NCBI GenBank assembly: GCA_025201365.1
Contig: JAIXMF010000014.1
Location: 248,001-312,000 of the forward strand
Direction: 5' to 3'
DNA: 64,000 nucleotides
DNA from: Syncephalis plumigaleata
Lineage: Eukaryota > Zoopagomycota > Zoopagomycetes > Zoopagales > Piptocephalidaceae
Below the pieces are notes generated by a model that did not search any database, had not been told where the DNA came from, and saw nothing but the letters and a program-made list of their open reading frames with translations. Positions 1-64,000 of this stretch are shown here, in pieces. Made by a program: the position numbers and the translations under genes. Numbering within the stretch: the stretch's first letter is position 1; every line of letters starts with the position of its first letter.

Positions 1-14
1 ACTTGATATTAACA

Positions 15-232
15 ATGGATTCGCCTTTATCCGATATCGAGCATTCTGTCTCGGGTGACCATGCAATTTTTACTACTCGTCCTCCATTAGATGTCGCACT
101 ACTGGTGTCCATGTCCAGCTACAGTCATTAAAAGTCAATAATAATGCAAGCATTGCTAATCCATTATCTCATTTACCTATTGATATTCTTATTCGTTTTC
201 TGCTTCTAAAGGTATTATTAATGAATAAATGA
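15..232 (+). other. possible coding remnant at the left window edge
   Basis: An ATG at 15 opens a 38-residue reading frame (starts MDSPLSDIEHSVSG) that stops at about 131. A second forward frame then reads on to a TGA at 230-232 with a hydrophobic end (LPIDILIRFLLLK). Together they could be one short gene with an intron or one lost base, or chance reading. No family is recognised. Low confidence. Confidence 0.2.
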
Positions 233-336
233 TTATTATGCCTATTATCCTAGTTGTTGACTTACTTTACTACGACGTATAACTTCCAGCTGTGATATAC
301 CACCTAGTATGTTACAAGCGTATTAGTCTTGCTTGT

Positions 337-627
337 TTACTCGTAGTTTACTTCGCATAGTAACTCACCCCATGCTAGTAAGTCTTGTCCTGCATCCAGT
401 GGACAGAATTCACAGGTCATTACACGTTCCGCGCATATGAATCTGTAAAAGATAAGTTAACCAATCTATCCTGCAATTATGCATTCAACTTACGGTGGAT
501 AATCTTCTAATAGAGTATCGGGCTCACTTTGGATTTCATTATCCATATTGGAGTTATTACGATAGTTTAGCTGGTCATCGCCGCCATCCTGGCTGGTTAT
601 AGAACTGACAACGGATTCAGACACCAT
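337..627 (-). CDS. small hypothetical protein, two exons, 79 aa
   Basis: The ATG is at 625-627 and the stop TAA at 337-339. A 51-nt intron (443-493, GTAAGT donor, TTTTACAG acceptor) joins two exons in frame without stops. The predicted protein has a Ser/Asp/Asn-rich first half and a compact second half containing ERVMTCEFCPLDAGQDLL and ending ELLCEVNYE. Two cysteines (CEFC) form a CxxC pair, which could bind metal, but no known domain is recognised. The clean splice junction and in-frame continuation are the main support. It is transcribed away from the BAR-SH3 gene to its right. Function unknown. Confidence 0.5.
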
Positions 628-1230
628 TGTTGAATGAATAGCAAAGAGAAGGTGAAAAATGTTAAAGAAAAATCACGCGTAAATCGATGGTATGATAGAA
701 TTGTGTCGTCATTTTTGTATTTCCTGATGTTGCCAACTACTCGGTTGATTTGCTTAACATTCAATTAGATCATACTATCATGCTCATTACATAAATATGT
801 CAATCTATATTCATAGACATCGATGGTAATGCAATCATTTCAATAGAATATAACCAGCCATGATGGTTATAATAGGTATAAGTGTCATTATTGATGGAGT
901 ATTCTGGGATGATGATGATATGTAGATTCAGACTATTGACAGATCATGCGGTTAGACGACATAACAGACATTCACCATTTCATCTAATTGGTACTTGCTT
1001 ACTGAATGCACCATCAATAAGCAGCAAATTGCCAATGCTGCTATACCAATATCCGCCGCCATCATCTCGGCTATAAATCGAGCACTTTTTTACGCAATCG
1101 ACTTGTCATCTTCATACTCGCTTTTCTACTCTATTCTACTCTCACTACTATTAGTACTCGTACATATTACTCCTCTGTATTCTCATTCTATTTTATTTAG
1201 CTGTCTATATTCCACTAGGTCAACATCAAC
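628..1230. other. intergenic, no supported gene
   Basis: Two overlapping forward ORFs (about 60-80 codons, 882-1234) lie here, but they show no domain, start context or splice support. The second is Ile/Leu/Ser-rich and looks like translated AT-rich DNA. Confidence 0.4.
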
Positions 1231-1439
1231 ATAAAGTTCTCTGCCATTATCGCTATTGCCCGTCGGCCGTTGAAGCTAGTCCCGTCCTGGATCGTCGCGG
1301 TATTGCCGACAACATTAACGTTCAAGATAACGCCGTCGGTAAAGATGCTGAAGTCAATACCCTGTTGGCGCTATCGTTGCTGGTAAAAAGAGGGGAAGCC
1401 ATCATAACCATCAACGTACCGGTCATCATCACCAACTAA
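1231..1439 (+). pseudogene. broken small secreted-protein-like ORF
   Basis: Reading from 1234 gives a signal-peptide-like start (KFSAIIAIA after an ATA where an ATG would be expected). From 1269 a second frame continues with EASPVLDRRGIADNINVQD and ends at TAA 1437-1439. The two frames differ, so one indel lies near 1261-1268, and the start codon is not ATG. Codon use (GCC, GTC, CGT, AAC) is richer in C-ending codons than the flanking AT-rich DNA, which supports a once-coding origin. A processing-like dibasic site (RR) follows the putative signal. It could be a decayed small secreted protein or a gene hit by consensus errors. No homologue is recognised. Confidence 0.3.
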
Positions 1440-1993
1440 TCATAATATTGCTTTGTGAACAAGACAAGGCATTATCAAGTCGAGAATGAATTGACGGTGC
1501 AAGACCCTTTAGTGTCCATGCCATTCAAGCATTATTCCTTGGTACAACAACTACAAGTATATCTACAAGATCATTCAATCATTTATTGAATAAATATGTC
1601 CAACTAATCACATTACATTGATGATGATAATGAGTAAACTTGTTTTCAATGGAATTCTCGATCCATTGCCACATGTCATATCACCCAAATGAGATCATTG
1701 GAACATCATGGTTTGTGCTTTGTTTGGCAAATGATCACTCGCATAAAATCGTCATTTATATCCATTACAGTGCATTTCACCAATGGTCGCGATGTTACTG
1801 ATTTCTTGGCACTCTCTAAGAAGTGAGACTTCACATAACAGCATAGCATGGTTCAGTCAGTGTCTTAAACAAAACGGCAACCACTTTCTTTCCTTCTTTC
1901 TATACTTACTTTTCTTCGCTACCACAACCAACCAACAATTACTGTTGCTTCTTTATACTTGACTACAACTATCGTAACCGTTCTCTAGTAACC
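1440..1993. other. intergenic, upstream region of the BAR-SH3 gene
   Basis: No supported gene. The stretch is AT-rich, with a CT-rich tract (about 1888-1925) shortly before the BAR-SH3 start. That fits a promoter or 5' UTR. Confidence 0.35.
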
Positions 1994-4263
1994 ATGAGCT
2001 GGCAAGTGTAACATGAGGAGAGGGGAGAGCACAGAGTCAACGGTGACTGTAACCACTAACACTGTTGGTATTACAGGAAAGGCATAAAGAAGGGTATAGC
2101 TCGTTTACCGGCTATGCTTATGGAATCTTCAGGTCGTCTAGAGGGTAAGCACACGAACGCGAGTTGTAAATGTCCAGTTGGTTGCTTACTACGGTTATTA
2201 CTATTATTACTTTGTAGAAACACAAGACGCGGAATACGACTATTTGCTCAAACGATTTAGCGAATTTGAGACAAGTGCGCAACAACTGCATAAAGATGCC
2301 ACAAACTATCGCGATGCAGTATCTAGTTTGATGGAGCATCAGCAAGGGTTTGCGGAAACATTGCTTTCGCTTTATCAATCGGCCGCTTCTGTTGGCCATA
2401 TGAATGGCGGTAGTAGCACGCAGTATACGATGCCTTCAGAATCCGAGAAGAATGCCAGTAGTGTAGAGGCGATCGAGACTACGGAAAAGTACGCTGAGAT
2501 CATGCGTACGACACGTAATGCCATTCAGCCGGAACTTGTAAGTAGAATGATGAATGATGAATATGTGTATGTTGATCATCATAGAAACAATAACTAACTG
2601 TACTATTGTCATTGCTTCATCATTCGATGATTCATTAGGAAATACTGACGAGTACGGTGATCAATCCAATTTTAGAGCTTAACTCGGTGATTAAGGCAAT
2701 TCACAAGTTGACCGAGAAACGAGAACGTAAACGACTCGACTATGATCGACATCGTTCCTCGGTCAAGTCACTCACTCAGAAGCAAGAACGTTCGATCAAC
2801 GACGAGAAGAAACTACGTCAGGTAAGTTGTATGTTATAAGTCATTAACCGTGTCATACTTATCATTATACATTTATTCTAGGCTGAATTGGCAACTAACG
2901 AGGCAACCGAAGTGTTTAACACGATTAATAACTCGCTTAAGCAAGATTTACCGAAACTACTACAAATGCGTGGCAAATTTATCGTACCATGCTTTATTTC
3001 ATTCTATCAATTACAATTGAAGATCAGTAGTATGCTCGACCAACAGCTACAGCCATTGTGTGGACTACGACACATCGACTATTCGAGTTCGGCAGCCGAT
3101 GGTTACGCTAGACGTAAGGAGCAAGTAGATGAGATTTTGGAACAACTTCGTGCTATTGCACCACAAGGTAAATTATCATTACTAGACATAGAGTATGATT
3201 ATTAACCGACTTGCTTACCATCATGTATTTAGCAATCACCGTGTCTCGTAGTGCATCCCGCGTTAAACCATCGCCGAGTGTTAAGCCAGAGAGTCCAATT
3301 ACACCTACTGGCACTGTCTATAATGAAAAACAAGCATTCGCCAATCGTCTCAATGCACAATACCCCGAGGATAATGGTGGTATGGCCAATGCACCTAGTG
3401 CAGCACCCAATAGAAGTACGATGGCAGCAGCAGCAGCAGCAATTACTACGAATACTTCTGCTCCACTTCCACCTCGTATTGTTCATTCACCAGCCAACGA
3501 GCAATATGTGGTAGCAATCTATCCATTCACCGGTGAAGCAGCCGGTGATCTTAGTTTCAAGGCTGGTGATCGAATTCAAGTGGTTAACCGTACGGATAAC
3601 ACTAATGACTGGTGGACCGGTAGTGTTCATGGTAAAACGGGCATCTTTCCTGGTAAGTCACTCTATCATCTGTATATCATTTTACTTTACATTCAATGAT
3701 GATGGTGACAATATTAATGTGATATTGTTTATTATAGCCAATTATGTTAAGGAAGAGAATGTAACAGGTAAGTGTTTGATGTTCTAGTTAATGTTTGTAT
3801 ATATTTATTCATATTACCATCGTCATAGCTGATGTCAATGGTCGTCATTCACCTGCTGCATTATCATCACCGGCATCACCGCCACCCGAGTATACAGTGG
3901 AAGATACAACGAATAATACCAATACTCCTACTGCTGCTACTGCTGCTACTGTTACTCCCACTGCACCCATGGCTATGCCATCACCTAGTATTCCAGGCAC
4001 GATAGCATCAACATCGAATGATAACAGCAATATTGCCACTGCTCTATTCGATTTCAACGGGAACAAGCTGGTGACTTGACATTTAAAGCGGGCGACAAGA
4101 TTGAGATTATCCGTCGAACGGAGGACCCTTCCGGATGGTGGATGGGCAGTCTTAATGGCAAGCGAGGCACCTTCCCTGGTAAGTGTAGTGTTTGCTATTT
4201 TGTTCAATTCACTAATCATTGTTGATGAATACGTGCATTATAGGTAATTACGTAAAAGTATAA
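1994..4263 (+). CDS. BAR-domain, two-SH3 endocytosis protein (Rvs167/Hob1/amphiphysin type)
   Basis: Exon 1 is only ATGAGCTGGCAAGT (MSWQ plus two bases), spliced to KGIKKGIARLPAML, the expected start of Hob1/Rvs167 BAR proteins. Further exons (about 2218-2537, 2639-2821, 2882-3177, 3233-3652, 3738-3767, 3829-4178, 4244-4263) give the BAR helices (DAEYDYLLKRFSEFETSAQQ, then Lys/Arg-rich helices), a Pro/Ala/Thr-rich linker, and two SH3 domains. SH3-1 has AIYPFTGEAAGDLSF and WWTGSVHGKTGIFPANY. SH3-2 has ALFDFNG, AGDLTFKAGDKIEI and GNYVKV at the C-terminus. BAR-SH3 proteins bind curved membrane at endocytic actin patches and recruit proline-rich partners. The second SH3 is interrupted at a GGG run (4059-4061), where one more G restores the conserved reading, probably a consensus error. 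Yeast Rvs167 has one SH3, so the second copy is a difference. Confidence 0.88.
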
Positions 4264-4529
4264 GCTGTCCTCTTTCTCTTTCTCTCTTTCTTTCTTTCAT
4301 CTAGTATATGGTATATTACAATAAATGTGTCTATGTTCTTTTTAACAAAATACAAGTGTAGAATACAAGTATCTGCATTGAATTCATTAACAATAAATCT
4401 CCTCTTTAGTATAAATTTCATTAATAGTAATAATAGTAAATAACAACCAACGCTAGACAGTACAAATGTAAATAGGAGAAATAGAAAGAGCAACATCTGA
4501 ATAATATCGCTATCATTTCAAATCCATGC

Positions 4530-5762
4530 TCAATTAATCGATACTAGAGTTGATTCTTTCTGCATAGTTGTCGTGAGTGCCTCAACTACGGTAGTCGGTA
4601 GATCTAACAAATGTTGCATACGCTCTATTTTAGTGCGTAAGTAACCGTCCATCTCATTGGGAATATAGGAAGACACAACTGGTGTCACTACACCAGATGA
4701 AGATGACGAAGATGACAAAGATGCGGTAGTCGTATTCGTATCTTCTTTCATTAACTCGCCATTTCCTGTGGTATTCTCCTGCTTATCAAGCATCACTTTC
4801 CTCCATCGTTCGGGAATCATAGGAATACGTCGTGTGACCTTGAGTAGACCACTTTGTTGAAGCTGTTCAATCTTGTCCGGATTATTCGTAAGCAACTGAC
4901 ACGTACTACAACCGAGATCACGTAGAATAGCCTCGGCAGCACCGTAGGTTCGTCCATCGGCCGGATGAGCAAGTAGAATATTCGCCGTGACCGTGTCGTG
5001 TCCTAAATCCTGCAGATTATAGGCCTTCAACTTCTCCAACAAACCAATACCGCGACCCTCTTGTCGCAGATAAACAACAATCCCATGACCTTGTCGATCC
5101 ATCGTACGCATTGCTTCAGCGAGTTGTTCACCACAATCACATCGTACGGATCCAAGTGTCTCGCCGGTAAAACACTCGGAATGGATGCGTACGAGTGGAT
5201 CGGTGACAGCATTCGGATTGGAGGTTGATGGTGCCACCGGTGCTGCACCACGAATTGTGCGATCCATCGCTGTTTCATGCTCGCTATGCGGACGTTCGAG
5301 TGATCGACTCCATCCGGTGGCGTATCCACCAAAGACAAACGCCATATGTTCTTTGTCGTCCACGTCATTACGATACAAGTAGACGTGGCATTCTCCAGAG
5401 ACGGTAGGTAAACGTGTACGTACGAGACATTGCACTTGCGGTAAAGTGATGGATCTCGATGAAGCACTTGTTGGCGTGGCTACAACCATCGTAGATGAAT
5501 CTGGCGTATGAGTTGGCATAATTCTATGATCGTTATTAATGATAGAAGCACTAGTAGTGGTAGTAGTTGTGGTAGTTGTATTGATATGCGTTAGAGCAGA
5601 CTCATTATCAGTTATTGCTGCTGTGTCTTGAGAGGAAGTAGCAGTGATTACATTCGATTTATGTGACATTGGCTGTTTACTGCTCGTGCCAAGTTCACAA
5701 GTATATTGACCGTTATTCCCCATAGTAGTAGTAGCGTTGTTGTTGTTTGTCGTGTTAAGCAA
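4530..5762 (-). CDS. RIB1: GTP cyclohydrolase II, riboflavin biosynthesis
   Basis: A single uninterrupted 410-codon ORF. GTP cyclohydrolase II opens the imidazole ring of GTP, releasing formate and pyrophosphate, in the first step of riboflavin synthesis. Diagnostic motifs are RIHSECFTGETLGSVRCDC followed by GEQL (zinc ligands C-x10-C-x-C), VVYLRQEGRGIGLLEKLKAY (substrate and catalytic residues), LQDLGHDTVTAN and LLTNNPDKIEQL. The catalytic core sits at about residues 180-320. The N-terminal 100 or more residues are Thr/Asn/Ser-rich and low complexity, and a Ser run follows the core. It is convergent with the BAR-SH3 gene, with stops about 265 bp apart. RIB1 as a separate GTPCH-II, not fused to DHBP synthase, is the fungal arrangement. 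The start could lie further downstream, because the N-terminal extension is not conserved. Confidence 0.93.
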   Translation of the reverse strand: MLNTTNNNNATTTMGNNGQYTCELGTSSKQPMSHKSNVITATSSQDTAAITDNESALTHINTTTTTTTTTSASIINNDHRIMPTHTPDSSTMVVATPTSASSRSITLPQVQCLVRTRLPTVSGECHVYLYRNDVDDKEHMAFVFGGYATGWSRSLERPHSEHETAMDRTIRGAAPVAPSTSNPNAVTDPLVRIHSECFTGETLGSVRCDCGEQLAEAMRTMDRQGHGIVVYLRQEGRGIGLLEKLKAYNLQDLGHDTVTANILLAHPADGRTYGAAEAILRDLGCSTCQLLTNNPDKIEQLQQSGLLKVTRRIPMIPERWRKVMLDKQENTTGNGELMKEDTNTTTASLSSSSSSSGVVTPVVSSYIPNEMDGYLRTKIERMQHLLDLPTTVVEALTTTMQKESTLVSIN

Positions 5763-6645
5763 GGTTTGTTGACTTAGTAATTGCGGCTATACACTATGGT
5801 TAATATAATGAAATATACGTGCCCTGTAATATTACGCCGCTTACCATATTGTTAATACAAAGGAAAGTAGTTGTAGCAGAATATAGAAGCAATGTCGTAG
5901 TAACAAGAAGAGTATACACGACGTGATATGGCCCTTCACTTATTCACACTCAATAAACAGCAGCAACAGCAACAACGATAGAAATAATAGAAAGAGAAGT
6001 TGTTGAATAGGACAGAAGCAAGTGAAAGTAAATGAATTGTGATATCCAATGAACGATGTGACGATAGGTTAAATACGAACACACGTTCACACACGCTTAC
6101 GCACACACACACCACACGCAAATATAAGTACCGATAAGCACGCGTATTCAGCAATATAGAAAAGAGTAAAGAATAGTTGCTAGTATTTCAATAGTAGGAT
6201 AATAAGGAATGATGATAACGCAATCAGTTAGTGAAATAGTATCTGTTCTGTTTTAATAGAAACGAATATACGAGTGAAGCATGTGAATAATGAACGTGCG
6301 TGTAATCAGGGTGAGATCGGCGTGTTAATGGACTAATAGACGGATAGCAAATTTACCGAGGATACTTGACTAGATTTCTAGTGATTATTTATACGTGCAT
6401 TAGTGTGTACGTGTATGTGTGTGTGTTAGTAATGACAAATCATAGATGAGATTTTTACTAATCTTCCTCGCTAATGATCGGCGAATAGATTGATACGAGA
6501 ATTGAATGGTAAACTTACAATAATGTATTATAACAGCAGCAATAGTAATATGGATTGTTATTCATGTAAGCAGTGTTTATTGCATTATACAGAGCTTGAA
6601 CTATATATATATATAATGTATATATAGTATACTAGAGGAAAAGGA
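5763..6645. other. intergenic with GT/CA microsatellite-like tracts
   Basis: No supported gene. A CA-rich stretch lies at about 6078-6120, a TGTGTG tract at about 6410-6425 and an (AT)n run at about 6601-6630. A 72-codon reverse ORF here (5936-6154) is low-complexity and rejected. It must contain the RIB1 promoter. Confidence 0.4.
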
Positions 6646-7102
6646 TTAACGTAGACGACCCTTTGCTTCGAGAAACTCTTTGGCCTCGTTAATCTTCGTG
6701 GCCAAGAAGGGAGAACCACCACGATCCGGATGATTAATTAACATAATACGACGATGTGCCACCTTGACTTTATCCTTGCTTAAACCTGTCTCGCTGTAAT
6801 GCACAGTAAATATCTACACGCGTAAAATAAATAACCATCAGTAGGCTTCTTACCGTAATCCAAGAATGAGCAAAGCTTCACGTCGATTCATTTTATCGTC
6901 AAAACCACCCTTGTAGAACTTTTTCAAGTTCTGACTTCCTGCCACTCTAGGAATCTGTTGCAAGTTACGCATAGCATAGCGTATACCCAGGGCAGCAGCA
7001 GTGACACCAACTCCTATTGCTATTGGTGTAGTCTACGATAGAATACAACGATTAGTGTAAACTATTGCTATTATAAATAATATAGAGCGTAGTTACCATC
7101 AT
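6646..7102 (-). CDS. PAM18: TIM14/PAM18, J-protein of the mitochondrial import motor
   Basis: Three exons: 7097-7102 (just ATGATG), 6854-7032 and 6646-6793, joined by introns with GTAAC/GTAAG donors. The protein is about 110 residues. An N-terminal hydrophobic segment (TPIAIGVGVTAAALGIRYAM) anchors it in the inner membrane. This is followed by NLKKFYKGGFDDKMNRREAL, then the J-domain with KVKVAHRRIMLINHPDRGGS, which contains the HPD tripeptide that stimulates Hsp70 ATPase, and a KINEAKEFLEAKGR end. Pam18 activates Ssc1/mtHsp70 at the TIM23 channel. Length and architecture match the family. It is divergent from RLP24 across about 370 bp. The two-codon first exon is small but is required to supply the start. 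Confidence 0.93.
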
Positions 7103-7474
7103 TACAGCAGTGTATATTTACGAATCAGACAAGATGATCGTGATAACTATGGTCACTAGATCAAGATAGATTGAAAGGGAAAAAAGATGTGATTGACAAG
7201 GATTACAGTGCTAGTATGATACCAACAACACTATAATAACAACAAGCTTGATTAATCGAATCATCTACCACACATTAATTTGCTCATAATAAAAAAGAAG
7301 AAAAAAAGAGAAAAGTCGTTTTTCTCCTCTTACATTCGTGGTCGCGACCAATTCATCCACTCTTCTTTTCGGTAATCGTTGCCGTTGCTACTCTATTACG
7401 ACTATTATTATTATTACTCCTGTCGAAGCCGCCGACTCTACTCGTAGCAATTGGTATAGTTTAACACTAGCAGT
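7103..7474. promoter_or_regulatory. divergent promoter region between PAM18 and RLP24
   Basis: This 372-bp spacer separates two head-to-head genes. It contains an A-rich tract followed by GAGAAAAGTCGTTTTTCTCC (about 7308-7327), a purine/pyrimidine arrangement that resembles the stretch in the NOC2/SOF1 divergent promoter (about 47450-47477). Regulatory function is inference. Confidence 0.35.
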
Positions 7475-8189
7475 ATGCGGCTTGAAAAGTGCTATTTCTG
7501 CTCGTCGACGGTCTATCCAGGCCATGGTATTACGTTTGTACGTAATGACAGTAAAGTAAGTAGCATGAATATAGGATAATAGTAGCAACGAGAGAATAAA
7601 CACTCGTCTATGTCTATTGCTGTTGTGCTTACACGTTTAAACGTAGATTTTCCGATTCTGTCGTTCCAAATGCCATAAGAACTTCAAGATGAAGCGTAAT
7701 CCACGCAAGATCCGCTGGACCAAGGCATTCCGTAGAGCAGCCGGTAAAGAAATGACCATTGTACGTAGTTATACATCTATAGATATATTCTTCCTACATA
7801 ACTAATCAATATCTTATTGCTATTTAGGATGCTACATTTGAGTTTGAGAAACGTCGCAATATTCCAGTACGATATGACCGCAATCTTATGCAAACGACCG
7901 TTCAAGCCATGCAACGAGTTCATGAAATTCGTAAACGTCGTGAGCGTGTACACTTTAAGAATCGGTACGTAATAGATATATACATATATATATTACTGCT
8001 ATATTGATTTTACTAACACATTGTAAATGAATTAGTATGTCGGGCAAGCGAGACCAAGAACGCGCACAAGACATCAAGGAATTACAACGCGGTGTCGAGC
8101 TTATTTCATCGGCATCACTCAAAGCCAAGATACTCGCACAGAAGGAAGAAAAGACCACCGTCTCTCGAATGGACATGGATCAGTCCTAG
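7475..8189 (+). CDS. RLP24: ribosome biogenesis protein RLP24 (eL24-like, 60S assembly)
   Basis: Four exons: 7475-7555, 7647-7760, 7828-7964 and 8036-8189. The translation begins [18 protein letters not shown] and continues with the zinc ribbon (CxxC, then [16 protein letters not shown]). Next come [40 protein letters not shown] and [23 protein letters not shown]24 recruits the AAA-ATPase Drg1/Afg2 to pre-60S particles and is later exchanged for eL24. The MR(I/L)E(K/R)C(W/Y)FCSS start and the short C-terminal tail favour RLP24 over eL24 itself. Introns are 60-91 nt. The start is fixed by the conserved N-terminal motif. Confidence 0.93.
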
Positions 8190-8439
8190 AACTACTTGTT
8201 CATCATTATCACTACAATTACTATGGACGATGTCATGTTTATTTCATTCACTACGCTGTCTCTGGCTGCTCTTCTTCTTTATTAATTACACTATAAACTA
8301 CTTTACAGTTCCATTAATAAGATGCACATCATTTGCTCATTCATTCATTCATACATACATGTATACTGTTATTGTTTGTTAGTAACTTCTAATATAGATG
8401 TATTTAATGATAATCCACTATAATTAGCCTTGAATTTTA

Positions 8440-10434
8440 TTACTCATTAGCGGGTGTTGCTGCATCACCAGCTACCGCTTCCTCGTCTTCTTCCTCGTCT
8501 TCATTTACATCAAAGGCATCATCGGGTACGGCGTATATACGTACGAGTGGCTTGTTGGGATCCTTGGCGAGAACGTAGCGACCCTCTGGTAGTTTACGCG
8601 TAATATCAACTACAGTCTTGACGATACCCCAGGCATTCGGCATTGACAAGTTCATTTGATCGGCAAGATCGGATGGTTTAAATATTTGTGTACCCAAGAT
8701 CGTATGCTGTGATGTGTCCTTGGCATTGACACGCGAGACATAACTAGTTAATTATTAATAGTGCAATTGCTTATTAGTATAACAGTAGTAGTAACAGTAG
8801 TAGCAGTAATAGTATACATACCCAATTCGCATTTGATCTGCATTGGCTAGAACACTTTGTACTGCCCATCGTGCCAACTTCAAACTGTTGTTCTTCATTT
8901 CCGTGGTCACCACAGCACCACGTTGATTGTCAAGTTTGAATCGCCATCCACCAGCACGATTCTCGTATTCGTTCAATGCATTAATGGTGATGTAGGCATC
9001 GCCCGATGGTGTATTCAGGATACCGGATAATTCTGTACGTACAATCATTTGACAGTCTTCATCTTCACCGAGACTCAAGTCAAACACTCGGTATTTATAG
9101 GCACAAGATGCAGGGGGATCGGTCTCATTGTCAGCCTGGTAGAATGGATGTGCACCACCCATAGTACGTTTCTTTGACTATAGTAAAAATAGTATATAGC
9201 AAACATTTGTTATTTCATCATCATTATTATCAAATGATATCGTAAATCTACTACTTACGCTTTCCACTACTTGATTGGCAAAGTATTCATTGACGCGTGT
9301 TGCCTCGAATGCCAAATTATCCGGCTGGTTAAGCACTTCCTTGTCTGTCTCCGAGGGTGGATCAGCGGCATTCTCATTTACGCTGAATATATCTAAATGG
9401 ATAGCGTTATTAGCATGATATATCTATCTCAATATGCACAAATGTTGACTTACCAAATACGCTACCATCGCGTTTATCCATAAAGATCTTGTTGCCCTCA
9501 CGCGTAATGATGATATCCCATGGATTGACTGAACGTGTGGCACACATGATCATACTAAGAATTGAATCAGTGACAAAGATGTTTGCCTTGTCGTTCGAGG
9601 CCAGTTCTTGCATGATTGGATCTTCACTGGTAGTGACATTGTAGTGCACGCGTTCCAAATGTTGCAATGGACGTTCCAACTTTGTGGAAACACGATCGTA
9701 GGCCTTGTCGTAGAAGCCGAGTTCACCATAAGTCGCGACATCCTCGCCATCGTCGACCTCGAAGGAAAGTTTCGACAAACGATGGAACTCGATTTCCTCC
9801 AACACCCTCCAGCTTGAACCCACTTTAATGGAGGCATCGCGTACTCGTTGATTGTTACCATCGCGCCATCCTCCGGTACGACCTGGGGCGCGTCCTGAAC
9901 GTGCTGCACCACTGCCGCCACCGCGAGCACCACCACGGCCACCGCCACGACCACCACCGCGACCGCCGCGGCCACGTCCTGCACCGCCAGCACCAGCGGT
10001 CGTGGGACGGGATACGGTTCGTTTGGCCGGAGCTGATCGATCCACCACCAAGAAACTGCCCTCATCGTCCTCGTGTTGGTAGACAAAGGCACCAGCACCA
10101 CTGCTACCATAAGCTTGGTATTGATCTAGTCGGTCATATGTCACATAGTAATAACAGCAAGTTGATTAGAACATAAATAACGCTTTTGCTGTGATCACTA
10201 TTGCTTACCACGATTACGATCACGACGGCGACGATCGTCACGTCCTGCCGTCTGTTCCGTTTGGTACCAGTCGGCAGCACGTCCTAGCTTGTCGTTTTTA
10301 CCGAAAGGTGCATAGGGAATATCTTTGAATTGCTCGGGTGCCCATGAACCACCGAGTGGACCCCAACCACTGGGATTGTCAGTCAGAGGGGGTAAGCTGA
10401 ATCCTTCCATTTTCTCTTCTTCAGTGTGTGGCAT
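8440..10434 (-). CDS. translation initiation factor eIF3 subunit d (cap-binding subunit)
   Basis: Exons run at about 10210-10434, 9454-10140, 9259-9392, 8822-9176 and 8440-8743. Conserved eIF3d blocks in order are LTDNPSGWGPLGG, FKDIPYAPFGKNDKLGRAAD, TNLEY-like aromatic turns (FVYQHEDDEGSF), SWRVLEEIEFHRLSKL, GFYDKAYDRVSTKLERPLQ, SVNPWDIIITREGNKIFMDK, KLDNQRGAVVTTEMKNNSLK, GTQIFKPSDLADQMNLS and NAWGIVKTVVDITRKL, with an acidic tail. eIF3d binds the 5' cap of selected mRNAs and is lost in budding yeast but kept in fission yeast (Moe1) and other fungi. Odd points: an Arg/Gly-rich RGG tract of about 45 residues after residue 110, and an exon 1/exon 2 junction (about 10141-10209) with a good donor but no clear AG acceptor just before the conserved frame resumes. 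One lost or changed base is likely there. Confidence 0.92.
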
Positions 10435-11259
10435 CGTAGATCTCGATCAGTAAATTGCAACAAGTAAAATAAAAAAAGTGCAACAGCTTTAGATTGAAGC
10501 AGAGTGTGTATGATAATAATATGCTGCCACTCACTCGCTCATTCACTCACTCAAAAGTGATCATGGTGGCGGTGTAAAGCCAATAATGAAAATGATGAAA
10601 AACTGTAAACTGTTACTTTTAGAATTAACAATTAGGACAACTGTTTGCACTGTGACTTATACACATAATCGTATAGATTGTATCCATGTTGACTTTACAA
10701 ATAGTATATCTTGTATACTGACTAATTTACAATAAAGTAACTGCACATTAGATATTACTCATTAATAGTATCAACTGTTAATGGCCCTGAATGCTTACTC
10801 CCTTTAATTGTACACTACAAGGAAATATCGCGAATGATTATTAACGAGTATTAACATGACGAAATTGAGTATTTTATGAGTTAACGCGTTTTTTTTACCG
10901 TTTCATTTGTAGATATCGTACTTACCCCTTGAGTGGCCCCTTTGTTCTTCGTTTCTGCTTCTTATCTCCTGCGCGTCTTTTCTTTACCTTGTCCCAATAC
11001 CTGGGTTCCTATTATACATAGAGCATACATACATACCTGCCTTCATGTGTATGTAGATGTACGTACGTACGTGTATATGTGTGCGGGTGAACGTTTGCTT
11101 GTGCGTCTATGTTTACTTCATGGTCTAGTGTGTGCATGTGTGGGTGGATGAACGGGTGCAAGGTTAATTTTACGAATATTTTCTGAGAGTGTACACAATT
11201 AGTCTGCATTAACCTGTGCCTTTATTTTTATACACCATTATTATTATTATTTTCCTATA
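10435..11259. other. intergenic, eIF3d upstream region
   Basis: No supported gene. It contains an ACGCGTTTTTTTTACCG tract (about 10884-10900) and a tandem TACG run with alternating GT at about 11051-11090. The short ORFs on both strands through this repeat are rejected. Confidence 0.4.
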
Positions 11260-11607
11260 TCAGTGCCAACAACCTTTACTGTCATCGTTGATTGTCTTTG
11301 TGTCTAAGAAAGAGTAAAGGTTAGCAGTGGAGTGGTAAATAGGTTCTTGCCTACCTGATCGCTTCTCATATTCGTACATCTTAGTGACAGCACGCATACA
11401 CGCATACACTCGAGTACGTGTGTGTGTATATGCATTAAACAACGGAACAAACGAGACGGAAGGATATCGAATAAAGACGATATTACTACTAGTAGGCTGA
11501 CACGTTTCTTCGTTGGCTTGCGAAACAACGATCTTAAACGACATAGCAACCATAAGCGGTAATAGTAGAACTCGAACGGCGTCAAACACTGTCAATAGCT
11601 GTCTCAT
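11260..11607 (-). CDS. weakly supported secreted-protein-like ORF
   Basis: A 115-codon reverse ORF starts MRQLLTVFDAVRVLLLPLMV and continues with a hydrophobic stretch ending near VVSQA, which looks like a signal peptide, followed by a Cys/Ser/Thr region. The rest overlaps CA-rich repeat DNA (AYTHTRTRVYACM), so translated repeats may inflate it. There is no domain and no splice evidence. It lies divergent to the ASH-domain gene. It could equally be chance. Confidence 0.2.
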   Translation of the reverse strand: MRQLLTVFDAVRVLLLPLMVAMSFKIVVSQANEETCQPTSSNIVFIRYPSVSFVPLFNAYTHTRTRVYACMRAVTKMYEYEKRSGRQEPIYHSTANLYSFLDTKTINDDSKGCWH

Positions 11608-12011
11608 CTCTCAATCGCCGTTCTATTATTTTGAACGAGTATTTATTGCTTCCATTTTGTTTTGAATTCGACTCTTTTTTCTTACACTTGTAGACTCGTT
11701 GTTGTTACTATTGTTGTAGATTGCCTAAAATTAGCAAAGTACCTCTTATTGCCGCTGTTATTGTTGTTGTTTCTTTCCCTTTTTCCGCCTTCATTCGACA
11801 TAGTCATCCTCTTTGTAGTGTGTGTGTGTTTGACACGGTCACTCTCACTCACTCACTCAGTCTTTCAATCTCCACTACACTATACTACACCGGTATAACA
11901 ACGACGGGTGGTGGTAACGATAACGGTTCTACACTTCTTTAGCAATTGCTTGGCATACAACTTATGCTCCTGTCTCGATAGGCAGTTGTTATTACAGTTC
12001 AACGGGTGTAC

Positions 12012-15000
12012 ATGCATAACCAGGAGGAACCGGTCGCGGTACGAGCCGTAGACCATTGGCTAGCGGCAGTGCCTGCAGAACACGAGCATTTTGATCGACC
12101 CGCCGACTATCCACGCGATCATCTAGGCCGTATTATTGCAACATCGCATAGGCATGATCGAGCATGGCAACAAGTATGGTCATCAGTAGGTCGACAACCC
12201 TATGGATATCCGGCTAGCGCAGCAATAATGGAGGATGACGATGAAATGGAAGAGGATGTTCACCTAACGGCTAGCGTTCTTTTGGCGACAGATCGTGAAG
12301 AGGACGAGAAAGGGGACGAATTTCTAATGACTTCTCCACCGGCTGCATCCCTGCTTCCACGTTCAAATGCCAATTGGGGTGCCTCCTTAGTTGCTTTATT
12401 AGCAAACAATAACAATGCCAACAATAACAACGATAGTCATAACAATAACAATAACAGCAATCATAGTCATAATGATCTCAGGTATTATCATAGAAGACCT
12501 TCAATGATGGCATCGCATTATGACGCTAGAGGAAGGGGCTACGGTGGTAATGAGACGATACCCGTGGATATTGATCAATCAATCAATGCATGGTATGCGG
12601 ACAGTGCAGCCAACGAGGAAGACTACCTGTCCAAGGAGATGAGTGCCTTGTTCCCCGATGGCACATTAGATAAACAATCGAATGTCACACATGCACTGCG
12701 TCCGATGGGTACATTAAGAGGACATGTTGCTAAATCGCGTGCACCCGCACCATCCACCGTGCACGTCCAGCCTCAGTCATTGCATCCACCGGCACCGGCC
12801 TCTACCACCACGGGACTTTCACGTAAGAAAAGTCTAAGCGATATATTCGCACAAATAGTTGCTCCAGGTAAACCGGCCTCTACCATTCAATCGATTACCT
12901 CGGGTAGACGTCCTGCTAGCACGGTGAATCGGTGGACAACCTCTCAACCAGGTGAGTGATTTGTATTGAGTGCACATCTATGATAAGCTAACAGCCAATA
13001 CAGCAGATGATAAACGAAAAGGGAATCCATCAGGAGGACCTAGTAAACCACACATGTATCCATTAATTGGCACACCCACAGTAGAGCGTAGAAATTCATT
13101 GGGTTCCTTGGGTATTTCCGATGTTGATGATCAGCGGCAAGATCAGCTTAGTAGGGATGATTCATTATTACGCGATCAAGTTAGGCTATTATTGAGCAAT
13201 ATGGTCGACACACCACAAGGTACACCGTCACTATCGCCTGATACACGCCAACAACATAAGCAACAAAAACACAAACAGAATAAGAAACCACCACCTGTTA
13301 AGATACCTACACAGCATCGTGGAGATAGTTTAGGATTACGTTCAAATGGTAATAGATACACTATATAATAATAATAATAATAACAACTAATATGATCATG
13401 ATAGGTGACATGTCTGATATATTGACTAGTTTATTCCAAAAAGATGATGAAGATGTGCTTAGTATACCGGCGTCACAACGACATGATGATCAATCGATTC
13501 TTGGTGAATTTCATACCGAATGTGTATTACCATCAGCAACATCATCTCTTCCAACGAAGCATAGGAAGCAAGACAATAATGTGAATGTAGCGACAACTGA
13601 CACTGTAGCACATTCACCCGGTCCATTGTTATCACCTGGTCAATATTTTGCACGTCATTCAGGTCCATTAGGTGATTTGGAAGGCAATGTCGATGAATGG
13701 TTACGGGTAAGTTAGCAATGATTCATGATATATACATTTACATATATATTAATATATACATTGTTTAGCCTAATTTCTTTTTCAAGAACAAGATGCAAAA
13801 AGAGAATCCCGCTGTTATAACAAACTCATTGACTGCCATGCTTAGTGCGAATAATAACAGGAAGCCACCGGTAAAACGACCATCTTCATCAGTGAAAGCC
13901 AATCCTATATGGAGTGTACCATCCTCACCACCGCCACCGCCACCACTCATAGCAACAGTCGCAGCATCAGCAACAGCACCAACACCAATGGCACCAACAG
14001 CTGTCAATAATCCTCAGCAAACACCTGTGAAATCAAATGATCCACCATCAAAAGAGAATCCCTCCTTAGACTGGCTCTACGCTACAACAATGAAACCACC
14101 GCGTGCACCACAACCTAATCCATCAGCTGTACCGTTCAAGTTGAATACAACAAAAAAAATGGTGCAACTACCTCAACTGAACCTATAGAATCATCTGAGT
14201 CACCCATTGTAAACAAAAAGGAACTAGTACTATCAAAGGATAGACTACATCTGCAATTCCAGTCCAGTATTGCACGTTTACCCAATATAGATGATAATAC
14301 GGTATTGGCACAGGAGGAATTCCAATTGAGTAACACTAGCGATAGAGGATTACCATTCGAGTTGGCATGGCCTGGTTTCCGTTTTGATGTATCGCCTGCT
14401 TATGGTCTAGTGCCTGCTCATGGACAAGTTAAAGTAACGGTAACACTACGTAGACGTCATCTACCACGTACTGAACCCGATGACGTACCACGTATGCTTA
14501 GCAGTGCCAATCTAATGATCATCTGTGAGGGTATTAATGTGCGTGAGATGCGTGTACGTGTATCAGCACAGGATCAACCACCAGCCTCGATGGAAACTAC
14601 AGATAAACAACAGCAGCAGCAACAAACACGTTCACCTAGTAGTCATGGATCGCCATCACGTAGTAATGGTGCTATACATCGTAATCGATTACCAGAAGTA
14701 AAAGAACTGGCCATTCAAGCAACAAACAAGGAGAATAACAAATTGGAAACACGTCGATTACGTTCGAATACCGTAACAACTAATGGTCAATTATCACATC
14801 AATTGCATAAGCAAAAACAACAACAACATGCAAATGGTAATGCTTGGTATGATGGTGTTGACGGTGCTGATTCCCGTTTATTCGATAACAATCCAATGGA
14901 TATAGCAAAACAAACTACTTGGCCTATGAAGCAAGAACCCAATCTAGTCACTGATATCAACAATGATATTAATCGAGCAGTTACAGGAATGACAGCCAAC

Positions 15001-15468
15001 ACGACTAATACGCAATTTACACAAGCCACCACTAGTTATCAGCAACAGCAACATCAACATCAACAACATAGCTTATCAGCTAATATGATTACCATCGATA
15101 GTGATTCATCACGACGTGCAGATGCTGCTATAATTATGCAAGGACCGATAAAGCTACGCTTTCCAGATACCGCCATTAGTGACGAGTGTCAGTTGCGACT
15201 ACGTCTATGCAATCCTACACAAGCACCAATGAGGATACATACACGATGTGAGGTAGAACCACAGGGTGGTAGTCTACCCGTGTCATTCACTTGCCCTGTC
15301 AGTGGTGTGTATATCCATCCACGCTCCTATGTTATTGTACCCATCATATTTCGACCTACGGTTGTTGGCAGACATCGTGGTCAAGCGATTATTCGAGTAT
15401 CCGGTGGAAGTCATCGAATTCAAGTGCAATTACAAGGAACAGCGGTAACATCTAACTGGATTACATAG
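12012..15468 (+). CDS. large disordered protein with two ASH/MSP-like domains (Cep192/SPD-2-like organisation)
   Basis: Exons at about 12012-12951, 13004-13348, 13405-13706 and 13769-15468. The first ~700 residues are disordered: Asn/His runs, Ser/Thr-Pro patches and a Pro-rich part (SSPPPPPPLIAT). A beta-rich segment near 14240-14570 reads VLAQEEFQLSNTSDRGLPFE, then AWPGFRFDVSPAYGLVPAHG, the pattern of ASPM-SPD2-Hydin (ASH) domains. A second such segment closes the protein (about 15139-15450: CNPTQAPMRIHT, IHPRSYVIVPIIFRPTVVG, IRVSGGSHRIQVQL). Two C-terminal ASH-like domains behind a long disordered N-terminus recall Cep192/SPD-2 centrosome scaffolds. That homology is inference. The frame is interrupted at an A8 run (14152-14159), where one extra A restores coding continuity. 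The start could be earlier if an upstream exon exists (acceptor-like TTACAG at about 11991-11996). Confidence 0.65.
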
Positions 15469-16229
15469 TTGCCATTATTCATATTACTCATATATTGTAC
15501 AATAATTTTATTAGCGTTACTATACCAATTCTCTCTTCTTTTCATTGTTATCTATTTTTCTGTTAACATCTGATGTTGTATTAATCAGAGCTTATTCAAT
15601 AATAATAATATTAATAAAGATTAATTATATAGAATAATAATAATAAGGATGCACATGTATGTAGCGCAGTAGATTGCAACATTTGTCACCATAAGCACAT
15701 CAGCGATGACTACATGGTTAGCGTGTAAATGTGATCATGTCAATCTGACTTGTTCATTAATAATAAATGGACTTGAGATGATACAGATGACTAACCAACC
15801 ATGGATAACCGCGTGATAATGTGCTGATGATTATGAATAGTGTGCATTAGTAGTAGTATGCAGTGATAATGTGGTGATCTCTCTCTAACAAAACTGGAAT
15901 GTTGAGCGAATCAAATGACGAGTAGAAGCGGAATTACTAATCGCTTGACAAATGAGGTAGCTCCACCCTCCATTTCTAATCCCCAATGGTAGTGGATGGG
16001 TGATACTCATTCATATCCATTGTCACGTCACCTCTTGTTTAATGTGTGGACGCGCGTATTTATAAATATACCCCACTCAAACGTACATCACCACTTGTTA
16101 TCTTATCATCATTACCATCATCATTCTAGTCTTTTTACTCTTTGCTACTTGATCTATTTATACTGTACCTGTGTGTATCATCACATCAATCTATCTATCA
16201 AGTGTTCATTAACAACAACAACAACAAAA
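15469..16229. promoter_or_regulatory. promoter region of the first Pst2-type gene
   Basis: No ORF. Features seen: ATTACTAATCG (15933-15943), which contains TTACTAA, the consensus of fungal Yap1/AP-1 response elements; a TATA-like TATTTATAAATATA at about 16057-16070; and a leader of CAA repeats just before the ATG. The same 11-mer occurs upstream of the second copy. The Yap1 reading is inference from the motif and from the oxidative-stress role of this gene family. Confidence 0.45.
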
Positions 16230-16872
16230 ATGACTGCTACCGCTACTGTCTACATCGTCTACTACTCGACTTACGAGCATGTTCACAAGTTGGCCAAGGC
16301 TATCGAGACCGGTGCCAATCGTGTCAAGGGCGTGGAGGTGAAGCTATTCCGTGTACCAGAGACATTGCCCGAGGAAGTACTCGCCAAGATGCACGCTCCA
16401 GCTAAACCAGCCGATGTGCCAGTCATCGAGAATGCCGCTCAATTAACGGAGGCTGACGGTTTCTATTGGTTTCCCCACTCGATTCGGTATTCTACCCGCT
16501 CAGTTCAAGACATTCCTCGATAGTACCGGTGGCATCTGGGCATCGGGTGCATTGCGTGGCAAACAAGCTAGTCTCTTCGTATCCACGAATACCCAGCATG
16601 GTGGACAGGAAACTACCGTACTCACCACCCTACCATTCCTTGCTCATCATGGTTTGCAATACGTGCCATTCGGTTATGGCCATTCTGCCACGAATCAAGC
16701 CAAGGAGGTTGGCGGTGGCAGTCCATACGGTGCCGCCATTGTGGCTGGACGTGAAGGCGACAGTCCATCTCCATTGGAGATTGAACTAGGTGAAGCGCAC
16801 GGCGAATACTTTGCCAAACAAGTGCTCATCCGCAAGTTGGGCGAGAAAGCACTTGCCGAGATTGAAGCTTAA
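16230..16872 (+). CDS. Pst2/Ycp4-type NAD(P)H:quinone oxidoreductase, copy 1 (frame interrupted)
   Basis: This is a flavodoxin-fold WrbA-family protein that reduces quinones by two electrons using FMN. The N-terminus TATATVYIVYYSTYEHVHKL holds the FMN phosphate-binding loop. After the break, the second frame reads SGALRGKQASLFVSTNTQHG, YVPFGYGHSATNQAKEVGGG and SPYGAAIVAG, all conserved. Compared with copy 2, two bases are missing in the segment 16457-16470 (the GFPTRFG region), so the reading shifts. Everything before and after is intact and ends at the expected length (RKLGEKALAEIEA). Since copies 2 and 3 also show single-base losses, consensus error is as likely as pseudogenization. It has a CAA-rich leader and is intron-free. 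Confidence 0.85.
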
Positions 16873-17700
16873 AATTATAATCAATGCTCTTGCTCCCATT
16901 ATCGTTTTTATACACTACATCTATTTGTACAGATTTCATGATAATAAATAGGATATTGGTATGAGATATTAACTTTTGAATCATTGTTTATTACTATTAC
17001 AAATTGGCATTATGATTGCTACTATAATATGGAAATGTAGAATATCGTAAAAAGAAATGAAGACAGGATAATATTATTGTAATATGAATGTATACGTATG
17101 AATTCAACAGGTTTTAATGACAATATATACATCTATCCATATGCACTCTAACTAGATTTATACCAATAACGTGATTCATCGTTGTTATTGCGTAACCAAT
17201 GACAACCACAGTAATAGCAAGCCCAATAGTTGTATATTGACATACTAACTAAATATTGGATTAGTGAATCAGCTGTAAGTACACTTTGTTACTCTATAAT
17301 AGAATGTATTAGTGATATTCATGTATCACTAAGCAGATTGCGCTAATAGGAAATGAGATAAACTGACGAATGAATTGCAAATCCGATGGGTAAATGACAA
17401 ATTGATTTGTATGCTTTACTAAAGGGAAATCCGCATTACTAATCGACAATCGATGGAATTTCGATTTTACGTGGTGAGGGATCGCTGAGCAGGAGAAATC
17501 ATTTGTCATTCGGTCAGTACAGTTGACCAATAGGACATTTGTTTACTATCTCATGCGAGATCGTGTACGCCTATATATATATCAGGTTGGATACCGGTGT
17601 TTTTCTTTCCTAGGATACAACATCGAATACTTGCTCCTTCAATTACAACACTTGTTCACTTTTCATTCTAAAAGCCTATAGTTAGCAATAACAACAAAAA
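16873..17700. promoter_or_regulatory. spacer and promoter of the second Pst2-type gene
   Basis: No ORF supported. Two TTACTAA motifs (17417-17423 and 17436-17442) occur; the second lies within ATTACTAATCG, identical to the copy 1 promoter 11-mer and at a similar distance from the ATG (about 265 against 296 bp). A TATA-like CTATATATATATATC lies at about 17571-17583. The leader ends AACAACAAAAATG. Confidence 0.45.
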
Positions 17701-18410
17701 TGACTGCTACCGCCACCATCTACATCGTCTATTATTCTACCTATTATCACATACACAAGTTGGCAAAGGCTATCGAGAATGGTGCCAGTCGTGTCGATGG
17801 CGTTGAGATAAAGTTATTCCGTGTGCCGGAGACATTGCCCGAGAACATTCTTGAGCTAATTAAAGCACCGGCTAAACCCGAGGATGTGCCAGTCATCGAG
17901 GATGCCACTCAATTGACAGAAGCTGACGGCATTCTATTCGGTTTCCCAACTCGATTCGGCCTATTGCCATCGCAGATCAAGTCGTTCTTTGATGGTACCG
18001 GCGGTATTTGGGCATCGGGTGCATTGCGCGGCAAGCAGGCCGGTCTCTTCATCTCCACGAATACCCAGCATGGTGGACAGGAAACAACTGCACTTACCAC
18101 GCTGCCATTCTTCGCTCATCACGGTTTGCAATACGTGCCATTCGGCTACGGTCATCCAGGTCTAAATCAGACCAAGGAGGTTAGCGGTGGTAGTCCATAC
18201 GGTGCGAGTGCCGTTGCCGGTGTTGAAGGCGATAGTCCAACCAAATTGGAAATTGAAATCGCCGAAGCACAGGGCGAATACTTTGCCAAACAAGTGCTCA
18301 TCCGCAAACTAGGCGAAAAGCATTCGCTGAGCAGCAGCAGCAGCAGCAATAAGTCCTCTTATTCCTCAATTGCACAAATAATATATACGCATCATCTTAA
18401 GGCTCTTTGA
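17701..18410 (+). CDS. Pst2/Ycp4-type NAD(P)H:quinone oxidoreductase, copy 2
   Basis: Tandem paralogue of copy 1 (most codons align) with the whole flavodoxin core readable: ATIYIVYYSTYYHIHKLAKA (FMN loop), GILFGFPTRFGLLPSQIKSF, SGALRGKQAGLFISTNTQHG, LQYVPFGYGHPGLNQ and GGSPYGASAVAG. The C-terminus reads into a Ser run, but one extra base in AAAAG-C (about 18316-18320) would give an EKAFAEQQQQQQ end with a stop at 18350-18352, matching the Gln-rich tail of copy 3 and the EKALAEIEA end of copy 1. The true end is therefore probably about 18352. The family is cytosolic or eisosome-associated in yeasts and stress-induced. Intron-free. Confidence 0.92.
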
Positions 18411-18586
18411 CTAGTAGTCATTGGATGATTTTATAGATTCCTATTAGAATCTTATTCCTTCTCTTACAAATAAATAATTATTATCATAACTTGGATTTAT
18501 CATCATTGTATAGGAAGATGTCTATGACTGCATTTTAAAAAACTTAGTTTAATATAATAATAATATCATATGCTAGACTAAAGTAG

Positions 18587-20571
18587 TTAGCGTATTGGCA
18601 GTGGTACTAAACCTATGCTCCCCTTTAGTCGTGCATGAGACATCTTTGATGGTTTTAACGGAGACGAGGACGTCTCTGTTACTATCTCGCAATTAGCCGT
18701 GGTCATGCCATTGAGACATGCATCCTGCCTTCTGCTTTCTTCTCTATTAGGCCATCTCACGCCATGCGTTGTCAATAGAATCAAGCCTCGCATAGTATAG
18801 GCAGCGTCGTACAAAGCGTCAATCCTTGCTATTTCTTCAAGCGATGCTATTGCACTATGTAGGAAAAAGATTGACACTATACGGCAAATACGATGCATGT
18901 CAATAGGCTGGCAGCACAGAAACATGCCAACTAAGGCGAATGCAACATTAGTAATAGTCGAATACAGGCATGCTCATACCACTTACTTGGATAAATCTAA
19001 AATAGCCTTGTTTATGATGTTTTAGCTTGTAGGCGCAGCGTCCAAACCAGACAGCTATTAGGAAATAGTATAGAAAAGTTAGCCGCGTGTATTTATGCGT
19101 ATATTTCATAGTCATCATTTTTACTTACTGAACACAAAAAGATGAAGCAGTGACAATATAGCTGGTGTATGCCAGATAGTATTTTACCGCCAGTTTACCG
19201 CCAGTACCTGCAAGCACTAATACGTCAAAGCTCGTATACTTTATTCGTAATGCGAGTATTATCATATGCTCGACGATATCTAAGCCGATGAGTGATCTGA
19301 ATATTATGATTGCCGGTTTCGAGAAGAGCTTTCCTCCAATGATTGACCTGTATGATGATAATGATGATTATTAGTAACATTTATGCAATCTTGTGATGAT
19401 ACTCTAGCAGATCATACTTACCAATGAATGAGTACTAGATCAAATAGGATTTTTGACAGAAAACTGTAGGCCATGCTTCCATTTGCACGCATTAAAAATG
19501 GACAACTAAGATGGAGCAAGATAACTAAATATACGCATTGCCATTGTTAATAAACAGATGATCGGTAAATGTCTACTGCTATTACTACTCACGTATACAG
19601 TATGCGATAGTAATAATAAAGTAAACAATAAAAGATTGTAGCGCAGTTTACGCAATCGTATTAGCATTACAATGCGTGCACAAGCATAAAGTAAAGCTAT
19701 TGATAGCTATGATAGTAAACAAAGGCAAGTTAGCAGCATTACACTATCGTAGTATAATGACTTACTAGTGCAAAACATAACCATTTGTAGTGTCGCAATC
19801 CGGATAGCATAAACACTTTGTTCAATGTGCCACTATCTATTATAGTCATGAATGAGCAAGTTTAGATAATCAATGTATTCGCAAAAACAGCTTACCATGT
19901 TCAGCGATGAAAACGAAAGCATCGTCAATTGGTATAGGTTTCACAGTGTGAAATGGATCTACATCGGTGGTAATAATGGTCATCGATGCTAGATCATTAA
20001 TGTCGTCGATATAGTACGACTTCCAGTATCGAACAATTTCTGCATCCCAAATCACGGAACCATGCAGATTCGGTATGATTAACACCTTAGCAGGTGGGTA
20101 CCCAAGACTGGCCAGCTTATCCACATAATTAAGGATGACTTGTGTGATCTTTAATCGCGAATTAGATATTGCAAAGTAACAAGTAACAAGTAGTAACTTA
20201 CTAGTTTACCCGTGGTGCATCCAGCAAAGTACATCATTTGAACGTCTACAGTTATCCCGATAAGGGGTATCTAGCTGATTGATACAGTATTCTATCCCTC
20301 TCCAGCCAATCGTACATTGAGGGATGTATCGTGCACGGGTTATTGATCGTATCATTGTTGGAAAACCAAAGTGTGACGGCCAATCCTTCATACCGGTAGG
20401 CGGGTACATTCTAGAGAAAAAGTCGGCTGTATCGTAAACGGCACCCTTATGCTTGCCATTTAACACGGTTAACTTTGCATTTACATTGTAGTTACTACTG
20501 CTGCTAATGATATCAAAAGTTAAATAGAATAGAAAACACACGAGTATATGAACAATAGTAAACGAACGCAT
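18587..20571 (-). CDS. receptor-like multi-pass membrane protein with extracellular N-terminal domain
   Basis: The N-terminus (ATG at 20571) starts with a signal peptide (MRSFTIVHILVCFLFYLTFD), followed by a 170-residue putative lumenal or extracellular region with several cysteines and blocks such as IPQCTIGWRGIEYCINQL and KVLIIPNLHGSVIWDAEIV. Downstream exons, separated by about 60-100 nt introns, encode successive hydrophobic helices (e.g. KLRYNLLLFTLLLLSH; SMAYSFLSKILFDLVLIHW; LACFCAASLLTCIVFAV; IVSIFFLHSAIASLEEIA) and a polar cytoplasmic tail ending VPLPIR. The plan suggests a GPCR-like receptor with an ectodomain. The frame does not join cleanly at the exon 1/2 junction (near 20165-20210) or near 18860-18870, so exact exons are uncertain. 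It differs in sequence from the A-E 7TM family. No known family recognised. Confidence 0.55.
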
Positions 20572-20955
20572 GGTAAAAAAGAATATAGGAATAATAAGAA
20601 TAACAATGGCGATAAGGTCTAGTCGTTCTATTCGTATTTATATTGTATCTAGTACTTTGAACGGTATGCTGTCCAGTACATCGCTTGTTATCGCTGTCTT
20701 TCTTTCTAAGCTCATTTATTCAATTGGGCAAACCAAGGCCTAGTCTCTAGAATATCAAGGCTTCATATGCCATATCAATAGGAAAAAGACCAGCAGTCTG
20801 GACTCGATAACCAAGAATGCTAGATGCAGTAGAAATCAACAAAGTCATGATTGATGATCATTCATACAAATAATATCAATCATGATTACGATTCTTTCTC
20901 TAGTCCACTTTTTTTGTTTTATTTACCTTCTTCGCATATCATGTGTGCCGCGCCA
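20572..20955. other. intergenic between divergent genes
   Basis: No supported ORF. It should hold the promoters of the receptor-like gene (reverse) and the Snapin-like gene (forward). Confidence 0.35.
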
Positions 20956-21614
20956 ATGTCTCGTGAATCCTCGGGTGCACGTACTCGTGCGCCACAGCTT
21001 ATGGAACGTGTTCGCTCAACTCGCCTATATCACCTACACTGTCTGCCTCCAGTGGTCAATCACCGCCATTACGTGCGCAATCGGAACATCGTCGTTTCCC
21101 TTCGCAATCCTCTGTAATGTCCACGTCACCTATGGTGGCACCGGCAACCATGCTGTAGCCATACCGTGGACGACAGATCAATCAACGGAGGATGCGTTCG
21201 CAGGTGGTATGACAGCACACGCGCGACACAGCAAGCAATACTCCAGGATTAGTCAAGGTGATGCAGACACTTGAAAACCAAGCGGCAGCCGTGCGACAAA
21301 GTCAAGATAGTTTGCAACAAGAGTGGCACACATACAAGCGGGTAAGTAAACACGACATAGTCTGCCGTGCACGTAGTTATCGCAATTACTAATATAACAT
21401 TCTAACGGATATCCCGCTCTTTCTTTCTTCCTTTCTAGAATTACGTCGTTTCTCAGAATCAGCTAAATCTCCCAATCTAGCTGATGCAGCACAGAAACTT
21501 GTACGTGCTCGTGGTAAACTGGAAAGCGTGAACAATCTTCTACTTCGCGTACAAGAACGCCTTGATCGTTTACTTACACAAATAACACGTCATATCGAAC
21601 TTGGATCATCATGA
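20956..21614 (+). CDS. Snapin-like subunit (BLOC-1/BORC type coiled coil), frame interrupted
   Basis: The C-terminal half is a clear coiled coil: VMQTLENQAAAVRQSQDSLQ in exon 1, then (intron 21342-21438) LVRARGKLESVNNLLLRVQE and RLDRLLTQITRHIEL in the last exon. The order LxxQxxxVRxSQxxL ... ARxKLxxVNNxLxxxQERLxRL matches metazoan Snapin. Snapin is shared by BLOC-1 and BORC, which act in endosome and lysosome positioning. The N-terminal part (from MSRESSGARTRAPQLMERVR) is Ser/Pro-rich and changes reading frame several times between about 21010 and 21260, and the splice junction needs one extra G. I treat this as base-loss errors in a real gene. Assignment rests on the C-terminal pattern only. 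Confidence 0.6.
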
Positions 21615-21718
21615 TACTTATAGGTGTATTATTATTATTATTGTAGTATATTAGATTAATAAATACAATCGTAAACTATTCGTAATGGATCATAGACACA
21701 GATTTATTTAATGTTCAG

Positions 21719-25353
<3,635 letters not shown>

Positions 25354-25529
25354 GGTGAACGAGCAATGACAAAACAGAAAAGGAGAGCGGGACAATTAAT
25401 TAGAAAAGTGAAAATGGATTTCGACGCGTAAAAATCTCGAGCCATTGAGGAAAAAAAGAAATTGTATATTGTCAATGATATTAAACGCCGACACACACTC
25501 ACATATACCATTATCTCACTTCTCATAAT
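25354..25529. promoter_or_regulatory. short divergent promoter, MCM4 / pseudouridine synthase
   Basis: Only 176 bp separate two head-to-head start codons, so both promoters must overlap. ACGCGT lies at 25420-25425; this is the MluI cell-cycle box (MCB) core used by fungal G1/S factors, which fits MCM4. The MCB reading is inference. Confidence 0.5.
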
Positions 25530-27505
25530 ATGACATCTAAGCCTGAATCACCTACGACTAGTGGCACTACTACAACTGACTGTCCGCACCACGAGGATAG
25601 CTGTAACGATCAGAAGGACGGTGTGACCAGTAGTGCAAATAGGAAGCATTCATTAGACACGATTACGACGAATACTACCGTGGAGACTTTAGAAGATACC
25701 AAGGTATGCACTATACATATTTTGCTTTGAGTAAATAGGATAACAAATAATGTATATGTAGAACTCGAATACGGATAATGACGATGTAACAGTTGAAGCA
25801 TCGACAAATAAGCGAAAGAAACCGCGTCGTAGTGGAGTGCCTAGTGTGGAAACAATACGAGCCATGTCAGCGACTAAACCTGAATTTTACTTTGAGAATG
25901 GTAGAGACATGATGATGATAATGATAATGATGGTAACAATAGCTAGTATGCTAACACTCGTAACAATGCAGGACTACGTAAAGTGCGACCATATCATTAT
26001 GTGTATCGTTCATTTGTTAAGGGACGATGGCTAGGCTATACCGTGTTGGATGTATTTAAGCGAGAGTTCCGAGGTCTAACCAGTGAATACTATGTAATGC
26101 ACTCATGATACAGATAAGATAATGTACTAATAGTCATGATTGTAGGAAAATGCGATAAACACAGGTGTTATCACGTTAAATGAACAGCAAGTTACTTGTG
26201 ATACAATTGTTAAAAACTCTGATGTATTGGCACATCGAATGCATCGACATGAACCACCCGTCACCGATGAACCTATTACAATTGTCGAGAAAACAGACGA
26301 TCTATGGGTGGTGAACAAGCCTGCCAGTATTCCCGTAAGTAATTGAATATATATATATATGAGTAATAATGATGATAATCTATGGACTAGGTGCATCCTA
26401 CAGGACGGTAATTACTCATTACTCATTATTATTATTATTATACAATACTGTACACAAGACACTAATGCTCGTTGCTAGATATAATCACAATACGGTATTG
26501 GGTATTTTAGAGGCCACCTATCCTGGAATTCAGTTTTCACGCAAGTATTACTGTATTGTCATGATTATTTATATACTTATATTTACATATGATTATTAGC
26601 CAACAATCGATTGGATCGATTAACATCTGGACTAATGCTCTTCTCGCTAAATAAGCAACGAGCCAAACATATGGAGCTAGCATTTAGGGAGCGTAGAGTG
26701 CAGAAAGAATACGTGTGTCGTGTTATGGGCGAATTTCCCGAGTAAGTTGATTGGTAGACATGTATAATAATGAACACGGATCTAACTGCTTACATCGTAA
26801 ATAGAGAACGTATTGTATGCGACGCACCTATTCTAACTGTCTCGCACAAACTAGGTCTTAATGCGGTACGACCTATTGAAGAGGGTGGTCGTCCATGCGA
26901 GACGGCATTTGAACGAATAAGCTATAATGGACGTACTAGCGTTGTTCGATGTATCCTTTTTTTATTTATTTACTGCAAGCATTATGATGTACACAAATGG
27001 CATCGCTCATCGATCTTAACTTACATCATGATCATCGATCTAATTAGGCTATCCGCGTACAGGTCGTACACACCAGATTCGAGTGCATCTTCAACATCTA
27101 GGACATCCCATTGCTAATGATCCATTGTATGCAAATCCAATTATTCGTGAAACATTAGCAGCTCGTGCCATTACCGAAGCTACTTCTGACGGTGATGTAA
27201 GCAACGCACAAACAGATCAAGTGAAAGTGGCCAAACTACTACAGGATGCCAATGAACGCGATGAACTAGCGGATGCACAAGCGCAGGAACGTTGCGAAGT
27301 ATGCCAAATGTCAATCTTGCCGGATCCGACTCCGGAGCAAATGTGCATTTGGTTGCATGCTGCCGTTTACTCGGGAGAAATACCAGGTCAGGAAAAGTGG
27401 CGCTATGAAACGCCCTTACCTAGTTGGGCAGCTGCTGAATTCGATGGAGATAAAGAGGTGGTAGCTAGCTTATTAGCTGCATCTCGCTTAAAGCAAGATA
27501 CATAG
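25530..27505 (+). CDS. RluA-family tRNA pseudouridine synthase (Pus9/Rib2-like)
   Basis: Exons include about 25530-25703, 25761-25901, 25971-26091, 26144-26334 and several small ones to 27505. The N-terminus is polar, then RPYHYVYRSFVKGRWLGYTV and an S4-like RNA-binding segment (DVFKREFRGLTSEYY / ENAINTGVITLNEQQVTCD). The catalytic block is NNRLDRLTSGLMLFSLNKQR, with the essential Asp in RLDR. The closing motif is TGRTHQIRVHLQHLGHPIAN-DPLY. These enzymes isomerise U32 in cytoplasmic or mitochondrial tRNAs. No deaminase domain follows, so Pus9-like fits better than full Rib2. The C-terminal ~100 residues contain CEVCQM and PEQMCIWLHA. An intron of 69 nt joins the N-terminal part cleanly. Confidence 0.9.
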
Positions 27506-27797
27506 ATTAAACATGATATTAATAAGATTTCTACTCATGTTATTACTGCTGGATAGAGTAACATGCGTATTGACATACTACTAAACAGCAACAACAACAA
27601 CAATAATAATAGTGATGATGATGATTAATTACAGGCTTTTTCCATCCAATTTGCGCATTTATATGTTCCCCCTTTGAAAATATCTATTAAAAGGAGATGA
27701 TACGTTACACTCCTTCATTAATGGTTAATCCAGTATAATCGAGAGTGGCTCTATCCTTGCTTCTTAGCCAATCTCATTCAAATAGTCGTATTTTATC
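27506..27797. repeat. spacer with a solo MITE-end-like sequence
   Basis: A stretch at about 27632-27660 reads TACAGGCTTTTTCCATCC followed by AATTTGCGCA, nearly identical to the left end of the TIR element at 49703. No matching opposite end was found nearby, so it is probably a solo end. An (AAC)n tract precedes it (about 27588-27606). Confidence 0.5.
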
Positions 27798-28464
27798 ATG
27801 TCAACTGCCAAAGTCTACGTCGTCTACTATTCCATGTATGGCCATGTTGCCAAACTAGCTCATGCCATGGTCAAGGGAGCACGACGTGTGCCCAATGTCG
27901 ATGTCAAGTTGTACCAAGTGAAGGAAACCCTATCGGATGATATACTCAAGCTACTCAAGGCGCCACCAGCGACAAGAACGTGCCCGTCATCGATCCTATG
28001 GAGTTGGCCGATGCCGATGGTATTCTACTCGGACATCCGACAAGATTCGGCATGGTGCCCGCTCAAATAAAGGCGACGATGGATGCAACCGGTCGATTAT
28101 GGGTCAATAATATGCTCGTGACAAGCTTATTGGCATGTTTTGCTCCACCAACTCACAGCATGGAGGACAAGAAACGACCATTCTAAGTATGCTGCCCTAC
28201 GTCGCGCATTTGGGTATGCAATTCATACCACTCGGCTACGCTCATCCAGCACTTAATGAAGGCAAGGAGATTGTAGGAGGTAGTCCGTATGGTGCTGGTA
28301 CGGTGGCTGCAGCCGACGGTGAGCGTCCTAGTCCCACCGAGTTGAACGTTGCCGAGTCACAAGGCGAGCATTTCGCTCAACAAACGTTAATTCACATACT
28401 TGGACGTCAAGCATTCGAGCAACAACAACAACACAGCAGAAATAGACGAATAGTTCAAGTATAA
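27798..28464 (+). CDS. Pst2/Ycp4-type quinone oxidoreductase, copy 3 (frame interrupted twice)
   Basis: A diverged third paralogue, 9 kb from the tandem pair. It starts MSTAKVYVVYYSMYGHVAKL (FMN loop), then GILLGHPTRFGMVPAQIKAT, MFCSTNSQHGGQETTILSML, MQFIPLGYAHPALNEGKE and GGSPYGAGTVAAADGE, ending with a Gln/His-rich tail. The three conserved blocks lie in three frames; one base is missing near 27970 and another near 28115, each restoring family sequence. Its promoter lacks the ATTACTAATCG motif of copies 1 and 2. It could be a decaying copy, but the flanking conservation and the general error pattern of this window favour consensus errors. Confidence 0.85.
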
Positions 28465-28764
28465 TGATCATTTATACTAATAATTCTTACTAAACAAATG
28501 ATGGAATTATCAATAAATTTGATTAATATATATATATACTCATTAGTCGTTATAATATCAAAACAAGTGACAATTGTATAGCTTCATTCATACCAAATCA
28601 TAATATGGCCTAATTGAATCACATGAATTTATTAGCATGCAATGGTTCCAGCCATTTTGAAAATGAAAAATAGCACACAATGAATCAATGTTTACATAGT
28701 GAAATGTAATCTTACTCGTTTACTTTTTGAGAATAATGTAAGATGTGACTCATTTAGCGACGAT
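28465..28764. other. intergenic, nothing recognised
   Basis: AT-rich stretch between converging genes, with a short (AT)n run at about 28527-28540. No gene seen. Confidence 0.4.
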
Positions 28765-29775
<1,011 letters not shown>

Positions 29776-30707
29776 GTTTTATATTATTGCGAAACACAGT
29801 AGCAGCAAAACGGCGCGTGCACTTACTAAGAAGCGAAAGCAGTGAAAGAAGTGATGAGTAAAGGAAAAAAGCTTCGTGCTCACTGTGTGCGTTAGTTATC
29901 AGGCTGGTAGAGTGGATAAATTATTCAGGGAAAAAAGGGTGCTGCCAATCAGTACCCTCATTTTATGACGTGGCCGGTTTTGGCAGGCCGCTCTGATGAT
30001 ATACGGATAGATGGTTATAAATCCACGTGATTAATAAATGAGTTTAGTCGTAATGTATGGATCATGTCATTTATTGAGAGAATGTATACGCAGACTAGAA
30101 TACAGCATAGGCTAATTGTTATGATACTTTACAATTTATTGATTGATTGATTGGTTTTACTCTTTAGAATGGTAGGAGAAGAAATTGAAAGATGTGCATT
30201 AACATATAATGCAGTATTAGTGTTATATAGTTATCAAGTATCCATCGAACATGATAAACTACGAGTGGAATTGAGTCATCTCGTATTTGCAAATCAATAG
30301 ATTGCTTTACTATTTCTCAATTCAATACAGTTGCTATACACACACGATCAGTCGCAACCAATGGAGTTTCTGACTAATCGAAATAGCGAACAATTAGTAT
30401 TTAGAAAAACAACAGTAATAATAGGAAGAATGATACTAATTAAATAAAAAAAGGCTTATTAAATCATTGGTAAATTAAGAAGAAAAGAAAATATAAAGTG
30501 CATCACTGGTAGTACCGTTAGAGTAGTGGTGACATAGCCATGTATCGAGCGAAAGAAAGAGGAGAAATAGGATGATAATGGCCAACAAATTGATTGATCG
30601 TTTGAATGTATGTTGTTTGTGTACCGATTGATTGATCGATAATGATGATCATTACGATGGTGATGATTAGTATTATTGTAACAATTAAATAGTTAGCATT
30701 GCTTAGT
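29776..30707. other. intergenic, no supported gene
   Basis: It contains the SAR1 promoter side (GGGAAAAAAGGGTGCTGCC at about 29930-29948) and low-complexity ATGATG tracts near 30640-30670. A 69-codon reverse ORF (30518-30727) is Ile-rich translated AT DNA and is rejected. Confidence 0.4.
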
Positions 30708-31822
30708 TTAGTTCTCTTCGTAATCATTGCATGTTAACGGGGCGACCGACGAATACTTTGAGGCGGGAGAGGCCAATGGCGTGTCGATGATCAAGGATTT
30801 GGATGTAGGAATCTGTGAAAGCTTAATGAGATGTCTCGTCTTGGGTCGATTGGGCAGTTTCGATGCTTTACGCATGTTCTGACAATGATTCAACAGGATA
30901 GTTGACGTAAGTAGCCTATGTAATAATAAAAGACAACTAGTGATTAGTACAAATGTCGACATTTTTCTATGTGCATGTAGATATATTCCTAGTAAGAATG
31001 AATATGATAACTTACCAATCGGCCACGTAGAACATGATTGCGTAATTGCCGCCAATTTGAAATACGATAATAATACCGCAAACTACGTTGCAAATCACGG
31101 CAAGACACATTGTCTGGATGCCATCGCGTGCCAGACGCTTCCATGCGTCGGAACCGAACATACTGTATTGCCTGTAGGCGATATGGCTGAAAATGGCCGA
31201 GAAGAACAAGCTAATCGGCATGGAGGCAAGAAACCAATAGAGAGGCAGATAGGTGGGATAATAAAGGACGCAACCGAGATTCGGCTCGATGGTAACGGGA
31301 CAGCACACCACTACGATGACGAGGAAGCCCAATTGCGGCAGTGTGAAGATGGTGCCGAAGATGGCGATCCAGCGCTTTCGACATAGAACTAGGTAGGCTT
31401 TTTGGAGTAGGACAATGCTATTGCACATGATGGCCATGGTATTAATGAAGCCACTGAGCCAGAATATCTTACGACAACAAAGACCGCTAAATAGAAGCGC
31501 GTACACCACCGTGATACCGAATGCCGTGCCCATAAGGGCCGGTGCTAAACAACACCAAGAGGAGAGTGTACGTGTTCGCGACATTACCATCCCGATAGTA
31601 ATTTTAAGATTACGTATAAAGATAAAGGTGGACAATAGAACGGCCGCGGTCTGGAATGAAGACCGAATATCCGCTCGCGAGTTACTTCTAGGTTATCGGG
31701 GAATTCCGTCATGTAGGCGACAGTGTCAACCTCGCCGAGCGGATGAAGCGGGATACCCATGAAGTAGTGGCATTTTTCAACCACTCCGTTCCCAAAAGAT
31801 CGTTGTTGTTGTTTACAGGCAT
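30708..31822 (-). CDS. 7TM receptor-like family protein, copy A (frame interrupted)
   Basis: Member of the five-copy family. The start at 31822 gives MPVNNNNDLLGTEWLKNATT (N-A-T glycosylation sequon) then MGIPLHPLGEVD. Membrane segments follow: TAAVLLSTFIFIRN, SSWCCLAPALMGTAFGITVV, CRKIFWLSGFINTMAIMCNS then IVLLQKAYLVL, a fourth with LPQLGFLVIVVVCC, YWFLASMPISLFFSAIFSHI, and GIQTMCLAVICNVVCGIIIV. The intron (30916-31015) falls inside the Trp codon of VADW, and the last exon (WLLTSTILLNHCQNMRK) supplies the seventh segment and a Lys/Arg/Ser-rich tail. Cys at the start of segment 3 and in LGCVLYY before segment 5 could form the GPCR-type disulphide. Single-base losses near 31657 and 31765 shift the frame in the N-terminal third. 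Confidence 0.8.
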
Positions 31823-33881
31823 TGATACTAAACTAAAATGTACAATAGGAATAGGGAATAGGGAAAATACTAGTAATAGGCGATGATTAAATATATACGA
31901 CTTGTATATATATATATATATTAAGAGACTGATATATAGATATATAGATATACAGGTGTCGGTAGTACGATGTAGGGTATTAACGGAGAATAAGCATGAC
32001 TAGAGTCCTTTGTAGCCGGAGCTGCCGCGGAAGAACTCTACAAGTCAAGCAGTTTATAGGTCTGTTATAGGTCTGTGCCATACGCGTGTAACTGTTGTGG
32101 CGTTAACCGGTGTGTACGTGTGTATGGATGGATGCGTGTATGTAGGAATGAATGAATGAATGGCTGGCTGGCTGTGTGCGTGCGTGCGTGGTGCCATTAT
32201 GGGTTCACGAACGATGCATGACCTTTGACATTGGATAGGCAACTAGACCCAATCAACTAATTCATTACAGTGAGATTTGGCTTCAGAATCAATCCATGTT
32301 TCCACACGCGCATTAAATTTGTATACGAATTAGGAAATGCACCAAGTGCCATTTACATGATGGCTTGGGATCGACAGTGCAACCATCACCGCTGTTACTA
32401 TTAATACAAGTATACAAGGAATACTGGGGCCATTCCATCATTAGCCAGTGGTCATCAGGTCTGACTGGTATGCTTGTCGCGGTTATCCTTCGATGATCTG
32501 AGCTTGAATTCTTTTCTCGGTAAACGGCCTTGCCCAAAGAAACACCACTTGCATGCGTTATCGAGGAAGGAGGAGGAGCAAGAGAGAGAGAGACAATAAC
32601 ATACATTCTTGTTACATTCTAGCATGTGTGTGCATGTATGCCTGTATGTATGTATGTATGTATGTATGTATGTATGAGTTAGCCATGCCACTGTTGCTGC
32701 ATTCCTGTCCGTGCGTTGAGGGAAATTATCAGGGATCACACTACCATTCTGGAGTTATTTTTGCTTACTTCCGATAACGGCTGTGTAGTATGCAGATCGT
32801 GCCGCAACCAGACTTGTGGTCACAAAATTATCAACGTACGAAACAATAGACATCGACACGTACAGGCACAAGTACACGTAACGTAGACGTACACGTCCAT
32901 GTACAGAATGTGAGACAAGAATACGTGAAAATAGCAGCGTTATTTGGACGAACACGCGGCGTTACGTGGATCCGACCTGGCTGAATATCCATTGAGTGTA
33001 ACATAACGTATGGTTCCACGACATATAGGAATTCGGAATATACCGTGGACTATTCAAGAAAGAAAGCAGCGATATTACTTTGACGTGAAAATAGTCGGGT
33101 ATTAGTTTGTATTATCTAATGTTTCAAGGAATGACCTTGATGATTATGATCAGTTGCCTGTTGCGCTAATGGTTTTCCCCTTATCACTATCGTTAATATC
33201 GACAATAGATTGGTAGTGGTGTAGAATACAATAAAATAGTCGGTATAGAATACTAGGCAACAACCTGTTCTTTCGTTTCCCTTTTTTCCTCTTCATCTAA
33301 ACTAGTGTGAAATACAGGTTAGAAAGTAGACCAAGAATAAGCGTGATATTGTGCCATGCAATAATTGCGCCATATGATAATCTTGTAATTCCCCTTCCTT
33401 TCTAATCAATGTTCCATTCTTCACCATGACCACTATCACGGGTCCATTATTTATTGATTAGTGTTGATAATACCATACCATGTGATTAATTCAAGAAATA
33501 AAGATTTGAAATGATATTTATTAGTGCTCTAGTGGTGAAATAGAGAAACACCTATATTAGCATCATAAGAATGCACTAGTGTGATGATTGACGGATGTAT
33601 GAACAGGATTACAAGTTAGCATTGATTCTAGACTGTCACAATGCGACATCCTCCAATGCACAATTCGGCCAGACAGACAGACAGATAGAGGCTGCTTCTA
33701 AAATGAGTAATATCCAATTTATGAACTGGTTTTTCCTACCTGTAAACTTGCTAGTAGTATAGCACTATTCTATACCCTGTCATGTCATGTCATGTCATGC
33801 TTGCGTAGAATAGTAATGTTATGTTTTATTCTTGTTAAATACTAAAATAATAAATGAAGGATATTATAGTTATTTTTAATG
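31823..33881. other. 2 kb gene-poor spacer with simple repeats
   Basis: No supported gene on either strand. It holds a (TA)n run (about 31904-31921), a GA-rich GAGAGAGAGAGA tract (about 32581-32593), a (TATG)n/(GTAT)n microsatellite of about 33 bp (32644-32676), a GCGTGCGTGCGT tract (about 32178-32190) and TCATG repeats (about 33779-33800). Short ORFs here are translated repeats. Confidence 0.5.
32644..32676. repeat. tetranucleotide (TATG)n microsatellite
   Basis: About eight tandem GTAT/TATG units, directly read from the sequence. Confidence 0.9.
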
Positions 33882-34944
<1,063 letters not shown>

Positions 34945-35803
34945 TTATTGATTAAATGATAATGAGTAGGTGCCACTACCATCGTCATTCGGTTTCATTT
35001 GAAAATTATCTAACGATAGACCGAATTTACCCAATACTGAATTGCCCAAATCTTTCAGTTTGCCTAGCATTTCATCTTTCTCTTGTTGTTCACGAGCTTT
35101 GAGTTTATCCGGTAAACGGAGTAATGCTGCACGACATGTTGGTGCAAGTGACGACGACTCTTTCTCCAATTGTTCGTAATCTAGTTTGACATCAATAAAC
35201 GATGGATGAGCATATACGTCATACTTTCTTTCTACTCTCCCTTCCTTTACCTTCTTGCGCTTGTTTGAGCGCGCCAAAACTGCCCACACGTTCATTTGCT
35301 TGTGCACGACGTAAACGCGCCTTGGCATAAGTGGGATCCATCTTCAATGCATTGTCGCATGAACGTACTGCATCCGCTGGTTGCTCCTATTACCACCATA
35401 TGGAATAGATTAGCGCGCTATTGCTTCTTTGTTTCTTTTAGTGTGCGTTTCACATCATTTGATACTTGCCATTTTCAATTCGCAAGCGGCTAGGTTCGCC
35501 CAGAACACTGCCATTAATGGTTCCAAATAACCAGGTGGACACTCGCGTATGGCTTCATTGTATTTTGCCGCTGCCTCTTTGAATTCACCTTGACCAAAAC
35601 ACGTATTTCCCTCCTGCTTCAACGCTTCCAACTTGACTTGTAGTGCCTGCACGCTGTCATGAGCATATGATACTACGTCATTGCATTGTCTTGCCTACCG
35701 CTAGTTCCTCTTCCGTAAGCGTTTTGTCTTCAGATACCGTGCTGTCCTCTATTATAGCGGCAGCTTCTTCGTGGACAGTAGTGTCTTCCTTGTCGGCACT
35801 CAT
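34945..35803 (-). CDS. TPR protein of the TTC1 type
   Basis: It starts MSADKEDTTVHEEAAAIIED (acidic N-terminus) and then has three tetratricopeptide repeats: LEALKQEGNTCFGQGEFKEA-AAKYNEAI, the repeat with EPLMAVFWANLAACELKM, and DAVRSCDNALKMDPTYAKAR-LRRAQANE. The C-terminal block has KLKDLGNSVLGKFGLSLDNF and ends GSGTYSLSFNQ, which is characteristic of TTC1. Metazoan TTC1 is an adaptor reported to bind Hsp90 and G-alpha proteins; the fungal role is unknown. Two or three short introns (one at about 35388-35468) and one frame uncertainty near 35250-35280 were noted. Start fixed by the acidic N-terminus following the last upstream stop. Confidence 0.85.
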
Positions 35804-35903
35804 TATGCGAAATACAGTCGAGAGATGAGAGATCTTTAGAATTCATACAACAAAAGAAGAAACGAGATATAACAAGAATGATTCACAAACAACATGTCTC
35901 TAT

Positions 35904-37088
35904 TTATTTTTTACCAAATGAAAATGTAATCTTGTTCCCTCCTAGTCCACTTGTATTACCACTCTACCATTGCCAGTATCAGTAATGCTCCTCTATTATT
36001 ATTATATTGTACACTTACCTTTTTATTAAATAGTGATAGAGTCTTAGCAGGACGCGTTGTACTAGTCGATGCCACGCTAGTGGTGGTCGTGGTCGTGGTC
36101 GTGGTCGTTTCTTGCTTGACTTCATTTGACGCATCATTTGTGCGAGATGCTGCTTCTCGATGCATTGACGCTGCCTGAACACGCGCCAACTCTTTCTCCA
36201 TTCTTCGTTTCTCTTTATCGCGTTGCTTTTGTCCGTCTACCTTACGTGTGGCTTGCTTCATCTCTGTGAAACGCTATTTATTATTATCATCATCATCATC
36301 ATTAGTTACATGTCATGCATGACACTGATGTCACATACTTTTTTATGATTATGGTCGTAGGAACTAAGATGATTCTCCCATTCGGATACTTTCTGATATC
36401 GTTTATCGCATAACTCGCAGTAGAATACCGAGGAGATCTCATTGAGCTCCTTCTTGATCTCTTGTTGCTTCTCCACTTTAAGCTAGTAAATACAAAATAA
36501 ATAAACGTTCATGCAAATAGCTCATACTCACTTGTCGTTCTATTCGTTCGGCATCTGTCTCTAGTATTTGTCGTTCACTCTCGAGAAGACGAGGTCCCGC
36601 GGTAGCTGCCAAATGCATTGCATTGTCATGTTCCTCCAAACCAAGACCCATAACATCCTGTTTTACCATCAATGGAATTGGATCCACACGACCTGATATC
36701 ATCATCATCATCGTCGTCATGATTAGCCATCTAATAATGTCAAGTTCATTAAGGTTACCTTGTTGCTCTCGACCCAATCCTTGACCTGACTGCCAGCCCA
36801 TTTTACTTAGCAGTCGAAAACCGACATTACTATCGCTAATAGGTCTATCCAGCGATGCTTGTTCCACGTCTGTCAAGTCCACATATCCGGTCGGTTCGAG
36901 GAAACTACTCGACGTGTACGTGCCAGTCATACGATGCTGTTGTTGCCAACAAATATTGGTAGGTTGTGTTCGGCCTACCATGATAAAGCACTCACCATGG
37001 CCATCTTCATTTGACGATACAACGTGTACTCCTCCGGCAAGTTGTCCTCATCGGTCTCGGGAGGTTTGTTGGACGATGACGAATTCAT
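35904..37088 (-). CDS. G-patch and C2H2 zinc-finger protein (GPATCH8-like)
   Basis: The start at 37088 gives MNSSSSNKPPETDEDNLPEE. A 57-nt intron then leads to HRMTGTYTSSSFLEPTGYVD. The G-patch reads NVGFRLLSKMGWQSGQGLGR then EQQG, continuing over an intron into RVDPIPLMVKQDVMGLGLEE. A single C2H2 finger follows (FYCELCDKRYQKVSEWENHL-SSYDHNHKK), then a Lys/Arg-rich helix (RDKEKRRMEKELARVQAAS), a Thr run and the tail SGNTSGLGGNKITFSFGKK, recovered by splicing at 35963/35964. G-patches activate DEAH helicases in splicing and ribosome assembly, and the order G-patch, U1-like finger, basic helix matches GPATCH8/ZNF804-type proteins. Specific helicase partner unknown. Confidence 0.85.
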
Positions 37089-37352
37089 AACGAGCGTATT
37101 AACAGCGACACAGCTATTGTTACTACAAGTTGATATGGTACTTTTCGACAATACAACAATACAGTATAAGATGGCGTATCAAATAGAACTCTTTCGTTGA
37201 CGTATTTCAATATCACTAGCAATGTAATTGTCAAGCAAGCAAGGAGATAAATAGAGGAAGAAAAATAAAGATGGCAATCACTCTTTGACTATTCCCTTTT
37301 TCTAAACACAAATATATCTCCTCCTCTGCCACCACCACTAGTTGCATTCGTT

Positions 37353-37904
37353 ATGGACGGATTTCCTCCCGAACAGTTCTTTACTACTTCGGCCAGTCTC
37401 GTTGATTGCGTGGACAGTAGGTGATCCCGTGTAATAGTGAGATAAACGTATGCTAATCTGAAAGTATACCACCCTGTTAGAGCGTCTAGTAGTTGTGCTA
37501 CGCGATGGACGTAAGCTATTTGGCGTGCTACGCTCGTTTGATCAATTCGGTAGGCAATCTATTCGTACTATTATGGCTGACGATGAATGTTAATACTGTT
37601 GAACGCGCGACTTGTTGTAGCCAATCTCGTGCTACAAGACACGGTGGAACGACTCTACGCGGAGGGAATCTATTCCGAATTGTACCGCGGTATCTATATT
37701 ATTCGAGGTGAAAACGTAGTATTACTAGGCGAGGTGTGCCTAGACACGGAGGAGGATATCCCGTTGCAGCATGTCAGTCCGGAACAAGTAATGCAGGCGC
37801 AGAAGCAAGAACGCGACGCACGCCTATTACGAGAACATCGACGAGACAAAGCACTCTACAAGCATGGATTCAGTGTTGATTTTGCGGAAACCGATCTTTA
37901 TTGA
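37353..37904 (+). CDS. LSM1: LSM1, cytoplasmic mRNA-decay Sm-like protein
   Basis: Three exons. Exon 1 gives MDGFPPEQFFTTSASLVDCV. Exon 2 gives RLVVVLRDGRKLFGVLRSFD (Sm1 motif). Exon 3 (acceptor TTGTTGTAG) gives ANLVLQDTVERLYAEGIYSE, GIYIIRGENVVLLGEVCLD (Sm2) and a basic C-terminal extension (LREHRRDKALYKHGFSVDF). The Sm fold plus long C-terminal helix is specific for Lsm1, which with Lsm2-7 and Pat1 binds the 3' end of deadenylated mRNAs and promotes decapping. Length of about 150 residues is normal. It converges with SPO11; the stops are only 80 bp apart. Confidence 0.93.
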
Positions 37905-37983
37905 ATACTCATGATACTATACTATTATTATTATTGTTATTAATTCGCTTTACTACATTCCTTGTATTGCTACGTATATATTC

Positions 37984-39944
37984 TCATGTTGATGACGATG
38001 ATAGAAGTCTTGCTAATACATCGAGTAGTTCAGGCCATTGTAGACTGGATAAACATTCCAACTCTTGTTTCACTCGTAAGAAGAGCATACGTTGCAAATG
38101 CAATCTAAACGATATTGATAGTATTACGGTCATCATTTGGATTGAGTATGATGATTATCACGTTGCTTTACCTTAAATTACGATGTCTAGCTATGATCGG
38201 TAATTGCAATAGACGAGTAGCTTTCTGATAATCATTCATTGATAATGGTAACCATGATACATCATTCTCAATTTGACTAGTAATGAATACACATCATTTA
38301 ATAGATATTAGCATAACAGGTAATCCATCTAATACTTACGAGAGTTTTGACATGAGATCAGGTAGACAAATGGGAATAATAGATGGACAGGCTAGTTGAC
38401 GAGCATTCTATCGTTGATTATCGGTATAATGTTAGCGAGAACAACATAGAATCATTGAGAAGGTACATACTCGTGCACCATACATGTACGTAATGGCAAT
38501 ATCGATACCTTAATGTCATATCATTATTAATAGGTAATATATAAATGAGTTAGCTCCCCTCTTATTACCATAAGGATCCCAATCTACCAGGCAATAGATT
38601 CTAAAGTCAACAATATCATATTAATTATGAACAAAAAAGTAAGCAGCTCGATTAGAGTACTTTATCGATTGACCACACGAATACGCATTTGCTTGCATAG
38701 TATGAACTAGTTTCTGTGTTGCTTGATCCTACAATCGTGTAATTGATACGTTTGTCGATGCTGCATGACAATCTACTTACTGGATATCCTTTGCCCTTTT
38801 GTTTAATAATTGAATTGGATTAGCATTCAAATCATATTCAATATATCGATTATTTACCGTAATAATGAGAGTAAATGGCAAATACGCAACTAATTGTGTT
38901 GCTACCAATTGATGAAAGAACGCCTATCATATAGTTGTTGTTATCATTAGATGTACATCACACTAGTAAGCATTTATCTTACCTCTTTCTCGACAATTAA
39001 TATTGATCGACAGGAATGACGCAGCTGTATAAGAGGAGTAGAATAGTCAACACTAGAATGCTAGTCAATGCTGCTTATAGCTTATCTTTTATAAATGCCA
39101 AATCTGGTATGAATTGTATCTAAGATAGTTTCGTGTTAGCTAACCGAATGCATCAATCAATAGTTGACTTGCATTAGTGGTAGTATGCGAATGTTCACAA
39201 ACTGACCATGATGATGATGATGATGATGTCGTTAATGAAAGAAACTCGACAGGTCCAGCTACTAATCCATTATAGGCAGCTCTCTGTATTGATGATTAAT
39301 TGTTACTATGTTTGGTTTGTTCTTTCGTAGAATTAACAACTTGCCACGTTGAATGCAGCTCGTGGTGTATTGAATGTACTTGACAATCGTTTAAGAATCT
39401 ATACTATCATTTAAGCAACAAACAAGCAATAGTAATAGTGATAGTGATATTGGTGAATACTTACTGCATCGGTAGTGGATTGGCATTTAAACAGATTAAC
39501 ATCTCGATAATAGATCTCACTATGCATTGCATGCGTTTACTTTCATAATATGACTCGTGTATATGCACTTACCGTTTAGAAATGATAGTACCATGCATTA
39601 ATGACTCGTGGCATATCTCCAATACACGTAGATACCTTACTGCGATACAATGCATCAGTGAATGACATCATCTCGAGTGTAGTCAGTGTACATACGTAGT
39701 TGCAATCGACTCTTATCATTAACTAGCATATAGACTAAAACCCTGAATGACTCGATGTCATTGCTAAAGTAGTCACTCGCCTTGAGTAGTTCCCTTAACT
39801 TACTAGTAGTAACATGACAGGTTAGCAATAAGCCTTGTCTCATGTGATTACTCACTCTACTATGGATGACGGTGTATCTCCCTCGACTAGTTTAACTGTC
39901 AAGTAGGCGACGCTTTGCAGCAATAGTTCAATTCGATGTGTCAT
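37984..39944 (-). CDS. SPO11: SPO11, meiotic double-strand-break topoisomerase-like protein
   Basis: The gene is split into more than ten small exons by about 50-60 nt introns, so no long ORF shows it. Read in order: MTHRIELLLQSVAYLTVKLV; VDKLRELLKASDYFSNDIES; LRYLRVLEICHESLMHGTII-SKR; SEIYYRDVNLFKCQSTTDA, which carries the catalytic Tyr in the winged-helix IYYRD motif; ILKRLSSTFNTPRAAFNVAS; YNGLVAGPVEFLSL; a Toprim start with ILIVEKEAFFHQLVA (metal-binding Glu); GKGYP and DQATQKLVHTMQ; IYCLVDWDPYG-IDIAITYMYG (Toprim DxD, usually DADPHG); ARQLACPSIIPICLPDLMSK; and QIENDVSWLPLSMNDYQKAT. The stop is at 37984. The Toprim acid pair is DWD. The start is uncertain, as an upstream exon (MSLYAHQARYGIDL) is possible. 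It implies meiosis, or at least its genes. Confidence 0.9.
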
Positions 39945-40795
39945 TATTGCCCTATAACAATAGAGATAAATAAGAAAATAAATAACATAACAATAGTAAG
40001 GATACTAACCGAGATCGATGCCATATCTCGCTTGGTGTGCATATAATGACATGGTGGTACATGGTGTATGCTCGTTGTCGTGAACAATAAACTTAGAAGT
40101 GTCGTGAATCAAGTTTAATCAACAATGAGATTCTTTTCATTCATCGTATGGGTGTATTTTCATTACCTGATTTTACGCATGTTAGCGCAGGTTAACAAGG
40201 CATGATGTCACCTTCCTTAGACAAATAGACACGCGTATGGAGTTGATTGATTTGATGCATATGTACATATCAAACTAAATCACCAATATCTTTGCTTTAT
40301 TTTATTCCATAACTGCAGCATTATCAGTTTTATAATAGGCTATGTGATTGATCCATCATCCAATATATAACGATGCTTATGATTGGATTCAGCATTATCT
40401 ACGCTAATTGTGGAAAACAATAGAGATGGCCAGACAAGTACCTCGTACAACGAGGATAGCATGCCTTTGGCCATTGTATAGCGCTTCGAGTAACACTAAA
40501 ATGGGTATCTTACCTTGTAATGCCTCGGTGTATCATTGACCGACATTCATGCTGGAGAATGATGATTGCAATTGCAAAAACAGGTTTATAAGGGTATCGT
40601 TCATTTGACAATGCGAAGAACAAGGTCCTACATATTTTCACGCCAAATAATCCTTTTTACAAGCCATTTCATTTCATTTCAGTATTATTCTTGCGCTTAT
40701 TCCTATAATTACATTTAACATCGATTGCTTATTATATACATACATATAGATACATATACATACAAGTGTTCCTGCCTTTATCATCCAAAATAAAC
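39945..40795. other. intergenic between SPO11 and 7TM copy B
   Basis: No supported gene. The right side has CATACATATAGATACATATA repeats (about 40738-40762) just before copy B. Confidence 0.4.
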
Positions 40796-41827
40796 ATGGT
40801 ACTATTTGATTATAACACCGATATAGATCCCAGCTGGAAGATGAACGCTCCAAAAAGCTGGGGTATTCCCGTGCATGAGTCGGGCGAGACTTATCTGCCC
40901 GATTTCATACTAGAGCACAGCGACGATCTGGCCACTACTCAGCGACGTCTATGGCGAATCTATTTTCAGCTTATGTTTAATTTAGCGGCCGGTTTTGCCT
41001 TTAGTATAAACATGAAGATGGCCGCTGGCATGCTACGATACCGATGGAATACCCTCTCTGCTTGGTGCTGTTTTATACCCTCTCTGTTTGGCTTTCTACT
41101 CGCCGTTTTCTATTCTCTCGCGCTATTCTCCGCTTACTTTAATTGCCGCAAAATGATATGGTACATTGGACTTGGGATTACCGTGAGCATCTTCTGTAGC
41201 AGTGCCATCTTACTGCAAAAAGCCTATCTGGTACTATTCCGACGTCGATCTATCCTCGTCGTGGGCGGTCTATTCATGCTACCGCAGCTTAGCTTCTTCG
41301 CCATTGTTATGTTCTTCTGCGCTGTCACACTCGACGACGTCACCGGCTGTGTTATTCATTATCCTCGATTCCTACCCTGGTATTGGCTCGCGGCTTCCGC
41401 GCCCATCAACGTGTTCTTCTCTGCTATATTCAGCTACGTTGCTTATAAGCAGTACCGACAGCATGGATCGGATGCATGGCGACGCTTGGCACGCGATGGC
41501 ATCCAAACGATGTGTCTCGTGGTTCTATGTAATATCATTTGCGCTTCATGTATAATCCTTAAAGTCGGCGGTAACTATTCGGAATTCTTTTTCCTCGCTG
41601 ATTGGTAAGTAGTCTTGTAGCATGTTTTTATTTTATTATTCTGTTTTATCATTTAGCTAATTAGAATTGACAGGTCAATCACATCAACTGTGCTAGTGCA
41701 CCACTGCAGTCAAATGCGTAAGGCCTCTACCGTCGCGCGTTCAGTGGGCTCGAGCGGATCGTGGAAAAGCAAACAAACCATAAAATCGATCGCCATACCT
41801 ACTACACGAGGTGCCGATCATTATTAA
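40796..41827 (+). CDS. 7TM receptor-like family protein, copy B (intact)
   Basis: Two exons (40796-41604 and 41674-41827) encode about 320 residues without any break. N-terminus: MVLFDYNTDIDPSWKMNAPK then WGIPVHESGE. Hydrophobic segments at about residues 55-80, 90-118, 122-150, 158-180, 198-222, 240-264 and a seventh from 275 across the splice. Cys in NCRKMIWYI and Cys in TGCVIHY could form the TM3-ECL2 disulphide. Conserved cores are AILLQKAYLVLFRRR, MLPQLSF, SAPINVFFSAIFSYVAYKQY and DGIQTMCLVVLCNIICASC. The intron (69 nt) splits the Trp codon after FFLAD, phase 2, as in all other copies. The last exon reads SITSTVLVHHCSQMRKAS and then a Ser/Thr/Lys/Arg tail ending ADHY. It is the only copy on the plus strand. 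Ligand and G-protein coupling unknown. Confidence 0.85.
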
Positions 41828-42135
41828 GAATCGCATTTCTTAACACATGCGACAACCCTTATACTATCATCCAAATGTTCTTATCATATTTTAGAGAAAA
41901 GTAGCAGTAATTGTTGACATCTAATGAGCTGTATACGAGTAATATTTTGATTAACAAAAGCAATAAAGTACAACTATTTGTAATTTTATCTGTTTCAGTA
42001 TTATAGTGTATACTGTTTGTGTTCAGATAGTAAATACCTTTGAAAAGGCTCTATCTATTTGAGTTTCATAGGTTACTTTCAGGACCAAAATACACTATAC
42101 TTGTTCCTCTTATTCTATTTTGTAAACATTCTAAA
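41828..42135. other. short spacer, ERCC8 promoter
   Basis: About 300 bp without ORFs between 7TM copy B and the ERCC8-like gene. Confidence 0.35.
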
Positions 42136-44105
42136 ATGAGTTTATCGAAACGTACAAGGTCTGCTGGAAAGAAACATAGAACAGAGCGCGGTACAGATCG
42201 TCCAAGCAGACTATGTAACTATTTGCAGCTACGGGAATTAGGCGTAAGGACACCACAGTCGTTGTTGGCACCCGTGCTACGACGTCGAGTGGAAACAATG
42301 CGTGCCTGTCAAAATATAGAGATGCGACGTAGTTTCCGTGCGGCAATCACCACGCTAGACATAGAGTCTATAGACTATCGCTAGTAAGCAGCAGTATACT
42401 TATCCTCTATTATAAGCTATTCAATTCTGGTTATAGCTTGTTATCTGGCAGCTTGCACGGCAATATTGGTCTACACGATTTACGGATAAACGACAAGATT
42501 CAGACGGGACTTGTTCGATCCAAGGCTATATCACAATCTGGCGCGTAAGGCATAGCTAGCTAGTTAGATGAATATTCTTTCAATTAAAACAAATGCTGTA
42601 TTATTAGGGCTAATTCTCATGGACGTGCAGTCACACGCGTTAGTTGGTATCCATTTGATACTGGCATGTTTATTTCATCATCATTCGATGGCAAGATTAA
42701 AGTGTGGGATACAAACGAGCTAAAGGTAATGACGATGATGCTGACTAGTAGTTGCTCTATAGTATCATGCTAATAACTCTGTAAACAACCATTATAGCCA
42801 GTGACGGAATTCAACATACAAAATCGAATCTATACACATGCAATGTCTTCAGTCTCGACACAACCCTTGATTGCTGGTAATTCAATTGATGCGATATGAT
42901 TGCTTCACGAGTCTAACGTTATAGTGAAGCGGCCACCGAGAGTACTCAGGTGCATCTCTGCGATTTACGAACTGGTGACTATATTCACTCACTCACGGGT
43001 AAGTGACGTGTTATTTGTCATCGTAGAGTGGACGAGTATAACAATGCTACCTATATGAAAACCAAAAAAAGGACACAAGAAATCGGTTATGAGCGTGGAA
43101 TGGTCACCGACCAGCGAGTATTTACTTGTATCTGGCGGGTAAGGTGTAATAACAAAATAGAAAGTAAATGATTAGATGCTTATGAATTAATCAATGTATC
43201 CGTAGACAAGACGGTAGAATACTATGCTGGGATGTACGTAAATCCAATGCATTCCTATGTTCACTCGATCAATATAACACTGGTATGCGCGAATGATATG
43301 TCGTACACGTAGCATTCTGTTCATCTTGAAGCTAAAATGACATTGCTAGATATTTCAAGGATTACACCCACCAATCGTGCTCATCAATTTGCCGTTAATG
43401 GATTGGCGTTCACGGCAAATGGCCAGCATTTGATAAGTACCGGTCATGATGAACGTATTCGTCTGTGGAATCTATGCACTTTTCGTAATGAAATTGTAAG
43501 TTGAACAGCACTAAACACGACAATGAATAGTAGTCATCGATTGACACACGTATTGTTTTCAGGTCAATTACGGTAATCTACTACGTAATCAGGCTAATCG
43601 CGTTGTCACGCCATGTATCGTACAAGAGATGTCTGGACAGTCACCTGTACTATTTCATGCCTCAGATGATCGACATATACTACAGTATGATTTGTTCTCG
43701 GGTAGATTGATCAAGCAGTTCGACAAGTCACATGGACGTATTTACGATTTAACATGGCGATCATTCTATCAAGTAAGAGTGTTACTTGTGTTACCGATAG
43801 CATTCATGTTTTATTAACGAATATGCATACATAGGAATTGCTAGCTGGTGGAGAGGACTATGACATACAAATGTGGTCACCTATGATGTCACGTACAACA
43901 TTGGATAGAGCAAATAGAAATGACGACGAGCTATTATCGAAACGACGTCGTATTACTGAAGATATTAGTGAAGCGGAAGCGGAAGAGGTAAGTAGCATGA
44001 ATATATATACAGATATATATATAACTAACAAATGAATAGGTATCAAGCGATGCATGGTCTGATGAAGATGAAGATGACGATATCAAGATATATAAGATAG
44101 AATAA
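42136..44105 (+). CDS. ERCC8/CSA-like WD40 protein (transcription-coupled repair)
   Basis: About ten exons. N-terminus: [20 protein letters not shown], then [20 protein letters not shown] (WD1), [30 protein letters not shown] (the YPxDTGMF motif is typical of CSA), [17 protein letters not shown] then [46 protein letters not shown] and [35 protein letters not shown], and the acidic C-terminus [18 protein letters not shown], which resembles the CSA tail. CSA is the substrate receptor of a CUL4-DDB1 ligase that recruits repair factors to stalled RNA polymerase II; yeast Rad28 is the counterpart. A full propeller is covered. Start chosen at the Lys/Arg-rich N-terminus after an upstream stop. Confidence 0.85.
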
Positions 44106-44229
44106 CTGGTGTAATTTTTATTTTACTTTTAGCAAAAAAGAAACCATTAGTCATGAATGACAACATAACTATTTCTTATTAGATGCCTAATAACCATAAT
44201 ATAATTAGTGATCATCATTGTTATTATTA

Positions 44230-47200
44230 TTAGTATCTATTAGCAATACGTACTGCTTGTAATATCTGTTGACGTTGTTCTTTAATCTTGCGCATGGATG
44301 CAACATGTGCACCCAATGGTGTGGAATGAATAGGTGTTCCAGCTAGGAAAGTATGCTATTACGCGAATTGATATAGAAGCGAGTAGATAAATGAATGATG
44401 TTTGTTAGTTGAGAACATGCATTAAATAGTGATAATGGTAAACAATGACATACCGCTTTACTTATTTGACTTGGACTATAATCAATACTTGATCGTTTAT
44501 CCTCTATGTACCGGGATTGTTGCTCAAGCTAATAATAATAATTAGTTAATTGACTGATAAACAAACAAATAAATAAAGCTTTTACCTTTTCTACTAAGCT
44601 CTGTGATTGTTTGATTAGTTTCACCGACTGAATACGCTTGTTCATACGACGTAACTACATTATAGCAAAACAATAAAGAGAGAAGACATTAGTAATCTGC
44701 TAATATTATAACATGATCAATCTACTTACTTGCACGGTGGCTGGAATGGCCAATTCAGGGAATGCAATGGATAGAGCGTGTCCTTCGTAGTAGTCGAATA
44801 AGTATTCACAAGCACGTTCCATTAATACTTCCTATATAGTTGGATAATGTTAACTACTACTCAATGACCATGACTATAATTGACTTCCTTACCTGATACA
44901 CTCGTGTATGCAGATATTCCTTTGGTGCCTTAATCAATACGCTTAGATCGAGTGGTTTCAACGTGGATGGATTTGGTTTTCGTCGCATTTCAGTGGATTC
45001 CAACATCTAATTCAATTGGATTAACTCATTGCTACGAGTATGTATATATATGTGTGTATAGTATTACCTCAAAGATAACTGGGACAATGGAATGAATGTA
45101 TCAGTATTACGACCTAGTTGGGTCAGCATATCGACACAGTGTAGTCGAAGTGGAAAGTATTGAGCGGTAGGGATTAGACTAGTGTATATCGCATATCAAT
45201 TAGTCATTCATTTATCTATTTGCACAACAAACATGACTACTCACCGACTAGCACCAAGGGCCACTTGAACAAATGGATAGATTATTGGCTGTAGAGGTGA
45301 TGAGCCATGACTAGCACAGAAACGCTCATTGCAATAGGTCGATAGTACTTGTGACCATAGACGAAGACAATGAATGAACTGCCAATTGTACACGGATCGA
45401 TAGGCTTCCTTAGTCTTGGCAGAGACGGCATTCCTTAGATGAATAGCCAATTGACGAATGTATAGGAAAGCATGTTGATAGGATGTGTCAAGATGAATAC
45501 CCATTAGATCAACAATACATTGAATCATAATCTGAATGACCGGTAGTGTATGGATATTGGTATCCTTGCATACTTTAACAAACATCGTATAAATACCCTA
45601 GATAATTATATAATCATCATCATATGGTAATGAGTGAGTATTGTCATTATAATAGTATATATTCTATAGTGTACCTTTAATCCTGCATCAAGCAATGATG
45701 TAGACGAGGTCAATGTCGATGACAATACTACCAATTGACGAATGCAAATAAAGGATAGCATTCTCGTACTTTCATGACCAGTACCCCAGATAGTCAATAG
45801 TGCCTTATGATAGAGTGTATTCATTAGTATACTAGTTATTATTACGTTATAGCGTAGTAGGTACCTTTAAATAAGCAGATGCTAATTTGGGGAAACATAA
45901 AAAGTAAATGATTACTTTTTCAGATTCTTGCAACACATACTGTAGAATGGTTGGCTCATTCACATAACGGAATGTCGACAATAGATTAGTGAGGAAACTC
46001 TTGACTAATGGTGATAAGGTAGTCCATTTCTGACTATTACTAGGTAATACTGTAGCACCTGCTCGTCTATAAATCATCATGTAAGTATCATCATCTATTA
46101 CTATAGTTGAATAGAAGAGTAACTTACTTTGATGACTTTGTACTTGGTAGATGATGTTGGAATAGTGTAGGTAATAATTGTAATGACAATGTAATACTCT
46201 TGTTAAATACTGTATTACAATACTAGTTAATAAATGTATTCATCTTATCTATTAGTATTACAATTACCTGCATCATTATTGACAATGAATTCCGTTGGCA
46301 ATGGTGCCTTACTCTCTCCATCCTTATTGTTATCATCTGATTGACGACCAGATAATACAGCAGCTCTAAAGGCTTGCATTAACTTTTTACCGGCACTTAA
46401 TGAATGATCCTATATCATCATATATATTATTATATATTAGTAGTAGTAGTAATATCACAAGATTACTTACCTTTGTAATAGCCTTCTCCCAATTGCTTAA
46501 CATATTCTTAGTTACTTCAATACCACCAGTATCAACATCATCATCATCGCCCATTTCAGCTGATTCATCCATGTCTTCCGTATTCTCATCATCTTCATCC
46601 TCTTCAACCAATTCATCATCATTGTCGTTCATTGCTTCATCATCATCATCCTCAGACTCGCTATCAGAAACATCAAAGTTCAATAGTGATTTGTCGTTAT
46701 TTTGTAGATAGTCATAGAATTCAGGATCTTGTTCCTTGAGCTTTTCCAAATCTTTTTTATGTTGCTTTCCTCGACTCAATACTTTTTCTTCTACTTCCTC
46801 GTCTTCATCTTCCTCTTCAGCTAATGATTCTTCTTCCTCTTCTTGCTCTTCTTGTTCATCAAACTCTACTTCAGAGGAGGAAGATCCACTTTCTTGCGGG
46901 GCATCCTCGTATTCGCCATTGATAAACTCATCCATATTCATATCGGCCAAACTATGTGGATATACATATAGATACATAGTATGAATACGATTATACATTC
47001 AATATTCATTATACAGTAACAATAACTTACCGGTCAGCTTGCTTATCCACCGTAGTGTGGAAGGCACCTGTTTCTAATATTTCATCTATTTACCAGTAAA
47101 TAATAATAAGTATACTATGTCAATACTGTCATTATCAATAGTAAATAAATACCTTGCTGTTGCTTTGGCTTAGCCTTGTCCAATAGAGCTCGATTCAACT

Positions 47201-47318
47201 TCTTAACTTCACGCTTTTTACGATCTTTAACAATCTTTTGCGTGGCACGACGACGCTCAATCGTCTGCTTAAGCTGCGACTGACTGAACTTCTTGAATGA
47301 CTTTTTAACCTTACCCAT
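44230..47318 (-). CDS. NOC2: NOC2, nucleolar pre-60S export and assembly factor
   Basis: It starts MGKVKKSFKKFSQSQLKQTI (47318) and continues IERRRATQKIVKDRKKREVK, then a long acidic domain (about 46500-46960: Asp/Glu runs, QDPEFYDYLQNNDKSLLNFD). The HEAT-like Noc2 core follows, with SFICIRQLVVLSSTLTSSTS, LHTRVYQ and ELAIPATVQLRRMNKRI, then SRYIEDKRSSIDYSPSQISK and ending RIANRY. Noc2 pairs with Noc1 and then Noc3 in early pre-60S particles. There are more than ten introns. The forward Ser-rich ORFs at 46400-46984 are shadows of the acidic domain. It is divergent from SOF1, another nucleolar factor, over 233 bp. Confidence 0.92.
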
Positions 47319-47551
47319 AATGAAATAGATAATTAATAATAGTAGTAGCAGGAATAGCAAGAAGCGAAAGAAGCAAGACTATATTTCGTTGAACGGTTAA
47401 GGGAAGTAAAGGCAAACACTTAGTGAAGGTAAGCGAGTAAGCAAGTAAAAGAGAAAAGTTTTTTTTCTTTTTTTTGTAATAATAATTACATTCTTTCTTT
47501 ATCACCTTCTTTTACCTATTGTTGAACACTCGTTATTATACTTGATATATT
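47319..47551. promoter_or_regulatory. divergent promoter shared by NOC2 and SOF1
   Basis: A 233-bp spacer between two ribosome-biogenesis genes. It contains GAGAAAAGTTTTTTTTCTTT (about 47451-47470), a poly(A)-then-poly(T) element resembling the RRPE-type A/T element of yeast ribosome-biogenesis promoters and similar to a stretch upstream of RLP24. Function is inference. Confidence 0.4.
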
Positions 47552-49654
47552 ATGGTAAATAGTTAATGCAGTAATATTGTATATATAGATATGATACTCA
47601 CCTGTCTGTCTGTAGAAAGTAAAAACTATATCACGTAGTGCTGATGACTATCAACGAGCACGTCGTACCGACTTGCATCGTGTGCAGCGTAATCTAGATC
47701 CTACGGTGAATCCGTTTGAGCAAGCTCGTGAATATACGCGAGCACTGAATGCGGCTAAACTTGAACGTATGTTTGCTAAACCATTTGTGGGTGCACTCAG
47801 TGGCCACGCGGACGGTGTCTATTGTATGGCCAAGCATCCAACGCGTCTAGATACGATTATATCAGGCAGTGGCGATGGCGGTAAGTTAATGGCAATCATG
47901 ATATTGATTTATATATTTACATATATATATATGTATACATGTATGTAGAGGTACGATTATGGAGTCTTTCCTCTCAGTAAGTATTTCAGATAGAATTGCA
48001 TGATCATTACAATAGTTATTAATAAACTATATATATGATACATTATATTTAGATCATCTCCATGGAAAACATCTGCACATCGTGGTGTCGTCTACGGTGT
48101 ATGTGCCTTTCCACAACTGGATCGTTTCATTTCTGTAGGCATGGATAAAACGGTCAAACTATGGTCGCCGCATTCAACACCTGATGAGACGGGTGTTATA
48201 CAGGTAAACTAATTGTACGTAGATTCATTATTAGCACTAATATTGTGAGGCATCATCTAATAGCCAGTAAATACATTTGTTGGTAAGAATGCATTCAGGT
48301 AAGTGTTGTTCATACTAGTACTATTGTCATACATACTGATTGTTTCTCTAATAGTGGTGTTGATCATCATCGTCGTGATCCAATATTTGCCACTTCTGGA
48401 TCACAAGTGGATATTTGGGATTTAGAACGGTAAGTGAACATGTCATCTAGATTATTACAAGTAAACTGACATATATATCATGCTACTATTACTAGATCTG
48501 AACCGATTACCACATTTGAATGGGGTTCCGATACCATTAACACGGTGAAGTTCAATCAATCCGAAGTTAATGTACTCGCTAGTTGTGGCTCTGATCGAAC
48601 CATTATTCTATATGATCTACGGTCATCGGCACCATTAGCTAAACAGATTATGCAGGTAAGTAGTGTTATAATTGATGAATACGAATATCCTATTATAACT
48701 ACAAATACTGCCACTTAGTTACGTACCAATGCTATTGCATGGAATCCACGAGAACCATTCAACTTTGTCGCTGTAAGTTATTAACCAGCACCTCATTAGT
48801 ATGACGCACTAACAATGAACTGAATAGGCAAATGAAGATCATAATTGTTACATGTTTGATATGCGTCGATTGGACAATGCAGTCAATGTATTCAAAGATC
48901 ATGTATCTGCCGTGTAAGTGAATTGTAACTATATATACACACACTAATCAAGTCACTAATGGATCAATGACAATCTATAATAGAATGGATGTTGACTTTT
49001 CACCAACAGGAGAAGAGATTGTCACCGGTTCTTATGATCGATCATTGCGTATATTCAATGTGAATCATGGACATAGTCGAGACATTTATCACACTAAACG
49101 AATGCAACGGTAACTGATTAATAATATACATATATATACAGAAACTGATTCAATATTTGCTATTTAGTATATTCTGCGTCAAGTATAGTATGGATTCCAA
49201 GTATGTATTATCAGGCAGTGACGATGGTAATATTCGTCTATGGAAGGCAGTAGCCTCAGAAAAGATTGGACCGGTATGTATCTCGTATATTTATCTATTT
49301 ATCTATTTATCTATTCATTTATTAATACGAATACATGATGCTGTATTACAGGTTGACACGAGAGAACGAACACATATGGAATATCAAGAGAAACTAAAGG
49401 ATCGTTATCGTCATTTGCCACAAGTTAAGAAGGTTCTCAAGTAAGTAGCACTATTATCATTAGTTATTGTGTACTCATTATAGTATAATAGACATCGTTT
49501 GGTACCAAAGGCTATTACAACAGCTAGTAAAACGAAACGTATCATGTTGGGTTCACGTAAACGTAAAGAAGAGAATGAGCGTAAACATAGTAAACCAGGC
49601 ACAGTGCCACACAAGGCAGAGCGTAAAAAGCATATTATTACTGTGGAAAAATAA
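47552..49654 (+). CDS. SOF1: SOF1/DCAF13, WD40 component of the SSU processome
   Basis: The ATG at 47552-47554 alone forms exon 1: a 61-nt intron (47555-47615) follows and exon 2 starts KVKTISRSADDYQRARRTDL. Conserved blocks: RNLDPTVNPFEQAREYTRAL (SOF1 signature), GALSGHADGVYCMAKHPTRL, SPWKTSAHRGVVYGVCAFPQ, TSGSQVDIWDLERSEPITTF, INTVKFNQSEVNVLASCGSD, DHVSAVMDVDFSPTGEEIVT, RIFCVKYSMDSKYVLSGSDD, and the C-terminal Sof1 domain HRLVPKAITTASKTKRIMLG-SRKRKEENERKHSKPG. It takes part in pre-18S processing as part of the U3 processome; DCAF13 is also a DDB1-CUL4 adaptor in animals. About 12 exons. The one-codon first exon follows from the conserved MK(V/I)KTISR start. Confidence 0.93.
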
Positions 49655-49702
49655 ACCTGATTTTTTATTATTATTCGTATACTGGATGTATAAACAATTA
49701 AC

Positions 49703-49933
49703 TACAGACTTTTTCATCCAATTTGCGCAGTTAGCCATTTGTTGTTACGAATAAATAATAGTTAACATTATCAATAAAGGATCCATTACTGAATACTGAA
49801 TTGTTATTATTATCATGCTGTGTCAATTGGCATTTCTATGGTGATAATGGTGTTAACAATTGTGTGAATCTATTTATTAATAAACAGCAAATGTTAAAGG
49901 ATAAATGCGCAAAATGGATGGAAAAACACCCTA
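49703..49933. mobile_element. short TIR element (MITE-like), TA-flanked, 231 bp
   Basis: The left end TACAGACTTTTTCATCC with AATTTGCGCA is matched by the inverted right end (complement: TAGGGTGTTTTTCCATCC, TTTTGCGCA). Both ends are bounded by TA, as for Tc1/mariner-type insertion. No transposase reading is present. Internal TTTATTAATAAACAG and AATGCGCAAAA are shared with the element at 61491, and a solo left end lies at 27632. It sits between the ends of SOF1 and PEX14. Confidence 0.6.
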
Positions 49934-49972
49934 CTAGTAATGTTCTCTCTCTCTCTCCCTTATTATCGAAGC

Positions 49973-51224
49973 CTAATTGTTCACTTTCTCTTGTGTAGTA
50001 GCATCAACCTCAGTAGTCTTTGGAGTCTCTGATGCAGTATCGTTGTCTGATAAAGCAGGACTTGCTGTATTCAATGAACTAGTAGCACTCTTGGCAGATG
50101 CTGCATTAGCGGCCAACTGCCAAGCAGGAATGGTAGGTCGTCCTCCTGTAGCTACATGGCCTGCACCACTCATCAAGGAACTTAATGGCGAAGCACCATT
50201 ACTACTACTACCAGCAGTGTAACCTGATGTTATGGTATTTGTAACTGCTGCACTAAGAGGAATATCAGATGTCTGAATAGTACCACTGATACTATCATTC
50301 ATATTGCCAGTACCAACTAATGGTATCGATGATGCGGATGCTGCTGCTGCTGGTGTTGCTGATGGACCACGTACTCGATTGGCTAGTAGACCTTTAAGTG
50401 ATTTAATCTCTGATTGTAGATCACTCAACACCGTTGAATGTGATTCTTTACTTTGTTCAAGAATCTAATATAGATCATGATGATGATAAGCATCGCAATT
50501 AAATGAGTATCTTTGTTAACTTACCTTGGGTATGGCATTGCGTACACGATCCAACTCTTCTCGAATACGCGTCATCTCCTTCTCTCGTTGTTCCTCACGT
50601 TGACCTAGTTTGCCGAGTGTCTCGTTCGTTTCATTGATTACTTGCTCGATAGATGCTGCTCGTTTCTCCATCTGATCGTGTGTATCTTGTGTTTTCTTGG
50701 CCATTTCATCGAGTGTTTCCTTTGCCTTGTCGAATGCCTCTTCAAATCGACGTTTATCCTCTTCCAATTCATTTTGCTTTGGCCAACTGAACATTGGTCC
50801 AACGTATCTCTATCATAAACAACAGCATTTCATCATTAGTTAACTCGTTACATCCATGTAATTGATAATGACCTACCTTGGCTAACATGGTAGCACCATA
50901 ACCAACACCGCCAATAACAACGGCAGCAATGAAATAGTCCTTCCAAGTAAGCGCAGGTGGTGGAGGTGGTGGTGGCGGTGCTTGCATCATAACAGGTCCA
51001 TATCCTGCTGGCATCACAGCCATATTACTATTATTGACTGGTACGGTAGCGGGTGCAGTATTACTACTACTATCACCGGTGCCAGCGCGTCGCATTGCTT
51101 CTTGAATCTCGTCCGACGTCATGCCTTTCGACTCTAGAAACGAGACTTTTTTGGCCATTGAGGCCGATTGCACTTTGGCATCACGAAGAAAGTTAACCGC
51201 GCTACTTACGAGATCTTCACGCAT
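49973..51224 (-). CDS. PEX14: PEX14, peroxisomal import docking protein
   Basis: It starts MREDLVSSAVNFLRDAKVQS, the conserved Pex5-binding domain (REDLVxSAVxFLxD), continues SFLESKGMTSDEIQEAMRRA, then a Pro run and PALTWKDYFIAAVVIGGVGY (membrane-proximal hydrophobic segment). Next comes a coiled coil (NELEEDKRRFEEAFDKAKET; EKRAASIEQVINETNETL; IREELDRVRNAIPK; LSDLQSEIKSLKGLLANRVR), and an Ala/Ser/Thr-rich C-terminus ending EKVNN. Pex14 docks cargo-loaded Pex5 on the peroxisomal membrane. Three exons with short introns. Length of about 350 residues is normal. Confidence 0.93.
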
Positions 51225-51518
51225 GATATGTTACAATAGCGTATACGCGAGAGTTCACTAGAGGAAGGAGAAAGAACACGGTTGACGTAGATAGGAACGA
51301 GTAGGTGGCAGGTGGCAGGCGGCAGGTGGTAAGTTATTCGTCGAGAATGGTATGGAAATAAGCAACATCGCACACAAATCAATCATTTTTCTATTTGCAA
51401 GTTCATGTGAGTGCGAAGAAGTACGGCATTACAAATTACCGATCTTTTGTAGATGTTACCTCATTGACGCCATTATCACTTTTATTATTATTACTATCTA
51501 ATAGCTATATTGATAAAC

Positions 51519-54500
51519 ATGTATCCAATATTACGGGTAGCCACTACCATTACGACTAGTAGTAATGCAAGACATTATAGACTAATAACACAAGCAAGAT
51601 ATGGTCTTTCTAAAAGTATGTATAATAGTATAGACAAGCTAAAAAGAAAAAAACTAAACAACCTAATAATATGTAGCAATGGCGACTTTAGGACAGTTGC
51701 GTATTGGTGATATTAGCATGCCTGTAATAGAGGCTAAAACACCAGAACGCGTACCTACTAATACAGGAAGGATAAACCTGAATAATCAGGCAAGTATCTA
51801 TCATTTACGATATGTATATGTATATATATTAATACTAGTGAATAGGAAGTGTTAAATCATATACGCTGGATGTTACAAAAAGATATGCTCGGACAAGATA
51901 TGTTTCTAGTAGGGTACTAGTTATTCATAGATAGATAGCTAGATAAGCATAAGCATAATTAATCTCTCTCTCTCTTGCGTAATAGACCACCTGGACCCTT
52001 TCGTCGTCAACTAGTGATGACCTATTTGAATTTAACGCAGCGTGAATTGGAATATATCGCCATTCATCGAGATACGAGTGCTGATGCTGATCTGAAGCAA
52101 CGACGCGAGATTGGTGGAGATGGTCGTAAAATCATATGGAATGATAGTTGTGCAGTACGCGTAAGTGACCTACATATATCAATCATATGTGTGATTGTAG
52201 AATGACTCATTTACTCTATCATTTAGGCTGCAATCAATGGTCGTGTATTACTGATTGATGGTACGTTTAATGATGATTATATTAATTCACAACTGAATAA
52301 TGATTATATAGGCATTGAAAAGGCAGAGAGAAATGTATTACCCGTACTTAATAATCTATTAGAAAATCGAGAAATGAAGTGAGTACAATTGGATTGATAT
52401 CATTGATGATGACGATGATAATGATTTATACGTTTATGATTGTAATATACTAGTTTAGAAGATGGTCGACAACTACTTAGTCCAACGCGGTATGATCAAC
52501 TTGCCACACTACATTCTTCGTCTAATTTAGATGCATGGCAATTGACGCGTGTTAATGAGCGATTTCGAGTGATTGCACTTGGTGTGGCGGTATTTATCAT
52601 TTATTCAAGTAGTATACGAACGATTACTTATTTTGTAATGTAGACACCACCTTATCCTGGCCATCCGTTAGATCCACCATTTCGATCACGCTTTCAGTTC
52701 AGATATGTTAATGAACCATTAATGCTGGATAGTACACGTAACAACACTCACACCTATCCTGCATGGCCTAGTACAGCTCGTGACATTATATCGACTGTGC
52801 AACAAGCAAGCGAGCTATCCAAGGAAATAGGTGGGTTAGCATTTATACTAACTATGCCAATCTAATTAATCGGTAAATAGATATGGATACACGATTGCCC
52901 GTATTTCCTCAGGGATCTTTGAATAAGTTGCAGCATTTACCGTCAAAATTGTCATCATCGAATGACTTGCTATCCAGTGTCTATCCATATTATCGAATTG
53001 ATCAAGGTATTGTGATAATAATGCAAAATAAACTATTACTAAATTCTATTCAAGGATTGGATGAGAGACAGAGAAAGCTATACGATGCATTATTGAAACA
53101 ATTCAATATCTCTAAGAATGTAGGTGATTATGTATTATACTCTACTACATTGTCTAATCTGCATTTAGACAAAGAATGAAAATGCAATAACTAAACTTGC
53201 ACTAAAGGATACTGATATATCGAGTATCGCTCAAGTACAATTGACATACAAAGATGGCGACACAATGGAGTGGAATGTACAACGAGGTATGTTCATTCCT
53301 TTATCACCTGATATTACTAGTTACATATTGACTAATGAATTAATAAACAGGAAGGCATTCATTACTAAATGATCAATCTATTAATAGCAAGCTTAGCGAG
53401 ACACTTAGAATACGCAAAGTATTGGCAGATTTATATGCAGCTCATGCAGTCTCCGATATATGTTTGGTATGATAGCACGATTGTAGTAATTGGTAATAGC
53501 AACGATTAATATCTATCTATCTAGATTGGACCCAAAGGGTCCGGCAAGTCATGGGTGGTTCATCGATTTGCAGAGCAGTTAGGCTATGCGCCCAACTATA
53601 TCTGTACCATCCAACTATATCGAGATATGCCCGCTAGAGATCTATTACAAAGACGTGTTACGGATGCTAAGGGTAATACGATGTGGTAAGTAATGTTTCC
53701 GTACTCTATTATATTGAATTGATATCTTATTATTTATATAAATAGGCAAAATTCATCTTTGGTTGAGGCTGCACTCTCTGGCCAACTACTTGTATTGGAT
53801 GGTGCTGAACAAGTGCATGCAGATATGCTAGCAACATTACAACGTCTACATCATGATCGGTAAGGAGAGGCTGAAGGGGAAAGGCAATGCATAATGCATC
53901 ATGGATACTGATCTTATTTGCTAGAGAGATCACACTACCAAATGGTCAATTCTTAACGGCTAATTACGATGAAATCAAGGCAGTATCCCGATTAAATGAT
54001 CAGGTATGTCATTCACCATTGTTGAATATTGATCAAAATAAGCTTACGGAAATACATGTAGGAAATGAACGATAAGGGCATCTTCAAAATTCATCCTTCA
54101 TTCAGGATTGTTACCATTGCGAGTGCCGATTTAAAGGAAATAGATTCAAAGACAAGAAGTCAATGGAAGACTACACACAATTCTAGTGGTAATGGTAATC
54201 GATCCACATCATGGCTTACTTCCGAGGTGGCTAGCATGTATACAGTCGTGTATATACCATGGCCAGATACCCAGGTAAAGAGCGTTAATAATGTAGAGTG
54301 CAATAGGTAACATATCATTGACTAACTAATCATAATAGGAGGAGAAGCAAATAGTAAAAGGTAAGCTATACTGGGAGTAGAATGTTTCAGCATCGTTGTT
54401 ATAACTTGCAATAAATAGCGGCTACTGGCATATCTGATGATAGATTGGAGCCATTAATGGATCTAGTGGGTAGACTTCGACAAATGTCAATCGATACAGC

Positions 54501-57500
54501 TGGACAATCAAGTGCTCTATTTCTATCAACAAGGTATTTACATGATGTATTTATACATATATATATATATATGACATGTAGATTAACGTGTATATATACT
54601 TGTTAGACAGATCATTCGTGTTGTTAATCAGCAAATGGCACTGGGTGAGTCAACACTGATACCGGCAATAAAACGCGCACTACATACGGATCTATTACCG
54701 AAATTACTACATACGACAGTCGATGAGATATTAAATGACGATATCGAATTGAGTTCATGGCAGAATGACAAGGCAAGTAGATGCAATGATACCTGAATAA
54801 ACAGCTGTATTAATCATAGTAATCAATAGATACAAATGAAAATGAAACACGCCAATACTATGAATACGACTGCCTCGTTAACTAAAGAAGATGCAGCATT
54901 AATACCGACAGCAGGAAAGTTCTTCAACAATTCTGATCAATTATACATTCTAAATGCTATGAGAAATGATCTCATATCCGGAGAGTACATACTACTTATT
55001 GGCAATCAAGGTGTAGGCAAGAACAAACTTACAGATCGTATGCTTGAATTGGCACAAGTACCACGACAATACATTCAACTGCATCGGTAATATAATGCTG
55101 CTGCTATTACCAATTAATAGATCTAGACTAGAACTAATACGATATTTAGTGACACGACTGTTTCTTCATTATTAGTACAAACATCCATTCGTGATGGTGT
55201 AATTACCTATCATGATTCACCGTTAATTCAAGCAATGCAACGCGGACATGTTGCAGTTATAGATGAGGCTGACAAGGCACCCACACACGTCATTGCTATA
55301 TTGAAGTCAATTGCTGAGAAGGCAGACCTACTACTACCGGATGGTCGTCGTTTATGTTGGCCACTCGATAAGCATATCCATAATGAGAGTGAAGAAACGA
55401 TACCGTCCAATGGTGTAGCGGTGCATCCAGTAAGTGACACGATTAGACTGTAGAGATCATCAGCTAATATATTCATAGAATTTTCGTATGATTTTATTGG
55501 CAAATCGACCTGGATTCCCATTTCATGGCAACGAGTTCTTCTCTGTTATCGGTGATGTTCTTAGCTGGTAGGTTAAAAGTATATATACATACACAAAATG
55601 AATTGCTTATTAATCATTACGATATAGTCATGTAATATCTAATCCGAATATTGATTCCGAGTTGGAATTACTCGAACAGATTGCGCCTAATGTTCCGGAA
55701 ACAACGAGGAAATCATTGGCATTCGTGTTTCGTGATCTGAGAAATGCATACAATGATAGTCGTCTACTCTATCCATATAGTCTTAGGGTAAATGAAAGCA
55801 ACACACTCACTATGATATGCATTTAAATGATTGACATTGATGATTATACACGTAGGAATTGCTACACGTTGTTAAGCATATCGAGGTAAGATTACCTATG
55901 GATTGAGTGGCAGTAATATTAAAACAACATATACATATATATGTATGTATACATGCATGTATGTAGAGATATCCAAATGAATCAATTGGCCATGTATTAA
56001 AGAATATCTTTGATGTGGATATTCATCGACATGATGCAAGTCAAATCATCAAGGAGATACTAAATCGTCACAAGTATGTGTAATGAATTGAATATGCGTA
56101 TGACATTAATCCATCATTTAGGATATCGGCAGATTTTATTGGATTAGACTCGTTGACTACTGCACAATCTGTAAATCAAACGAAACTAAGCATTACCTAT
56201 GAACCTACCAAACCTAAAGAAGTATGATGAATGTGTGCATTATTTACGAGTATATGCTAATACTTATCCTTTCTAGATGTCAACACCAAAACATGGTAAA
56301 ATCGATGAATCTAATGCACCACATGTTGGTGGAAATACAGTAAGTAATAGAAAGAGCAGCATGCTTAATAATAACAACTCTATTACATCTATCTATTAGT
56401 GGGCAGGTGGCACTGGTGGAAGTGATACTGCTGGTCTCGGTAAATAAATACTATATAAATAGTTGCTAGTCTTTAATGTTGATTGATTAGGCGGTCGTGG
56501 TGGTCCATATCGTTTGGATGCAGGACATGATATTCACCAGATATCCGATGTATGTAGCATTGTTAGTATTATCTCGTCTTATTCTATTATGCTAAGATGA
56601 AATGGATCATAGGAACTGAAGCAGCAAACACCGGAACATGTGAAAAAGGCAGCTAGAAAGTTGGCAAAAGAAGGATTACGGAATCGATTGAACGAGATTA
56701 AAATGAATGAACCGGACTACGAGGTGAGACATCTAATAGATTACACGCTTCATGTTACTGACTATGTAAAACAAGTTATATAAAGAGCTTAAAGATAATA
56801 TACGTGTTGAAACGCAACAACTACAATCCATCCTGGAGGCAGCTCAAATGCGTACAAATGAACGTACATGGCTTCGACATCAAACAGAGGGTGAAATGGA
56901 CGAGCAGAAATTGGTTGAAGGTATACGATGCATACGCGTATTAACGATGGCATTCTTGCTGACGTGCATTACTACTACTATTATTATTATTAGGACTATT
57001 AGGCGAGCATACCGTATACAAGAGACGTGGCATTAGTCAAGAGGACAGTCTATTCGGTGATGCATCTCCCATACGAATGAAATTTGTACTCGATGTGAGT
57101 GCATCGATGTATCGATTTCGTCGAATTAAGCAATGCATGGAGGTGGCACTAATGGTAAATAGGATGTAGTGTATGAGTGTAAGCTTACTAATCAGTGGAT
57201 GAAATAGATTATGGAGGCATTGGCACCATTCCCAAAGAAATTCACCTATGATATAGTAGGCCATTCGGGTGATTCAGCGTGTATTCCTTTGGTTAATGCG
57301 GGTGCTCCACCAGCTAATGAGAAAGAGAGATTAAAAGGTAAGAAGGATAAGTGACAGCACATGCTTAATCGCATTACTCACAGACCCTTAGTATTACTGG
57401 AGATGTGGGCTCATAGTCAATACTGCTATCCGGGAGATCATGTAAGTTGAAATGGCAAAGTGAAGGGTTAATGTCAAATTGACATGCTCCTATTGTTAGA

Positions 57501-57978
57501 CGATTGAAGGATTGGAATTAGCGGTCAAGACTGTTGTACCCTCTGATGAGGATGGTAAGCATGACAAGCGTTATAATGTCTTCAATGTCTTCAAGATCAT
57601 TCTAACTAATTGTAAATGTAGAGAATGCCATTGTTATCCTACTTTCAGATGCAAACTTTAATCGATATGGCATTACACCGGATCAACTACTAAAGGCGAT
57701 GACACTTAGAAGGTAAGCGTTATTGTTACTACTACGATACAGATCAATGCTTAATGGAATGATTATAGGAATGTTAAAGTGGCTGCTCTGTTCATTGGAT
57801 GGCATCCACGGGAAGCTCAAAGGTAAACGCATCTTTACTCTAATGGTATAATAACTAACAAAATGGAATATCTAGGATTGTTCAGGAATTACCTCGAGAG
57901 AAAGCATTTGTTTGTCATAATCATGCTGATGTACCGCATGTATTTCAAAAGATATTTGCATCATTCCTTCAACAATAA
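51519..57978 (+). CDS. VWA8-like mitochondrial AAA+ / von Willebrand A protein
   Basis: More than 30 small exons. Exon 1 (MYPILRVATTITTSSNARHY-RLITQARYG) looks like a mitochondrial presequence and splices to MATLGQLRIGDISMPVIEAK. A first AAA+ unit has FLVGPPGPFRRQLVMTYLNL, YIAIHRDTSADADLKQRREI and VLLIDGIEKAERNVLPVLNN. A second has IGPKGSGKSWVVHRFAEQLG. A third has LLIGNQGVGKNKLTDRMLEL and VAVIDEADKAPTHVIAIL. The C-terminal VWA domain has FVLDVSASMYRFRRIKQCME (DxSxS metal site) and IVILSDANFNRYGITPD, and the end reads WHPREAQRIVQELPREKAFV. VWA8 is a dynein/midasin-like ATPase of the mitochondrial matrix side. It is common in animals and protists but rare in Dikarya. The DxSxS MIDAS is intact. 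Confidence 0.9.
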
Positions 57979-58038
57979 CGATAACAGTCTTTTATTATTA
58001 TAAGTATGATTCCTAATAAACTGGTTGAGATCTAGTCA

Positions 58039-58993
58039 TCATCGACATATAGCGGTGTGTTTACATGAGCTGTTACAATGGTATACGAGAATCGATGATG
58101 TAAATAGCCTAATGTCGCAATCAATATTAGTACGATAAGAGGGGATTGATGCTATCATTTACTCACCAGTCTACAACAAAGAACATATCGGCAAACTTGC
58201 CACCCACCTCTAATACAAGACAGGTGGCGCAGAATATGTTGCAAATAACGGCTAGACACATGATTTGTATACCGTCGTGCGCCAGCTCTTTCCACGCCTC
58301 CATTCCGTAGCCCTTGTAGTGTTTATACGCTATATAGCTGAACAACGCCGAGAATAGAACGTTAATGGGTATGGTCAGTCCAAACCAGTAGAACGGCACG
58401 AATGTCTCGTAATGAATGGCACAGCCACCGTTAACATTGGTGGTTACCCAGGATGACATTAAGAATATGGGCATGAATGCTACTTGAGGTATGATAAGTA
58501 GAAGACCGAGTATCAGAACCTGTTTCTGCTGCATGAGTATGATATACGCTTTCTGTAGAACGATAGCGCTATTACTTGCACTGGAGAGTGTCATGGCAAT
58601 CACGAAGAACCATACGACGGGTCGACAACTCGATTGGTCCAACAGGTATAGGATGACGCCGAATCCCCAGCCTGTGCCGAGAATCGCCGGTACTGAGCAG
58701 AACCAGCCTGATAGTACGCGTGGACGCTTAGCGATCATGACTAGAGCGATAAATAGATTTCGTACGAATATCGTCGACATCATAAGATCGACAGATAGTT
58801 CAAAGTAAATACTCAGCATTCTAAGCTGCGTTTCCCGTCTATCATCGTGCATCTCGACCACATAATCGTACAAGAGCATTTCACCCGTTGGATGAAGGGG
58901 AATCCCCCATAGTCTAGTGGCGTTTATTCTCCAGTCCACGTTTTCTTCTCTCAAATACTGCATGGTCGTTATTGTCGTGATTGTCGTATTCAT
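58039..58993 (-). CDS. 7TM receptor-like family protein, copy C
   Basis: Exon 1 (58167-58993) reads MNTTITTITTMQYLREENVD, then DWRINATRLWGIPLHPTGEM (N-A-T sequon). Conserved parts are SGWFCSVPAILGTGWGFGVI, CRPVVWFFVIAMTLSSASNS, AIVLQKAYIILMQQKQ, IIPQVAFMP, NGGCAIHYETFVPFYWF, TIPINVLFSALFSYIAYKHY and DGIQIMCLAVICNIFCATCL. The intron (58109-58166, 58 nt) splits the Trp codon after FFVVD, phase 2. The last exon gives LFTSSILVYHCNSSCKHTAI then CR and a stop, a much shorter tail than copies A, B, D and E and without the usual MRK after HC. It could be a truncated tail from an indel. The reading frame is otherwise intact. First in a tandem of three on this strand, about 60 bp from the end of VWA8. 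Confidence 0.85.
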
Positions 58994-59961
58994 ATTGATC
59001 GATGGTGTTATCTCGTATGTGTGTATACGTATGTGCTCCTATTCGTATTCATAATAATAGTAATAAAATAATAAGAATATAGCCATGAACCTATAGGATG
59101 ATGATGATGATGATAATGATAATGGTGCTGATGATGTTGGAGAGGAACCGAGAGAAGGGAATGGAAATAAGATGCTAGTAAAAAAGTTCGGCAATTAGGC
59201 GGATACTTGAGGATTAACCGAAGGTGCCATAGGATCTATATTAACAAATTACTATAATGACCACGATAGGCATCGTTTATCGTTATGATATTGGAAGGCA
59301 AACCTGTTTTTCTTGTACATGAGTAACATGTTTGCGCACATGTTGAAAAGAGGAAAAGGGAAATGGAATGAACAACACGAGCCAATAAATTCTTCGCTGA
59401 TTTGGACAGAACTTCGCTATGCTACTCACTAGGCGAGACTAGCATTATCTGCCAATCATTGGTCAGAATCGCTTACATAGAGGTAGTATATGGAAAGTAG
59501 ATCTGTATGAGATGGCATCAGATGAGGCCTTTAACGCGTATAAAATGCACGCGGATAGGTGCATGTATGTATGTATGCATGAATGAAGTGACGACTTTTT
59601 TATTTCTTCTCTTTGACAGTTGATCAGTTTTTGATGAATTCATAAACATGCCTCTAATCTGTCCTGTAGATGAGCATTGGATTATAGCTGTTTATAGAGC
59701 AAAAATGAATACTGAATAGTTCACACTGAGAATAAGAGCTATCAGAATAGTGCAAGCTATGTTGCACTTTTATGTTATGCAGTCTTGACAGCCTATTGTT
59801 ACTGTTGCTATTATCATTTCTTCCTGTTCTTAACCTTTCAATGCTTGATCGATTTTGAGTTAAACAGTACAGCATTTCAAATCAACGACATAGATGTTAG
59901 TTATAAAATAAAGTAATTGGTAAAGTTCATTTTAATATATTACTACAGGTGTTGATACACT
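58994..59961. other. intergenic between 7TM copies C and D
   Basis: No supported gene. It has a GATGATGATGATGAT tract (about 59099-59113) and GTATGTATGTATGC near 59564-59577. One reverse ORF (59654-59875) is unsupported. Confidence 0.4.
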
Positions 59962-60996
59962 CTAATGCCATTTTGAGCCGATTTCACTGTATATTTCAGC
60001 TTGAGTCAGTTCCACGATATCATTGTCTTTTGTCATGGTTTGAATCGTGCTACGAGCGTCACCCTGATGAGATGATCTAAATGTTCTCTTTCCACCGGCA
60101 TTACAATGAATAGAAAGAACGGTGGAAGTGACTAACCTAATAGGCGTAAATGAGAATAAGTCAGTTGACAAGGCATGAACACACGGCATTACCCACCAAT
60201 CTACTATGAAGAACATTTCGGAGAAATCGCCCGCCACTTGTATGACGATGCAAGTCGCACAGGATATATTACACGCCACTACTAGACACATGGTCTGTAT
60301 GCCCTTACGCGTCAGTCTTCTCCACGCATCTGATCCGTACTTTTTATACTGTTTATACGCGATAACACTAAAAGTGGCCGAAAATAAAAGGTTGATAGGT
60401 ATGGTGGTGGCGAACCAGTAGATAGGCATGAGATAGTGGAATTTAGCACCGCAGCCTCCTTGTATGTCCATGGTAACGTAGGATAACCGCAGGCTTAGTG
60501 GCAGTAGCACAATTTGCGGCAATACAAGGATAATCCCCATAACTAGTACCAACTTGCTTTTCACGAAAACAAGATAGACCTTCTGCAATACGATGGCGCT
60601 ATTACACAGGCTGGAAAGGAGGATTAAAAGGGCAAAAAACCAAATGATGATACGACAATTGAACACGTCAAATGCAAACGCTATCACGGATAATCCCCAG
60701 GAAATGCCAAGGGACGCGGAGATCAAGCAACACCAGCCGGATATAAAGTGAGGCATGCATTTAACGACATTGAGCGATATTCGAAAGTTGTTCGCAAACA
60801 TGAACATCATAATTGTGTTGCAACAAATTTGCAACAATATACCGAGTAGTCTAGCGCGAGTAATGCCTAAATCATTGATCGTCTCCATGATAAACTCGGT
60901 CGTGTACATTTCACCGGTCGGATTAAGCGGGATACCCCATAGTGTCGAAGCATCTTTCTGCCAGTCAAGATTATAGGCGCTTACGTGTGGCGTCAT
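59962..60996 (-). CDS. 7TM receptor-like family protein, copy D
   Basis: The ATG is at 60996 (MTPHVSAYNLDWQKDASTLW, then GIPLNPTGEMY); longer reading upstream uses a non-ATG start. Seven hydrophobic segments: ICCNTIMMFMFANNFRISL; SGWCCLISASLGISWGLSVI; CRIIIWFFALLILLSSLCNS; LVLVMGIILVLPQIVLLPLS; IYWFATTIPINLLFSATFSV; GIQTMCLVVACNISCATCIV; and the segment after the splice, LVTSTVLSIHC. The intron (GTGGGTAATG...CCTATTAG, 60 nt) is a multiple of three without stops, so its retention would insert 20 residues into the protein (VMPCVHALSTDLFSF region), a possible regulated or leaky event. ECL2 has GGCGAKFHY. The C-tail is the longest, ending IYSEIGSKWH. No glycosylation N-A-T here (DAST). Confidence 0.85.
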   Translation of the reverse strand: MTPHVSAYNLDWQKDASTLWGIPLNPTGEMYTTEFIMETINDLGITRARLLGILLQICCNTIMMFMFANNFRISLNVVKCMPHFISGWCCLISASLGISWGLSVIAFAFDVFNCRIIIWFFALLILLSSLCNSAIVLQKVYLVFVKSKLVLVMGIILVLPQIVLLPLSLRLSYVTMDIQGGCGAKFHYLMPIYWFATTIPINLLFSATFSVIAYKQYKKYGSDAWRRLTRKGIQTMCLVVACNISCATCIVIQVAGDFSEMFFIVDWWVMPCVHALSTDLFSFTPIRLVTSTVLSIHCNAGGKRTFRSSHQGDARSTIQTMTKDNDIVELTQAEIYSEIGSKWH

Positions 60997-61683
60997 AGGA
61001 GCAATAAGAGGAATAAATAGCGTCAATTAGAAGGAAGAAGTATCAATGAATTATTGTATCGATAAATGAATGCAGAAAAGGGGTAGTCGATGAATGTAAT
61101 GCGCTTTAAGACGAAATTTCCTACGGCAACATTGCTGTGTATCGAGGTTTCCACGCTATGCGAAACCGGTTTACATATGTGCTTGGAAGGAATGATTGGT
61201 GCAGTTGAATGATTGTAATGGCCTATGTGGCATAATTAGATGCACCAAGCCTGGAACGAGAAAAGTAGATGCTACGGGTAAACAGAACGAATTATCGAGG
61301 ACGAGAGGAGAGGCAACAGGTTTACACGTATCCCAGACAATTTACGAGGTTGCAATGGTTATTGTATTGCTCGTGTTGCAACTTTAGCGATATTTAGAAG
61401 GATCATACCGATTTAGGAAGCATAGTTGTACAAATCTAATTGTAGTTAATACCAATTCGACCTTGTTTGGTTTTACCAAGTAGTAATATATAGGGTGTTT
61501 CCAATCAGTTAACACAGTTAGCGTTTAACTCTTATTTTTATTAATAAACAGTCTATTCAATTAATGGTGCTAATGAATGCGCAAAAGTATTTATTAATAA
61601 CAAAAGTTAGTGTCTAACAATGTTAATTGGTTGGAGAAAGTCTTGTACAGCAGGTAATAACTAGAAAGTAACCGCCTACCATT
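60997..61683. other. spacer between 7TM copies D and E, with a TIR element
   Basis: Apart from the 157-bp TIR element (61491-61647), no gene is supported. A 63-codon forward ORF (61196-61387) is rejected as unsupported. Confidence 0.4.
61491..61647. mobile_element. short TIR element (MITE-like), TA-flanked, 157 bp
   Basis: The left end TAGGGTGTTTCCAATCAGTT continues AACACAGTTAG; the complement of the right end reads TACAAGACTTTCTCCAACCA then ATTAACATTGTTAG, so the ends are imperfect inverted repeats of about 35-40 bp, bounded by TA. TTTATTAATAAACAG and AATGCGCAAAA inside are shared with the element at 49703. No coding capacity. It lies immediately downstream of 7TM copy E. Confidence 0.6.
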
Positions 61684-62718
61684 CTAATTTGTCTTTGTCA
61701 GTTGATTAGCAGATGATTGCTCATCATTCGGCGGATTCTCTACATCGTGATCAGTATGACATAAGATGTTCTCGGTCTTTGGACGATTCGATAGAGAGAT
61801 GGCCTTCCGCATGCTATAGCAGTGTCGGACGAGAATGATCGATATGAACAGCCTGTATTACATCTGTTAGTTGACAACGTTCTATTCATCCGTATCATTG
61901 TTTACGTACCAGTCGACTAGGAAAAACATTTCCGATAATTTACCACCAATCTCAAATAGCATTCCACAGGCGCAGACTATATTGCACACGACTACGAGGC
62001 ACATTGTCTGGATGCCATCGCGCATCATTCGTTTCCATGCCTCGGATCCAAACGTGCGATACTGCTTATACGCGACATAGCTGAATATTCCGGAAAACAA
62101 CGCGTTAATCGGCGCTGTCGATCCGAACCAAAACCACGGCAGGAGTGACGAGTAATTGACGACGCAACCCGTGTCTGCAGCGACGGTCACGGGGCTAAGC
62201 ATCCATCCAGCGTACATGAATCCTAGTTGAGGCAGTATAAATATAATGCCAACGATCAACACCCATGGTTTCCGATAGAGTACGAGATACGCCTTGTGCA
62301 GCACGATGGCACTATTGCAAATAATAGTCGTTGTAATGGCGAATCCAACGAACCATGATATCCTACGACAAGTCAAACCGGTAGGAAACATCGATAAGGC
62401 CGCGATAAGTCCTGTCACTACACCTAATGCTGACGGGAATAGACAAAGCCATCCCGGTATTGAGCGTCGGTAAGTGGTGATGATTCTAACGGCGAGGTAA
62501 AAGTTATACACGAAAATATGACCGGCCAACAAATTGAGTAGAAGCTGACGATACACCCCGAATATTCGAGCTCTAAACTGCTCCTGATCACTCGCCACTT
62601 CCATGATATAGTCTGGCAGTGATATCTCCCCTAGTGGATGCATCGGGATTCCTACTATATAAGTGGCGTTCTTTATCCAATCAGTTCCAAGTTGATGATC
62701 AGTATGATCAAAAGGCAT
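61684..62718 (-). CDS. 7TM receptor-like family protein, copy E (intact)
   Basis: Exon 1 (61910-62718) starts MPFDHTDHQLGTDWIKNATY (N-A-T sequon), then IVGIPMHPLGEISLPDYIME. Segments: LLLNLLAGHIFVYNFYLAV; PGWLCLFPSALGVVTGLIAA; CRRISWFVGFAITTTIICNS and AIVLHKAYLVLYRKP; FILPQLGFMYAGWML; DTGCVVNYSSLLPWFWFGS; APINALFSGIFSYVAYKQYR; GIQTMCLVVVCNIVCACGML; MFFLVDW. The intron (61853-61909, 57 nt) is phase 2 in the last Trp codon, and the second exon encodes LFISIILVRHCYSMRKAISL and a charged tail (TENILCHTDHDVENPPNDEQ) ending LTKTN. An upstream non-ATG reading gives extra hydrophobic residues and is not used. Membrane protein of unknown ligand; family features as in copy B. Confidence 0.85.
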
Positions 62719-63222
62719 TATAATGTCTAACAGAAAAAGGAATAAACAAGATAACAAAAGCTGCAAAGAAAACAGGCAAGCACTGTGTAGTAAGCAGCTG
62801 TTTTTCTTTTGCTAAATTATTCAAGATAATATAGAGTGAAGAAATAGCAACTAGTATGACGAGGGATAGTAAATAGAATTTACAAGTATATTGTGCGCGA
62901 ATAAAAAGAAAAACCACCGCTATATTTGATGCTGCAAGTAGTCAGTGCTTGTATAGAAAAAAAGATCCTCGAGTTAGCGTTACAGTCATGCAACCGGTGA
63001 GAATACCGTAGTTTTTTCGATCGAGCGGCAATGTCTATGATATGCGTGGTCATTGCTGTACACATACACACATGGTCATACGCACCAATGGCCGTGTTTA
63101 TCAGCCGGTTTGCACGTACCCGACTTCATGCAGTAGGCAAGAACGTGCCACGAGTGTAACCACTAGACTATTGGGCGTGTGCCTTCTAAATATATCTGAC
63201 GCGCCTAGTATCCGGTTACCGC
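62719..63222. other. intergenic, nothing recognised
   Basis: Upstream region of 7TM copy E. Overlapping short ORFs on both strands have no support. Confidence 0.35.
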
Positions 63223-63456
63223 ATGGAGGTAGATTGCAGATCTCGACTTGACCGTTACTTCCTTATTTTCTATCTTTTTTTTACTAATGGATTTGCGGAT
63301 GCACCACCTTTCTTACCAATATTAATGGATTACTATGACAAACGTGCGCAGTTTTGCCGATATCCGCGAGAAACGGGGATGGTGCATTGGAGATGGATTA
63401 ATAAACGGTTGACAGATATGCTTAGGTATACGTATATGAATATACATAGTAATTGA
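63223..63456 (+). CDS. small hypothetical protein
   Basis: A 77-codon forward ORF. The part after the T-rich tract (about 63265-63290) looks coding: FADAPPFLPILMDYYDKRAQ then FCRYPRETGMVHWRWINKRL and TDMLRYTYMNIHSN, with mixed codon use unlike the flanks. The first 15 codons may not be real, because the T-rich tract could be the end of an intron (TTTTTTTTACTAATG). No family recognised. Confidence 0.35.
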   Translation: MEVDCRSRLDRYFLIFYLFFTNGFADAPPFLPILMDYYDKRAQFCRYPRETGMVHWRWINKRLTDMLRYTYMNIHSN

Positions 63457-63745
63457 GCGGCAATATTGTATAAAGCATACGGCGTATTCATAATTAAGAT
63501 TTATTCACCTATCGGTGGTAAAAGCACAGTTACATATTAATATATATATATCATAGGATTCGTTAAGAAAGTGATGGGAGAGTATAAGCGTAGGAAGGAG
63601 GAGGAGGAGAAAGAAGAAGAATACGAACACATAATAATGGTTATAAACTATAAAAAAGTATTCTAATTACTGTCAAACAAAAAAAAAGGTAGCACGTCAA
63701 CTTCACGTACTCTCCTATAGTGAGCATTTTGCAATCTATTGGATG

Positions 63746-64000
63746 GAGGCCAGCTTCATCTCTAACACGTTAGAATCGATAGCCAATCTTATTCTATTGT
63801 ACATAGTCAGGTTAGCAGTAGACGGATAGCGATCATTAGTCCACTTACCCAGAACTTGCAATTAGCTTGATGTGGTGGTGGTATCGGCTTTACTTGATTA
63901 TCAAGGTTCTGATAGAGCGGTGCACTAATGCTATACACCGGCCAATCCTCGAGTTGCGTCATGAATTCCTTGTCCTTTGAGGGCACCTCAGTCGAAGGAC
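63746..64000 (-). CDS. partial hypothetical protein at the right edge
   Basis: The minus strand at 63850-64000 reads TEVPSKDKEFMTQLEDWPVY then SISAPLYQNLDNQVKPIPPP and HQANCKFW, followed by a GTAAGTGG donor. A downstream piece reads IRLAIDSNVLEMKLASIQ and stops near 63746, but the acceptor phase does not match simply; the in-phase alternative ends NKIGYRF. The gene continues beyond the window. Pro-rich and soluble in appearance; no family recognised. Confidence 0.45.

Follow-up and report, generated by a model that had tools for sequence, protein, structure and literature searches.

Five related genes in the 64,000-nucleotide stretch of Syncephalis plumigaleata DNA analysed here (the window) probably belong to a large family of diverged seven-transmembrane (7TM) receptors of the G protein-coupled receptor (GPCR) type, chemoreceptors with a variable ligand site that would signal through few G-alpha proteins and most likely serve to recognise hosts or other chemical cues. 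Syncephalis is a genus of mycoparasites, parasitic on other fungi. The initial annotation of the window had read the five proteins as receptor-like, and overall this is supported where checks were run, but the 'five-copy' family that it described is just the window's share. There are 143 matching places in the S. plumigaleata genome, which come to ~90 loci once presumed alleles are merged, and ~10 further family loci surfaced with a divergent query.

Open reading frames, a reading of the DNA and tblastn place the five copies, here designated A to E, where the initial annotation had them, and the chain of motifs that it listed as common to them is real on re-reading. Copy B, on the forward strand, has exon 1 at 40796..41604, a 69-base phase-2 intron at 41605..41673 and exon 2 at 41674..41827, with exon 1 being 100% identical to the S. 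plumigaleata NCBI protein P0005 (BDF22DRAFT_695126). The other copies are on the reverse strand. Exon 1, the phase-2 intron and exon 2 occupy 58167..58993, 58109..58166 (58 bases) and 58039..58108 in copy C, which has a short tail, and 61910..62718, 61853..61909 (57 bases) and 61684..61852 in copy E. Copy D has exon 1 at 60197..60996 and a 60-base phase-2 intron at 60137..60196; this intron is open and a multiple of three in length, and so an unspliced reading also exists. Its exon 2 occupies 59962..60136. In copies B, C, D and E exon 1 is a single open frame, and the exon-1 proteins of C, D and E have 41%, 42% and 44% identity, respectively, to that of copy B, far beyond chance. Copy A consists of exon 1 (31016..31822), delimited by tblastn with P0009 and a reading of the DNA and extending from TM1 to the first part of TM7, a 100-base phase-2 intron (30916..31015) that splits a Trp codon, and exon 2 (30708..30915), which encodes the end of TM7, an HC..MR motif and the C-terminal tail. 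When P0009, a relative of copy A from S. pseudoplumigaleata, was used as the tblastn query, exon 1 of copy A was found spread over three reading frames (31822-31757, 31793-31659 and 31656-31015), with two frame breaks close to the 5′-end, and copy A is therefore either broken (a pseudogene) or misassembled. Its readable part is 50% identical to copy B over residues 54-270. In the NCBI model of copy A (P0027), the sequence up to the first break is left out and a 35-base gap spans the second; this gap is shorter than every family intron that was scored (52-166 bases).

The suggestion of a fixed phase-2 intron holds within the window, where all five copies have it, in phase 2, in the same Trp codon after Asp; copies B to E have one intron each, with this codon split into TG and G. 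Family-wide, however, the phase varies. Intron models were scorable at 115 of the 143 places (28 with a score <12 were excluded), and 103 of these introns are in phase 2, 88 of them at Asp-Trp, whereas 12 are in phase 1, all at Asp-Trp and one base further upstream within that codon. It is very improbable that these are decaying gene arrays, composed mainly of pseudogenes from old duplications. Copy A is broken and, among the 93 clusters into which the family falls, there are stops in 5 singletons and disrupted or partial sequence in 10 multi-member clusters, but in 79 clusters a representative matches exon 1 without interruption over 200 aa or more, and the pN/pS ratio across 44 presumed allele pairs is 0.17. 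The family is under purifying selection, and most copies already contradict decay. Ten near-identical sequences are dispersed in the genome, with similarity that runs beyond exon 1 and then drops.

The seven hydrophobic segments initially recognised form a seven-helix bundle in an AlphaFold2 model of full-length copy B, generated with a 67-sequence alignment (pLDDT 89.0, pTM 0.85). The model has seven long helices (residues 45-82, 87-109, 117-146, 151-174, 192-223, 225-254 and 264-296) and a hairpin in ECL2 (176-180/184-188). A comparison of folds with GPCRs had been proposed and, by Foldseek against the PDB, 858 matches were obtained with E ≤ 10, the best 50 of which are GPCRs, 47 of class A and 3 of class C by our own reading. 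Ten have E ≤ 0.001, with CXCR3 at the top (2.5e-4). A second structure aligner ranked class C (mGlu2) first, with microbial rhodopsin and AdipoR2 ranking alongside class A receptors. In a library of viral proteins, the three best matches come from giant viruses and carry the name GPCR family 1 or 3.

The Cys residues reported at the start of TM3 and in the loop before TM5 are real, and both are kept in all 79 intact representatives from the S. plumigaleata genome and in 66 of 67 relatives. In an alignment of 67 sequences (A3), Cys117 is present in 66 and Cys185 in 67 rows, consistent with a disulphide between TM3 and ECL2. A basic residue is located at position 142, 25 residues past Cys117, in 66/67 relatives and 78/79 own representatives. 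TM3 ends in QKAY in 23, HKAY in 14 and ERAY in 9 of the 79, with K/R in 66/67 relatives. Towards the inner end of TM1 there is an Asn in 63/67, TM5 has a Pro in 61/67, and the TM7 consensus is DWxxTSxxLVxHC. In A3, Lys and Arg together account for 38% of ICL1 and 30% of ICL2 but only 0.8%, 2.4% and 4.2% of ECL1, ECL2 and ECL3, respectively, which argues that the N-terminus is outside. With a sequon in 44 of 66 sequences, the N-terminus is presumably N-glycosylated. Positions in the cytoplasmic half of the protein are more conserved than those in the outer half (2.12 versus 1.71 bits, p = 2e-4).

A seven-helix bundle could also belong to a protein that is not a receptor, a transporter, a scramblase or a trafficking chaperone, and the scores of microbial rhodopsin and AdipoR2 in the second aligner are in keeping with this. 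Chs7, the chitin synthase chaperone, is a seven-helix fungal membrane protein, and one relative of the family, the Thamnocephalis protein P0082, has a UniRef name that starts 'Chitin synthase exp'. Weak NCBIfam matches point in the same direction: a model of a prokaryotic Na+/H+ antiporter subunit is hit by six of the 67 members (best E 3.2e-4), and one of a sugar transferase by seven (best E 0.017). The family nevertheless differs from Chs7: PF12271 is absent from the Pfam families listed for 67 and for 40 members, and the genome has separate Chs7 matches at three other places. A repertoire of this size would be unusual for a chaperone, and the TM3-ECL2 Cys pair (79/79), the ECL2 hairpin and the conserved cytoplasmic face argue for a receptor, making a non-receptor function improbable. 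The antiporter and sugar-transferase matches were judged to be chance and set aside, since the NCBIfam models are made for prokaryotes and the predicted fold suggests something else.

Consistent with the GPCR-type reading, searches of Pfam with 4, 40 or 67 proteins did not yield a credible transporter or enzyme family. The best E values were 0.34, 0.02 and 0.009, respectively, and every family was matched by a single member. At E ≤ 1, the families listed are the best 25 of 27 for the 67 members, the other two ranking past E 0.36, and all 19 for the 40 members. There is no GPCR model among those listed for the 67 members, in agreement with the original remark that no named family was recognised. 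PF00001, PF05462 (class V, cAMP receptor-like), PF20684 and CFEM PF05730 (class XIV) and PF01036 (class IX, microbial opsin) are all absent from the families listed for 67 and for 40 members, as are the Pfam domains given for classes I, II, III, IV, VI-VIII, X-XIII, XVI and XVII in Table 1 of PMC13308352. A TM7 Lys, as needed for retinal binding, occurs anywhere within 262-280 in only 3 of 67 sequences. Matches to PF00001, PF11710, PF20684 and PF02076 number zero in the S. plumigaleata genome and also in control genomes, so that this count is uninformative.

Placement within the GPCRs is less straightforward. The initial annotation likened the proteins to the rhodopsin class, and the disulphide layout does fit, but the proteins lack D2.50, CWxP and NPxxY, and the result from the second aligner was mixed. 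A true class A (rhodopsin family) identity, as a diverged form of fungal class XV, would account for the Cys3.25-like and ECL2 Cys residues, the spacing of 25 to the basic residue, the ERAY variant (9/79 own representatives), the Asn in TM1 and Pro in TM5, and the ten Foldseek matches with E ≤ 0.001, all of which are class A by our own reading. We consider it unlikely: PF00001 is not listed for 67 or 40 members, acidic residues make up 0.0% of the inner and 0.9% of the outer half of TM2, so that there is no D2.50, the consensus lacks NPxxY and CWxP, and class C was ranked first by the second aligner. Class XV (PF00001), the rhodopsin-family receptors known from chytrids and Blastocladiomycota, resembles the Syncephalis family in having cysteines in TM3 and ECL2 and, at the end of TM3, a basic site like that of D/ERY. 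However, in the available text of PMC3251606, 12 fungal rhodopsin-family sequences described in 2012 keep the D in TM2, D/ERY and the NP in TM7, whereas the Syncephalis family is without D2.50 and NPxxY and has ~100 copies in a single genome. Features given there for the cAMP receptor-like proteins (class V, Dicty_CAR, PF05462), namely a basic ICL1, Tyr in TM3 and TM5 and Cys in ECL1 and ECL2, were checked in A3 and are shared, but there is no D in TM2 and no Dicty_CAR match listed.

The Pth11-like receptors (class XIV, PF20684 with or without CFEM) are also a large seven-helix family, one that has expanded in fungal parasites and is linked to the perception of hosts, and their numbers are similar, with 38 in Trichoderma atroviride, 52 in T. 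virens, 61 in Magnaporthe and 106 in Fusarium graminearum in the available part of PMC3664084. No PF20684 or CFEM match is listed and, according to the available text of PMC3664084 and PMC12842992, Pth11 is confined to Pezizomycotina, whereas the Syncephalis family has been found in Zoopagales only; its likeness to Pth11 is one of scale and presumed use, not of membership. The family may instead constitute an eighteenth class of fungal GPCRs, a proposal that we rate at slightly below even chances: a Zoopagales-only repertoire of ~100 chemoreceptor genes, apart from Pth11, that radiated independently in Syncephalis and Thamnocephalis and functions in host recognition via few, perhaps two, G-alpha proteins.

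Thamnocephalis, which belongs to a different family of Zoopagales, has 27 named proteins of the family. In the tree, the Thamnocephalis copies (24 rows) form one side of one branch (SH-aLRT 92) and the copies of the Syncephalis species intermix, evidence for separate radiations in the two genera. The guess of a lineage-specific expansion was right, and the expansion is bigger than was guessed. The family has so far been found in these two genera of Zoopagales only; there are no relatives from outside Zoopagales among the protein-search matches listed, but the searches require shared 5-residue words and so absence elsewhere, for example from Piptocephalis, is not demonstrated.

Receptors of this type might respond to self signals or general cues, such as mating pheromones, nutrients, surfaces or hyphal self versus non-self, rather than to hosts, a real possibility although the less likely one. 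In its favour are the absence of a STE3 match in the S. plumigaleata genome, which leaves the pheromone receptor unaccounted for, though control genomes also gave no match, and the characterised fungal classes, which in the available text of PMC13308352 include pheromone, carbon and cAMP-type receptors. The separate radiations in two genera argue against it. Mating and nutrient systems usually need far fewer receptors than ~100 diverging copies.

As far as could be found, host recognition by Zoopagales mycoparasites is undescribed at the receptor level. A literature search returned no paper on Syncephalis GPCRs, Thamnocephalis receptors or Piptocephalis chemotropism and, for Syncephalis mycoparasitism and host recognition, just a review of cultivability. 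In a fungal GPCR survey of 1,357 species (PMC12842992), names beginning Zoopag-, Syncephalis and Thamnocephalis are absent from the main text, and the family may be present, unnamed, in the supplement. A family of this size provides a concrete handle on host recognition, and indicates that Pfam-based counts of GPCRs can overlook a whole repertoire, here roughly the size of Pth11 in plant pathogens. One ancestral receptor with two radiations in two families of Zoopagales offers a natural comparison as host range changes.

Under the preferred reading, that of a chemoreceptor repertoire, ligands would bind at a site that varies from copy to copy and is built from the three extracellular loops together with the N-terminus, which is short and presumably often N-glycosylated. 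A disulphide linking the top of TM3 with the ECL2 hairpin would pin these extracellular elements. On the cytoplasmic side, the conserved ends (QKAY/HKAY/ERAY where TM3 ends and KQYR.FGSDAWRRLARDGIQTM across TM5-ICL3-TM6) could present one common surface to the few G-alpha proteins of the genome. Many receptors would then converge on few transducers, as in other chemoreceptor repertoires. Ligand binding and G-protein coupling are predicted, and the receptors would most likely be used to sense host fungi and other chemical cues as the parasite germinates, directs its growth and attaches. A search for G-alpha (PF00503) gave 16 matches, of which those above the family cut-off come from two loci on C340, near 1,095,655 and 1,107,706, and from their allelic copies on C257. 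Three more PF00503 places, two of them with counterparts, are below the cut-off, as is the match in the only one of 14 control genomes (Thermotoga) that gave one.

All five gene copies, A to E, are located in the window as initially described (30708-31822, 40796-41827, 58039-58993, 59962-60996 and 61684-62718), and exon 1 of copy B corresponds to the S. plumigaleata hypothetical protein BDF22DRAFT_695126 (P0005; 100% identity, 270 aa). The five-copy family proposed in the initial annotation is, however, a considerable underestimate. With copy B as the query, 143 places in the 32.6 Mb assembly, which includes the window as positions 248,001-312,000 of contig C46, match at E ≤ 0.001; this count is a minimum, because scoring was limited to the best candidates. 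Clustering exon 1 sequences at 95% DNA identity resulted in 93 clusters, 45 single, 46 with two members and 2 with three. Of the 46 two-member clusters, 45 pair a copy from a contig >100 kb with one from a shorter contig, as expected for allelic contigs, and contigs >100 kb carry 91 of the 143 places. A reasonable estimate is ~90 loci, since two or more clusters (C362 near 197,300 and 197,600) look like fragments of one gene and three of the single copies are on short contigs. A divergent member used as the query gave 151 matches and, among the matches listed, 19 places do not overlap with the copy B list; grouped by position, these add ~10 further loci, some fragmentary. An uninterrupted exon 1 match of ≥200 aa is present in the representatives of 79 clusters. 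Many contigs appear to be allelic, for example C46 with C69 and C43, and C57 with C38, which suggests that the S. plumigaleata genome is heterozygous diploid or two-nucleus; the two-member clusters, at ≥95% identity, have a synonymous difference of ~3.8%. A young subgroup of 10 sequences (L016, L018, L047, L048, L059, L068, L088, L099, L111 and L112), some probably alleles, is dispersed across many contigs; mean DNA identity is ~0.85-0.93 up to 1.1 kb past the match start and drops to ~0.7 further on.

Exon 1 encodes the N-terminus through the first part of TM7, and exon 2 the remainder of TM7, the HC motif and the tail. The single intron interrupts the Trp codon following a conserved Asp in all five window copies, as first described, but its phase 2 is not fixed genome-wide. 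At the 115 of 143 places where a splice model could be scored, 103 introns are in phase 2, 88 of them at the Asp-Trp site, and 12 are in phase 1, all at this site but one base earlier within the same codon, as if the intron had slid. The phase-1 introns occur mostly in a divergent subfamily (e.g. L005, L006, L007, L103 and L108). Exon 1 of copy A (31016-31822) is spread over three frames, with two frame breaks close to the 5′-end relative to an S. pseudoplumigaleata relative; the NCBI model spans the second by a 35-base gap, shorter than every scored family intron. The 412 aa NCBI model of P0057 (C362 near 710,800) seems to be a fusion of a complete family member with a partial one next to it.

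The seven hydrophobic segments noted initially are seven long helices in the AlphaFold2 model of full-length copy B, generated with a 67-sequence alignment (pLDDT 89.0, pTM 0.85). A β-hairpin between TM4 and TM5 contains Cys185, and a bridge residue adjoins Cys117. These cysteines, at the start of TM3 and in the loop before TM5 as first noted, are both present in all 79 intact S. plumigaleata representatives, and in 66 (Cys117) and 67 (Cys185) of the 67 aligned relatives. A basic residue is located 25 positions past Cys117 in 66 of the 67 relatives and 78 of the 79 representatives; in class A receptors, Cys3.25 and Arg3.50 have this same spacing. Loop charges are strongly asymmetric (Lys plus Arg 38% in ICL1 and 30% in ICL2; 0.8%, 2.4% and 4.2% in ECL1, ECL2 and ECL3) and so the N-terminus is predicted to be outside; a N-glycosylation sequon lies close to it in 44 of 66 sequences. 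Cytoplasmic halves are more conserved than outer halves (2.12 bits at 115 positions versus 1.71 bits at 124; p = 2e-4), with a maximum in TM5-ICL3-TM6.

The current fungal GPCR scheme, as outlined in PMC13308352, has 17 classes, each linked to Pfam domains. None of these domains was among the matches listed at E ≤ 1 for the 67 members (the best 25 of 27 weak families, each matched by one member), or for 40 members that included the most divergent S. plumigaleata copies (19 of 19 families), in agreement with the initial failure to recognize a named family. Judged by sequence, the family appears to be outside every named fungal GPCR class. Rhodopsin-family receptors were reported in fungi in 2012 as 12 sequences from three chytrid and blastocladian species and, as described there, retain D in TM2 and NP in TM7 (PMC3251606), whereas the Zoopagales family has neither. 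An opsin function is unlikely, as only 3 of the 67 members have any Lys in residues 262-280. Literature searches found no paper joining Syncephalis with 'G protein-coupled receptor' or Thamnocephalis with 'receptor'. In UniRef, a few members have automatically assigned names that start with 'G-protein couple' or '7TM GPCR serpent'; software has thus already flagged single sequences, but no description of the family was found. Members may be among the 141,666 seven-helix proteins that a 2025 survey (PMC12842992) left unclassified.

An initial protein search gave 52 matches, 16 from S. plumigaleata, 21 from S. fuscata, 7 from S. pseudoplumigaleata and 8 unnamed, of which one is the product of a gene in the window. 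A profile search added one protein from Thamnocephalis sphaerospora, a member of a different family in the same order, Zoopagales, as Syncephalis (Piptocephalidaceae for S. plumigaleata). With this as the query, there were 33 matches, 27 from Thamnocephalis, 3 from Syncephalis and 3 unnamed. A tree was built from 130 proteins (79 from S. plumigaleata, 24 of the 27 from Thamnocephalis, 21 of the 25 from S. fuscata and 6 of the 8 from S. pseudoplumigaleata, short sequences omitted) by a quick method with SH-aLRT rather than bootstrap support. In it, the Thamnocephalis sequences form one side of a single branch (SH-aLRT 92) and the Syncephalis species are mixed among one another. The family therefore descends from a common ancestral gene with separate radiations in Syncephalis and Thamnocephalis, and many duplications within Syncephalis are older than the species compared.

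Most copies are under purifying constraint, as judged from presumed alleles, taken as members of one cluster located on different contigs. The 44 pairs compared (two-member clusters contributed 42 and three-member clusters 2, with 3 others skipped for a stop codon) have 278.5 synonymous and 163.5 nonsynonymous differences (pS 0.038, pN 0.0066, ratio 0.17), although a few pairs at 95.5-96% identity could instead be young paralogues. For 57 paralogue pairs with 71-89% identity, a sample dominated by one young group, dN/dS is 0.08-0.59 (median 0.43).

S. plumigaleata is an obligate mycoparasite and, given this lifestyle, host-derived cues would be the obvious ligands. Two G-alpha loci, with allelic counterparts, are above the family cut-off and three weaker places are below it; the two are ~11 kb apart on opposite strands (C340:1095655-1109204). 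The family would probably work as a chemoreceptor repertoire, for which it is characteristic that numerous receptors share a conserved cytoplasmic face, vary in their outer part and feed few transducers. PMC6784888 describes Syncephalis as a mycoparasite genus and presents S. pseudoplumigaleata and T. sphaerospora as sequenced mycoparasites. A comparable expansion is that of the Pth11-like receptors in Pezizomycotina, with 38 and 52 copies listed for mycoparasitic Trichoderma (PMC3664084).

Matches to Chs7, a chitin synthase chaperone, were also noted at C223:1311651, C223:1331567 and C90:429300, two of the three ~20 kb apart. The window has two flavodoxin-like genes ~10 kb apart, one (17682-18410) matching the Pfam families FMN_red and Flavodoxin and the second (27786-28464) recognized by similar reading frames only, both of which we take to be of the WrbA/Pst2 type.
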